Part shown: one piece after another, positions 1 through 64,000 of the stretch
How positions within the stretch are numbered: position 1 is the stretch's first letter
Layout of the letters: each line of letters opens with the position of its first letter
NCBI GenBank assembly: GCA_030280995.1
Contig: JASXTE010000002.1
Location: forward strand, 14,584,683 to 14,648,682
From: Hemileia vastatrix
Taxonomy: Eukaryota; Basidiomycota; Pucciniomycetes; Pucciniales; Zaghouaniaceae
DNA: 64,000 nucleotides
Direction of reading: 5' to 3'
The notes under the pieces: model-generated
Database searches by the model: none
What the model was told of the DNA's origin: nothing
What the model saw: the letters and a program-made list of their open reading frames with translations, nothing else
Translations under genes and position numbers: made by a program

Positions 1-2600
1 GTCTGAAGCTCAGAACAACAATTTGATAATAAATACAACATGCACTTATACAGACATACCACATAGATGATATGCATATTCACAGTGTCCTTCTGAATGT
101 TGGTCTGTTGTTCAGAAAGACAATTTTGACCAAGTCTGGGACAACTTCACTTTTATGGCTAATCAAAAATCAATATGTAAGCTTATAAGAAAGAGCTTCC
201 ATCCCTCTTTTTACACAGTACTTACAGTATCCACTTGAACGACAGCTCAATTTTGAGGTATACATTTTGAAAATAAATTCTGGATGTATTTGTATTCATA
301 AAATTCTGGATAAGTGTTTTTTTCATTTGAAGTGTGATGCTCAAAATTGGTTCAAAATGTCCTCCTGAAAAACGGTCCAATACTCAGAAGGACACTTTGT
401 TAGTGCATATCATCTATGTGGTATGTCTGTATAGTTGCATTTTGTATTCATTATCAAAGTGTCCCTATGAGAATTGGACTGTTGTTCAGAAGGACACTTT
501 TGACCAAGTCTGGGGCAACTTCACTTTTAGGGCTCACCAAAAATCCAATACCAAGAACATTAGATTACCTCAAGTGTCCTCCTGAACAGCAGTCTGATGC
601 TCAGAAAGACACTTTGATAATTCATATAAAAATGTAATATATCTATACAAGTGAATTTTGAATTCATTATCAAATTGTCCTTATGAGCGTTGGACCATTG
701 TTCAGAAGGACACTATGAGAACTGCATAAAAAGAGGGCTGAAGCTATTCCTATAAGCTTATTTTTTGATTTTTGGATACACATACAAGTGCATTTTTCCC
801 AGAATTCATCAAAAGTGTCCTTCTGAACAACAGTCCAACACCCAGAAGGACACTTTGATAATGAATTCAACATGCACTTGCATAGATATAATACATGTTT
901 GATATTCATTATAAAGATGTCCTTCTGAGTTTCAGACTGTTGTTCAGAAGTCACTTTTGATCAGTTCTGGGGCAACTTTAATTTTATGGCTTACCAAAAA
1001 TCAAATTCTAAGACCATTAAAATACCTCATGCAATATAGATCACCTCAAGTGTCCACCTAAACAGCGGTCCAACGCTCAGAAGGACACTTTGATATTTCA
1101 TATAAAAGTGTAATATATCTATACAAGTACATGTTGTATTAATTATCAAAGTCTCCCTGTGAGAATCAGACTTTTGTTCAGAAGGACACTTTTGATCAGT
1201 TCTGTGGCAACTTCACTTTTAAGTCTCACCAAAAATCATATACCAAGACCATTAAAATACCTCATGGCATACATATTATCTCAAGTTTCCTTCTGAACCA
1301 TGGTCTGATGCTCAGAAGGACACTTTGATAGTGCATATATCTATTTGGTATGCCTGAATAAGTGCATGTAGTATTCATTATCAAAGTGTCCTTCTGAGCT
1401 TCAGACCTTTTTTCAGAAGGACACTTTTGAACAAGTCTGGGACAACTTCACTTTTATGGCTCACCATAAATCAAATACCAAGACCATAAGAATACCTCAT
1501 GGCATACAGATCACCTCAAGTGTCCACCTAAACAAGGGTCCGACACTCAGAGGACACTTCGATATTTCACTTAAAAATGTAATATATCTATACAGCTGCA
1601 TGTTGTATTCATTATCAAAGTGTCCCTGTGAGCATTGGACTTTTGTTCAGAAGGACACTTTTGATCAGTTCTGCGGCAACTTCACTTTTATGTCTCACTA
1701 AAAATCAAATTCTAAGACCATTAAAATACCACATGGCATACATATTACCTCAAGTGTTCTTCTGAACAAGGGTATGACACTCAGAAGGACACTTTGATAG
1801 TTCATATCATCTATGTGGTATGTCTGTATAAGTGCATGTTGTATTCAATATGAAAGTGTCCTTCTGAGTATCAGACCGTTGTTCAGAAGGACACTTGAGG
1901 TATTCTAATAGTCTTGGTATTGGATTTTTGGTGAGCCATAAATGTGAATTTGTCCCAGACTAGGTCAAAAGTGTCCTTCTGAGCAACGGTCCAACGATCA
2001 GAATGACACTTTGATAATGAATACAACATACACTTACACAGACATACCACATAAATGATATGCACTATTAAAGTGTACTTCTGAGTATCAGTCTGTTGTT
2101 CAGAAGGACACTTCTGACAAAGTCTGGGACAACTTCACTTTTATGGCTAATCAAAAATCAATATGTAAGCTTATAATAAGGAAGCTTCCATCCCTCTTTT
2201 TATGCAGTTCTCAAAGTGTCCTTCTGAAGAACGGTCCGACCCTCAGAAGGACACTTTGATAATGAATACAACATGCACTTGTATAGATATATTAAATTAT
2301 TATATGCATTATCAAAGTGTCCTTCTGAGAATTTGAACATTGTTCAGGAAGACACTTTTGACTAATTCTGGGGAAACTTCACTTTAATGGCTCACCAAAA
2401 ATCAAATTCAAAGTCCATTAAAATACCTCATGACATGCAGATTACCTCAAGTGTCCTCCTGAAAAACAGTCTGATTCTCAGAAGGACACTTTGATAATGA
2501 AAACAACATTCATTTCTATATATATAATACATGTTTGATATGCATTATCAACCTGTCATTCTGAGTGTTGGACTGTTATTCAGAAGGGCACTTTGCACCA
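1..2600. repeat. Array of about 21 imperfect palindromes with alternating spacers
   Basis: At least 21 copies of a 45-50 bp imperfect palindrome occur, with arms close to AGTGTCCTTCTGA and TCAGAAGGACACT around a variable centre of roughly 15-20 nt. Two spacer types alternate: one contains CTTCACTTTTATGGCTCACC, the other GAATACAACATGCACTT. Around 740-960 and 1880-2060 the spacers are flipped, so units occur in both orientations. The array is cut by the left edge of the window. Short open frames in it are by-products of the repeat, since they keep re-encoding the same palindrome. It occupies the same place relative to cargo gene A as the palindrome field 21530-23480 does relative to cargo gene B, so I infer it is an internal part of an older giant element. 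Confidence 0.85.
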
Positions 2601-3939
2601 TTTGTCAGAACATATGATAATATCATTTTTGATGGATGAAGCCATAATCTTGAAAAAAAGAGTGTAATGCATATTTGTTACTAATAACTTTCTTTCTAGT
2701 AGTTTATTTTCAATATTACTTATCTTTAGTGTAAATATAATCATTTTAACCTCACATGAATTGTGAAGATTTATTAAGTTCAGAAGAAAATCCTTGATAT
2801 TTTACCAGACAATTTTGTTGTGAATTTAAGTTTGCTTTCCATTTAACATTCTGTTAGATTTTTGATTCCCTCTTATTATGTTAACTACATATACAAAACT
2901 ATAGAAATACAATACAATTTATTCTAATTTGATTTTTCAACTGTGAAAAAATCAATATTTTTTTACATGCTTACTGTCATATTGAAAGCATTTAGCAAAG
3001 GAAGCATTCTATTCAATTTTAATACATTTAATGTTGTGTAATTTTAAACTTTTTGATAAGCGTGCTATTAAGTTTTATAATTATTCATAGAGAAAGTCAA
3101 GTAAAAATTAACATTTTTGGAATTTTTTGCATAACTTTTTATACTTAAGTTTAGTCCAAGTTTGTACCTGAGGGTGACTGAGTGGCCCAAACATGCTCCT
3201 GCCACGTGATATATAGGTATTATCATGATGTTTGGTTAAATTAAGTCTTTGTGAATCATTTTCAGTTTTGGTTTATATATTAAGGTTTCTATTTGTAAGT
3301 ATTTTCCTTTGTTTTAGTTTGGAACAGATCCCAAAACAACAAAGGAAAATACCCTCTTTTTCTTATCATACTAACAATATATGAAAATATGTTTGTATAT
3401 AGAAATGAATAAAATTTTCAAATTAAAGTTTCTCCCAATATTAATTTTTTAATGTTAAATTTTTAATTTTCATTTCTTTTCATGTACAAGTGCCCCATGA
3501 AAGTATAATTAGTTTCTTTTCTCCTGTTATAAACCCCTGAAGTATCATCAGATTGATGACCCACTCCCTTCTAAGCTTATCCCATTGTGCATCATACTTG
3601 TGAAAAAATCTGCTTCCATTGATATATTAATCCTTTGTTTCTGTCCCATAAATCTTAACTTTGTACTTCTTTTTAATTTACCTAATAAATTATTAATCTC
3701 AATACAATATTTTTATTTGAAAATTTAAGTATAATCATTAATTTTCTCAAAATTTATTCATACACTTTTTCTCATCAATAACCAATTTCTTGAATAACCA
3801 GTCCAAATATCTAGTAAAGGAAACCCAACAACTCCCATCTGTGAATTTTCTCTCTCTATCTCTATTCATTATATTAAGTTAATAATTATTTTTTTTGTTA
3901 AAATCTGTGATCTATTAGCTCCAACATGGTTTTCATCAA
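2601..3939. other. AT-rich stretch without recognisable genes
   Basis: No open frame, RNA gene or repeat I can support. It is AT-rich with many stops on both strands. By position it matches the spacer between the palindrome field and cargo gene B in G1. A first exon of gene A could lie near its right end but is too short to place. Confidence 0.5.
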
Positions 3940-6900
3940 AATCTTGTTCACTTCCCCAATTTGAGAAAATTCAACTAGAAAAACAGTCACCCCATAAGAA
4001 GTCTACACACCTCCCTCTCTTTTAGGTAAAAGGACTGAAATCACTCAAACACAGTATGGAAAAATACTCAAATTTTCTAAAGACAAGAAACAAGATTTTG
4101 TGTCAATCCTTAGCAAGAGGCCGATGCCCTCTTATATTTCAAATGCTTAAAATAAGGTGCTGGAGTGTATCATCGATCTTGAAAAATGTAAGTGTTAAAC
4201 TCAAATATATTTCTATTTTTTATTGAAATGATTATTTATCTTTTCTAATGAAACCTTATAAAAATTCAGCTTAAAAAAAAGGTGTCATCCCACCTGGCAA
4301 AGTAATTTTCATCAAAGATGATGATGAAAATGTCAATGAAAAATTTGATCCCCAAGGTGAAGGTTCAATATCTGGTTTCAAAAATAAACAAACTCTTTGA
4401 CAATCTAAACAAGTTAAATTGTTCAAGGGCTCGGCTTTCTTCCAGCTACTAAACCTCCTCCCAAAGATTCATCTCAGTGAGAATCTCAAAATTCTAAACA
4501 AGCCACCCAAAATATTTCTAAAAATTAAGTTTTTTTTTGTAAAGATATCAAATTTCTTGTATGTTTTTTTACTTCAAAGCTAACTTCAGATTAATTCTTT
4601 TTTTTAAATTAATTATATTTTTTTATCTATCATTCAAGTTTTAAAAGATGTCATTCCTCCTCTGAATCTGATAATAATGAAGCATCCTCTCAAGAAAATG
4701 ATGACAAAGCTGAAGAGGATAAAAGTGTTGATGAAGAAATATCAACTGATGAACCAAAAAATGAAGAAAAAATTATCAATCCTCCTTCTTCTCAGGCTCA
4801 GGAATCAGTAGATGAAGAAAGTGATTCTGATACAACATTACAGAAGACATCTTCAACTTCATTTCAAAATACTTGATCCCTCGCTCAATCATCTTCTGAA
4901 ATCAGTACTTTGATTCTGAAACATATCTTATCAAAAAAATCTTCAGCTATTTTACCTACTCAATCACTCCCTTACACTCCTATGATGATCAACAATCCAA
5001 CATTGCAGAAGCAAATAGCCATTCTACATAAATTTCTTGATGGTAAAATTCCTGGAAATAAGATACTTAAGGCTGAGAAAGATGTCAAGATCTTATTGAA
5101 TGTGCTAAAATCACTTTCCCTTGAAGAGAATGATACTACTATGCCGAAGTTGACCTTCTTATGGAAAAAATTGTCTCACAATGATTGGCTTGCAAAAATT
5201 AATAAACTCTGTATATATCCATTTATTTCTGTTTCATTGATTTTCTATTTTTTAATAATCACTTTCCTTTTTTTCATTCAGATTTGACATTTCTCAATGT
5301 CAACCCTTCAAAGATGTGGGTGGTTGATAATATATGTTTTTAAAAACTCAAAGAATTGTATAATGAAAAAGAACCAAATGCAAAGAAACTTTCTTCTTCA
5401 AAGAGGACTCAACACCGTGAATCATTGATTCTACAAATGTTTTAAAGATTAGTAAGCTTTATTGCTCACCAGAATCACATGTGGGCATCCCTGGTAGTGT
5501 CTTCACTCTACCTATCAGCTGGTCGTCTAGAAGTAGGTGAGGAAAAAAGGAAGGGTAAAGAATAGGAGGAAATATAGGAGGAAAATAATAAGAGATAAAG
5601 AATTTAAAAAAAGTAATAAAGAGATTATTATTCTGAGATAGAGAGAGGAGACAAGATTCCTTGGGATTTGATACAATGGTGAGGCTTTTTAAATTATAAT
5701 ATATTTATTTAAAATAAGGATTATTTTTTCTGAGCAGAAAACACTATTATTACTATTAGACTTATTGCAACCTGTATTTATTTATGTAAAATTTAAAGTA
5801 GAATTGTAATACTAATAAAAATAATAATAAACGTATTATATTAAAAATATATTCAAGTTTGAGTGTATAATAAGTGATAGAGCTACAGGGGGTTTCCCAA
5901 GGCCCTTATATAGGCAAGGGGCCCTCTGAAGCGCCAAAAGAAAATATATCCTATAAAGAATAAGATAAGAAATAATTAATGGTTAAAATTAAGTGTACCA
6001 AATCTGTAAGGGAAAAATATAAAACAAATAATTAAAAAATAAGTAAGAGCCCAAAAAATCCACCAGTTTAACCCCAAACAAATCTTTAAAGTAAGTGAGT
6101 AATTAAATAAGATTGGAACACTAGAAGTATTAACTAATTCAATTTATAACACGTTTGATAATAGCCCATTTTAAGTGAGACATAAGAATTAAACTATTTT
6201 AATAAAATAATTTGTGTGATTAATTAATTAAGTATGGAACATAAGATACTAATTAATATAACACATTTTATTAGTGTAAGAATTAAATTAGGTTAAAACA
6301 ATTTATTAATTTAATATTATTACTAAATTTTAGAACACAACATTAGTAATTAATTAAATAAAATGTTTTAACTAATTTAATACCTTAATGACATAATTAT
6401 GAGTCAAAAAAGCGGTCAATATTCATAATTCATATGATATAAAAGTTTTATTTTAATACTTTAATTTAATTTATTTATTTAATTATATTATAAGTTAATA
6501 TTTTGATTTTTTAACTATAATATATTTGATAAACTAATTAATAATTTATAAGTATTAAATACATGAAAAATGCGTTATCATTTTATAGAATATAAAGTAT
6601 TTAATGAGTTTTAGTTGTATCTACAATTTATTTAATAATAAATTTAATATAACCCTTATTTTAGTTATATTATAATACAATTGTTATATAATTTTATTAT
6701 GCAATATAATATTAATTTATATACATAAAATGCATAATTTTTCGCCCTCATTAAGCTCCAATAGATTAACATACAATTTACTGGGCTCCTGGTATAGCCT
6801 GGCCGACACTACCTAACATCAAAAGAGTTTACAATCATGACTCCTGAATCATTCCTGAATCCCAATTGTCCTATTGAACAAGGTCTTTAAATTCTAGACC

Positions 6901-7551
6901 ACATTACACTTCTGAAAATTAAGGTTCCCAAAGTTTCAGAAGGCTTGTCACTGAAATCAATAAATACATGTTTTTTCAATGATGCCACTGCTTCGAATCT
7001 GAAATATAATCATTTATGTAATTATGTCAATCATAATCATTAAATCTTGAGAAGCTAATGCCAGCATGACTAATGCAGAAATCAAGAAGCAACAATGGTT
7101 AAATAAAAAAAGGAAAAACACTGATATTGAAAAATATGATGAGAGCCAAAACCAACCAATTCAGAAGATTAATACAAAGTATGGGAACTATAAGTTTCAA
7201 TCATTGTCTTTTTACTTACTTGATGGAGTTTGGGGTCTATTTTTATCATCACAGAACTATTAGCAGATTAAAGTGTCAGAATGCTTGGAATTCATAACAC
7301 AAATTGGAATTCTGAGAAACAAGAGTAAGAAAACGTATAAAGGTGAAGAAATAATTTGTAAAAGTCTTAATCACTATATTTTTGCTATCCTACAGCAAAT
7401 TATAGACTCAACTGGACCTTTGCCACAAAATTTTGACACTCCTAGTCCTGCTAAAATTGCTAAAGTTGTTTCATTAGATTTTCTTAATCATTGTAATATT
7501 GTTCAGCCATCTTCACCCTTTTTTTCTGTAATTAGAGAAATTAAAACATAA
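3940..7551 (+). pseudogene. Cargo gene A: decayed paralogue of gene B, interrupted by an LTR
   Basis: Unknown function. This is a diverged copy of the gene at 32907-35333. Matching blocks appear in the same order: a piece ending just before a GT donor near 4189 (Leu-Glu-Lys at the junction); an exon from about 4271 with a Pro-Pro then Asp-Asp-Asp-Glu stretch; an acidic and serine-rich middle (4640-4900); a block at 4910-5210 with an intron up to 5286; and the C-terminal block 7066-7551, sharing the motif F-Y-x-x-(D/E)-G-V-x-G-L-F-L-S-S-Q with copy B. Between 5480 and 6818 a probable solo LTR splits the gene in mid-exon. In-frame stops and frameshifts occur (for example near 4165, 4273 and 5338), so it is not functional. 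Start is approximate. By position it belongs to the older element G0. Confidence 0.6.
5480..6818. mobile_element. Probable solo LTR (about 1.34 kb) inside gene A
   Basis: The similarity of gene A to gene B stops at 5479 and resumes after 6818. The inserted piece begins TGTGGG and ends CTAACA, as LTRs do. Flanks are TCACA on the left and TCAAA on the right, a 5-bp duplication with one mismatch. A TATA-like CTTATATAGG lies near 5910. There are no coding frames, so the internal part was lost or never present. Superfamily unknown. A non-autonomous element with TG/CA ends is the alternative. Confidence 0.55.
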
Positions 7552-10335
7552 AATAATTTTATTTAGGTATTTTTAAAATTATATTTTTGCCTTTTTTTTG
7601 AGTGCAATGTAATTTTTCTAAAAGTGATTCCTTCCCATTCCTTAAAAAGGATTCCCTGAGTGTCTCTACATTCTATCATTAAGATTTATGAGAGATATTT
7701 TCTATGTGGTAAAAACTTTTACAACTATTACAAAGTCATAATTTTATTGAAAATAAATTTTAAAAAAGTCTTTATAAGATATTTTTTACAAAAATATACA
7801 GGTTTTTTTAATAATAAAAAAAACACAACTTAGCCTATGTCTCCAATTATTAAAAATTTATTATAAGAAAATCTCATATATCCTCTATCACTACTGTTTG
7901 GGTGCTACTTGAAAAACAAAAATATTAAGTAACAAAATGATTTAATAAGAATTTATTAAAGGTGACCCCTGTATATATTTTTTCTTTTTCAGATTTCTAT
8001 AACCTCTAGGGGTCCAGATTTTTTTAATCTAATAACTATTCTTTAATATAAATCCATTCAAAATTCTTTAATATTTCAAATTTCAACTTGATGCAAATAC
8101 AATATAGAGTTAAAAAATACTCAAGAATTAAATTAGGGAAAATACATCAAATAAGTATGACATTCTATGAATGTGACTTAGAAAAAAAATTTAATTTTAA
8201 AAGTTTCCTTTGATAAGAAAGAACAACATTTTTTTAAAGCTACTGTGATTCACAATTTAGATACCTATCATTTTTCTAGCTTGAAAGTCAGAATATTTAT
8301 TGAATGTCTTTTATCTTCTCATTTAGTCATGTACAATAAATATTAAAAAATGTTTAATCTTTTAAAAGAAATTTTCTTTAATTCACTAAAATAAAGCAAT
8401 TGAATACAAGTCAGAAACTACTATGCCTCTGATTAAGAATGATTTAAATTTTTGTTCAATAAATAGTGACACAAATCACTTTCAGATAATAGTGAATTAT
8501 TTAACAGACAAGTCAATTGAAATTTAATGAAACCTTATTCTTGTTTAAGAATTTCATGTAAATCAATTTATGGCATCAGAAAACAGAAAAGATCAAAATT
8601 AAAAAAAATTTATTTATTTTCTTTGAATAGGGTTCAATGATTCATTTATTTTATAAAAATCAAAATTATACATCCGTAAATCTTAAAATTAATTCTTTAG
8701 GTTATTAAGAAAACACTTCAAAGTATATTTCAAACAATTGGGTGAAATAATTTGTCTACATACTGAATTTTAGTCACTCATATAATAGGGAGTATCAGAG
8801 TTAGAAATCTTCCATATTAAAATACCTCTTTTTACCTCCCAATCAACCATGATTAGTTTTTCATAAATGGAATATTGTGACCCAAAAACACTGTTTTACT
8901 GAGAAAAAATGTTGACTCTGTGACTTTATTTTTTTGTCATTAAATAACTTTTAAATAATTTCAAATTTTAAACTTTGATACCCCCTAATGTATGATTAGT
9001 TTAATAAAACTTTATATGTTAATATTATCATGTAAAATATGATGCTTAAAAATGATGCAGCTCTTCTTATTCTTTAAAAATGGATTTGTAGGCATTCAAT
9101 TTATTTTAAATAAATTCAAATTTTAGGTAGAATCATTATGTAATTCAGCTTCTCTTAATATATTTATCTCAAATAAGTACCTTTATTAATAAAGAGTGGC
9201 TAATGTTAAATCAAACTTTCTCATTAATTTTCAGACTTATAAGACATGTAGTTTCTTCATATGTAAATTCTTTCAAAAGAATAATGGACACTTTTTAGGG
9301 TTCTAAATAAAATGAAGCTTCAACATACCCAATCTAATTAAGTTTCTTTTAATTTATTTGGAAATAATTTTGGTTTTCATATGTTTCAGAAGTATATAAT
9401 ATTATAAGACTCCATTTTAAATTTATCAAAATAAAACTGGTTGCTGAATCATGCTCACTCACAACTAATCTTTACCTTTTTCAGTAAATGAAACATGTTT
9501 CCTAATTTTAGAGACTTATCAAACAAGTATAAATAATAAAACCAAAATATCTGCACAAAAAATGTAAAAATAGAAAGTGAATCATCACTTTTAGATTTTA
9601 ACTTTAATACAACAAAAAAATAAGAATTACATTTGATTGACTTTTAAACTTAAATAATTTTTCTTAGAAAATTTTATCAATATTGTATGTTTCAACAATT
9701 AATAAGATTGTCTATAAAATATAATTCATTATCATTCTATGCAAAATCTTTATGTTCTCAAAAAATAAAATATCCGATGAATAATTCAATAAAGCAATTT
9801 TAAAAATAATTAAAAAGTGAATATCTGAAAAATATTTTTAATATAATCAGGTAGCTATAAAAGGGTAATGAAAGTGTTAAAAATATAAATGTTTTCTATT
9901 TTTTCTAAATTTTAATCATCTTTAAATCAAATTTCACAGTCCTAAGTTATATAAGAAGTTTTATAAAACTAATGCAAACTTGGTTGCTAGTACAAATAAA
10001 GCAAAATGATTAATACATGAAAATGAATATTTATTATAAAAATCTCGTAAACATTAAAAAAAGCAAGACCTGTAATAGATGGCATCATGATGCTTATTAC
10101 ATAACATATGAGCTAAACTAACACAGTTAAAATATTAAAGGGGAACATTAACTCAATTTTATAAATATTAAAAAAAATTAAGATGAATGAGAGTATATTG
10201 AAAAAGATGGTTCCTTTTATGAAAAACATAAATATTTGAAAATCCAAATGAGCATTATAAATGAAGAAGAATTGGTGTTAAGTAAAAAATAAGAAAATAC
10301 TGTCAAAAAATGTGAATTATACTGAAATTCATAGT
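7552..10335. other. AT-rich stretch, no genes seen
   Basis: Very AT-rich, with stops in all frames and no repeat or RNA gene I can support. It ends at the left duplication AGT (10333-10335) of the giant element G1. I infer it is part of the older element G0, between cargo gene A and the dioxygenase at 59212-60360. Confidence 0.5.
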
Positions 10336-10379
10336 CACCACAGAAAATTTGGGGGGGGGGGTATTGCTAGCAATACCCC
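10336..10379 (+). repeat. Left terminal inverted repeat of G1
   Basis: CACCACAGAAAATTT is followed by 11 G, then a 22-bp perfect palindrome centred on GCTAGC (10358-10379, including flanking G4/C4). The reverse complement at 45513-45552 matches except for the A/T run and G-run length. AGT lies directly outside. Confidence 0.85.
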
Positions 10380-11288
10380 TCATTTAAAAATGTTGGGAAA
10401 TGGTTGGAAAGCTGTTGGAAGGCTGTTGGGGGTTCATTGAGAAACCAGATTTAAATTAATTGGACAAAGATTTGGTAATCAGTTAGACCTAGGTTCAACC
10501 AAACTCAATCACAGGTTTCTTGGAGCTTGGTGATTACTTTGATTTTGAGCTGAGCAAAGATTGAGCAAAGCTTGAACAAATCACTTAACATATCATAATA
10601 TTCACTTTCCCATCTTGTGGAAAGAAAAATTTGATATTCGTTCTAAGAATATCTACATATATTTTCTTGCCAAGTTGGTAACAGAAGGTTAAACTGTAGT
10701 ATCTCAATTATTACACTAGACTACATAGATATTTGATAAAACATACAATTCAAATCAATTTTAATATTATTGAGATCACCATAAATGTCTTTCCAAAGAC
10801 TTACAAAAAGTATGTTAGTATCAAGACATCGTTCTAGGTAGTAGTTTCAATTTGGATTTTGAACTGACATCTAAATCATTTTACTATTAGACAGAAACAT
10901 AAATAAGTGTAATAAGAGTGAAATTATTCTATTTTGTGATTATAATGTAACAATAAAGCACATTTTTATTGAGAAAATTTTTCTTCCTCCACAAACCAAA
11001 ATTTTTTCTATAGGCTCAAGATTTATTTTTAAACCATATTATTCATTTCAGTTATCATTGATTTACTTCCAATATTTTTTAAAAAGATAATAATAATACA
11101 TGTGAAAGAATTATGAGCTTAGAATAGCATATGCTAAAAAGTTATTTTGTTGTTTTATTCAAAACTGATTATTCATTTTTTGCTTCAATTCATCTTTTAA
11201 CAACCACTATCTTCAGATACTATTCTTACTTAATATTTCAAGTCTCAGATGTGTTTGACAGTTCTCAATAGCGATCGATCAAAATTAT

Positions 11289-13663
11289 ATGAATGTAATT
11301 TCAAGATTTCAAAACTCACCAACCCCCACGATTTTACACCGAGGCCATTTGAATGTTCATATTTTTGGACTACTTGAAGAAAGAAAACCTACCCTTGTCG
11401 GTAATCTTTCTCAAGTGCAGAGTCAGCACATTGGACCACTATTGGGTGACATTGGGTCTGGATCTCACCATTTAAACCAAAGAAGTGCCTTGAATCCTAA
11501 GAAGCCTTTCTATTTTCATGCTTACTTGGTTCCAGTTTTTGGTAATCAGTATCAACTTTGGGGATGCCTCTTTTCTTCAAGTACACTAATCAGTCTTGCT
11601 AAAGAAGCATTTTCTTCCGCTCAAATCAATTTATGTCCGATCCTGAACTACGACTCCACTATCTTTTTTAATATCCCGCATGTAATTTTTGAAGGCTCTT
11701 TCCAAATATCTCAGAGTACTCAAGATTGGAAAGCTGATAAACTTATCCGAGGAATCAAAACAGTTCTCAAAACACATCAACTTCAAGCAATAAATTTTAT
11801 GATTGACAATGAACAAATGTTAAAGGAAAAGTTGGATATCATGTGGAGACACCAGGACAACCACTGGCTTAGAACTGGATTTGATGACTATAATGATCAG
11901 TTTCCTAACAATCAATTAACCCCTGAAGGAAACGGGTCAATACTTGCTGATGATATGGGTTTGGGAAAGAGGTTTTCAACTCTTTCTCTTATAAGTGCAA
12001 CTCAAAGAGAAGCAAGTCAATCCCAGGTATCAGAAAATCAAGAAGGTATTAATTGGAGTTCAGCCACACTGATTATATGCCCCCTGGCAACACTATCAAA
12101 TTGGATCAATGAAATAAGTGTGCACTTTGAAGATAATGCGCTTCCTTTCAAGGTTCTTTATGGGAAGGATTGTCAAAATACTAACGTCAATGAGCTACAG
12201 GACACTGCTATTGTTTTAACGGCCTATGAAACAGCTAGCCTAACGATGTCAAAAAATCAAAGCCAAAAAAAGATACCCGTGACTCAAAAGCTCTTTTGGT
12301 ATAGAGTTGTTTTAGATAAAGCTCAGTTAGTGCCCATTTCTGTATCTAAAACTTAAAAATTAATTTTTATAATCAATTTTTATAAATATTCTTTTAGTTA
12401 CATTGAAAATCCTTACTCACAGAGGGCTCAAACAATATTCGACTTGGAATCCCAACACCGACTATGCTTGACTGGAACTCCACTTCAGAACAGGCCCACT
12501 GACCTTAAAAGTCTCATATTTTTTCTTAGAATCAAAAAGTGGCAAGAAGACTGGTTATGGAAGAATTTCCTTTTTCCAGGTTTGCAAAAAGGAAAGGCTA
12601 ATTCTATTAAATCAATCAATCACTTAATGAAAGTCATAAGCCTACATAGAACAAAGGATGCAATTTTCTCTCTTCCAAAAAAGATTCAAAGGGGGATATC
12701 GGTTCAATTAGCAGATCCATGGAGGTCTAAACTTGATGTGCTTCAAGAAGGATTCACTGAGCGATATGGGCCCTCCAGAAGCACTGACATCCCTTGGGAC
12801 TCATCTGAGTTTCTAAGAGAGCTGATTATTTTAAGAAAATTCTGCAACCATCCAATCTACAAAAATCTGGATGAAACTCCAACTTTTGATTTCACCTGGA
12901 AGCATTCTGCAAAGATTTGTCATCTTATAGGCCATTTAAAAAACTTTTTGTCTGGTGAAAGGGGTATAAATTTTCCAAAAGCTGTTATATTCTCCAACTT
13001 TGCAGACTTTTTGCAGATGTAAGTGATTCTATAATGAATTGTTTTACAAAATTGTGTTGGCTTATTAAAAACAATTTTCTAATATTTAAAAATAGAATAA
13101 AAATGGCTTTAGATGACCACAATATTAGGTATACCCAGCTTATGGGTGAACTCAGCAGGACAAAGAGAGACAAAAATATGCATGAATTCCATTTTAATAA
13201 AAATTTCCAAGTTTTGGTTGGAACGATTCAGGCTGCAGGAGTGGGTATAGATCTCAGGTGTGCTAAAAATTTTTATATAATGGTGAGCTCAATGTCTTTT
13301 ATTTCATATTAAGAACAAAAATATTAAATTTTTTATATGTTCAATGTTGAAATAGGAGCCAAATTGAAGTCCAGCAGTTGAGCAGCAGGCTGTTGATCAG
13401 CTGTATAGAATGGGGCAGCAAAATGAAGTAAAGGTTTTGAATTATTTTCTACAAGGAAGTATAGAATTCAGCATGTATAAGATTCAAAGGAAAAAAATGG
13501 AGCTAACAATGTAAGCCAAATTTCATTTCTATAAATTTTAATGATAATAGTAATCATTAAAATTATGTTTTTGTTTTCAAGGATAAGTGTCCCAAACAGT
13601 GGAAATGAGGAGTATGAGTGTGAAAACCTATTATTAAGGGAGTTTGTCAATCAATCACATTAG
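11289..13663 (+). pseudogene. SNF2/Rad5-type DNA-dependent ATPase (decayed)
   Basis: Chromatin-remodelling type helicase-like protein. First part (11289-about 12320): motif I region A-D-D-M-G-L-G-K-R near 11945, then I-I-C-P-L-A-T-L-S-N-W, then motif II as V-V-L-D-K-A-Q. Second part (about 12390-13017): L-T-G-T-P-L-Q-N-R (motif III), then helicase lobe 2 starts. Third part (about 13094-13282) has G-T-I-Q-A-A-G-V-G-I-D-L. After an intron 13283-13355, exon 13356-13510 has Q-A-V-D-Q-L-Y-R-M-G-Q (motif VI). A last exon 13582-13663 ends at TAG. Introns begin GTAAGT, GTGAGC and GTAAGC. Odd: motif I has Arg after GK instead of Thr/Ser, motif II has DKAQ instead of DEA(H/Q), and a TGA replaces Trp at 13365-13367. 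The true start and the first intron donor are unsure. It lies just inside the left end of G1, so I infer transposon cargo. Confidence 0.75.
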
Positions 13664-14772
13664 AGGAAGAAGGAATTTCAAGGAGAGCAGGTAAATATAT
13701 GGGATTTTGAGGATTTAAAATTCTGAGTTGTTGAGGATTTAGAGATGCAAGATATAAGGGAGAATAACAGTCATTCGGCAAACCCCAGGGGACATGAGAA
13801 GGATTAAGGTTAGGGGATAATGTTGAAACCAAACTGATTCTTTTGTACAAGGCCAAGTCTTTTAGCACACTTCCAGAGTAGGTTGAAGTATCTCAAATGT
13901 CAAAGTGTTTTTGGTCAAGATATTGTGCAACTTTAGAAAAATCTTCAGACCTCCATTGCATTAAGATACGTCTTAAAAATCCATCATTATCAATTTTGGT
14001 GTCTGAACAACACTTGATGTTTGTGAAAAGGTTGTGATAAGTTTCACAATGTGGAAGTTGTTTAAGAAGTTTAGTTCGGTTAACTTAATTCTAAGAATCT
14101 TTGTTATTTGAAATAAAGGTCATAAATAAAAACGGTTGAAAAAAGGGGATTTTCATACTTTTTTTTTATTCTATATTTATGCTTTCTCATTTTGATTATT
14201 TCTTGAGAGCTATGAGAATCCTTCCCAAGTCTTAATTTATCGGAATGAACTAAAAACCAACGGTGAAGAACTCCCATTTAATTTGAGAAGCTAATTTGAG
14301 TTGAGTCAATTGGATATGCAATCAAATTATTGGTTTTTAAGGCATTGTCCCAGTGTTTAATGAGAATATTTGCCAAGACCTGGTTCCATTTGTCAAACCA
14401 ATCTAAGTTCCAAGAAAAAGTTGACCCTGGGAAACCACACATGCAAAGGTGGTCAATAAAAGATTCACAGAAAATTGGTGGAAACTTTTCCAAAACCACT
14501 GAATTTGATTCTGGATGAGGTAGTTCAAAGGCGATGTTGCATGAATTCATGTCAAATGATAAAAATCTGTCTAGTTGCTCTTCAGTAGGGTTTTGTTTCC
14601 ATCCATTTGATTCTGGTGACAAATCCAAAAGTGAAAGACTAAAATTTTGTATAGATCTACCAAAGTGAGAATTGAATGGAGTTAAAGTCTCATTAAAAAT
14701 TCTATTAAGTTTTTGGGTGTTTGTGGGCAGGTTTCCATGAGGAAAGTAAGAGCTACTAGGGTTGATAAAGAA
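13647..14772 (-). pseudogene. Unknown reverse-strand gene in G1
   Basis: Not recognised. On the minus strand an uninterrupted frame runs from 14772 (just after a stop at 14773-14775) to 14278, about 165 codons, rich in Asn, Phe and Pro. A second exon from about 14083 to 13647 gives about 145 codons with one TGA near 13893 and ends with an Asn-Pro-Gln rich tail. The intron between them (about 14280-14084) is inferred from the open frames; its donor is unresolved. No start codon was fixed, so a 5' exon upstream is likely. Its last bases overlap the last exon of the SNF2-like gene, end to end, by about 17 bp. The long open frame, with biased composition in the correct strand only, argues for a real former gene. 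Confidence 0.45.
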
Positions 14773-14799
14773 TTAGATTAATAAAGTGTTCAATTATAT

Positions 14800-15842
14800 T
14801 AAGCAAGGAGGAAGGATAAATTGTTGAGCTCCAAAACTTTATGATCAAAGTTGATTTAAGGAGAAATATCACAAAAATAAAGAATAAGAAATATTTCAGC
14901 TTTGTGGCATTATAATATGCATAAATTATATTTTTATATGCAATTTAATCTCAAAAGGAATGGTATAAAATTAAGAGAATGATTATTTGATAAAAGCAGA
15001 CTTATTTGAAAAACGGATTTTTTCTTCTTTTCATAAAATTCTTCTACAAAAATAATTTGATAAATGTGAGGCTATGTTCATTTTTTGATTACCAAAAAAT
15101 TATTTTTGGTCCAATATGATAGTAATACATATTCCATTGAGTAATTTTTGTTCAACCTGAATAAATAGACTAGAGTGTCACTTCATCACATTAATGTATA
15201 AAAATTTATACAAGGTTTCAGATTTTTTGTAATGCTTTAAGGTTTACACTTTTGTAGCATCTATTATTTGAGTATTTTTGATTTTTTCTTTATAGAAAAT
15301 TCTACCTAGTACAGACCAATTTTCAAAGTGAAAGAAATATGTTTGTGATTGTTTTTTGCAAAATATTAACCTTATTTTTGGGTTTAACTTTGATTTTTGG
15401 GGTAATTTTAAAAATAATTATGTTAAAAATATGGATTAATTTTCTTATAGTCCATAACTAAGAATTTTTATCAAAATCAAATAATTATAGGGTAGTTAGA
15501 TATAACTCGGAAAGCATTTGATAGAAAAGTAATTAAGATGCTTGTGCATACAACAGAATTTTTTCTATGATAGAAAATATTCTGATAAACATGCATGCAT
15601 TGTTGTACAAATGCAGAGAGTATACAGAATACAAATAAAGTAGACTGCATAACTTTAAATTAATATATAATTTATCTGATTAAAAATTAAACATTTAAAC
15701 TTAAATAATTTCAACACATATTCCATAATATTCTTTTGATAAAAAATTGTAGCTTATATTAGCTAGTGCCTTTCAAAAAAAGGAATACCTTCAATCGGTA
15801 ACTTCCAATAGCTAACTTATTCCTACATTTATCACAATTACA
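14800..15842. other. Intergenic, nothing recognised
   Basis: AT-rich spacer between the divergently oriented unknown gene and the transposase; promoters of both should lie here but no specific site can be pointed to. No RNA gene or repeat seen. Confidence 0.45.
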
Positions 15843-18800
15843 ATGCCTCCATTTTTTCATGCATGTCAATTTCAAGATCTTGGATGTGTCAATAAAAAGT
15901 ATCAAACTTATTCTGGGTCCTTTGAAGTTGGCATGGCTTTAAAAAGCTCTAATTCTTATGCAAAACATCAAGAGGAAAGAAATAGGAAGGCCCAGATGGT
16001 TATTTCTTCCAACAATCCACTTAACATTGGAAATTCCAGCTCCACAGAAACAGTAAGCTGTATATCTATAGTTCAATGTGAGAATAAAAGTCTTTATGAT
16101 GTTTCAATGATTTATTACATAGGGGCAGTTGCTATTGGGGGAAGAAGTATCTTCAACAGTCTCTAGAAACTCAAATCTTGGGGAAAGGTATAGCCAAATA
16201 ATTATGCGGAAGGCAGCAAAGCTTTCTCTGATTCATCATTTGAGCAAAGAAGGTTGTACTCAATTTTTGGATGAAGAAATTAAGAAGCTCAAACTTCTAG
16301 GTGATAGTGGAATACTGGATTTTGATAGCATTGTCTGCCTGATCCCATGCTCGATAGATACAGTTTTTAGTCAATTAAAGCTCAATCAATCATTTTTCAC
16401 TAAAACATGCTGTCCTAAATGCTTTGATCTTTACGAGTATAACTCTGAATCTCAACCATCTATACTATGTTGCAATCAACAATTTCTTTCATCATCAAAG
16501 CACTATTTAAAAATGTTTGGAGCAGGACAAATTGCAGTTAAATGTGATGAAAGGCTGTATTTGATGGAGGAACATCATGAATATGTAAAATACTTATCTC
16601 TTTAAACATTTCATCACCATTATTTTATTGACTGGCTTAAGGAAAATATCAAACTGTTCAAATTTGAGCTTCTGATTGAGAAGAAAACCCCTGTGGCAGA
16701 TGATGTAGAGTGTGATTTGATGAAGGATGTTTGTGATGGTTCAATTTTGAAAAACTTTCCCATTACCACTCCAGCCATGGATAGAAATGATGATGAATAT
16801 ACAATAACTTCAGGCAACTTAATGTTTACTTTATATGTTTACTGGTTTAGGCCTGGTAGCAATAAGATTGGAGGTCATCAGAAGTCTTTAGGAAATATTA
16901 TGATGGTGTGTATGAACCTACCTCAAGAAGATAGATACAAAATGGAAAATCTTTTTTTGTATGCTATTATACCTGGACCAACAGAACCCACAAGTGAACA
17001 GATTAATCACCTTCTAAAACCACTGGTTAATGATCTGCAAACTCTATGGGATGGTATATTGATTGAAAAGACGCATCTTTATCCACAAGGCTGGAAATTA
17101 AGAGTTGCATTGTTCTCTTTGATAGGTGACGTTCCTGCAATACAAAAATTGGCTGGCTTTTCGAGTAACTCTGCAAGAATGTTCTGCTCTTTCTGTAATA
17201 TCTCTAAAGATGAAATTAGTGAAAAGAATGTGGGAAATTTTCATTAAGGAATCAGGAGGATCATATGTTCTGGGAAACAAAGTGGAAAAATTTTAAGTCA
17301 CATTGGGAGCGTGTATCAATTGTTCAGAATCATGGGGTACGATGGAGTGAGCTGAATAACCTTGAATATTGGCATCCAACTGAATATTGCTCAATTGATG
17401 TTATGCATTCACATATTCTTGGAAACCTAAAAGATCACAGTCTAAGCTATTTTCAAATCCAAAATGCAGCAAAAGATCTAGAAAGAAAGCTGGAAACGGT
17501 TAAAAATTGGCATGTAAGAGAAGAAGATGACGATTTCTTTTCTGATACTTCACTGCACAAACATTTGAAAAAACGTAGAAGTAGCTTAAGCACCACGAAT
17601 AATGATGATTATGATACAGGACACACAAGACATCACAAGCAGAAAAGACTTACAAGTTCAAGACAGTCATCAAGTCATCATGGACTAGATAATGAAGGAT
17701 TGGGAAAAAATCAATCAAGAAGCCAGAGTAGGTCATCCAGCTCCAAATTTATTCCTCCATATAGCGATTTGGCCTCAATACAGTCTCACAGCAGTGACAG
17801 TAGGAATTAATTGTATAACTTAAGGCAAAGGAGCATTAGCATATTACAGAGTGAAGGATCTCACTCATCAAATGAGACAGCTAGAGATGAAGAAAATAAA
17901 AGGAAAGGTAAGGAGAAAGAAAATGAAGGTAGTAGTAATCCACAAATCATGGCAGCAGAGCTACAGGTTGTATGGAAGATGATTGATCAAGTAAGAAGAA
18001 CTTAATGGCTAACACGAGTTACAAAATCAGTAGGATCTAAAAAGGCAGGATCCCTCAAGGCAGCAGAATGGCACATGCTGTATACTCTCTACTTCCCTTT
18101 TTCACTTATACCCCTTTGGTTTGAAAAATTTAAAGAATCTGAATCTTCAGCTTCCTCAGCTGAAAAACCAAGAGAATATTATCTTCTCAAGTCACTTGTA
18201 ACATTATGCTTGATCACCAATTTTTTGACATTAAAAAATATACAGACTAATGAGCTTAAAGATCTAGATCAATTTTTGTTAGAGTATCGTGAGTGCCTGG
18301 AAAAGGGTTTGAAGAATATTAATGCAAAGCCAAATCTGCATATCACTCAACATTATCCTGAAATGATAAAGCATCTTGGTCCACCATCAGGTACAGCTAC
18401 TTGGTCTGTAGAGCAGGTGAATCATATATTATCTGAAATTCCAAAAAATCACCATCCACATATATAATGTTTGTAAGCAATGATTTAAAAACTCAGCTGT
18501 GCTAATTTATTAATATTTACCACAGGAGAGATACCGCTAACAATGCTCAAACATTGGTATCAGAAGTCTAGGGTATTAGATCTTGGTGAAGCTGAAGATA
18601 ATGATCAATGTGAGACTAAAAAAATACATATTGATCTCGATAAACAAAACAAATGGATCCATCTAAGTATGGCATTAATTACTAAATGGGTAAGGGCACG
18701 AATGGGAAAAGAAACTTCAAGCTGGGCTCAGACACCATCAGAGAAAAGTGGGGATCAGGTAGTTGAAAATGTAGCAAGCATATTGATACATGGAGAGAGG

Positions 18801-19220
18801 TTTACTAGTTACCATTGACACATTGCTAATTAAACAATTGTATTCTACTATGGAAAAGATAGCCAGTTTGGGAAAATTGATGATCTTTTCAGGTCAAAGG
18901 AAGAGAATGATCAAATATATTTAATAGTAAGTCCTTTCAAGGAGCTCCCTCCAAAAGAAACATCAAAAGATCCCTATGAGCTTTTCCCACAATTGCATTG
19001 TTGGTTAGTAAGAGAAGCCAAAGTAACTCAAATTGTGATTAAGAAAGATGCAATAATTGGACATGCAGCTACTGTCGAGCACAAAAAAGGAATGTTTGGA
19101 ATCAAAGACGAGGTTTTCACTTCCATTGGACTGCAGACAGTGGTGAGTGAAAAATTTAATCAAATTTATTTTCTGTTGACTAACATCTTTGTGTTAATTT
19201 GGGATTTGGGAAATATGTAG
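15843..19220 (+). pseudogene. Plavaka/Tnp2-like CACTA transposase (decayed)
   Basis: Cut-and-paste transposase of the Plavaka/Tnp2 family. Exon 1 is 15843-16052 (an N-terminal C-rich segment); a 70-bp GT-AG intron 16053-16122 joins in phase to exon 2. Family landmarks in order: Y-F-I-D-W-L (16640), N-K-I-G-G-H-Q-K-S-L-G-N-I (16860-16900), N-L-P-Q-E-D-R-Y-K-M-E-N-L-F-L, I-I-P-G-P-T-E-P with N-H-L-L-K-P-L (16970-17020), C-S-F-C (17190), H-G-V-R-W-S-E-L with E-Y-W-H-P and I-D-V-M-H (17330-17410), a hydrophilic insertion (17520-17990), G-S-L-K-A-A-E-W (18060), N-L-H-I-T-Q-H-Y-P-E-M (18340). A second intron ends in AG near 18526, followed by G-E-I-P-L-T-M-L and a C-terminal domain to about 19140. 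Stops at 16603, 17808 and 18003 and a frameshift near 17247 inactivate it. Family assignment is confident; exact end is not. Confidence 0.85.
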
Positions 19221-19647
19221 GATTGGTGATGTTTGTAAATGGTGAAAGAAATAATTCAATGCTCGATTAAAAAATGCAATGCATCCAACTTACCTTATCA
19301 TAAATCAGTGAAAAATTACTTTGGTTGCTTTTATTGTGAGAGAACCCATGCTTTCAATGAGTCATTTTTATCTTAAATGTAAGAATGAAAGAAAGAAAAT
19401 CATGATAATGAGAAATATGATAAAATTTTTACTTAATGAATAATCTTCTTGCTCATTCGTCTACTATAAATAGTTTGACCTTCCCACTTTTTCTGATAGC
19501 TATATATTATTCACTTTATTTTTCCCCAAGATAAAATACACGTTAACAAGACTATAAACATAGTATCTTTTTTTTACTTTAACTTTGATAGGTATAAATT
19601 TTAAAGACTGATTATTTTTCTTCTCTTTTGTTTTATTACAGTTCATT

Positions 19648-21323
19648 ATGGATGATAATTTTGAAGGGATGTCTGTTGACCCAACTGATTCCAATTTTTT
19701 TCCACCTCAACATACTAATACTGGAAATACTCCACCACCACCTGCTGCTGATCCACATCCAGATGCATCTCATTTTGTACCGCCTAATCCTAACCCACCA
19801 CCTAATCCCAATCCAGGCCAAGAGTCTCATGCAGAATGGAGAAATTTTAATCCCAATCATCCTTCTGCTCCTGAAAGTGCTGATCAGCATGCAGATAAGC
19901 TAGGAAGAGATTGGGCTAGTGAAGTATTGAGGGAATTTTTTGGAGACCAATCATCATCTGCTCAGCCTAACCAAGGAGCAAGCACAAGTGGAGCTGGTAA
20001 GTCAAATTTGTAGTGTATTCTTTTATTGAAAAATAACCAATTTAATTAACTTATTTGAATTGTTAGTGAATCCCTCAATCATTATGGGTATCAGTGATTA
20101 CCACAGACTCAATTCAGCAGTGTCTCATGAACAAGAATGGGGTTTAAGGGCTGTAAGAGGCTTAGTTAGAAGGAATGATGTTCCCAGGAACTCGGACAGT
20201 CTAAATAGAAATATTTACCACTTTCTGAAGTATTGTCTTGGGGGACCAACACAAATAACAAAATATCCTGCGAGCCCAACACCTTTGGAGATTGAAAATC
20301 AGAAAGCTTGGAACCAATTCAAACTGAAAACCATTAAAACTGTCCTAAACCAAGTCCAATCTTCTAACCGTGCCAATTCTGCAGCTGATCAACAATTTCT
20401 GATAACCAATTCTATAGCCTTCTTGCAATCCAAAATTCGACTACCTGAATTTTTTCCAGAACCTGAGCCTCAAGGACTAAAAGGAGGAGCACCGATCCCA
20501 CTTTCTGTCAAAAGAAACTTAGAGAGTGAATTGCAAGAAAAAGGTTTTCGGAAATTTGCCTTTGATTGGACTTGCTGTGATTTTTTGGAATCAACTTGGA
20601 ATCAAGTCATGGGAAGCATAGTATGCAACCACTGTACCAGATGGCTCACCACCTTGAATACAATCGATCAGTCAAAGCTTCAGTTCACTCAATGTGTTAT
20701 TGAGAAATGGGTAGTTAATAAGGGGAAGGAGATGATAAGGTTATTTGTTCAAGAAGATGAAAGGGTAGCAAGAGAAAAGATTGAAAAGAGGGAAAGGGCA
20801 CAAGTAAAACGTTATCGGACCAAGGTAAGTTTTTTATTTTCCTTTGATTTTTGTTATTATGAAGCTGATTTAGTTGGAATTCAGATTGCTAGTGCACGCT
20901 ACAAGCTAGCAAGAAATCTCTGCAGTGATGTGCCAGGTTTGGTTGTACTTTTTCATGATACTAGGTGCATCTCTGATATCAAGGAAGGCCCAGCACCAGC
21001 CCCAACTGCACCTATCCGAGCTATTCCTGGATTGCGAAATCCTGAACTCAATTATTTGTTAAAAAATAAATAAGATGACAAAGGACTTAGCACATACACC
21101 AGCTCAAAGAAAATCAGCATTAAAAACATATTCATGGCCATCAGAAAGGACAGTTGCACAAAATGGTGTATTCAACGTTCCCAAATACCTCCCCAAGAAT
21201 TGCTATTCAGCAACATTTTTGCAAGGATTATCTGTGAATGAAGGTGAGTCACTTGGGGTTGGAGCTGATATTGATCTGGTAAAGATTCGGGAAGCAATAA
21301 ATAGAGCATCAACATCTTCATAA
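19648..21323 (+). pseudogene. Unknown gene following the transposase (possible second transposon protein)
   Basis: Not recognised. Exon 1 is 19648-19996: acidic start, then a Pro-Asn-Pro rich disordered part and W-A-S-E-V-L-R-E-F-F-G-D. Intron 19997-20066 (GTAAGT...TTAG) joins in phase to exon 2, 20067-20824, which has Trp-rich segments, a C-C and a C-x-x-C (Cys-Asn-His-Cys), and ends in a basic helix rich in Glu, Arg and Lys. Intron 20825-20884 joins in phase to exon 3 from 20885. A shift in the A-rich tract near 21061-21075 moves the frame; the last 82 codons run to TAA at 21323. An acceptor-like TTATTACAG just before the start suggests a 5' exon further left. The place directly behind the transposase recalls the second gene of two-gene CACTA elements, but that is inference. 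Confidence 0.6.
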
Positions 21324-21529
21324 CTTAGGTATAACGGTGATCTTCTGTGTAATATAGCTATCTTATATTGAATTTTATGTATTCTGTTTTTTTTCTAAGC
21401 AGCTTGGTAAATGTTATAAGGTAATATTGGGAGAGAGTAACATTTTTTTTAAGAAAAAAAAATAATGTATGAGATATAAAAATGTATTTTCAACAAATTG
21501 ATGGTCCATACCTCTTTATGTCACATTTA

Positions 21530-23480
21530 TGTATCCATATTAATTTCAATCTAATTTAATGTTGACCAATATATAGTGAATACACGCTATGCCACTTACA
21601 CTTCCCAGGCATAGCTACCATTAAATATGCCAGTATCAAAATTATTTTTGATCAAAATCAATGAGCATGTTAATCATGAATTACAGGAGTCAACTGCATA
21701 TTTTAATGCATGGTGCCCTTCCAACATTAATTTCGATCGAAATTTATTTTGATATTGGCATATTGCATGGTGTTTATTCCTGGAAAGTGTAAGTGGCATA
21801 GTGTTTATTCATTATGTATTGGTCAACATTAATTTCAATAGAATTTAATATTGACATTTGCATATTGAATCTAAACCAGAAAACAACCCAAAAAACTCTT
21901 CATAAAACAGCTCATTAATTTTGATCGAAATTAGGGTTGACCATATACATATTGAATGGTAGTTATATCTGGTGTGTGTAAGCTGTAAAGCTTGTGTTCA
22001 ATGTGTATTGGTCAACATTAATTTTGATTGAAATTAATATTAATGTGTAAATGATATATACATGCTCAATATGCATTGTAATGTGTTTACTTAAGAATAG
22101 AGGGCCCTACTTTTCAACTTACAGAAAAATGCTTGGTGGCATGTCAAATTCAATTTTTATTAAAATTAATGTTGACATGTTACCATTCATAAAAGTAAGA
22201 AACTGACTGCACAAATTAATGATAATCATTAACCTTAATTTTGATTGAAATTAATGTTGCCAAGTGCAGATTGAAAAAAAAGCTATGCCACTTACACTAA
22301 CCAGGCATATTTACTATTTATTATAATTGGTCAACATTAATTTTTATATAAATTAATATGGATATGTAAATTTTATATTTACCCTCAACATTTATAGTAA
22401 ATTTCAATACTTAAAAATACTTGCTGTCCTTTACATGTCATGCAAAAAAGCATTATATCATTTCCACATTAATTTTTATCAATATTAATGTTGCCATGCC
22501 ATTATGCATTGAAAAAACTATCATACTAAAAAAGTTCATGATCAAAATGCTCATTAATTTTAATCAAAATTAATGTTGACCAATACATATTGAATATAAG
22601 TAATCTCTGCTTACTCAGACCAGATATAACTACCATTCAATATGTATATTGTCAGCCTTAATTTTGATCCAAATTAATGGGCAGTTTTATGAAGAATCTT
22701 TTGGGTTGTTTGCTGGCTTGGGTTCAATATGCAAATGTCAATATTAAATTCAATTGAAATTAATGTTGAGCAATACATACTGAATACACACTATGCCACT
22801 TACACTTTCCAGGCATAGCTACATGCAATATGCCAGTATCAAAAGTAATTTCGATCGAAATTAATGTTGGCAAGGCACCATGCATAAAAATAAGCAGTTG
22901 ACTTCAGAAATTCATTATTATCATGCTCATAATTTTGATCAAAATTAATTTTTGATATTGGCATATTTAATGGAACTATTCCTGGAAAGTGTAAATGGCA
23001 TAGCATGTATTCATTATGTATTAGTCAACATTAATTTCGATCAAAATTAATATGGACATGGACTATGCATAAAATTCTAATAAGTATAGGTAAACTAAGC
23101 AGTTAGATTAACTGGTTTGATCAAGTAAACCATATAAAAATTGATGTTTTAATGCCTTGGTTAATTTTGATCGAAATTAATTTTAAGCCATGCATGCTGA
23201 ATTTGATCTATGTCTGTGTAGTCCATGTGAAATGGCTTGTATTCAATATGCAGGGGTCTACATTTATTTCGATCGAAATTATGAGGTTCATTGCCTCATA
23301 AATTTGGTGGTTTTTGTCAGGGTTTCATGCATGGTGCCATATGATACTTGTTAATTCCTATCAAAATTAATTTCAACACCAATATATTGAATACAAACCA
23401 TGGCACTTACAGTACTTGGTCATAGCTAAAATTCAATATGCCAGTCTCAAAATTAATTTCAATAGAAATTAATCAGGATC
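21530..23480. repeat. Nested palindrome field with about 20 GATC-centred dyads
   Basis: About 20 copies of an imperfect dyad close to TTAATTTYGATCRAAATTAA, spaced roughly 100 bp. Between them are modules such as CTATGCCACTTACACTTTCC and CAATATGCCAGTATC, found in both orientations. On a larger scale 21535-22030 is the inverted copy of 22555-23055 (for example CCAGATATAACTACCATTCA at 22620 has its complement near 21965), and each arm also folds on itself (21573-21640 against 21745-21815). So palindromes are nested at three scales. No coding frames. Confidence 0.85.
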
Positions 23481-24354
23481 CATGAAGTTTATCAATAGTG
23501 TATGAGTTAAGTTTCAAGTCATATGTTTCATCATTTTCTTGCGCCCATTTTTAGCTTATCTCAACAATTTTTTTCAAGTTTTATTATATTAATCAAAATT
23601 GTGGTAAGTTGTGAAAAATTAGCTAATCCAAATCTCAAATTGAATATTAATATTTTAATAATTTTGAATGTTGCTTAAGGTATTTCAATGGGTGATTCAT
23701 AATTATATTTTATCAACTTAGTAGTCCTATAACTTTTCAAAAGTAACAATATTGGTATAGTTAGGGACAACAATGCAATATCTTGTGCAGAATAAGATAT
23801 ATTGTTAAATAAAACTATTCAATTTTTTTTCCCTTAGTTGTATCCAAGTTTATCAATGGTTTGGTCATGGTTCCCACACCCTAGCCTGACACTCCTTCTG
23901 TCACTTAAAAAACAAATTCTTATCTTAAATTTTAATGTTACAAATTTTATATTTATAATTCATTTCTTTTTTGATGACACATATCAGTATATTTGTGAAT
24001 CTTGCATTGTCATCTGAAAGTAAATTTAACAAATATTTATTAAGCATTATCCTTTTTTTTCATATAAAATACTAATTGAGTGTATCCTCATTGTTTAGGA
24101 GTAAATTCTAATTTAAAAAATTTTGTATTTACCCGTGGCAATTTGCATATGGGATATACATTTTTTATTATTTGTTTTTCACACTAAAAGCCCCCAAAGA
24201 ATTCCTAGTATTTTCTGTTAGCTACATCAAATTTCGCTTCAATATAAACAGATTGTGATTTCGTATGTTACTCAGTTTACCCCACTATGAATAATAAATG
24301 TTAAAAAAAGCTCAAATAATATAAAATCCCCCTCTTTATGTTTTCTGTTTCTTT
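23481..24354. other. AT-rich spacer left of the retrotransposon
   Basis: No gene, RNA or repeat supported. Together with 32788-32906 it formed one continuous stretch of G1 before the Gypsy element inserted at CATCC. Confidence 0.5.
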
Positions 24355-24359
24355 CATCC

Positions 24360-25161
24360 TGTCACACGCCACGTGACACTCGAAGCAAAAGCAGCTCATT
24401 AAATCAATAATAAGGGGCTCAAATACATACTCGAAGCGCAGAAAGCAATTCTCCATAGCAACTGCGACTTTCCTTTGTGTACTCACTATTCAACTGCACT
24501 AGTCTAAACTCTAAATCTAAATTAGTCAATTTCTAAATAGTGTGTCTTAGTCTTCTCTCAATAAGCGACGCACAGTGCAATAATCAATATAATAGTACAT
24601 TAAAAGTTTTATGAAATGTCTGTGGGTTATTAAGGGATAGTGAGCATGGACGGAATGGCTAGTGAAGGATTAAGGGGTTAACAGATGTTAGTGAGGAGGG
24701 TCCAGGTGTAATGGATATATTTTAAATGGTCTGTGGTGTGCGGAATAGTGGATGGGTATGAGGTCAATGCGAGGAGGAGTAAAAGATATAAAAAGGGTTG
24801 GGTTTTTGGCTCGATATTCCTTAGAATTAAATTATAAAACGTATTTATAGTTAATAGTGGCAAAACTCTAAAGTGAAAATCATTATTATTGTATCTTTCT
24901 TTCATTTCTAAATAATCACTTCTAAATCCTAAATCTTGATTGTTGAGTTTCCAACCCTTTGTGAGATTGTAAGAATTTTAATATTACCTTTCAAACTATA
25001 TTAGGATTCTTCTCAAACATACCTCAAAGCAGTAGATCTTCCTTCGAGTCATCTTTGAATCACTTCCTCAAACCATCCCTCTGTGCTTCAAAGAAGTATC
25101 TAAACCTTTCATCTCACTTGCAGGAACATCTTTGACCTTGTGCGTAGGTCGTCCGGTGACA
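24360..25161 (+). repeat. 5' LTR of the Gypsy element
   Basis: Begins TGTCACACGCCACGTGACA, itself a short dyad, and ends GGTGACA. Aligns over its whole 802 bp with 31981-32782. The leader from 25162 to the gag ATG at 25239 follows it. Confidence 0.92.
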
Positions 25162-25238
25162 GTATAGTTTAATTCTCCTTAATTCTCATTCTTTGCACTA
25201 CTACGTCCCTTTTAAGGTGTTTTCTTTAAATCTTCAAA

Positions 25239-26426
25239 ATGGAACCTGTTCAACACACTCCTCCTACAGGCGCTACTACTAGAGCTCCCGCCAGAGGCAG
25301 GCCAACAGCCACAGGGCCTGTGTCCCGCACTCACTCCTTGGAGCCACTCGACCTTAGGGAACGGCAACATTCAGTCCAATCTGTAGAAGACATCCCACAA
25401 GATTTTGATGATTCTAGTAATGATGACGAAGGAGAGGATACAATGCATGAGGCACCATCCATCCCTGCAAATCACCCTTCTGGTCAACCTTCAGAACCTG
25501 GACCATCCAATTCTCTGGAAGATTTCATGAGACTTTTCATGAAGACCCTTTCAAATTCAACGTCTTCAGAGGGATCTAAATTCAAAACTTCTTCTATGAA
25601 ATCTCCTGCTAAATTTGATTGAGAACATCCAGACAGATTGCAACCCTTCTTGCAAACCTGCAAGCTCCTGTTCCATAATGACCCTCAAACCTTCAATAAC
25701 AACCAATCAAAGGTTGTTTATGCTTCTTCATTCCTGGCCGGAAAAGCAGCAAGATGTTTCGAACCTTATCTCCTCATTCCATCCTTGACCAAAACCCACT
25801 TACTTATTAATAACTGGGAAAAGTTCAAAGACCAACTCTTCACGTTGTTTGGTGACCCTAATGAAACTGAAAACGCAGAAATTGAACTTGATTTTCTTCG
25901 CATGAGTGATAATGGGAAAGTCTCTGAATATATCTCGAACTTCAGAGCGCTTCAAACTCGATTAGGTTGGAATGATGCTGCCTTTAAGTATCATTTCAAA
26001 AAAGGACTTCCTTTGAGGATTCTGGATCATTTAAATCTTCACGGTCAGAAGATGACTACTTTAACAGATTTAATGGATCGAACCCTCAAACTAGACGGCT
26101 TTTACCAAGGACGACTTCAACATCGTTGATACGCCAACAAATCTCAAGGCTTAAATTTCAAATCGGGACCTTCTTCTCACCCACGAACAACTCAATCCTC
26201 CTTGACTCAATCCAAACCCAACAAGGGAATGGACAAACCTCAACCAAAAAGCTTGACCCCAGGTGATATCAGCAAAGTACTGGACCCTAAAGGGGAACTT
26301 AAAGAAGCTGAGAGGAAGAGGAGAGCAGATAATGGGTTATGTATGTATTATGGGGGTAAGCACAAGCTGGAATATTGTGTAAAATTGAAGGAAAGAGAAG
26401 GTACTAGTTTGAAGTCAAAAAACTAG
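25239..26426 (+). pseudogene. gag of the Gypsy element
   Basis: Capsid/nucleocapsid gene. ATG at 25239; an acidic, Pro/Ser-rich N-terminus, then the capsid-like retrotrans-gag domain (about 25640-26100, with F-L-A-G-K-A-A-R, W-E-K-F-K-D-Q-L and L-R-M-S-D-N-G-K). TGA at 25620-25622 replaces a Gly codon that is intact in the relative at 62658. TGA at 26127-26129 stands where CGA (Arg) is likely. The nucleocapsid zinc knuckle near 26337 has lost its second Cys (Tyr instead; the pattern is C-x2-Y-x3-H-x4-C). The frame ends with TAG at 26424. pol lies in another frame, so gag-pol was separated by a shift, natural or by decay. Confidence 0.88.
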
Positions 26427-26442
26427 TAGATAGTTTACTTGT

Positions 26443-29400
26443 GTGCAAAGCAAACTATCTTATATCTCCCAGCGCACAGAACCTCAATGTCTTAAGGACT
26501 GGAGTTGCCTTAAACCGCTTGAGATTCATTTTTTTAAGGAGGATACCCCCTTCAGTTGTCTTATAGACTCTGGAGCTTCAATTTCTTTTGTCAGTTTATC
26601 TTTTGCCGAGAAGTTACAGCTGACATTTACAGATATCAATCGAACTCCAATTTACTTTGTCAAATCAGAAGAACCCAGATATTGGGTCAGTAAGAAAGTT
26701 TTATGGGTTTTCAACTTTGTGAATTTCCCCCCCTTTGAGTGGGAATTGTCAGTCTTGGACGCCCCAAGGATGGACGATACCATTCTTGGCCATGACTTTT
26801 TAACGCATGGGAATCCCAAAATTGATTGGACTAGGGGATTGATCATCCCACGCTCTAAGTATATTTCTGATTCTTCAATGCAGGTCAATAGGGAGTTAAA
26901 CAACCCGCCTGAAAACGTCCTGCTAGAGGACAAGTCTCTGCCAGATGACTTGCAAGCATCTGATCCTTCTTTAAATGAGCAATTTTCTAACCCTTCTAGC
27001 TCGATGACTTCACTCAAAGAGGATTTAAATTGCCTCGAAGTAATCAAATTCTGCTCTCTCAATACAGGTATCCCCTCGACAGATTCTCTCAAAGATGAAG
27101 AGGACGACCAAATAAACGTTGAAGCCATCAAATCAACTCTACCGGAAATCTACCACGATTTCCTCGATGTTTTCTCAATCCACAAGGCCAATAAATTACC
27201 ACCTCATCGACCCTACAACCATCAGATAGAGTTAATAGGTCCAGTACCTCCGGCAGGTCCTGTCTATTATTTATTGAAGGACGAATCTCAAGTTCTTCGA
27301 GACTACATTTCAGAGAATGTAGCCAAAGGTTTCATCAGAGCCAGTAAATCTCCAGCCAGCTCCCCTGTCCTCTTTGTAAAAAAGAAGGATGGTAGTCTTA
27401 GGTTGTGTGTTGACTATAGAAAGCTCAACACAGTCACTAAGAAGAATGCATATCCTGTTCCTCCTATGTCATTGCTTCTTACCCTTTTTAATGGTGCTAA
27501 TTTCTTTTCTAAAATTGATCTTAGAGGCGCTTACAATTTTATTCACATTGCGGAAGGTCATGAACCACTGACTGCAATGCGCACTAGATTTGATAGTTTT
27601 GAATATTTAGTTATGCCTTTTGAATTGTGTAACGCACCATCTAATTTTCAAACTTTTGTCAATGACATCTTTCAAGATGTTTTCGAACAATTTGTTGTTG
27701 TCTATTTAGATGATAATTTAATTTTCTCGAAGACACTAGATGAACACATTCATCATGTTCGACAGGTTCTAAATCAACTTCAAGATCACAGTCTCTACGC
27801 CAAGCATAATAAATGCAAATTCCATCTTAAATCTATTGATTTTTTGGCTTTTAAATTATCCACTGATGGTTTAGTCATGGAAGAAAAAAAAGTTCAAAAG
27901 GTCCTGGAATGGCCTGAGCCCAAGTCTGTTAAATTTCTCCAGGGATTTTTGGGTTTTGCAAATTTCTATAGAAGATTTATTAAAGATTACTTTAAAACTA
28001 TTTCCAATCTTACTTCTCTTTTTAGAAAAGATATTCCTTTTGTTTTTACTTCTACAGCATGAAAGGAATTCGAAGCATTGAAGACGGCGTTCACCACAGC
28101 TCCAATTGTTTGACACTTTGATCCTTCTGCTTTGACAATAGTCGAGACGGATGCAAGCAATTATGCTATTGCAGGGGTCATTTCTCAATTGAATCCGGAA
28201 ACAAAACTGTTTCATCCTGTTGCTTTTGAGTCATGCAAACTCATTGCAGCAGAATTAAATTATGAAATTCATGACAAAGAGCTTTTAGCTATTATTCATT
28301 GTCTTAAAAAATGGCGCTCTTTTCTTCTCAGCTTAGATAGTCCTTTTCAAATTTTAACAGACCATAATGCTTTGAAATACTTTATGTCTTCCAAAGTGTT
28401 AACCAGACGTCAAGCCAGGTGGGCTGAATTTCTGTCGGAATTTCCCTTTTCTATTTTCTATCGCCCAGGTAGGAACTGCATTGTACCAGATATCTTGTCA
28501 CTTCGGGACGACATTTACCCACAGCGGGGGAACGCATTTGCTGACAAAAACCCAGCAAATGTGAAATCAATCTTCAACGAATCAATGTTAACGACTCATC
28601 AACTTAATTCGATGACAATTCAATTGTTTCAAAATCCACTATCCAACATCCTCGAAGCTCAGTCAAAGGACAATTATTGTTTAGGGTTAAAAGAGAAAAT
28701 ACTCTTGAAGCAAGGGGCCAAAAGATTTAGTATTGAATCAGGTCTATTAGTCTTTGAAGGTAGAGTAGTCATACCCGACAACAATGAGATAAAATTATGG
28801 ATTTTCAATAGTCAACATGATTCTCCATTAGCCGGTCATTTTGGGGTTGATAAAACCTACCAGTTAATAGCGAGGGATTTCTTCTGGCCAGGTATGACCA
28901 GGGAAATCAAGGCCTATATAAAAGCTTGTTACAAATGTAATAGGAATAAGGCCCCCCATCACCGGAAGTATGGGTTGCTTCAACCACTTCCTATTCCCTC
29001 TAAACCTTGGGAATCTTTATCGATGGATTTTATTTCTCAACTTCCTCTTTCTAATAATTTTGAAGCTATATTAGTAATAGTAGATAGATTTTCAAAAATG
29101 TCTATATTTATTAAAACCACTACTACTGCTACAGCACAAGATTTGTCAAAATTGTTTCTAGAATATGTATTTTCTAAAAACACCTTACCTAATGATATTA
29201 TTTTAGATAGAGGCTCATTGTTTGTATCCACATTCTGGACTCAACTGTGTCAACAACTCAATATCACAAGGAACCTCTCCACAGCCTATCATCTTGAAAG
29301 CGATGGGCAAACAGAAAGGTTCAACCAAATCCTCAAACAATACCTTTGAATGTATGTCAGTTACCAACGAGACAATTGGACCACATGGTTACCATTGGCC

Positions 29401-30072
29401 GAATATGCTTATAATAACTCGACTCATTCTTTGACACAACAATCTCCTTTCAAAACTGTTTATGGAAGACATCCTTGATTCAATTCAATCCATGTAGGAA
29501 CTAATCATCCTGCGGAACATTATCTTCGAACCATATCAGGACTCCAAGAGGAACTTAAATCAAATATGAAATTAGCAGTTCAAAGGTACAAGGAACAGGC
29601 TGACAAACATCGACAAACTGCTTCTTCTTTTAAACCAGGCGACAAGGTATGGCTTGACTCATGAAATATTCAAACGACTCTACCATCAAAGAAACTGGCT
29701 GAAAAACGCTTGGGGCCATTCAAAATCGACTCTGAAGTCTCTAAAACTGCATTTTGACTCAAGCTACCTCCTAAATGGCAGGCTATTCACCCTTTTTTTC
29801 ATGTATCTCTCCTGGAACTGGCTCGAGAAACATACCCGGGCAAGAACCAACCTCCTCCGGAACTGGTCGAAGCAGAGGACCATCTAGAGTGGGAAGTAAG
29901 CTGTATCTTTGATTCAAGAATGTGCAAGGGGAAACTTCAATACCTTGTGGAATGGGAAGGCTTCCTCGATGACTCAGACAAAACATCCAGGGAACCAGTC
30001 ATCATTGTTTCTAACACCCCTGAACTCCTAAAATCTTTTCATCTTAAATATCCTTTAAAACAAAAACCTTAA
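26443..30072 (+). pseudogene. pol polyprotein with C-terminal chromodomain
   Basis: Polyprotein in a single frame to TAA 30070-30072. Protease D-S-G-A near 26570; reverse transcriptase with L-R-L-C-V-D-Y-R-K-L-N (27400), D-L-R-G-A-Y-N (27520) and intact Y-L-D-D (27703-27714); RNase H with E-T-D-A-S-N-Y and T-D-H-N-A-L; integrase zinc finger H-x-H-x-C-x2-C (28810-28940); integrase core Asp, Asp, Glu (M-D-F-I, I-L-D-R-G, G-Q-T-E-R-F-N). The C-terminus (29890-30070) has L-Q-Y-L-V-E-W-E-G-F, a chromodomain that in chromoviruses guides integration into heterochromatin. In-frame TGA stops at 28060, 28111, 29347, 29476, 29662 and 29755 kill it; most stand for likely CGA, the first for TGG. Catalytic motifs are otherwise preserved. 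Confidence 0.93.
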
Positions 30073-30846
30073 AACTCTCTTTTACTTTTTTTTTCTTTCT
30101 TTCTCTTTTTTTTTTCTTTCTTTCTTTTTTCTCTGTTCTTTTTTTTCTTTTAAAATCTAAAACATCTTTACTTCTAAAAAAAAAAAAATTCTTTTGTTTT
30201 CTTCTTTATTCTTTTTCTTTTCAAAATTTTTCAACTTTCTTTTTTAAAAAAAATAAAATAAAATAAAATAAAAATTAAATAAAATTAAAATTAAAATTAA
30301 AATTTAATTAAATTAAATAAAAATAAAATTAAATAAAATAAAATTAAATTAAATTAAATTAAAATAAACTAAAATAAAAATAAGAATAAGATAAAATTAA
30401 AATAAAATTAAATTAAAATAAAATAAAATAAAACCAAATTAAAATAAAATAAAATAAAACAAATAAAAATAAAAATTTCTTCTCAATTTTCTATATACAT
30501 TCTTTCTTTAAAATTTTCTTTTCCTTGAAGTATAAAAATTCTTCACAAATATTACATGACCATCTTTCTAGAACTTCACTTTAACTTCCAAATCACTCTT
30601 TTAAATTCTTCGAAACAAATTACTTCTTTCTTTCAAAATCCTCTTAAAATTTTTATTTCTTCTTTTCCTTTTCTTTCTTTTTTTTTTCAAATAACTAAAA
30701 TCCCTCAAATCTTCAATTAACAAACTTAAATAACAAATTTTTTCTTCTCATTAAATTTTCTTTACAACAAATTTTTTCTCTTCTTCTTCTTTTCTTCTCT
30801 CATTCAAATCTTATAAAAATAAATATTAAAATTCTAAATAAAATAA
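30073..30846. repeat. Low-complexity spacer between pol and the antisense gene
   Basis: Starts with T/C-rich runs, then about 230 bp of AAAAT/AATTA simple repeat (30243-30475), then more C/T-rich sequence. Probably the 3' flanks of two converging genes. No frames. Confidence 0.8.
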
Positions 30847-31870
30847 CTAAATACAAATTGTTTCTACATTCCTTTTTCTTCTTTTCTCTTTTATCTTCTC
30901 CCAAACCAATCCCTTCATCTTCTCCAAAATTTCCCTTATCTCCTTTCTACATTTTTCAAAATTCTCCCCCTCTCCTACTGGAATCAATTCCCCAAGTTCA
31001 AGTAGCTCCTCGGCTACATTGAAAGAAGTGGAATTGACAATTTTATTGATCTCGCCGCTCAAGTTTTCAATAAATTTTGCTTGTCAAATCTTACGAGGCT
31101 TCTTCAACCATACTTGATCAAGGGTTTCTTTGTTTTCCTCTCTCGAGGTAACAGTTAGTAACCTATCCTCCACCGACACTGCCACTTCGACAGCAGTGGG
31201 TTTCACAAGGGTTGCTTCCACATTTGAAGCTTCCGCCATAGGGACTTCGATGATGACCTCTAAATTCTAAAATAGGATCATCAGTAATTAAATTCATGAA
31301 TTATAAAAAAAGTGAACTTACTTCAAAGATTGGGTCAGCCTCCAAAATTAATTTAGGAGTGACCTTCTCTGCCACCTCCCTCTCCTCTTTGTCATCTTTG
31401 ATGACCACCCGTCGTTTTTTTGGGGGTTTCCTTGAGATGGTAATTTCTTCTTCCTCCTCGACCAATTTGTTGACTTTCTCTTTGACGGCCCGCCTCTTGC
31501 TTGCATCCCTAGTCACCCAGGTTGTCACATCATCCTCAACTTCCTCCTCATTCTCCCCCACCGATTGATCGTCCCCAATGGACACATCCCAAATGTCCTT
31601 CACTACTTCCTATGTTTTGGGGATCACCCAATACTTCGTCTTAGTAAACTGACTCTCAATGTTGGCATTCTTTGCTAAGGCCTCACAAGCCACCCTTTAC
31701 CATCAGCAAAAATTGCACTTCTGGCGAGGTCCTCGTGTTGCTTTGCTCTTTACGCAAAAATACTCCATCGACTCGCAGGCCGTGCAAGTCTTCAAAAATT
31801 TTTGTGTAACAACACTCCCATCCGCTCTAGGGTGTGGAGGCGTGGGAGTTGGTGTAGGGAAATCCGTCAT
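30847..31870 (-). pseudogene. Antisense gene in the Gypsy element: Zn(II)2Cys6-like protein
   Basis: Runs opposite to gag-pol. ATG at 31870-31868; exon 1 31870-31322 (183 codons); canonical 55-nt intron 31321-31267 (GTAAGT, branch-like TACTGAT, TTTTAG) joining in phase; exon 2 31266-30847. The first 30 residues are Thr/Pro-rich. Cys at residues 29, 32, 39, 52, 55 and 62 give C-x2-C-x6-C-x12-C-x2-C-x6-C, the exact fungal binuclear zinc cluster spacing. An acidic part, a basic K-P-P-K-K-R-R patch (nuclear signal-like) and a charged helical C-terminus follow. Four in-frame stops break it (TGA and TAA inside the last cysteine loop, TAG near 31610, TGA near 31085). Most could come from C to T changes. 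The reading frame otherwise stays open for about 320 codons, so I infer a former DNA-binding accessory protein of the element. Confidence 0.72.
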
Positions 31871-31877
31871 AGTGAGT

Positions 31878-31903
31878 TAATAATAATAATAATAATAATA
31901 ATT
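31878..31903. repeat. TAA microsatellite
   Basis: About eight TAA units directly upstream of the antisense gene start. Confidence 0.9.
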
Positions 31904-31980
31904 AAATAAAGAGGAAGGAAAATTAGTGTGGGAAATATTTTTTATGCTCAACGGAGCTCGCGTTCTTATACCTGGGCATC

Positions 31981-32782
31981 TGTCACACGCCATGTGACAC
32001 TCGAGGCAAAAGCAAATCATTAAATCAATAATAAGGGGCTCAAATCCATACTCGAAGCGCAGAAAGCAATTCTCCATGGCAACTGCCACTTTCCTTTGTG
32101 TACTTGCTATTCAACCGTGCTAGTCTAAACTCTAAATCTAAATTTGTCAATTTCTCAATAGTGTGTCTTAGTCTTTTCTCAATAAGCGACGCACAGCGCA
32201 ATAATCAATATAATAGTACATTAAAAGGTTTATGAAATCTCTGTGGGTTATTAAGGGATAGTGAGCATGAACAGAATGGTTAGTGAAGGATTAAGGGGTT
32301 AACAGATGTTAGTGAGGAGGGTCCAGGTGTAATTGATATATTTTAAATGGTCTGTGGTGTGCGGAATAGTGGATGGGTATGAGGTCAATGCGAGGAGGAG
32401 TAAAAGATATAAAAAGGGTTGGGTTTTTGGTTTGATATTCCTCAGAATTAAATTATAAAACGTATTTATAGTTAATAGTGGCAAAACTCTAAAGTGAAAA
32501 TCATTATTATTGTATCTTTCTTTCATTTCTCAATAATCACTTCTAAATCCTAAATCTTGATTGTTGAGTTTCCAACCCTTTGTGAGATTGTAAGAATTTT
32601 AATATTACCTTTCAAACTATATTAGGATTCTTCTCAAACATACCTCAAAGCAGTAGATCTTCCTTCGAGTCATCTTTGAATCACTTCCTCGAACCATCCC
32701 TCTGTGCTTCGAAGAAGTATCTAAACCTTTCATCTCACTTGCAGGAACATTCTCGACCTTGTGCGTAGGTCAACCGGTGACA
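31981..32782 (+). repeat. 3' LTR of the Gypsy element
   Basis: 802 bp, TGTCAC...GTGACA, the pair of 24360-25161. Several differences between the two fall on TCGA versus TTGA or TCAA. Confidence 0.92.
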
Positions 32783-32906
32783 CATCCTCACTTTAATTTT
32801 AATCTTATTCAATTTTTTATCCTATTAAATTATCAACTTCAATTTTCTAGAATAGAGTTTCTTATAATTATTCATCATTACTTTTTTTTAATATTCATTA
32901 ATCAAT

Positions 32907-35333
32907 ATGTCTAGTATTCAATATCCTACACCTCCACTTTGTATGTATATCATGTTCCTCTCTCTTAATTTATATATTTCACTTATTTTCTATATCTTTT
33001 TTTTTCAAAAAATTGATTTTCCAGTTCCCAAATGTGTTTCATCCCACTATCTGATTGATACTCGCTTTGAAGCTTTTGAGCTTGCACCATGTCTGCCACA
33101 TGGCATGGCACCTAACCTTCCTGTACTTAGAAATGAGAGGCAGGAAATAACAAGAGTTCAGTATTGCAATTTACTTGAATTGGCTAGAGATAAACAGAAT
33201 AACTTGTCAAGATCCTTAACAATAATCCTTCTCCTTCATATTTATCTAACCCTTGTAATGACTTACTCCAATATGTGAAAAGCCTTGAAAAATGTATGTT
33301 CTTCACTTTTTTTGTTTCTATTTAAATTAGTAGATAAGATTATTAATATTTTTTTTCTTCATATATATTTGTAGCTTACAAGGAGGGTATGATTCCTCCT
33401 GATGAAATCAATGTCATTAGGGATGATGATGAGACAGATGAACCATCAGCTTCAACTTATGCTTCAACTTCTAAGGAAAATCTTGAAACACCTGTCATCC
33501 GCTCCAAGAAAAATAAATTATCCCAAGGCTCCCCTTTTGTTCAACCTATTAAACCGGCTTCTTCTAATGAATTTTTTGATGTATCAAATAATAAATCTCA
33601 AAAAAAAAGCAAAGGCTTTGATAATGAGTATATTCTTGTTTCCTTTTTTTTTATTCTGATTCTTTTATCTTTAAAATTCTATCATATAACTCTTTTATTG
33701 CTTACATATTGTAATTTTTATCTTTATTTTGATATTTTGTACCAGAAACTCACCCACTTTAGATGGTTCCATCCATAAACGCCTTCTACCTGATGAAGAT
33801 GATGAAAATAGCAATGAAAATAGCGATGATGAACTGTCAGAATATGAAGCTATGTTTGCTCATCAAAACAAGCAAACTTTAAAATCTTCTTCAAGACATG
33901 TTGATATGTTTGATAAAGATGATGATTCAAACCACTCATCACCAAATTCCTTCATTTCTAGGAAGCAATACCCATCACCTCCTAAATTACCTACTTTGTC
34001 CACTTTGAAAGCTTCTCTACAAATGAAATCAACTCCAATCAAGATATCAAAAAAACCTCTAACTTATTCACCCTCAGTTCTAAAAGACTCTGATTTGCAG
34101 GAGGAATTCTGTAAAATTCATAATTTTTATAAAGGTAGAATCAGCATGGAAAAGGTCTTCAGGTCGTGGTTGGAAATTGTTACTCTCCTCAAATTACACT
34201 CTTCTACTTCTTCCCAAGAGCCCATGTTAAATATTCCAATGTTTAATTTTCATTGGGAAAAATATTGTGGAGAAGATTGGCTTTCAAAACTTACTGAGTT
34301 ATGTAAGTTACCTTAATTTTTAGTCTTGACTTTGTTCTTTTACTTATTTTTTTTTTCATTTTGTAGCAAATATTTTTTTAGAGATTGATAGCTCACAGCT
34401 ATGGGTACTCAATAATATTGATTTCAAAAAAATGTAAGATTTATGTGATCCTGATGGTTTAAATACTGAAATTCTTTCCTCAACAAAGAAAATGGATCAC
34501 CCTGAATCCAATCTTATCCGAATGCTCATGAGATTAATGATCCCAAGTGACCACTGCCGTTCTTCATGGCTATCTCTTATATCATCTTCACTTTATCTGA
34601 CCGCACATGAATTCAGACAGCTTCCATCACATCAAAAAATTAACTCAGATTGTCCAATCGAACTTGTTCTTCAGCTTCTAGCTCACCTTTCAAATCTGAA
34701 GAGTCCGATTCCTGATGGCTTAGAAGTTGGTCCCACTGCACTTCAAACCCGTGATATATCAATGTCAACTCTTCTTCAAATCAGAAATATTATCATTTAT
34801 ATAATTATGTCAATTATCATTCTTAAATCAAAATATTGTGCTTCAACAATATCAAGTGGCAAGACTAGCGAAGCTCAACAATCAAGTCAGAAAAACAAAA
34901 ATACTGAACTGACTATAATGAGACTGAAACAAAAGGCTGCACTAAACAAGATAAATTCTGAATACTCCCACCACCAATATCAATCTTTCAAATTCTATAT
35001 AATTGAAGGTGTCTGTGGATTATTTCTGAGCTCTCAAGATCATAGATTGGCTTCAGCAGCTGATTGCTTGGAGGTAATATCAGAAATTACGTTTCTTAAT
35101 TTACATGAAAAAAAAATCATTTTATGGAAGAAATAATTTGGAAAAATTTAAATAACTATATTTTAACATTAATAAAACCTTTTATAGTCAAGTGTGATCC
35201 ATTTCCTTTAAAATTTGATACCTCAAGTCCTCCAGGAATCGCTAGGGCTATTTCTGCAGATTTTCTTAATCACTGGAGCTCCATTCAGCCAGTATCACCT
35301 TTTTTTGCTAAACATAGCCTTTCAATAAATTAA
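32907..35333 (+). pseudogene. Cargo gene B of G1, unknown function
   Basis: Not recognised. ATG at 32907. Exon 1 32907-32940; intron (GTATGT...CCAG) to 33024; exon 2 33025-33293; intron to 33374; exon 3 33375-about 33628; intron to 33745; exon 4 33746 to about 34303; intron ending with TTTTGTAG near 34366; then a long last exon. All junctions keep phase. The protein would be about 650-700 residues: a short N-terminal block, an acidic Ser-rich disordered middle, a Trp-containing block (33746-34300) and a C-terminal block with F-Y-I-I-E-G-V-C-G-L-F-L-S-S-Q. Broken by a frameshift near 33215, TAA at 34436 and a shift in the A-run near 35110. Its paralogue is gene A at 3940-7551; retention in two elements beside a TET-like gene suggests a role for the transposon, not chance capture. 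Confidence 0.65.
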
Positions 35334-36130
35334 TATTCCAACATGTAAATAGATAAAGTTCTGTGTATATGATTTATCTTGTATAATTCAAGTTATTTTC
35401 CTTCAAATACATCAAACATGTGACCATTTTTGAAATTTATTAAGAAACCTTTGACATGATTTTCTAAATAAATTATTAAAAATAATTATTGTAAGTCCAG
35501 CAGTAACAAAGATTTTAAAATCTACTTATATGATTTCAAATACTTGTATTAAATACTTAAATATTTTATTTTTTATATAAAAATATGATAACTGCTCTAG
35601 TTCTGTTACTTTACCTTTAATATTAAATAATCTATTAATTATTACAAATTTTTTCATTGATTGTAAAATTTTTAATCAGAAGTAGAACAACTTAAATAAT
35701 TAAATGTGTGTATTCTTAAAAAAATACAATTTAATCTATTTTTGATTCAAAATTCTTTAATCAACTCTTTGTTATTAACTTTTTTATTAATAAGCTTTTT
35801 TGACCTAAAATACTATACAGTTAATTTGGTAGAATTAAAAGCACATTTTTATGGATAATATATTTCAAATTCTTAATTATAGTTTTTGAATTTTAGAACC
35901 TTTGCTACCAATTTAATAAAAATGACATTTAAAGATTTCAAAACTTATATATTTCCTCAAAAGTAAATCAAATTTTCTTATAATATTATGAAAAAAAAAT
36001 TATTCTATTTCACAAATAAAAAAAATAGATAATACTTTGATCATCACAACTGAAAATGTTACAGCTTCCCAGTATTTATCATGTTTAATTTCACATTAAG
36101 TTGTATAAATATGATATAAATTTTTAATAT
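35334..36130. other. AT-rich spacer between two converging genes
   Basis: Lies between the 3' ends of cargo gene B and the dioxygenase gene. Nothing recognised. Confidence 0.5.
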
Positions 36131-37335
36131 TTAATTATCAAAATTTTTTAGATTTGTCTTAACATTAGATAAAAAATACTTTGCTGAATTTATTTCTTCC
36201 TCTATTAAGTCATCTCTTTTCAAAAAAACTCTCAAAGCACTAATCAAATATTTATACCTATCTTTTTCTTCTTTAATTTCCAAGTACTCTGAAATATCAA
36301 TATCAAAAACATTAAGCTTTTCTATAGCATGAGAAATTCTAGTGCTGATTTGAATAGAAGAACCTATCCTTGTGAAGCCATGAATTTTGTGACATCTTGA
36401 GGTAAAATGGCTCAGTTGATTGGCAGGCCATAACGTCACTGTTATTCCATTTGTTGCTTCAAATTTAATTTTACTTCAAATTTTGGGAAACATAAGTTCT
36501 CCACCTGTTTGTCGTGGTTGGGTCTTATTGTACTTCATATGAATGGTACTGTTTTCTGTATCTTTAGGAAAAAATATTCCTAAAGTATACTCACTTGCAT
36601 CCTTATCACAATGAACCTCATTGGAGAACCCATTACCATTTGCTCCAGATGTCCAAGTTAAATTACTAGCAAACGGTACACCCTCTTCTTCACTATAAAC
36701 TTTTGAAAATCCAGGAATACCAAGTTTTGCACAAAGATTAGTTGCCTCGTTGTACTTTATAAATGATATTTTTTTAAAAAATATTCAAAGTACATTGCAA
36801 TCCTCTTCATTCATTTTTCATATTCATCCGTGCGTACAATCTTATTAGTGTATTCATCTGCAAGTAAAAGCATTCAAAAATTAAGAATTTAAATTAAAGA
36901 AAGTGATACTTACAAATATATAAAGATTTATTCCTATCTAAAATAAAGCCACCACCAAACATTTTTCCAAAACCACCAGCTCTTTGATGATAACCATTAT
37001 TTATAATTTCATGTTTGCAGTAAGAAAGATCCTTAATGCATTGCACCATAGCTTCTAAAATATCTAGTTCTTTGAGCTCATGAATTTCAAAAGTCTGCAC
37101 AAGAACATTAGGTATTAAGACACCTTTTAGTTTTTAAATACTAAAACCAGGAAAAAAATTGTAATAATTATTGCAATGTGTTATATTATTTGCATAAGAT
37201 TGTGCATAGAAATGTGGCTTCTTCCCAATTGTATCCATTCTAAGAGCATTTACAAGTTTCATTCCGGTAGCAATGTCTTTTGCCCACCTATTGTTAGAGT
37301 TCTTCCCTGGCCTTTTTTTTCAAATTGTCACTCAT
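36131..37335 (-). pseudogene. TET/JBP-like 2OG-Fe(II) dioxygenase in G1
   Basis: Fungal TET/JBP-like (Tet-like 2OG-Fe(II) oxygenase) family, whose studied members oxidise 5-methylcytosine or thymine in DNA using 2-oxoglutarate and iron. Minus strand, ATG at 37335. First exon to about 36914: basic N-terminus K-R-P-G-K-N-S-N-N, then C-I-K-D-L-S-Y-C-K-H and G-G-F-G-K-M-F-G-G-G-F. Intron GTAAGT...TTGCAG to about 36861. Last exon: iron-binding H-x-D in E-V-H-C-D-K-D (about 36613), T-L-G-I-F-F, G-G-E-L-M-F-P, distal His in N-Q-L-S-H-F and the 2-oxoglutarate-type Arg in G-F-T-R-I-G-S-S-I-Q-I-S, then a C-terminal tail to TAA at 36131. Broken by stops (three, near 37130, 36805 and 36475) and frameshifts in A-runs. 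The catalytic set H-x-D, H, R is all present. Substrate is inferred from the family only. Confidence 0.75.
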
Positions 37336-37586
37336 TGATGGTTCAATCCTAAGAGAATTCAATTTTGATTTAAAATAGAAAAAAATCAAAAATTAGAAAA
37401 TAGTAACAGAATTTCAATTATCAGTCAATGATACCTTTAACTTTATCATATCTTAAATATTAGAAATACAAAAGTTAGCATATCTACATATTAGTAAATT
37501 TTTATACTTTTTCTTTATTTAAAATATTAAGAAAGTGTTTCAAAGGTACACTTTATTAAATTATACATATAAAGAGTATAGATTTA

Positions 37587-37927
37587 TCCTGTATGCATTC
37601 AGCAAGTACAAGATTTGGATATACACTTAATATTAATAATATAATAAAAGAATAACTCCAATACACTAGTAATATTGAAAAATTTACAGAATTATCATAT
37701 CCACACATATAAAATGAAAAATCTTGCTCTGACCAATATATTGACTTAGAAAGTTATACTTCAATAAATTATTAATTTTTAAATTTTAGCATTGTCCTGT
37801 ATGCTTTCAGCAAGTACGAGACTTTGAAACAACTTAAAAATCAATAAATTAAAGTTAAAGTACAAACAATCTAATTATTATTATGAAAAGCAAAAAATTA
37901 TCCTGTATGCTTTCAGCAAGTACGAGA
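37587..37927. repeat. Three copies of a 27-bp motif upstream of the TET-like gene
   Basis: Nearly identical 27-mers at 37587-37613, 37795-37821 and 37901-37927, each starting TCCTGTATGC and containing CAGCAAGTACGAGA (ACAAGA in the first), all in the same direction. They lie 250-600 bp upstream of the minus-strand ATG at 37335. A diverged copy lies at 60809-60836 upstream of the related gene 59212-60360. Candidate regulatory or transposase-binding sites. Confidence 0.65.
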
Positions 37928-38939
37928 TGATGTTTTACTTTTCATATTAATAATATAATGGTTGAGAAAGTATTAAAGAAATATAGAAAAATGATAAGCA
38001 AAACATGAACTTACTTGTCTATAAAATCTTCTTCCATTTGTAGCTGATTGATCAAAATTAATTATAAATTTTATTTTATAATTACTGTTTTAAAAAATAA
38101 ATGGTTAGATAAATAAATTCAACATTTTTGATAAGGAATAAAGAAAAGTAAATTGACCAACAAATAAAAAAACCTTAAGTTAACTGAAAAAGAGTTTTTT
38201 TTATAATGAATCAAAAGGGTACAGTAAAAGATAACATAAAAATAAATTCAGAATTAGAATCATTAGATTAACTTGTCAAAAGTGTAAAAAAGAGTAACAA
38301 ACCAAAATGATATGAAATTCAATAGAAAGAGAAATTCGCTTACCGGTAATCAGATAAGGTCAAGAAAATAGTACCAATAATTCAAAATGATAAAGCAAAA
38401 ATATGATTGATAATCTTTGAAAAAGGTAAGTGAGAAAGAAAAAGGAAAAATAAATTGGGTGGCAAACAGATGTAGATATCATGAATTTTCACTGATCTCA
38501 TTTTAAAAAAAATGCAGCTCTCCAAGTCATATGATAAACTTCATCTAAATTCCAAGAATAATGTTGCCAAGGCACTGTACACAGCATGATCATTTTTTCC
38601 TATGCATATACTAATTCCAGATAGAATTTACTTGGCTGCATGTTGTACAGATGAACATTTGTGGAACGCTTAATTTCACATCTAAAAAAAATTGATGCCA
38701 CATAATTCTAGCTACAATGTTTCACGTAGCTAAAAAACATACACTCATCACATTTAAATTTACATTGCATCAAAATTAATTCATTTTCTAATTTATTTAA
38801 AGGGAACTATAATGTGCACCACCTATTTCTAAAATATGAACCTCCCCACCATATTAAATTGGTAGATTTTTAATTGTGCAATTTTTATGCCTTGGCCTTC
38901 TTCCTGATCTTACTTGGCTCAAAATATCAAAACATGGCC

Positions 38940-39509
38940 AATGTTGCTGAAAGCAACATTTGATTTTGTTTCTATGTGTATCAATGGAAGGCCGTTTATA
39001 GCCGGCTGCAGAGCGTTGTATATCTTTTTGAACAAAGTTTAATATATTTATGTATTTTAATTAGATAGTTTACTTTTTAATGCAGCCAGATTTATACTGG
39101 CTGCTTTTTGGAAAGCTTAATTTATGACCCAAGCCTTTGAAATTGGCTTGGGTCCCTTACATTGCAATTTAGTACTTCCAGCCAGGTTTTCCCTGGCTGG
39201 AGGTGTCTCTTTCAGGCAATCAAAGTCGCCAAAAGTGACTTTGATTGTTTGCTGTAACATTTTCCACCCTCCCAGCCAATTTACTAGGCTGGGAGGTGGC
39301 CAAAGCTGTGTGCAAGGCGCGTTGCACAATCGCTTCCATATCTCATGCAGCTGATATCAAGTCAGCTGCATGTGCTGCATGCAGTGCATTGCACAGCCAG
39401 TTTTTTTCTGACTGTGAAATGCACACAGAGAAACCAAAGTCCCTTTCAGGGACTTTGGTCACTAAAATGGAAGCAACTTTCCCTACCAGGTGCAAACTGG
39501 TGGGAAAGT
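38940..39509. repeat. String of about 11 unrelated hairpins
   Basis: Consecutive inverted repeats with different sequences: 38940-38960 (9-bp stem), 39083-39105 (GCAGCCAG), 39126-39154 (GACCCAAGCC), 39177-39201 (TCCAGCCAGG), 39217-39247 (CAATCAAAGTC), 39264-39299 (13-14 nt, one bulge), 39309-39328 (TGTGCAA), 39345-39371 (ATGCAGCTGA), 39384-39424 (17 nt, two mismatches), 39433-39459 (ACCAAAGTCCCT), 39476-39509 (one bulge). Loops are 3-9 nt. The stretch is clearly more GC-rich than its surroundings and has no conserved frame. Confidence 0.85.
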
Positions 39510-42500
39510 GAGAGACAAGTTAGAATGAAGTTTTTTGAAAGCAACCTCAGTCTTAAAAACATTAAAAATCATTAAAAAAAATGAGAAAGCTAGAAAAAAA
39601 ATTAAAAAAAAAATTAAAATGTGAGTATAAGAAAAAAAATAAGTGCTAGTGATACCAAAAACCCAAGCTGATTTCATTTGTCTTGGTTATTTAATAATTA
39701 TTTTTTAATACATTAAATTTAAAATTCAAACACCATGAAATATATGAAATTTTTTTATATGAATATTATAAATTTAATTTACTTCTTTCTCATAATTATA
39801 TTTATAATTTTGTTTTTTTTAATTTTTGACTTTTAAGTTGATTTTTTGGAAATACAAAATTATATTATCAACTAAATTTTTTAGTAAGGTAAAAATAATT
39901 ATAAATTTGACATTTTGTAATTAAATAATGAAAAATTTTTAAATTTATTTAAAAAATATTTTTGTTAGAAGAATACCAATATTTTAAGGGTAGAAATATG
40001 GTGCAAATTGTAAGTAAAAAAATTATATTTTTTTTGGTGAGGGGTTTTTTCTATTTTTGTAAATATTTTTCAAAAAAATTCATTAAGTAATGAATTTAAT
40101 TACTTTGTAACTCAAATTTTTTGTAAAATAATTAAAATTGAAATAATAATATTGATATATTTGATATAAAATTTGAATTGGTAATATTAATGTCTCCTTA
40201 AGTAAATTTGAAAATCATTAAAAAAGACCATGTTGATAAGTACTTCATTTTTGTTATACAATGGTTATATGTATATCTTATATATATTTCTTGAGTGTTA
40301 TTTTTATATACATTCAATAAAATTTGTAATACATAATGCCATTTAATCATTAATTATTGTATAACTTAGTTATAACAACTTCATATTTAATACCAGCCAC
40401 TAGTATTTACTTTTTAATTTAAAACTCCAATATAATATGAGAGTATCCTTATTTTGTCTGTATGTAATTAACAACAATAACAGACCATAAAAGAGTTGGT
40501 AATTAATTACAATAAATAGTCGAAGAACAACCTATAGGAAATGATAAGTTTATTAAAAAGAGTACATTAAAAAAATATACTTTTGAATTTTTTTTGTTAT
40601 AATTTGGGTAGTTAAATGGAAATTTAAATTATCAGACTTCAAAATGGAAAAAATCTAAAAGTGGTGTTTATATAATAAGCCTCATATAAAAAAAAGGATA
40701 AAAAATCTACCATGTAACTAAATTATTAAATATTAAGGTATTATTAAAATTAATGAAAAACTTATTTTACAGTTATAATGAAATCTAAATGTGAAAATTA
40801 TGGTGGGATAATAGTAAGACTATGTGGAAACACTTTAATTATACATACTTTCAACTATGCCCAGATAAAAAAATTGGTAAAATTGTATAATAACATCTAG
40901 TTAATAGTGATGCAATTTTATTTAGATCAAGAATAAATTTTTCTGAGGAAAAACTAATTAAATTGAGATATGGCCACCTCCTTTCAAGAGATAGAATAAT
41001 AATAAAAATTTTTAAAAATTATAATAAGTATTCTTAATCACCATTTTTGAAAAGTCTCTAGTAAAATTAATTATAATATATCATTCATTTATTACATTAT
41101 ATGGAGTTTCATCTTGAAGTAGTGATGGGCAGCTTTGAACTTATGTTATGAAAAACAAAAAAGTTAAAAAATATATAGTTATACTAATGAAAAAGCCAAA
41201 AATAAAAATACTATTATAAATTAATAAAATAAAACTACATAAATTTTATTCTGCTCTAATGATGGAAGGGTACTATGTATGAATTTCCACATGTTAAATC
41301 TAAACCCGCTTTAAGGCTAGTTTACTGGTAGAGCTATTAAGTTTCCTTAAATTCTAAAAATAAATTATGCATTTTACTAAATATTCTTTTCTTGTTTTCT
41401 TTCCAAAGTTGTTAGAGTTGCTTAATTAATACTGTTATCTTGATTGTAAGATATATAATTTTTTTGAATACATGATTTATTGTTTCAAAAATTATATTAT
41501 AAAGTTAAATCATTTATTTCATTTTCTAAAGCTTCATTGTCAAAGACACAACTCCATATTCTATTACTTAACAAATATATAAAATTTTATAGTAAAATTT
41601 TTAGAATTTTCTTTTTGAGAGGGTCAAACTATATTGTGAAGATTTTTATCTAGAAATTCTTGTACTCTAAAACCAAATAATTTTCTCCCTTAAGTAAGCA
41701 ATTTTAAAAATATGAAAATATAAGCAAGAATATTAACTTATCTTATTTTTATTTTCTTTACTGAAATTTTATGTTCAATCCCTTTTTTTATATGACATTA
41801 GTATAAAACAATGGTTAAATGCTACTATATAATTAATTTTTATTATATATATTTATATATATATATGAAGTATTTAGAAGGTCATCCTTTTTTATTCACT
41901 TGAATAAATGGCTCAATTATAATTCCCAACACTTATTAATCTTTCCCAAACTCAATAACAAATTTCTTATATGAAATATTAGCTTCTAATATAAGAAGTT
42001 TATCTATAGATGATATTCAACATGTGATTTTCCTTTTTAGATTCAGCTAAAATTAAACTAAAGGAGAAATCATGCATATGTGTATAAATGGTAACCATAT
42101 GTTACTTATAGGATTGTTAAATTCACTCATCAGAATGGTTTAAGTATTAAAATAAATTGAGGTCATTATTTTCTAGTATTTGAAACTAATAAGGAAATTA
42201 TTCTAAAAATATATTTTAATGTGTATCATGTTTAAAAAGTTGGAAATATGATTTTTGAAAATTGTGAGTTTCTTATGAGATACCAAGCTTTAGTTTACAT
42301 TGTTTCAAGTAGAATAGAATTTTAGTATTAGAAATTGAAAGCAATGTACCATTATCAGATTTTAACTGTGTTCTACTTATAGAATGATTACATAACATTA
42401 AAAATTATTTAAATCAAAAAGGTTTAAAAGATATTTAGAATTTTACAAAATTTCACCATTTATTAATCTTTGATTTGAAAACCAACTATGATGTACACTC

Positions 42501-43566
42501 ACTAGAAATAAGCAATCCCAATTTTAACATAATTTATCAATCCAAAAATAATGAGTCAATTAACATGAAAATATATATTATTTCAAACCAAATCCCTAGA
42601 TTTAAAATATGATGCTTTAATGAAAGATGTATACAAAACTTTAAAGCAATAAACTCTCTTAAAAAATTCAAAAATATAATATAAAAACAAGTAATTTCTG
42701 CAGAAAAAACGACTAACTATTGTAGATAAAGCATAAAAATAAGCCATATTTTTAAAAAAAATGATCTAACAATAATAATTTTTGTTAAAAAAATCAAAAA
42801 CACTGTTAAGTTTTCTTCTTATAATAATGTTAAAATCTACTAAACATTATCTAAAGGTGGCAAAATATGTCAAAAATATGTTGAATTTTGTGAGCCAAAA
42901 ATCAACAATTTTGTATCATTTCCTGTTGTGCTATGACTTTATTCCACCCTTTTTATCTGATTCTTCCAGTATTACTTTGCTATGATCACTAGTTTTCAAG
43001 TTAAAATTTACAAATGTTCATTATACTTGATAATATGAAAATTAACTCAAAATTTTATAACTACAAAATAAGATTTTGAAACTCCTTCTTTCAATCAATA
43101 TTTGAAGAAATTATTAGTTTATTTGAGTAATGATTTTGAGAATAACAAAAAATTTGAAATTCACAAGGACTTATTTCCAGAGACTATAATTATTTACTTG
43201 TGTAATGCATGAGCTACTTAACATCAGAAAAATAAGTTATAGTTTTAAATCTACAGATTATACTGTGTCTGGTATATATATCTTCAATAAATCTTTTAAA
43301 CTTATCTTAACCTACATACCACACAATAGAAAATCATTATATTAAAAAAGGAAAAAATTCTATGATAATATCATAAAGAATGATAACCATGGATTGATAT
43401 TCCATAAAGTTGGTTAATAAAATTTTAAGAGAACCTAAATCAGTATTCTTTCATCAAAATATATCCTTTTTGTTTTTGTAATTTATTCCAAACAAATTTT
43501 TTGAAACTTGAATCTATATATCTAATGCCAAAACCACTATTAAGTTCCCTCTTAGAATTTTTAAGC

Positions 43567-43605
<39 letters not shown>

Positions 43606-45512
43606 ATTTATCAAAAATTGAAATAAAGAATAAAAACATAATTTTATTTACCTTTAATTATTTAAATATAGAGTATTTTCAGAATGCATTGTGGTTACTT
43701 GTGAAGGTTAGAAGATTCGAATTTAAATTTATGAGTTTTTAGAAGGGCAAATATTGTAAAATTCTTTCATAAATATTTATTTCATAGTTTCAAATGTTGA
43801 AATCTACAAACTAATGGATTTAAAATTATATTTAGATTTAAAATCTGTTTTCTACTCAAGTAAAATAAAATAAAATAAAATGATGATATCAAAATTGAAA
43901 TTAAGTTTAAACTTTTGATATGCTCTATCTTCAATTTTATTGATAGTGCATCAAAAATTTAATAATATTTTTTTCCTTCATCACTTTTTACATAAAAGAT
44001 AGTTCTATCATTTTATGCATTAAAGATTGCTTATATAAATTTAACATCTATGTCAACTGTTTATGACTATTAATCTATATAATAAATTTTTTAGAAGAAA
44101 AAATAACATCAGTATATACTGACTTTGAAATTATTTAATTTAAAATAGTTTACAGGTAGATAATGAAGGGTGATTTCATTTTTGAATATGAATTATAGAA
44201 GTCTTATTTTGTCAATTTTAATTCTTTTTGAGGTCAAATGTATCCGCTTCAACTTATGTAAGAATAAAAATTTTTTTTATTGAAATTTACATGAGAAAGT
44301 ATGCCTATTATTCAAAATCAAACTTGCTCTAATGGTGTTTTTCAATCATTATTTCCATTCATAACAATAAAAAACATTTCAATTTGCTTATGTTTTAGTT
44401 TTTGATATCCCCAAGTTTATATCTAAGGTGTACTATTCACAAAATTATTAAAAATATAATTTTTGAAATACATGATAAACTTGAAAGTGAGGGGGCATAA
44501 AATTTTTAAAAATGAATTCTAAATTCAGGATGGATAGTATTTTTTCTATTTTCACAAATGAAAAAATTTTTGTTTCAATTAATCCAGAAAAAAAAATTTG
44601 TTGTAAGCATATTATATTATATTTATTTTGATTTTAAATACTATATTCTTAAGATTTGTGTTTAATATTTCCTGTGAAAGTTAATGTTAATTTGAATTTT
44701 AAGTAAGCTTGAAGAAATTTAATCAATAGGCATATTGAATATGTAAAATAATAATTTTCTCCAATCTTGAATCATCCTGGGCTAAAATATCTCCCGAATA
44801 AGGTTTTTGTGGGTCAATTTGGATTTAAGTAGGATTAAGTGAGGTTTAATAAAAGACAGATAAAAGTCTAAATTAATTACTAGTGACTTTTTTCTCAAAA
44901 TAGTTATAAAATATGTATCATTCTGGAATCAAGCTTCAATAAAGTTGAATTGAAACAGAGATAATTTCTAGCAGCACAACACCATATTTACAAAGGTGTA
45001 CAATACCTCAAATATCACTCATAATATAGGAAGGCAAGGAATCTACAAAATTCACATTTGAAATGAGGATTTATATTTTGAATTTGAAATTGAGAAACGG
45101 AATATTATTTTCCAATTTAAATATCTATTAGTCATTTTACCAAAAGTTTTCAGTAATCAGATTGAATTTTGATGGTATTTTATTGTAGACTAATCATTTC
45201 GATGAGCCATTTACTCAAAATTACTGGTTTCGGTTCTAATAATCCATGTGAAATTCATTACAATCTTTTTGAAAGTGAATAGTTGACATATTGGATATGC
45301 AAAAGCTTATGTTAGATCAAAGTGAGATCAAAGGGAGTTCAACTCATGATCAAATTAGGATTTTGCAAGATCAAATGGTGATCAATGTAGGTTCATCTTG
45401 AGCTCAATTTGTGACAAATCTCTGACTAAATGTAAGGCCAAAAAATTTCCTACATGGTGATGATGTGTGCATAATTCAGGCATAGATTTGTGGCTCAACG
45501 GAGTTCAAGAAA
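39510..45512. other. Long AT-rich right arm of G1, no genes seen
   Basis: About 6 kb without a supportable gene on either strand; frames longer than 60 codons are rare and of simple composition. Near the right end (45300-45430) GATCAA occurs repeatedly in short spacing, possibly subterminal sites. An AT microsatellite lies at 43569-43602. Confidence 0.55.
43569..43602. repeat. AT dinucleotide microsatellite
   Basis: About 17 uninterrupted AT units. Confidence 0.95.
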
Positions 45513-45552
45513 GGGGTATTGCTAGCAATACCCCCCCATTTTTTCTGTGGTG
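45513..45552 (-). repeat. Right terminal inverted repeat of G1
   Basis: Contains the same GTATTGCTAGCAATAC palindrome as the left end (45516-45531), then seven C, ATTTTTT and CTGTGGTG. Reverse complement starts CACCACAGAAAAAAT. AGT follows at 45553-45555, equal to 10333-10335. Confidence 0.85.
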
Positions 45553-45897
45553 AGTGAGAATAAGATTTATTTCATTGTATAATTTTTTAAAACAATTTCT
45601 AATAATAATTTTTAAGAAAAAATTTAAAAGGTGAAGCTAGTGAGATAAAGAGAAAATTCAAACATTTAATATGAAGAAGTGAAAAAATTGATGTAAATTA
45701 TTTGTGATTTGATGAATTGACTTGAAATTTTTAATCAAAAAGTTCTCTTTAATATTAATTTAATATATATAAAGGTTTAAGCTTAAAGATAAAGATTGTT
45801 TCTCAAGAATGAAATATTTAAGCCTACTAAAAAAATATCATGCAACCCATTTCATAAAAAAATGGACTTAATTTTTTGAAAAAGAAAATTCTTCTTA
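45553..45897. other. Spacer between G1 and H1
   Basis: AT-rich, no gene. Probably the continuation of 7552-10335, i.e. the older element G0. Confidence 0.45.
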
Positions 45898-46230
45898 CAA
45901 TAGGGGGTATCAATGTTCAGGGATCTGCAATTAGGGATCAGGAATTTTTTTTTCTGGGATCAGAAATTATTAATTGCAGAACATTCTTATCTACTAGCCC
46001 TGGGGCTAGTGGATAAGAAATCCACAATGATGCATTATCCCACCTCTTATACCCCAATTTCCATTCCTAATTCCTGATCCTAAATTCATCTTATCCATGA
46101 TGGATTTGCAAGAAAGTCACATGACTCACAATCGCTAATGCCATCCTTAAGTCATTCCTCACTCTATGCTACTTAATTTTGGTGGAAAACACTTAATTTT
46201 TTTTTCTATCTACACACCCCAACTGCACAT

Positions 46231-47523
46231 TTGGCATTGAATTACCACTTCCCTCATCACATAACCCTTCCACCAGCAACAATGAAACACCTCTCTAATA
46301 GGAAGCTACTTCACTCAACAATGAATGCTATTACTTTTCTTTTAGTTCTTTACTATAAATCTGACTCTGATATGGAAGATGCTTTGGCTTATATGTGTTT
46401 TCTTTCCAAAAAGTGTTACATCATCACCATGGGGCCAAATCTTTATCATGATACCCAATATGATCTGGCCTCCATTCTTAACATCCCTCATTTAAACTTC
46501 ACCCAATTCTTTCTTCAAACTTTATCAACTCATCTCTGATCATCCTATCTTTCATAAAAATTCCCATAACAAACAGCATAATCCTGACATCCAACTTGCT
46601 GTTCCACTATGTTGCTTTGGCTCAAATGGAAACAGTGCTGCTGTAAGACGTTTGGATAATCTCTTTAACATAGGAAATGGTACCGTGATATTATACACTA
46701 AGCGCTGTATGATTGGTATCCTTTCCCTCAAGTCTCAAAAACTTGCTTGGCCAACTCCAGAACAGAGACTTGAATTCTCTCAAGTCATTCAAGCTGAAGG
46801 TTTCCCTGGCTGTGTAGGATTTGTTGATGGCACAACTTTACCTTTGAGTCAAAAGCCTGCTCATGATGGCGACCATTATTTTGATTGAAAAAAAATGTTT
46901 CTTCAAAATATTCTCCAATTTCTCATCCTTCATAAACTAAATTTTTATCTTCTTTCTAGATACTCTATTGCTGTTCAACTTGTATGCAATGTCAATAAAA
47001 AATTTATTGCTTTTCATAGTGGCTGCCCTGGCTCATGTCATGACTCTTCCCTCTTCCAAAGAATGAGGATTTCTCAAACCCCTGACTCATACTTTGACAA
47101 ATCTCAGTACCTCCTTGCAGACTCAGCATATGCAAGTGGAAAGTACATTATACCTGCTTTCTGTTGTGCAAGTTTAGAAAGTGACTTCAAAACTGCCTTT
47201 AATTATCACCTTGCCCAATCAAGAGTACAAATTTAACATGCTATAGGTATTTTAAAGGGACAATTTTTTAGTCTTTGGGAGCTCAGAATCCTATTTCAAA
47301 AAAAAAATGGAGATCAAAAGTGTGAATCATTGAATCATGACTTGCGTTATACTCCACAATATCCTAGCTGATTTAAAGGATGAGTGGAATGATCTTTATG
47401 AAGAAGAGGATCCTGAACCAGTGCCTGCTCTCCCATACCTTGAATCACAAAATATTCATTCAACTGGCATACACTCTGTCATTATGCCAATCACCCTTCA
47501 CCATTTTTGCACACAACCCTTTT
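46231..47523 (+). pseudogene. Harbinger DDE transposase of H1 (dead)
   Basis: Paralogue of the intact gene at 52472-53737. Recognisable blocks: Ser/Asp-rich N-terminus (46360), S-N-G-N-S-A-A-V-R-R (46630), first catalytic Asp in G-F-P-G-C-V-G-F-V-D-G-T-T (46800-46840), an intron ending CTTTCTAG near 46960, second Asp in G-S-C-H-D-S-S-L-F-Q (47040), L-L-A-D-S-A-Y-A-S-G-K (47120). The catalytic Glu before H-A-I-G-I-L-K-G (47234-47236) is a TAA stop. Further damage: stop at 46538, a shift near 46540-46650 and a stop before the intron (46886). Confidence 0.88.
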
Positions 47524-48344
47524 AATTTTTTGTTTTCATACTCTCCAAATTTCCATGTTGTATACTTTATTCACTTGGCTTGTTATTTTTCTTTGTTGCA
47601 AATTCATTTTTTTTGGAATTTATGGTGAATATCTCTTTTTTGGATGGCTCATTGGTTTTCTTTCACCAGCTCAACATGACATCGCATATTTTCTAAAATT
47701 GCATAATTTTTCACTGTTTCATTTTTCTTTCATCCCTCATATCCTTTTCTTATTCTCCTCCAACATCCCTCCAACAATTTGGTTTCATTCATTTTGTCAT
47801 CTCATCTCTCCAGGTAAGTCATTTTATTCTTTTTTTTGATTACTAAATATATTTTTTTTGTTTTTTTCTGTTTATTTTATTTTTTTTATCTAAATTTTTT
47901 GTAAGTGATTATTTTGGATTTCAATGGTATAATTAACCTTTTTTTCTCTCCCTCTTTACTTTCTTTTTTAGCTCCATCACCCTACTCTTTATCCCTCCTT
48001 GGCATGGTCATTATCCCCCCTTTCCCTTATTTTCTTTTTTTTTGCTCCATTTCATTGAAACACATACATTGCACATTCTTTATGCATTTCACTTACTCCA
48101 TATTTGATTTCCCCACAATTCCAACATCAATCTTTCTCACTCTATTTTTCCTACTTTTCAATCAAGGTAAGTTTCATATCCTTTTCTCATTCATATATAA
48201 TATCTCATTCCTTTTATGAAAACTTCATACTTAAATATATGTAGACTCTTATCTAGATAACAGTGAACTTATTAAACTACTTTTGATCTCATCTTCATTA
48301 CCACTTTTCAAGTTTTTGTAAAATTTTGAAAATCAGACGCAGAA

Positions 48345-48690
48345 TTAGGGTTGGGTTTATTCAAATCTAATGTTCTTTTTACTGAAGATTCTCCTGAAGG
48401 CTACCTTTCATTTCCTACAAACAGATTTGAATTTGATTTAGTGGTTGCTGAGATATTGTCTGTTAAAGTTGAGCCTTTTTCTTCCCAATTTAAATTTTCA
48501 TTTCATTTTTTATGTAACAAATTAGGGTTAGGTTTATTTAAATCACATGTCCTTTAACTGAAGACTTTACTAAAGCATATCTTTCATTTCCCACAAACAA
48601 GTTTTAATTAGGTTCAGTGGTTGCTGAGATTTTGACCTTTGAAGTTGAGCCTTTTTTCAAATTTCACTTGTCTTATTTCACATTTTTATA
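48345..48690. repeat. Two tandem copies of a ~180-bp unit in H1
   Basis: 48345-48500 and 48525-48690 are similar: both hold GGTTTATT, CTGAAGA, CTTTCATTTCC, GTGGTTGCTGAGAT and GTTGAGCCTTTTT in order. Non-coding spacer between transposase and dioxygenase genes. Confidence 0.7.
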
Positions 48691-48756
48691 TTGCAAATTT
48701 AGAGGATAAGGATTCCGAAACTCTTATATGATTATTATCTAGGCATTTCAATTATA

Positions 48757-49386
48757 TAGGCATATATTCATTGCTCAAGAATATTACTAAAGCTCAAAAA
48801 GATGAAGATTTTTGCTTATGGGACACTCTACCTTCCTTTAACTCTTTTCTTGCTCTTCAACTCAAAAAGCACTGTAATAAAGCATTTAAAAAATCTTGAA
48901 CTTGCAACCAAAGTTGGAATACCAAATTGGTGTGACTCTAAATGGGAAGATATCACCCATGAATATCTTTTATTTTCTAATGTTATTATCACTTATTCTG
49001 TATTTCACAATAGGATTCATATAGATAGGAATGACACCAATTTTCTAACTTTTGGTATATTCTCATATATCAATCCAATAACTGGCCACCCAATACCATC
49101 TCTAGCTAAAATTAAAGGACATGGTTTATATTTTCCAGAACACCGGTGCATCATTAATTTTGGTTTGGGAAATGGTATCATTGAAACTATTTGGAATTCT
49201 TCTAAGGATAATCATCAAACAACCAAAGCTCCTCCTGGTTTGGAATCCTGTCAAGATTTCACACATTTTGGTTGCTCATTTCAAATCAGTCATAAGTCGA
49301 GTCAAAGAATCAACAAATTAAAGAAAGAAGGTAAAGTTAATCAATTTAAAAAATCTTTATCTAGATCCAAAAAGTATGGGGATTAG
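48757..49386 (+). pseudogene. TET/JBP-like dioxygenase of H1, 5'-truncated or decayed
   Basis: Matches the C-terminal 60 percent of the gene at 55228-56418: G-I-P-N-W-C-D-S-K-W-E-D (48920), F-H-N-R-I-H-I-D-R-N-D with the iron-binding H-x-D intact (49005-49032), T-F-G-I-F, K-G-H-G-L-Y-F-P-E-H-R-C-I, N-H-Q-T-T-K-A (likely distal His) and D-F-T-H-F-G-C-S-F-Q-I-S, where the Arg found in the G1-type enzymes is His. The upstream part is in another frame (a shift near 48840-48890) and the N-terminal third was not found. Ends with TAG 49384-49386 after a basic tail. Placed between transposase and Myb-like gene as in H2. Confidence 0.7.
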
Positions 49387-49689
49387 AGTTGTCATCGAAA
49401 ATTTTATATTTTTTCATAAATTTTCAATAAATATTTTTTATATATCAATTTACTGAAATAAAGTGATGAGCCAATTACCTTTGGTTGTATAACAGGTAAT
49501 CATGATAAAATTTATTTGTTTCATGGGGTTCCTCTATCCAATACCTGTGGAAAGTCCCAAACTTTTGTTTCCAGATTTGATCTGCATTTTGGCTTGAGGA
49601 ATTGTCATTACTTTAAACTAGGAAAATTGATATATATTGGATATTTATTTAATAATTTTTGTAATTATATTAAATTTAGATGACTTCCA

Positions 49690-50120
49690 CCCCTTACTTC
49701 AATAAAATGCAGGGGGGGGGGGGGGTATTGCCAAATTTTCAAATCTGACATTCAAAGTTAAAGACTTGTAAAAAGTTTTACAAATACCCACCCCTTGCTT
49801 CAATAAAATGTAGGGGGGGGGGTATTGCCAAATTTTAAAATTTAATGTGTAAAATTTTTGACTTGTAAATAGTTTGGTGAAAAATTTTTTTGTGATACCT
49901 GTCCCTTACTTTAATAAAATCCAGGGGGTTATTGCCAAAATTTCTTATAAGACTTGTGAAATTCTTGACTTGTAAGAATTTTAAGGATACCGGTAAAATG
50001 CAGGGGGTAGTAAAGCCAAAGTTTTATATAAGACTTTCAAGATTCATGACATGAAATAATTTTGGTGATACCCACCCCTTACTTCAAAAAAATTCAGGGG
50101 TGGGGGATTGTCAAATTTTC
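49690..50120. repeat. About five degenerate G-run tandem units in H1
   Basis: Units of about 80-110 bp, each with CCCACCCCTTACTTCAATAA (or a variant), a G run of 5-15 and TATTGCCAAATTTT. The same unit family is found at 56705-56990 in H2, also right behind the dioxygenase gene. Confidence 0.82.
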
Positions 50121-50277
50121 AAAGGAGACATGAAAATTTTATTTAAAAAAAGAATATTTAACATGAAAATACAAAAATTCAAGTAATGATTGATAGAGTA
50201 ATGAAATACATGAAGTTATTGTAAATTTTATGTACAAATAAATATGAACAGTTGAATTGTGAGAGAAATAAAACAAA

Positions 50278-51628
50278 CTAGTCATCAAACAATTTATTTA
50301 AACGTTCAATTTCCTCAACAGATTTATTAGCTTTAACAAATTCTATCAAGAAATCTTTTGTTTTGGAATTTTCTTAATGATCAAACTTATATTTCATCTG
50401 CTCTAATAGGTTTTGATGTTCAAGTGTTTTCTCCTCTTTTTTTGATTTTTCAATACTTAGAGTTAGCTCAAACTTCTTCTCCTCCAAATCTTGTTCCCAA
50501 TCATCCTTCTGTAAAGAGAGCTCATACTTCCTCTCTTCCAAATCTTGTAGCCTATCATCCCTCCTTAAAGAGAACTTGTATTTCTTCTTTTCAAAGCTTA
50601 GAGTCTCTTTAGCGTTTTTCACTTGTTCTAGAGTGATAATAAAAATTAACATAAAGTAGAAGAAAAGCAGAGTAAAGTAATAAGAGGTATAGTATCACTT
50701 ACCAGTATCATGTTTCTCTAAAAATTGTTCCATAGACAAAAAAGGGGTTTGTGATGAAGTATCACTTTTTTTGTCTTCTTTAGGAGTGGAAATTTAGACT
50801 ACTTGAAGACCTATGCTTCTTGTTCAAGGTCATATTTTCCTCCTCATGATTGTCACTACCTTCAGACTTACTTGATTGAGGATCCTGGGTTTGTTTGTCA
50901 GCCTTTTAAGAAATAAGAAAAAAATAAGTAAATAAAAAAATAGAATTTATAAGATAAAAGAAAAAAGAAACACACCTGAGTTATATTTGCTTGGGTTGAA
51001 TCACCAATAAGATCTACAGAAAAGCTATCTAGATTGGTCTCATTCAAATGAGGGGAGGCTTGAGTGGAGGAAGAGGATGGGAAAAGATTTGCCTAAGCAT
51101 AATGTTCGGAGATAGGATCTTCTCCATCCATCATGTTTACAGGATTAACATTGGCTCACTCTCCAAAAATTGCATCCATCTCTTTAAAGTAAAGACATAA
51201 AAATTCAAGTTTATCGTCTATGGATTTGATGCCCTTAGTGATATCAATGTTGGTAACCCCAAAACCAGTGGAAGATGAAAGAGCCTTTGCCTTCTTGTAT
51301 TTGGCTTGGTAATGCTTGAAGTGTTCAGACATCTGTTTAGGAAAAATATCAATCCTTCCCTTAGTCTTATTCCATAATTCATTTCCCATTAGAAGATAGC
51401 CATTAACTTTTGATGCTGGGAGCCTTCATACTTTAGTCGCATACTCAGTACCAAAACAAGAATAATAGTTTGATTTAGTTTTCAGACAGTTGATAAGAAT
51501 GAGATGATCATCTTTTTTAATTGAACAGTCATAGATTTCTTGGCTGAGCAGGGGAAAGAGGGAGTAGTGGGATTTGAAGAACAACTGGGTGATGGCTGTG
51601 TTTGAGAAGATCTAGGATGATGAGGCAT
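50278..51628 (-). pseudogene. Myb/SANT-like protein with coiled-coil tail, H1
   Basis: Minus strand, ATG at 51628 (M-P-H-H-P-R-S-S, matching M-P-P-R-H-S of the H2 copy). The DNA-binding-like block (51420-51160) has S-K-V-N-G-Y-L-L-M-G-N-E, G-R-I-D-I-F-P-K-Q-M-S-E-H-F-K, Y-Q-A-K-Y-K-K-A and T-G-F-G-V. The C-terminal part (50652-50278) is a charged coiled coil with repeated Asp-Leu-Glu-Glu-(K/R)-K and ends with a conserved K-D-F-L-I-E-F-V-K and a final Asp-Asp. Frameshift near 51525 and stops near 51157 and 50375. In Harbinger elements a Myb/SANT-like partner binds the ends and brings in the transposase; that role is assumed from the family. Confidence 0.7.
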
Positions 51629-52471
51629 GTTAAAATATAAATGAAGATGAAAAGAAGCAGAAACAAGCAGATGAGATAGCTAGATGAAAAGGAGCAGAAA
51701 CAAGCATATTAGATAGCGAGATAAAAAGGAGCAGAAACAAGCAGATGAGATGGTGAGGGGTTCTGAGCGGATAGAATGGACAGGATGGGATGAGAATGTG
51801 AGTATCAAGTAACGTAGAAGGCATATCCAGAGAGTAGTCCAAGATGTGGTTATGAAAAATTGAGTAAAAAAATGTCGGATAAGAAGTGAACATTGACACG
51901 TAAAGTGTCTAATAACCCAATTATTAGCAAAAATAATTGTGGAAGATAATTGGGGTATTCAGATTATTTTCCACAATTAATTTAATTGCAGATCCTTGAA
52001 CATTGATACCCCCCAATATATGTAAGATTATTTTAATTTATAATAAAAAAGGATTTATGCAAAAATTGGCCAATATTGAAATTTTCAAATCAATTTAGTG
52101 AGTTTAAATGTATAGAAGACTTGTGGGAGCTTCAAGTAAAAATATTTAAGCTTTTTTATACTTTTACTCTCCATCTACACTCAATAGGGGGTGTCAGTTC
52201 TGGAAAATCTGCACTTACAAATCCGCACTTAAATAAGTGCGGATTTCCAAAACACACTAGCCCTAATACTGGTGGATTTCAAAATGAAATAAGTCACTTA
52301 TTTCACTCAAATCCACACTTTCTCAACCAAAAGTGATGATTTCACCATCAAGTCCCATTTCATTGATTTGTCAGCATCATCCCATTCATACGCAGCACTC
52401 CACAGCATAAAACTTCATAACTCAAAACATCGTACATCACTTAAATCTTCATATCATATCATATAAGAGTT

Positions 52472-53737
52472 ATGCCTTCCTCACTTTCAAATTGTGATAA
52501 ATTACATAAAGCAATGACTTTCATGGCTCTTGAACTGCTCTTGGACTCTGATTCCGATTCTGATTCTGATCTAGAAGAAGATTTTGTATTTTTATCAAAA
52601 ATGGTCACGAAACGTTACCTTCTTCCCAGAAAGCCTCAAGTGCTTCATACCCCCAAGTACACCATCCAAACACTTCTTAACCTATCTACACCCAGTTTTA
52701 GACAGCTGTTCAGGACTTCTCAAGAATTTTTCCTTAAATTGCTTGAGCTTATTCAGGATCATCCCATATTTCACAATAATTCTCAAAAAGAACAACGACA
52801 TCCTTCAATTCAATCGGCCATGACACTATGTCGTTTGGGTTCAAATGGTAATGGAGCCGCTTTGAAACGTTTAGAAAATATCTTTGATTTAGGGTATGGT
52901 TCAGTTAACACTTATACCAAACGATGTATCACTGCCATCAACTCCTTGGAATCTCAACTTCTCACCTGGCCAACAAAAGAAGAGCGACTGGAATCATCTC
53001 AGGTTATTCAGGCAAAAGGCTTTCCAGGATGTATTGGTTTTGTTGATGGTACTACTATTCCTTTGAGCCAGAAACCTGCTCAAGGTGGAAACAATTACTT
53101 TGACCGTAAAAAGAGGTAGATTATTTTTAACTCCTTTCATCCTCTTTGAAACTAACACAAACAAATATATCTTCTTTATAGATATTCAATTAACGTTCAG
53201 CTTATATGTGACGTAAACAAAAAATTTATATCATTCTTCGCTGGCTATCCTGGCTCATGTCATGACTCCTACATCTTCCAAAGAATGCAAATTTCAAATG
53301 AACCTGAAAAATTCTTTGATGAAGATCAGTATCTTCTTGCAGATTCTGCTTATGCGAATGGAAAGTATGTACTTCCTGCTTTTCGGGGAGCAGCTTCAGA
53401 AGACAGTCAAAATGCCAAATTCAACAATCATTTGGCAAAGTCAAGAGTCTGTATTGAACATTCTATTGGAATCTTGAAAGGCCGTTTTTCTAGTTTAAGG
53501 GAATTAAGAAGTCCTCTTAGAAATAAATCTGAAATGGAGGCAGTGATCAACTGGATTCTGTGTTGCACTATACTTCATAACCTACTTGCTGACCTCAAAG
53601 ATCAATGGTTAGAGCTGTATGAAGATGAACAAGTTGATTCACCTCCGACTATATCCAACACTTCTATTTCTCAATTGACTAGTATAAGGGCAAAATTTTT
53701 TCCAATAACACTCCAACATTTTTCAACACAATTTTAA
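52472..53737 (+). CDS. PIF/Harbinger DDE transposase (intact, 399 aa)
   Basis: Cut-and-paste transposase of the HARBI1/DDE_Tnp_4 type. Exon 1 52472-53115, 66-nt intron 53116-53181 (GTAGAT...TTATAG), exon 2 53182-53737; phase is kept and the product is 399 residues without a stop. N-terminus has a (Asp-Ser) repeat at residues 25-33. Domains: helical N-terminal part (60-130), S-N-G-N-G-A-A-L-K-R (about 125), catalytic Asp in G-F-V-D-G-T-T (about 190), second Asp in G-S-C-H-D-S (about 240), L-L-A-D-S-A-Y-A-N-G-K (about 270), catalytic Glu in C-I-E-H-S-I-G-I-L-K-G (about 310). A second in-frame Met (A-M-T-F-M) is an alternative start. Exon 1 ends in R-K-K-R. Confidence 0.92.
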
Positions 53738-54129
53738 TTTTTTTTTCTTTCTCTTCAAATTATCAATTTGCATGTGTTATTCACTGAGAATGGTAAATTT
53801 TTTTGCATATTTTTTTGGTTTTGGAATTTGCTGTTAAAGTCTTATTTTTTTTCTCTCTGTGTTTTCTTTCATCAACTCAACATGAAATTGCATATTTTCA
53901 GCAAACGCATATTTTTTCAGTCACTCTCTTTTTTTTCTTCACTCATATCCGTTTTCTCCTCTCTTCCTACATCACTCAATCAATTTCACTTATATTTCTT
54001 TTTTCTCAACTCATCTCTCCAGGTAAGTCATTTTATTCTTTTTACTTAATTTTTTGCTAATTTTTTTTTTTGGTTTTTTGGTTTTTTTTTGTAAGTGGTT
54101 GTTTTTAAATTTATAGGTAAAATTAACCT

Positions 54130-55000
54130 TTTTTTTCTCTCTCTTTCTCTCCCTCTTTTCTCTCTTTATCCCCCCTTGGCCTGGTCTTTTTCCCACCTTT
54201 ACCCTCTCCTTGGAATGGATACATCCCCCTTTTCCCCCCTCCTTGGCTCACTCTAACCTCCCTTTTCTCCCTCTTTGGTCTCATCTCTCCCTTTCTCCCC
54301 CTTCTTGGTCTCCTCATATCTTCCCCTCATTCCACTCCACCCCCTACCAAATCCCCCAAATCCTCCCTCCAAATCCCCACCAAACCCGCCTCTAACCCCC
54401 CCCTCCAAACCCCCCTCCTATCCCCCTCAAAAAACCCCCAAATCCTCCCTCATATCCCTCCTACCCCCCCCTTAAACTTCACTTAACGATTCGCTAATGA
54501 ATCGTTAAGTTAAGGAACAATTGCAGCGAATCATTCATTAACTTAACGATTCATTAGCGAATCATTAAGTTAATGAACGATTGCAGTGAATCGTTTGTTA
54601 ACTTAACGATTTGTTAGCAAATCATTAAGTTAATGAACGATTAGCAGCTATCGTTCATTAACTTAGCGATTCGTTAGCAAATTGTTAAGTAAGTTGGAGG
54701 TGAGGTTAGGGGGGTCTAGAGGGATGTATTGGGGGGGTTTCAAGGGGGATTTGGAGGGGGGTTAGAGGGGGTTTGGAGGGGGTGAAAGGAGGTGGATTGA
54801 AGGGGGTGTTTGGGGGGGTTGCAGGGGGTTTGGAGGGGGATTTGCAGGGGGGTTTGGAGGGGGGATCGGAGGGGATTTGGAGGTGGTTTTGAAGGGGGGA
54901 TTTGGGGGATTTGGGGGATTTGGGGGATTTTGTGGGGGGTGGAGGGGGTGTTTTTCAAGGGTTTTTGGGAGGTGGGATAGGGCTTTGGAGAGGGGAATTT
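54130..55000. repeat. C-rich arm, palindromic core, G-rich arm
   Basis: 54130-54480 is strongly C/T-rich on the plus strand (many CCCCTCC, CCAAATCC). 54481-54690 is a set of 60-bp units holding TTAACTTAACGATT and AATCATTAAGTTAA, each a dyad. 54690-55000 is strongly G-rich (GGGGGATTTGGAGG and similar). The outer arms are complementary in composition and in part in sequence, so the whole can fold as one long imperfect hairpin; the G-rich strand has many G4 runs. H1 has only a C/T-rich trace at 47930-48020. Open frames here are composition artefacts. Confidence 0.8.
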
Positions 55001-55227
55001 AGGGGAATGGGGAAGTGTTAAAAAAAATTTAACAGTTTATTGATTTTTTTTTTTTGATTTTTTTTTTTAATTTTAGAGAAAAATATTCATTAAGTTCAAG
55101 TGAAATAAAAAAAATTCTCATTAGTCTTTTGAGGAATTTTTATTTTTTAATTTAAATTAAGTGAGTTTTTTTTTAATGTATAATTTTGGGTGTTTGAAAA
55201 GTAACAAATTTTTAAGTAGAAAAATAC

Positions 55228-56418
55228 ATGACTTTAACTTCAGATTCACCACTTACCTCACTCTCATCTTCTTCAACTTCATTATCATCTTTAAATTCAG
55301 CTTCTTTTCAATCATCATCTAAAACATTGTCAAAAAATGAACATTATTGAAATAAAAGAAATTATAAAATAAAAATTCACTTGGATCAATTATTTGGCCA
55401 TATTTCAAAAATCAGGTACTATAAAACTAAAGTTGAAAGAAAAAAAAAATATCCGAAAACATTACCTGAAAATATACATTATTTAACTGAAACTGGAGGT
55501 GATGAAGTTAAAGCTGTTATTAATAATACTTTCAAACCTCAATTTATTTACGAAAACCATTCTTTTAATGGTTTAAAAGATGAATCATTTAATCAACTCT
55601 GCGATCTCATCATAACACTCTACCAAATGGCTTTGGTTCGCTTATATTTAAGGAATAAGAATTTGTTGGGTGGAATCATGATTGGAATTGGATGGAGACC
55701 AGGATTTGTTAAAGGTTTTTCTCTTGGTATGTTTAAAGATTTTTCAGGATTTTTTAATATCATTTTACTGAATTTAATTCAAATAGGAATATATTCTTTA
55801 CTCAGATCTTTATCTAAAGCTGAATTAGATAATAATTTTCGAAATTGGAATACTTTACCTTTATTTAATTCATTTATTGCTCTTCGACTTAAAAAACTCT
55901 TCAATAAAGCTTTTGAAAAAAATCATGAAGTTGCTATGAGATTTGGAATACCAAACTGGTGCGACTCTGAATGGGAAGATATTTGCAGAGATTATCTAAT
56001 GTTTTCAAATGCTATAATCACTCATTCTGGATTTCATAATCAAATTCACACCAACACAAATGATGCCAATTACCTCACTTATGGAATTTTCACATATATT
56101 CATCCTATCACTGGACAACCTATTCCATCAGCTGCTAAAATTAAAGGACATGGATTATATTTCCCGGATCATAGATGTATAATCGATTTTGGATTAGGAA
56201 ATGGAATCATCAAAACAGTTTGGAATTCTTCTTACAATAATCACAAAACCACAAAGGCTCCTCCAGGTTTGGAATCTTGTCAAGACTTCACGCATTTTGG
56301 TTGCTCTTTCCAGATCAGTCAAAAGTTAATCCAACGAATAAACAAGTTAAAAAAAGAAGAAAAAGGTAATTAATTTAAACATCATTTAGGTAGATATAAA
56401 AAGTATGGGGATTTGTAG
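55228..56418 (+). pseudogene. TET/JBP-like 2OG-Fe(II) dioxygenase of H2
   Basis: ATG at 55228 opens a Ser/Thr-rich leader in frame with the 330-codon open stretch 55381-56373; a TGA near 55348 lies between. Landmarks: L-G-G-I-M-I-G-I-G-W-R-P-G-F-V-K-G (about 55660), G-I-P-N-W-C-D-S-E-W-E-D, then F-H-N-Q-I-H-T-N-T-N-D, where the usual H-x-D is H-x-N, L-T-Y-G-I-F, H-G-L-Y-F-P-D-H-R, W-N-S-S-Y-N-N-H (likely distal His) and F-T-H-F-G-C-S-F-Q-I-S, with His at the Arg position. TAA at 56371 cuts a tail still shared with H1, which would end K-K-Y-G-D-L at 56418. If translated from 55381 most of the domain is there but an iron ligand may be missing. It belongs to a lineage distinct from the two minus-strand genes. 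Confidence 0.72.
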
Positions 56419-56704
56419 AGTCACCAAATATTTAATATTCTTCCATAAATTTTTAATAAATAAATATGATATTTCAATTTATGAAATTAAAGTAATGGGC
56501 CCACGAACTTGTGTTGTATAAATGGTAATCATGATAACATTAATTTGTTTCATGGGGCTCCTCTAGCCTATACTTGTGGAAAGTCCCAAACCTAGTTTCT
56601 AGACTTGATCTGCATTTTGGCTTAAGGAATTGTCATTACTTTAAAAGTAGTATATTTGACATATCTTATTTATATATTAATTAATTTATGTAATTATATT
56701 AAAT

Positions 56705-56990
56705 TTTGATGACTTTCACCCTTTACTTCAATAAAATGCAGGGGAGGGTATTGCCAATTTTTTAAATCTGACATGTGAAATTGATGACTTAGAAAAATTT
56801 GGTGGTACCCACCCCTTGTTTCAATAAAATTCAGGGGAGGGTATTGCCAATTTTTTAAATCTGACATGTGAAATTGATGACTTAGAAAAATTTGGTGGTA
56901 CCCACCCCTTGTTTCAATAAAATGCAGGGGAGGGCATTTCCAATTTTTTAAATTTGACATGTGAAATTGATGACTTAGAAAAATTTAGAT
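56705..56990. repeat. Three tandem 102-bp units in H2
   Basis: Near-identical units with TTCAATAAAATGCAGGGGAG, TATTGCCAATTTTTTAAATC and GGTGGTACCCACCCCTTG. Unit length is a multiple of three, so a reverse-strand frame runs through it by chance. Same family as 49690-50120. Confidence 0.9.
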
Positions 56991-57155
56991 AAGCAAACTT
57001 ATTGACTAGAAAGTAAAGATAGAAAATTTTTTTTATACATTCAAATTTTTGTCAAAAATAACGTACTATATTCTTTTCCTTTTATAAGTCAGCATATAAG
57101 AAAATATTAACAAAAAGAAATCAAACAAAATTAAATTAACTAGAAAAACAATTTA

Positions 57156-58469
57156 TCAATTGAAAAGGTCAAGTAATTTTTTAATGTCCTCATAAGATTG
57201 GCCATTTTTAACACATTCCATAATGAAATCTTTTTTTTAAAACTCTCTTGTTTTTCCAATTCACAAGTAGCCATTTCTCTTTGAAATTGACGGTCATTTA
57301 CTCTTTCCATCTGCTCTACCTCAAATTTTTTTTCTTCCAAATCTAAGGCTTGCTGATCTTTCCTTAGCATATGATCAAACTTCATCTTCTCAAAGTCAAG
57401 GGCATTATTTGCAATAGTTGATTTCGCTGAGAAAATTAAATTGAAATAAATAAATAAATGAGTTAATGATTAAGATATATAGTAAACGAAACTTACTTAT
57501 ATCTTTTTTTTCAAAATAATCCTCAAGGGAGCCAAATGAGCTTGTTGAAGTATTATCATGTTTTAATAGATGGTTCAAGTTCATTGAAGTTGAGGCTTGA
57601 CGCTTTAGTTTGGAGTTTGAACAAGAGGCTTCAGGAAGTTCTTCTAAAGCAGCTTTTAAAGTGGTATTCACATTTCCAGAATTGAGATTTTTTAATGGAG
57701 ATTGAGTTTGAGTAGGAGGAGACTAGAAAGAAAGAGAAATTCAGAGAAGAATTGAAGAAAAAACAAAAAGTAAACATACATTTAAATTTTGGGCCTCTGA
57801 GGATTCAGATCTTCTGCGATATAATTGTTCTGCTTGATAGTTGGGATCATCTTCAGCTGAACTATGGTTAGAAGGTGGAGGGGATTGATCTACTTCAAGT
57901 AAAGGTGTGTTGGGAGGATTATAGGAAGGTTTGGATCCAGAGGGTATATTCTTAGTAGTATCTTGTAGAAACCAAGGGTTTACATCAACTCGGGAGCCAA
58001 AAAGATTATCCATTTCCTCATAGAAAGGACACATGACATTGAGCTTTTCGGAAACAGTAGTAATTCCAATCTCCAAATCATCATCGTCAATACCAAAGCC
58101 AGTTTCATTTGCAGCATGATGAGTCTTTTTATATTTTGAATGGTAACTCTTAAATCTCTCCTTCATTTGTTTAGGATTGATATCGATTCTCCCCCTTTTT
58201 TTCTTCCTTACTTCATTGGCCATCAACAAGTAGCCATTAACCTTTGAAGAAGGTGGACGTCCAATACAAGTGGACTTTTCACATCCAAAACATGCTTCAA
58301 AATTTGATTTTATTTCAAGGAAGTTTATTATGATGAGATAATCATCCTTTTTAAGCTGACTTGAACCTGCCCTTGATTTTTCAGGTGTAGGGCTTGCTTT
58401 ATGAGGAGACTTTTGTGACAAAGCAGATTTTTGAGTTACCTTTTGAGATTTGGAATGTCTGGGAGGCAT
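57156..58469 (-). pseudogene. Myb/SANT-like protein with coiled-coil tail, H2 (nearly intact)
   Basis: Minus strand. ATG at 58469 (M-P-P-R-H-S; an upstream frame start at 58490 is not shared with H1). Exon 1 58469-57780; intron 57779-57723 (GTATGT...CTAG); exon 2 57722-57497; intron 57496-57427 (GTAAGT...CTCAG); exon 3 57426-57156. Ser/Pro/Lys-rich N-terminus, then the DNA-binding-like block (residues about 45-150): L-K-K-D-D-Y-L-I-I-I-N-F-L, F-G-C-x-K, S-S-K-V-N-G-Y-L-L-M-A-N-E, R-G-R-I-D-I-N-P-K-Q-M-K-E-R-F-K-S-Y. C-terminal coiled coil with D-L-E-E-K-K-F-E. The only defect seen is a one-base shift in an A-run near 57230, after which another frame encodes the conserved end (I-K-K-L-L-D-L-F-N). 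Likely the DNA-binding partner of the transposase. Confidence 0.75.
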
Positions 58470-58840
58470 TATGAAACTGGCACATAACAAGAAAAAAGAT
58501 TAAAAATTAGAAGAAATAAGTAAAAAAGAATGTAAACATGCCTGGTCAAAATATTGAAAATGTCAGGAAGGGGTGTGTGCCGAGGATTGATGGGTAGGTA
58601 GCGAGGAAGGTCAGTGTGTCACATGTGACAGGGATGGGGTAAGAAAGGAAGGGATGTTTTGTGGCCAAAATGTGTTTGTGAAAAAAAACGGGAAAAAAGT
58701 GCTGATTTGAGGTCATAACTGACACCCTTTTTCGAAATAAGTGACTTTTTTGCAAAATTTAAGCGCTGATTTGTAAGTGCTGATTTGGTTTGAAATCCGC
58801 ACTTAAGTTAAGTGCGGATTTGCCAGAACTGACACCCCCT

Positions 58841-59211
58841 AATGAGTAAGTTTAAAATTTATCATACAAATTCTGGATTTGAGGTTTTATGGATGGCTTT
58901 TATTAATTGAAGCTATAGATTTCATTAGATTGTATCAGTTTTTGTAATAAATGTTTGTTTATTTAAAGTTTTTAAATTCAAATCTATTGTTGATCTTTCA
59001 AACAAAATCATGGCGGATTCATGTATCATGAATTTATTACTTTTAAACAAATTATAAATCTGACCCAAACATCATTTTATTGATAATCTACTAATGTCCT
59101 TTAGATTTTTAGTACATATATGAATTTTAATGATTTCATCCTCTGTTAAATTATCAAGGTCTTTGGTGAAATTAGACAAATAATAACTAGCTAGCTTTAT
59201 TTTTTTACTTG
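58841..59211. other. Spacer between H2 and TET-like gene
   Basis: AT-rich, with no gene seen. Continues the pre-insertion sequence of 52014-52185. Equivalent to 35334-36130 in G1. Confidence 0.45.
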
Positions 59212-60360
59212 TCAAATCATGTTTTTTATGTAATTTTTAAGTTTTTCAATAAGATAATTTAATCTAGCTTTTACTAGCTTTATATCTAAGTATTCAGAAA
59301 TATTGATATCAAATTCGTGAAGCTGTTCAAAGGTGTGAAAAAGTCTAGAGCTGATTTGAATTGAAGAACCAATACGAGTGAATCCAGGAGCTTCAGGCAT
59401 CTTGAAAAAAATGTGTCAGAGAGTTGGCTGGCCATAAAGTAGCAGTGATTACATCAGTTACCTCAAAGTTGATTTTACAAGCTATTTGTGGGAAAGTAAG
59501 TTCTCCACCTATTTGAAGTGGATTTTTGCATCATGATTAAGGTGAAGAGTACTGTTCAAAGTGTCCTTAGAAATAAAAATTCCTAAGGTGTACTCACTAC
59601 AATCAGAATCAACATGAATATCATTCAAAAAACCATTATAACCAGATCCATTTGTCCATGTCAGATTACTACTGAATGGTTCAACTTCTTCACAATCAGT
59701 GACTTCTCCAAACCCACAAATCCCTAGCCTTTGACAGAGTTGAAAAGCATCTTGATACTTTAAAGGAAAAATTCTTTTATAAAAAAAAACAAAAAATAAT
59801 TGAATTCACTCCATACAATGTTTATACTCTTCAGAATCAATTGGTTTGGCAGAATATTCTCCTGTAAAAAATATCTTAAATAAAAGAAAAAAATATTTAT
59901 TTAACTTGAAAAAGTACCTACAGAGAAAAAAATATTTTTTTCAATCCAAAAGCCACCCCCACCAAACATCTTCCCAAATCTACCTCCTCTAAGATGAACG
60001 CTATTATTCATTACAGGATGTTTGCAGTAAGACTTATCTTTCACACATTGAATTGTAGCTTCATGCATTCCTAATTTCTTATAATCTTCAGTGGAAAAGG
60101 TTGGTGCTATAACAATGGGGATGGAAGAGTTTTTAGAATAAAAGATATTTCATCCAGGCTCTGAAGTATAGTATTGGTCAGGGTTGACTTGTTTATCTAC
60201 AAAATCTCTAGGAAAAAAATCATAGTTTCTTTCCATTTGTTTCAATACCATTTTTTCTAGCAAACCATAAAGCACTTTGAATGTTTTTTCCATTATTATT
60301 GTTAGAATTCTTCCCTTCCCGTTTATATTTTTTCTGGATTTAACTTGTAGATTGTTGCAT
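59212..60360 (-). pseudogene. TET/JBP-like 2OG-Fe(II) dioxygenase of the older element G0
   Basis: Clear paralogue of 36131-37335, same strand. ATG at 60360; N-terminus with K-R-E-G-K-N-S-N-N. Then C-V-K-D-K-S-Y-C-K-H and G-G-R-F-G-K-M-F-G-G-G-G-F-W (about 59950), an intron GTAGGT...TTTACAG (about 59922-59863), and the catalytic exon: L-T-W-T-N-G-S-G, D-I-H-V-D-S-D (H-x-D, about 59612), T-L-G-I-F-I, G-G-E-L-T-F-P, N-S-L-T-H-F (distal His), G-F-T-R-I-G-S-S-I-Q-I-S (Arg), then a tail to TGA at 59212. Broken by stops (near 60342, 60150, 59810 and 59510) and several shifts. All four catalytic positions remain. Outside H2 and G1, so I assign it to G0. Confidence 0.73.
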
Positions 60361-61773
60361 TGTTCCTAATCAGACAAAAAAAATTTTGTACATCAAAATT
60401 AAGAAAGAAGAAGAAAAAGAAAGAAGGTCAAATAATTACTAAATGAGGTGCTCTCCAGACATCTTGAAATTTCTAATATTGAAGAACAGGTATTATACAA
60501 TATAAATTAGGAGAAATATCAAATAAGCAATTGTTGAAAATACTAATCATGTTTGGGATTCAAAAGTTCATTAGATTAATATGATTAAAAATATTTAATC
60601 CTTCTGTATGTTTTTGAAATACAGGATTCAGGTTTATCTTAATCATAAATAATTTAATGTAAAGAAAAACACCAATAAAAAATTGTTATTAAAAACATTG
60701 CAGTAACCTATAAGCATATAGCAAATGCTAGAATAAAATTATCTAAGCATAATGAAAAATTATTGAGCCTCCAAATATCCATTAATTATTATGATATAAA
60801 GTATAGCATCCTGTTGGATGCATTTGGCACACGAGATTAAGCTATACCAAAATATCAGTAATACTATAATGGTTAGGAAAATTCCACTAAATTCTCGTTA
60901 TGAAAAGAAAAAATTATCCCTTCAACATTTGAAAACTATGATACTTATTTTACCTTTAAATAATAAGATATAAAAGAAAATAAAGAACAAGAAAAGGCTT
61001 TGTAGACAAATAATAACTATAATATGGACTTACTTTTATTTTAAAAAATTCTTTTTTTAGGAGATGAGTTGACTAAAGAATAGAAAAATAATTTTAAATT
61101 TGAAGTTTTCTGCAATAAATTTTTACAAAAAAATAATTAACTCTTTCAATTAATAAAAAAATAAAAGAAAGGGACATACTTGTGAAGAATTTCTTACCCA
61201 ACAGAAAAAAAATTTATGATATGATAAGGTAGAGAAAATGATCCTGAAAAATCAAAGAAATTATTAGTATTTTTTTGTTTTTTTTAAAAAAATAAAAAAT
61301 TTACAAGAGATAGATAAAAAATAAGAAAGAAAATCAAGTGGTGAAAAGGGGGTTCTTTTGGAAGACAACCAGGTAAGATATAAAAAAAAGTTCACTGGGA
61401 TTGTTATGGTCAGCAATTTTTATGTTATTTGAAGAAACAAGTATGATGGAGAAAGCTGAATCAAAAAAATTTAAAGAGAAACGGATGGAGGTTTCTTTTT
61501 AGTGATGAGTTTCTTTTCTAAAAGCACGTGTCTTTAGATTTTTTCTACTTTCATGAAGCCTTGCATGCAGGTTCACTGATAGGGTAATGCAAATTTCTGA
61601 AATCTGGTTCATTAACTTTTTTCTACATAAATTACATGCAGCAGTTTTTATACCACTGCACATTGTGAAAAAAATTCAATGAAATGGTGATCATGTGGCT
61701 TTAATTACACCTTATTAAATTTTTTAATTCAACCTTGCTTTATGTGACTGTAAGTTCAATATGTGTGGCAATC
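60361..61773. other. AT-rich stretch upstream of the TET-like gene
   Basis: No gene supported. Contains at 60809-60836 a diverged copy of the 27-bp motif found upstream of the G1 dioxygenase, bracketed by TATAGC and GCTATA. No hairpin string like 38940-39509 was found here. Confidence 0.5.
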
Positions 61774-63327
61774 TGTCACGCACCATGTGACACTCAAGGC
61801 AAAAGCAGCTCATTAAATCAATAATACAGAGGTCTAAATCCATACTTGAAGCGCAGAAAACATTTCTACATAGCAACTGTGACTTTCCTTTGTGTACTCA
61901 CTATTCAACCACGCTAGTCTAAACTTTAAATCTAAATTAGTCAATCTCTCAATAGTGTGTGTCAGTCTTTTTCACAATAAGCGACACATAGCACAATAGT
62001 TAATGTAATAGTCCCCTAAAAGGTTTATTAAGTATCTGTGGGTTATTATCAGGGGTAGTGAGCATGGATGGGATGGTTAGTGGAGGATTTAAGGGTAACG
62101 GATGTTAGCGAGGAGGGTCCAGGTGTAACGGGTGTTATTTTGGTGGTCTGTGATTTGCGGAATAATGGATGGGTATGAGGTCAATGTAAGGAGGAGTAAT
62201 GGATATAAAAGGGGTTGGATTCTGGTTTGATACTCCTTTAGAATTAAATTATAAAACTTATATATAGTTAATAGTGGTAAAGCTTTAGGTTAAATCATGA
62301 TTATTGTATCTTTCCTTATTTTTATCAGTAATCATTTCTAAATCCTAAATCTTTGATTATTGAGTTTTAAACCCTTTGTGAGATCTTAAGAATATTAATA
62401 TTACCTTTAAATTATATTAGAATTCTTATCGAATATATCTCGAAGAAGTAGCTCTTCCTTTGAGCCATCTTTTAATCACTTCCTCAAACATTTCCTTTGT
62501 GCTTCAAAGAAGTTTCTAAACTACTCTCCTCATCTCACTTCCAGGAACATCCTCAACTTTGTGCGTAGGTCATCCGGTGACAGTATAATTTTATTCTCCG
62601 TAGTTCTCATAATTTGGCACTACTACGTCCTTTTTTCAGGTGTTTTAAATCCTTTAAATGGCACCTGTTCAATGCACTCCTCCTACGGGCGCTACTACTA
62701 GGGCTTGCACCATAGGCAGGCCAACAGCCACACGGCCTGTTTCCTGCACTCACTCCCTGGAACCTCTCGACCTTAGGGAACGGGAACACTCAGTCCAATC
62801 TGTAGAAGACATCCCCCAGGATTTTGATGATTCTAGCGAGGAAGAAGAAGGAGAGGATACAATGCATGAGGCACCATCTGCCCCTGCTACTCACCCTTTT
62901 GGTCAACCTTCGGAACCTGGACCATCTAATTCTCTGAAAGACTTCATAACACGTTTCATGAAAACCCTTTCCAATCCAACGTCTTTGGAGGTATCTAAAT
63001 TCAAAACTCCTTCCATGAAATCTCCTGATAAATTTGATGGAGAACATCCAGACAGATTGTGCCCCTTCTTGCGAACCTGTAAGCTCCTGTTCCATAATGA
63101 CCGATTGAAGGTTGTTTACGATTCTTCATTCCTAGCTGGAAAAGCAGCAAGGTGGTTCTAACCTTATCTTCTCAAGCTCTTTTTGAAAGAAACCCACTTA
63201 CTTATTAATAATTGGGAAAAGTTCAAAGACCAACTATTTACGTTGTTTGGAGACCCTAATGAAACTGACAACACAGAAATTGAACATGATTTCCTTCGCA
63301 TGAGTGATAATGGTAAAGCGTCTGAAT
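61774..63327 (+). mobile_element. 5' fragment of a second Gypsy element (LTR plus gag start)
   Basis: LTR 61774-62582 (TGTCACGCACCATGTGACA...GGTGACA) is a diverged relative of the 802-bp LTRs at 24360 and 31981. Leader and gag follow in the same order. The copy stops abruptly at 63327 in the capsid region, where another transposon begins. The rest lies beyond the window or is lost. Confidence 0.9.
62658..63327 (+). pseudogene. gag fragment of the second Gypsy element
   Basis: ATG at 62658, closely parallel to gag at 25239. It keeps the Gly codon (F-D-G-E-H-P) where the other copy has TGA, which confirms that stop as damage. TAA at 63159-63161 replaces a Glu codon; the frame then continues through W-E-K-F-K-D-Q-L-F-T-L-F-G to L-R-M-S-D-N-G-K and is cut by the CACCAC insertion at 63328. 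Confidence 0.88.
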
Positions 63328-64000
63328 CACCACGGGAAATCTGGGGGTGAACTGCTAGCAGTTCCCTCTTTTTGAAACTATCAGGAATTTGTCAGGAAAC
63401 TGTTGGGAAAACATCCTGAAACTGTCAGAAAGATGTTTTTAAATCTGACAAAAAAACATTGAAAAAATAAACTGTCACAGATTGAATCCAGAACAATCCC
63501 TCCTTGAGCAGAGCTTAAGAACCACATTGAACATCAGTTAATCTTAGGTTTGGCAAAAGGTTGAACAACATCACTTAGCATACCTTAATATTCAAATATT
63601 AAACTTGAATATATGTTGCATGTATGATATAGATGCATATGCATTTGAATTTGCATGGTGGATACTTATTGCATGCTAAAAATTGATGTGAAATGCCTAT
63701 CCAAAGTGTTGCATAATGACTATAAAGAGTAAATATGCATAAAAAATATGCATAAAAATATGCATTGAAAATATGCATAGTGATTATGCATAAAAATATG
63801 CATATTGAATATGCATAAAAATATGCATATTGAATATGCATTAAAAATATGCATATTGAATATGCAAAAAAGGTGCATATTGAATATGAAAAAAGGTGCA
63901 TATATGTATATAAATAAAATATATTAATATGCATATAAATCTGTATAATGAATATGCAGATGAATATGCATAAATATGCATAATGATTGAAAAATGCAAA
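63328..64000 (+). mobile_element. Left end of another CACCAC-type (CACTA-like) transposon
   Basis: Starts CACCACGGGAAATCTGGGGG followed by the palindrome GAACTGCTAGCAGTTC (63349-63364): same plan as the ends of G1 (CACCACAG, G run, GCTAGC-centred palindrome). Then CTGTTGG/CTGTCAG-type short repeats, again as in G1 (10390-10430). It splits the gag frame at 63327. The other end and the target duplication are outside the window. Confidence 0.75.
63735..64000. repeat. Subterminal ATGCAT array
   Basis: About 13 copies of the self-complementary ATGCAT, mostly inside AATATGCATA(A/T), some grouped as ATATGCATATTGAATATGCA. Position behind a terminal repeat resembles the transposase-binding subterminal repeats of CACTA elements. 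Confidence 0.8.

What the first reader, a model, noticed from the sequence alone, without database searches (positions are those of the whole stretch)
10336..45552. Giant CACTA/Plavaka-type transposon carrying a TET/JBP-like DNA dioxygenase and an SNF2 ATPase
Terminal repeats, an AGT duplication and a matching Plavaka/Tnp2-type transposase define one element of 35.2 kb (26.8 kb without the nested retrotransposon). It carries an SNF2-like helicase, a TET/JBP-like oxygenase with H-x-D, H and R present, and three genes of unknown function. TET/JBP genes are known to travel with KDZ-class transposons in basidiomycetes, and trypanosome JBP2 joins a TET/JBP domain to an SNF2 domain. Having both as separate genes in one Plavaka-type element suggests a transposon that edits its own DNA modification and chromatin state.
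Basis: partly seen in the sequence, partly recalled or inferred. Interest (0 to 1): 0.95.

Follow-up and report, generated by a model that had tools for sequence, protein, structure and literature searches.

The report
Giant fungal CACTA transposon with anti-silencing genes
A 27-kilobase cut-and-paste transposon, present in hundreds of copies in what appears to be a rust fungus, carries its own TET-type DNA-oxidising enzyme and its own SNF2-type chromatin-remodelling enzyme, which suggests an element equipped to undo the silencing that the cell places on it.

Summary
A 35,217-bp element (26,795 bp without a nested Ty3 retrotransposon) has matching 41-45-bp inverted ends, an AGT duplication, and genes for a tnp2 transposase, an SNF2 ATPase, a TET-like dioxygenase and three unknown proteins. 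By termini, duplication and Pfam it is EnSpm/CACTA, not Plavaka. TET-carrying EnSpm elements in rusts were published in 2025; SNF2 cargo does not occur in that paper's main text. The window copy is dead (transposase, SNF2 and TET broken); other copies keep open frames for each of the three, but none of the five full copies keeps all three. Its differences from the other copies concentrate at CpG, most at TCG, as expected of a methylation target. Best reading: a CACTA element carrying an anti-silencing kit (TET plus SNF2). Enzyme activities and any effect on silencing are inferred, not shown.

The parts
10336..10380 (+). left terminal inverted repeat (CACCACAG..., with palindrome GGGGTATTGCTAGCAATACCCC at 10358-10379)
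   Evidence: same end in the 5 fetched full copies
45512..45552 (-). right terminal inverted repeat (palindrome 45513-45534)
10333..10335 (.). target site duplication AGT, left
45553..45555 (.). target site duplication AGT, right
11289..13514 (+). SNF2 ATPase gene, HLTF/RAD5-like, no RING domain found; exons 11289-12325, 12398-13018, 13096-13282, 13356-13514 (splice sites and stop read by eye); in this copy both ATPase motifs are altered and there is one in-frame stop
13650..14772 (-). gene B, unknown function
   Evidence: ORFs; longer open frames in another copy; no Pfam family above cut-off
15842..19217 (+). tnp2/EnSpm transposase, broken by stops and a frame change; first catalytic D replaced; C-terminal part 18489-19217 assigned by eye
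19612..21320 (+). gene D, unknown function, long open frame here
21540..23472 (.). array of the palindrome TTAATTTCGATCGAAATTAA: 19 units at up to 4 substitutions
24360..32782 (+). nested Ty3/gypsy retrotransposon, LTRs about 24360-25161 and 31981-32782, TSD CATCC
   Evidence: absent from the 6 fetched copies
32914..35330 (+). gene E, unknown function
36134..37320 (-). TET-like 2OG-Fe(II) dioxygenase gene; broken here by two in-frame stops and a frame change
37321..45511 (.). AT-rich right arm without a recognised gene, conserved in the other copies

Best explanation
An EnSpm/CACTA-type DNA transposon family of ~26.8 kb in a fungus that is most likely a rust. SHOWN: matching ends, 3-bp duplications, ~27-kb unit length, many two-ended copies, and the same gene set inside the ends of full-length copies. 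INFERRED from families: the tnp2 transposase cuts and pastes the unit; the TET-like enzyme oxidises methylcytosine on the element's DNA; the SNF2 ATPase displaces nucleosomes or other proteins so that transposase and TET can reach silent copies; the CpG-palindrome array is a candidate docking and methylation-sensing region, perhaps read by gene D. The copy in the window is a disabled member into which a retrotransposon later jumped.
For: Unit: 814 + 818 exact 35-base ends in the genome, control (pattern read backwards) 0. Of the 90 ends listed on contig C2, 36 adjacent pairs face each other; 26 of these 36 lie 26-30 kb apart (mean 0.2, maximum 3 in 2,000 random placements); 32 of the 34 under 60 kb join one left and one right end. 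5 of 6 fetched copies are colinear and full-length, 4 of those 5 with identical 3-bp duplications (one of the 4 lies in a TA repeat). Identity to the window is 89-98% in every 500-bp step run in all five, so no separate cassette. Related empty sites: the joined flanks of one copy gave 40 scored places; 39 cross the junction at 82-88% identity, the 40th is its own right flank. Co-carriage: of 10 SNF2-anchored places 7 have TET at the expected distance; the other 3 hold other parts of the element, one of them with TET 30 kb from SNF2. Function: in the 5 full copies SNF2 has the normal Walker A in 5 of 5 and DEAH in the 4 that are in frame there, and 1 of 5 is open throughout; the long TET exon is open in 4 of 5; the main transposase frame (779 aa, first catalytic D present) is open in 2 of 5. 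SNF2 has 22 Puccinia proteins among the 120 listed relatives, 30-42% identity. C>T differences of the window copy: 104 of 383 CpG sites against 142 of 6,704 other C sites, TCG highest at 51 of 143, which fits the TCG-biased hypermutation of Pucciniomycotina told in PMC12730594.
Against: No methylation, expression or enzyme data. None of the 5 full copies has transposase, SNF2 and TET all open, so an autonomous copy was not seen. SNF2 is broken in 4 of 5 (three by one stop, one by a frameshift). The lysine in this copy's Walker B also occurs in 2 of 24 relatives. The C>T polarity uses the other copies, not an outgroup, and C>A differences are nearly as many (211 against 246), unexplained. CpG depletion is as strong in the flanks (0.17, 0.27) as in the window element (0.23-0.24). 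TET found no relative in the protein search nor a PDB match, so its identity rests on one Pfam family and aligned residues.
Confidence: 0.63

Rival explanations
1. TET and SNF2 are passengers: genes caught in the element that spread with it by hitch-hiking but do nothing for it.
For: SNF2 is broken in 4 of 5 full copies; the five are 98.5-99.7% alike over the three genes, so shared presence can reflect one recent burst.
Against: SNF2 relatives with conserved helicase motifs are numerous in Puccinia (some are alleles or strains of one gene). TET genes recur in seven transposon lineages of rusts, with frames mostly not disrupted (PMC12730594), and two other TET-carrying transposons lie in this window's right flank.
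Confidence: 0.22
2. The dioxygenase makes a lasting modified base (as JBP makes base J or CMD1 makes 5gmC) that marks or shields the element, rather than removing methylation.
For: Trypanosome JBP2 joins TET/JBP to SNF2 (recalled); PMC12730594 leaves other products open for rust-type TET.
Against: No sugar- or glyceryl-transfer gene recognised among the element's scanned ORFs, though three genes are unknown.
Confidence: 0.2
3. The SNF2 works against the methyltransferase rather than on nucleosomes: fungal DNMT5 fuses a Rad8-like SNF2 ATPase to a methyltransferase and recognises hemimethylated CpG with it, and the element's RAD5/HLTF-like SNF2 could compete for such sites.
For: Best profile match among solved structures is RAD5; DNMT5 facts from passages of PMC13297926.
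Against: Relationship to the DNMT5 ATPase was not tested here; no binding data.
Confidence: 0.12
4. A composite of nested elements: a short transposon plus separately inserted TET and SNF2 segments.
For: A nested retrotransposon is present, and other copies carry their own insertions.
Against: Colinear full-length copies at other loci, even identity along the length, paired ends near 27 kb, empty sites.
Confidence: 0.02
5. Plavaka-type element.
For: Two relatives of the transposase show Pfam Plavaka similarity just below cut-off; Kojima notes similarity to Plavaka for rust EnSpm.
Against: In another copy Plavaka is below cut-off (19.1 against 26.3 bits) while tnp2 is above (58.4 against 28.6); termini are CAC..GTG, not CATCA..TGATG or TGT..ACA.
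Confidence: 0.08

Closest known systems
TET+ EnSpm families of rust fungi (Kojima 2025, PMC12730594; seen: abstract, parts 2-4 of 7 of the text, legends, section 4.2, passages)
   Same: rust-related host, EnSpm-type transposase with some Plavaka similarity, CAC..GTG termini, 3-bp duplications, TET/JBP gene
   Different: SNF2 has 0 occurrences in its main text; I saw no mention of ~27-kb size, hundreds of copies or a CpG-palindrome array in the parts read; its supplement with the family sequences could not be read here, so these may be there unnoticed
KDZ transposons with TET/JBP (Iyer et al. 2014, recalled; told in PMC12730594)
   Same: DNA transposons carrying TET/JBP plus extra genes in basidiomycetes
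   Different: different transposase class, termini and 7-8-bp duplications; whether SNF2 is mentioned there I could not check (paper not held)
Maize Spm/En with TnpA (passages of PMC10398659)
   Same: CACTA element whose own protein is linked to demethylation of the element
   Different: TnpA is a DNA-binding protein, not an oxygenase (recalled); no SNF2 mentioned in the passages
VANDAL elements with VANC proteins (abstract start and passages of PMC10398659)
   Same: self-encoded anti-silencing linked to noncoding repeats of short motifs
   Different: a different kind of element; no oxygenase or SNF2 in the passages read
Trypanosome JBP2 (recalled)
   Same: pairs a TET/JBP oxygenase with an SNF2 ATPase
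   Different: one fused host protein that oxidises thymine, not two genes of a transposon

Membership tests
EnSpm/CACTA | terminal inverted repeats starting CAC and ending GTG | tested here: met
EnSpm/CACTA | 3-bp target duplication | tested here: met
   window AGT/AGT and 4 of 5 full copies; the fifth has ATT/TAT
EnSpm/CACTA | tnp2-type DDE transposase with C(2)C and H(3-4)H between second D and E | tested here: met
   PF02992 58.4 bits in another copy; LYVD, GDIPA, CSFC, HITQH, GER read by eye; LYVDWF in 6 of 6 fetched copies; in the window copy the first D is replaced
Plavaka | TGT..ACA or CATCA..TGATG termini | tested here: not met
   termini CACCACAG..CTGTGGTG (criteria; ends)
Plavaka | Pfam PF18759 above cut-off | tested here: not met
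   19.1 of 26.3 bits in another copy; not listed for the window copy at E up to 10
TET/JBP (Tet-like 2OG-Fe(II) oxygenase) | domain similarity over most of the fold | tested here: met
   PF20515 2.5e-22 in another copy, 67-208 of 211; 7.1e-22, 18-208 of 211 in the window read-through
TET/JBP (Tet-like 2OG-Fe(II) oxygenase) | H-x-D and distal H for iron, R for 2OG | tested here: inconclusive
   HCD in window, HLD in the 5 full copies; distal H aligned with the two flanking TETs, but the candidate R is not conserved in them
TET/JBP (Tet-like 2OG-Fe(II) oxygenase) | oxidises methylpyrimidine in DNA | not testable with these tools
   no assay data
SNF2 ATPase | SNF2_N plus Helicase_C with Walker A, DEAH, GTP and motif VI | tested here: met
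   domains; motifs in other copies; in the window copy Walker A and B are altered
KDZ | KDZ-type transposase | tested here: not met
   no KDZ family listed in Pfam scans of the element's larger ORFs
Starship (giant fungal elements, recalled) | tyrosine-recombinase captain | tested here: not met
   no such domain listed; terminal inverted repeats and tnp2 transposase instead

The most novel reading that the evidence does not exclude
A transposon with a complete, self-encoded anti-silencing machine: gene D or another unknown protein docks on the array of TCGATCGA palindromes, the SNF2 ATPase opens the silent chromatin there (or displaces the methyltransferase), and the TET enzyme oxidises methylcytosine at the same TCG sites that the host methylates and mutates; this kit would explain how a 27-kb CACTA element reached hundreds of copies.
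Probability: 0.35. Interest if true: 0.92.

Novelty: new variant of a known kind. Interest (0 to 1): 0.76.

Why it matters
If the reading is right, a eukaryotic mobile element carries both a DNA-oxidising and a chromatin-remodelling enzyme inside its own ends. That gives a natural, high-copy system for asking whether transposon-borne TET really counters methylation, whether remodelling is the limiting step for reaching silent DNA, and how such elements helped inflate very large fungal genomes. Extrapolating the 34 end pairs under 60 kb on the 36.0-Mb contig C2 to 747.6 Mb gives roughly 700 two-ended copies, near 19 Mb; this is an estimate from one contig. Older and younger copies in one genome make the mutational cost of methylation measurable by sequence alone.

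Tried and rejected
Protein search with TET gave no relative and PDB sequence searches none of meaning. A viral-contig scan for the end palindrome found nothing. Linking SNF2, transposase and TET in other rusts by locus tags was the plan behind; the transposase list was short (19 proteins) and TET empty, so nothing is claimed for other species. No structure job was run and no transposase tree was built. An empty site for the window copy itself was never tested, nor one for copy C502 (not completed). The third TET element (52179-58847) gave no clear duplication. Composite-by-nesting was rejected. Species not identified: the genome is 747.6 Mb in 791 contigs; the named close relatives of SNF2 are Puccinia and those of the transposase Puccinia striiformis and Austropuccinia psidii.
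Full report
CHECK OF THE OBSERVATION. The left end begins CACCACAG at 10336 and the right end closes CTGTGGTG at 45552, each next to AGT. The ends (45 and 41 bp) align with a 4-base difference in a G run, and share a perfect 22-bp palindrome found nowhere else in the window (2 matches at up to 3 mismatches, mean 0.00 in 100 shuffles). Pfam finds an SNF2 domain and helicase C-terminal domain at 11.3-13.5 kb, a tnp2 transposase domain at 16.6-17.2 kb and a Tet-like 2OG-Fe(II) oxygenase on the minus strand at 36.1-37.3 kb. The scanned ORFs of three more genes (B, D, E) have no family above cut-off. A Ty3 retrotransposon with LTRs 95.9% identical and CATCC on both sides sits at 24360-32782.

THE WINDOW COPY IS DISABLED. 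TET has two in-frame stops and a frame change. SNF2 has altered Walker A and Walker B residues and an in-frame stop; the Walker B change is shared by 2 of 24 relatives, the Walker A change by none of the 24. The transposase has stops, a frame change and a replaced first catalytic aspartate.

OTHER COPIES IN THE SAME GENOME. The genome has 747.6 Mb in 791 contigs. Left end, right end, transposase, SNF2 and TET each filled the 40-row list with matches of 91-100% identity, nearly all over the whole query, out of 652, 1480, 1829, 1700 and 1614 first-look candidates that were otherwise not scored. A 35-base end pattern has 814 forward and 818 reverse exact matches, control 0; the window's own left end, with a longer G run, cannot match it, so the count is a lower bound. 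The 90 matches listed on contig C2 contain 36 adjacent facing pairs, 34 under 60 kb, 32 of those one left with one right end, and 26 at 26-30 kb; 2,000 random placements gave a mean of 0.2 and a maximum of 3. Other contigs were not examined in this way. Six copies, chosen from the transposase list, were fetched: five are full-length and colinear, all six lack the retrotransposon, the sixth is interrupted. Duplications match in four of five (AAT, ATT, ATA within a TA repeat, ATT) and not in the fifth (ATT/TAT). Identity to the window is 89-98% in every 500-bp step run (10336-21335 and 32790-45552). The joined flanks of one copy gave 40 scored places: 39 cross the junction at 82-88% identity, the 40th is the copy's own right flank; so that copy inserted into an interspersed repeat as a unit.

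BOTH ENZYMES TRAVEL TOGETHER. TET is at the expected place in 7 of 10; the other three hold other parts of the element there, which points to deletions or insertions, and one of those has TET 30 kb from SNF2. In the five full copies the SNF2 Walker A is normal in 5 of 5 and DEAH in the 4 that are in frame there; one of five is open throughout, three have one stop, one has a frameshift. The long TET exon is open in four of five; in one of those four the exon before it has a stop. The main transposase frame, 779 aa, is open in two of five and has one or more stops in three; the catalytic LYVDWF is present in all six fetched copies. None of the five has all three genes open, so open genes exist but an autonomous copy was not seen in this small sample.

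RELATIVES. SNF2: 2,221 proteins at E up to 0.001, 120 listed; the best 21, and one more, are Puccinia proteins at 30-42% identity (some from different strains of one species), followed by a chytrid protein, unnamed proteins and animal HLTF. Of 24 sequences checked all 24 keep the Walker A GK[T/S]; DEA[H/Q] was matched in 17, DKA in 2, and 5 were not read correctly by the pattern. The best profile match among solved structures is RAD5, and DDM1 is also among the 60 shown of 82. Transposase: 19 proteins at E up to 0.001, 26-37% identity for most, including two Puccinia striiformis proteins and many unnamed metagenome proteins; one Austropuccinia psidii protein is at 28%. TET: none. CACTA elements were seen by others in Pucciniales and not in other Pucciniomycotina of one panel (passages of PMC12210899). 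So the host is most likely a rust, but the species was not identified.

MECHANISM. The transposase family and the ends point to cut-and-paste transposition by kinship. Kojima's 2025 paper (parts read as listed under Closest known systems) describes TET in seven transposon lineages of rusts, including EnSpm of P. striiformis, and argues that TET counters methylation and TCG-biased hypermutation. Here the window copy differs from the others by C>T at 27% of CpG sites (104 of 383) and 2.1% of other C sites (142 of 6,704); TCG is highest at 36% (51 of 143). CpG observed/expected is 0.35-0.39 in the five other copies and 0.23 in the window copy. The element is thus plausibly exposed to the modification that a TET would reverse. 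Against over-reading: the flanks are depleted as well (0.17 and 0.27), polarity rests on the other copies, and C>A differences (211) are nearly as many as C>T (246), which I cannot explain. The array between genes D and E holds 19 units of the palindrome TTAATTTCGATCGAAATTAA (up to 4 substitutions) in all six copies examined (window and five others); every TCGATCGA of these elements lies within it; units with a CG number 12-13 in the five other copies and 6 in the window copy (16 matches at up to 3 mismatches in the window against 0.03 expected). VANC proteins of VANDAL elements act on noncoding tandem repeats with short motifs, and maize Spm TnpA is linked to demethylation (passages of PMC10398659); the array here could play that part, which is inference. 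Fungal DNMT5 joins a Rad8-like SNF2 ATPase to a methyltransferase and reads hemimethylated CpG (passages of PMC13297926), which offers a second way in which a RAD5-like SNF2 could act; untested.

KNOWN OR NEW. Membership: EnSpm/CACTA features met, Plavaka features not met. TET+ EnSpm in rusts is known, and a 2026 review calls transposon-encoded TET/JBP yet to be functionally characterised (passage). SNF2 does not occur in the main text of Kojima's paper. Searches of the open library for SNF2 with CACTA transposon and TET (3 papers), for Puccinia with SNF2, transposon and TET (4 papers) and for EnSpm, TET, rust and SNF2 (0 papers) showed no paper on this pairing; of the seven listed, two were looked into by passages, the rest seen as listings. 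The 2014 paper on TET/JBP and KDZ transposons is not held, and supplements could not be read, so priority for the SNF2 cargo is not certain. I rate it a new variant of a known kind.

Noticed in passing
window 46889-49383: A second transposon remnant: DDE_Tnp_4 (Harbinger-type) transposase piece (E 4.8e-12) followed by another Tet-like oxygenase (PF20515 E 5.7e-19), just right of the giant element.
   Followed up: partly
window 52179-58847: A third TET-carrying transposon: 39-bp inverted ends (92%), DDE_Tnp_4 transposase (E 5.9e-27) and an open Tet-like oxygenase frame of 340 aa at 55351-56370 (E 1.1e-24); a weak, below-cut-off Myb/SANT-like match at 57744-58499(-). So the window holds three TET genes from two transposase classes.
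   Followed up: partly
window 21540-23472: Array of 19 CpG-type palindromes, kept in the five other full copies; fewer CG cores in the window copy. Possible regulatory or methylation-sensing region.
   Followed up: partly
window element against five copies: C>A (G>T) differences are nearly as frequent as C>T in the window copy (211 against 246) and in each of the five others; unexplained.
   Followed up: no
window 54332-54950: C/G-rich inverted repeats with long arms inside the third TET element, standing out in a GC-poor window.
   Followed up: no
L015-L023 (G000 C121, C631, C42) and L013-L014 (C260): Three copies of the giant element carry insertions of about 0.75-0.83 kb at the equivalents of window 21467 and 41142, the same two places in each; C260 has about 4.6 kb at 35773.
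   Followed up: no
genome G000: Right ends gave more first-look candidates (1480) than left ends (652); may be deletion derivatives or word masking.
   Followed up: no
window 24340-32300: The nested Ty3 retrotransposon keeps more CpG (observed/expected 0.56) than the element around it (0.23-0.24).
   Followed up: no
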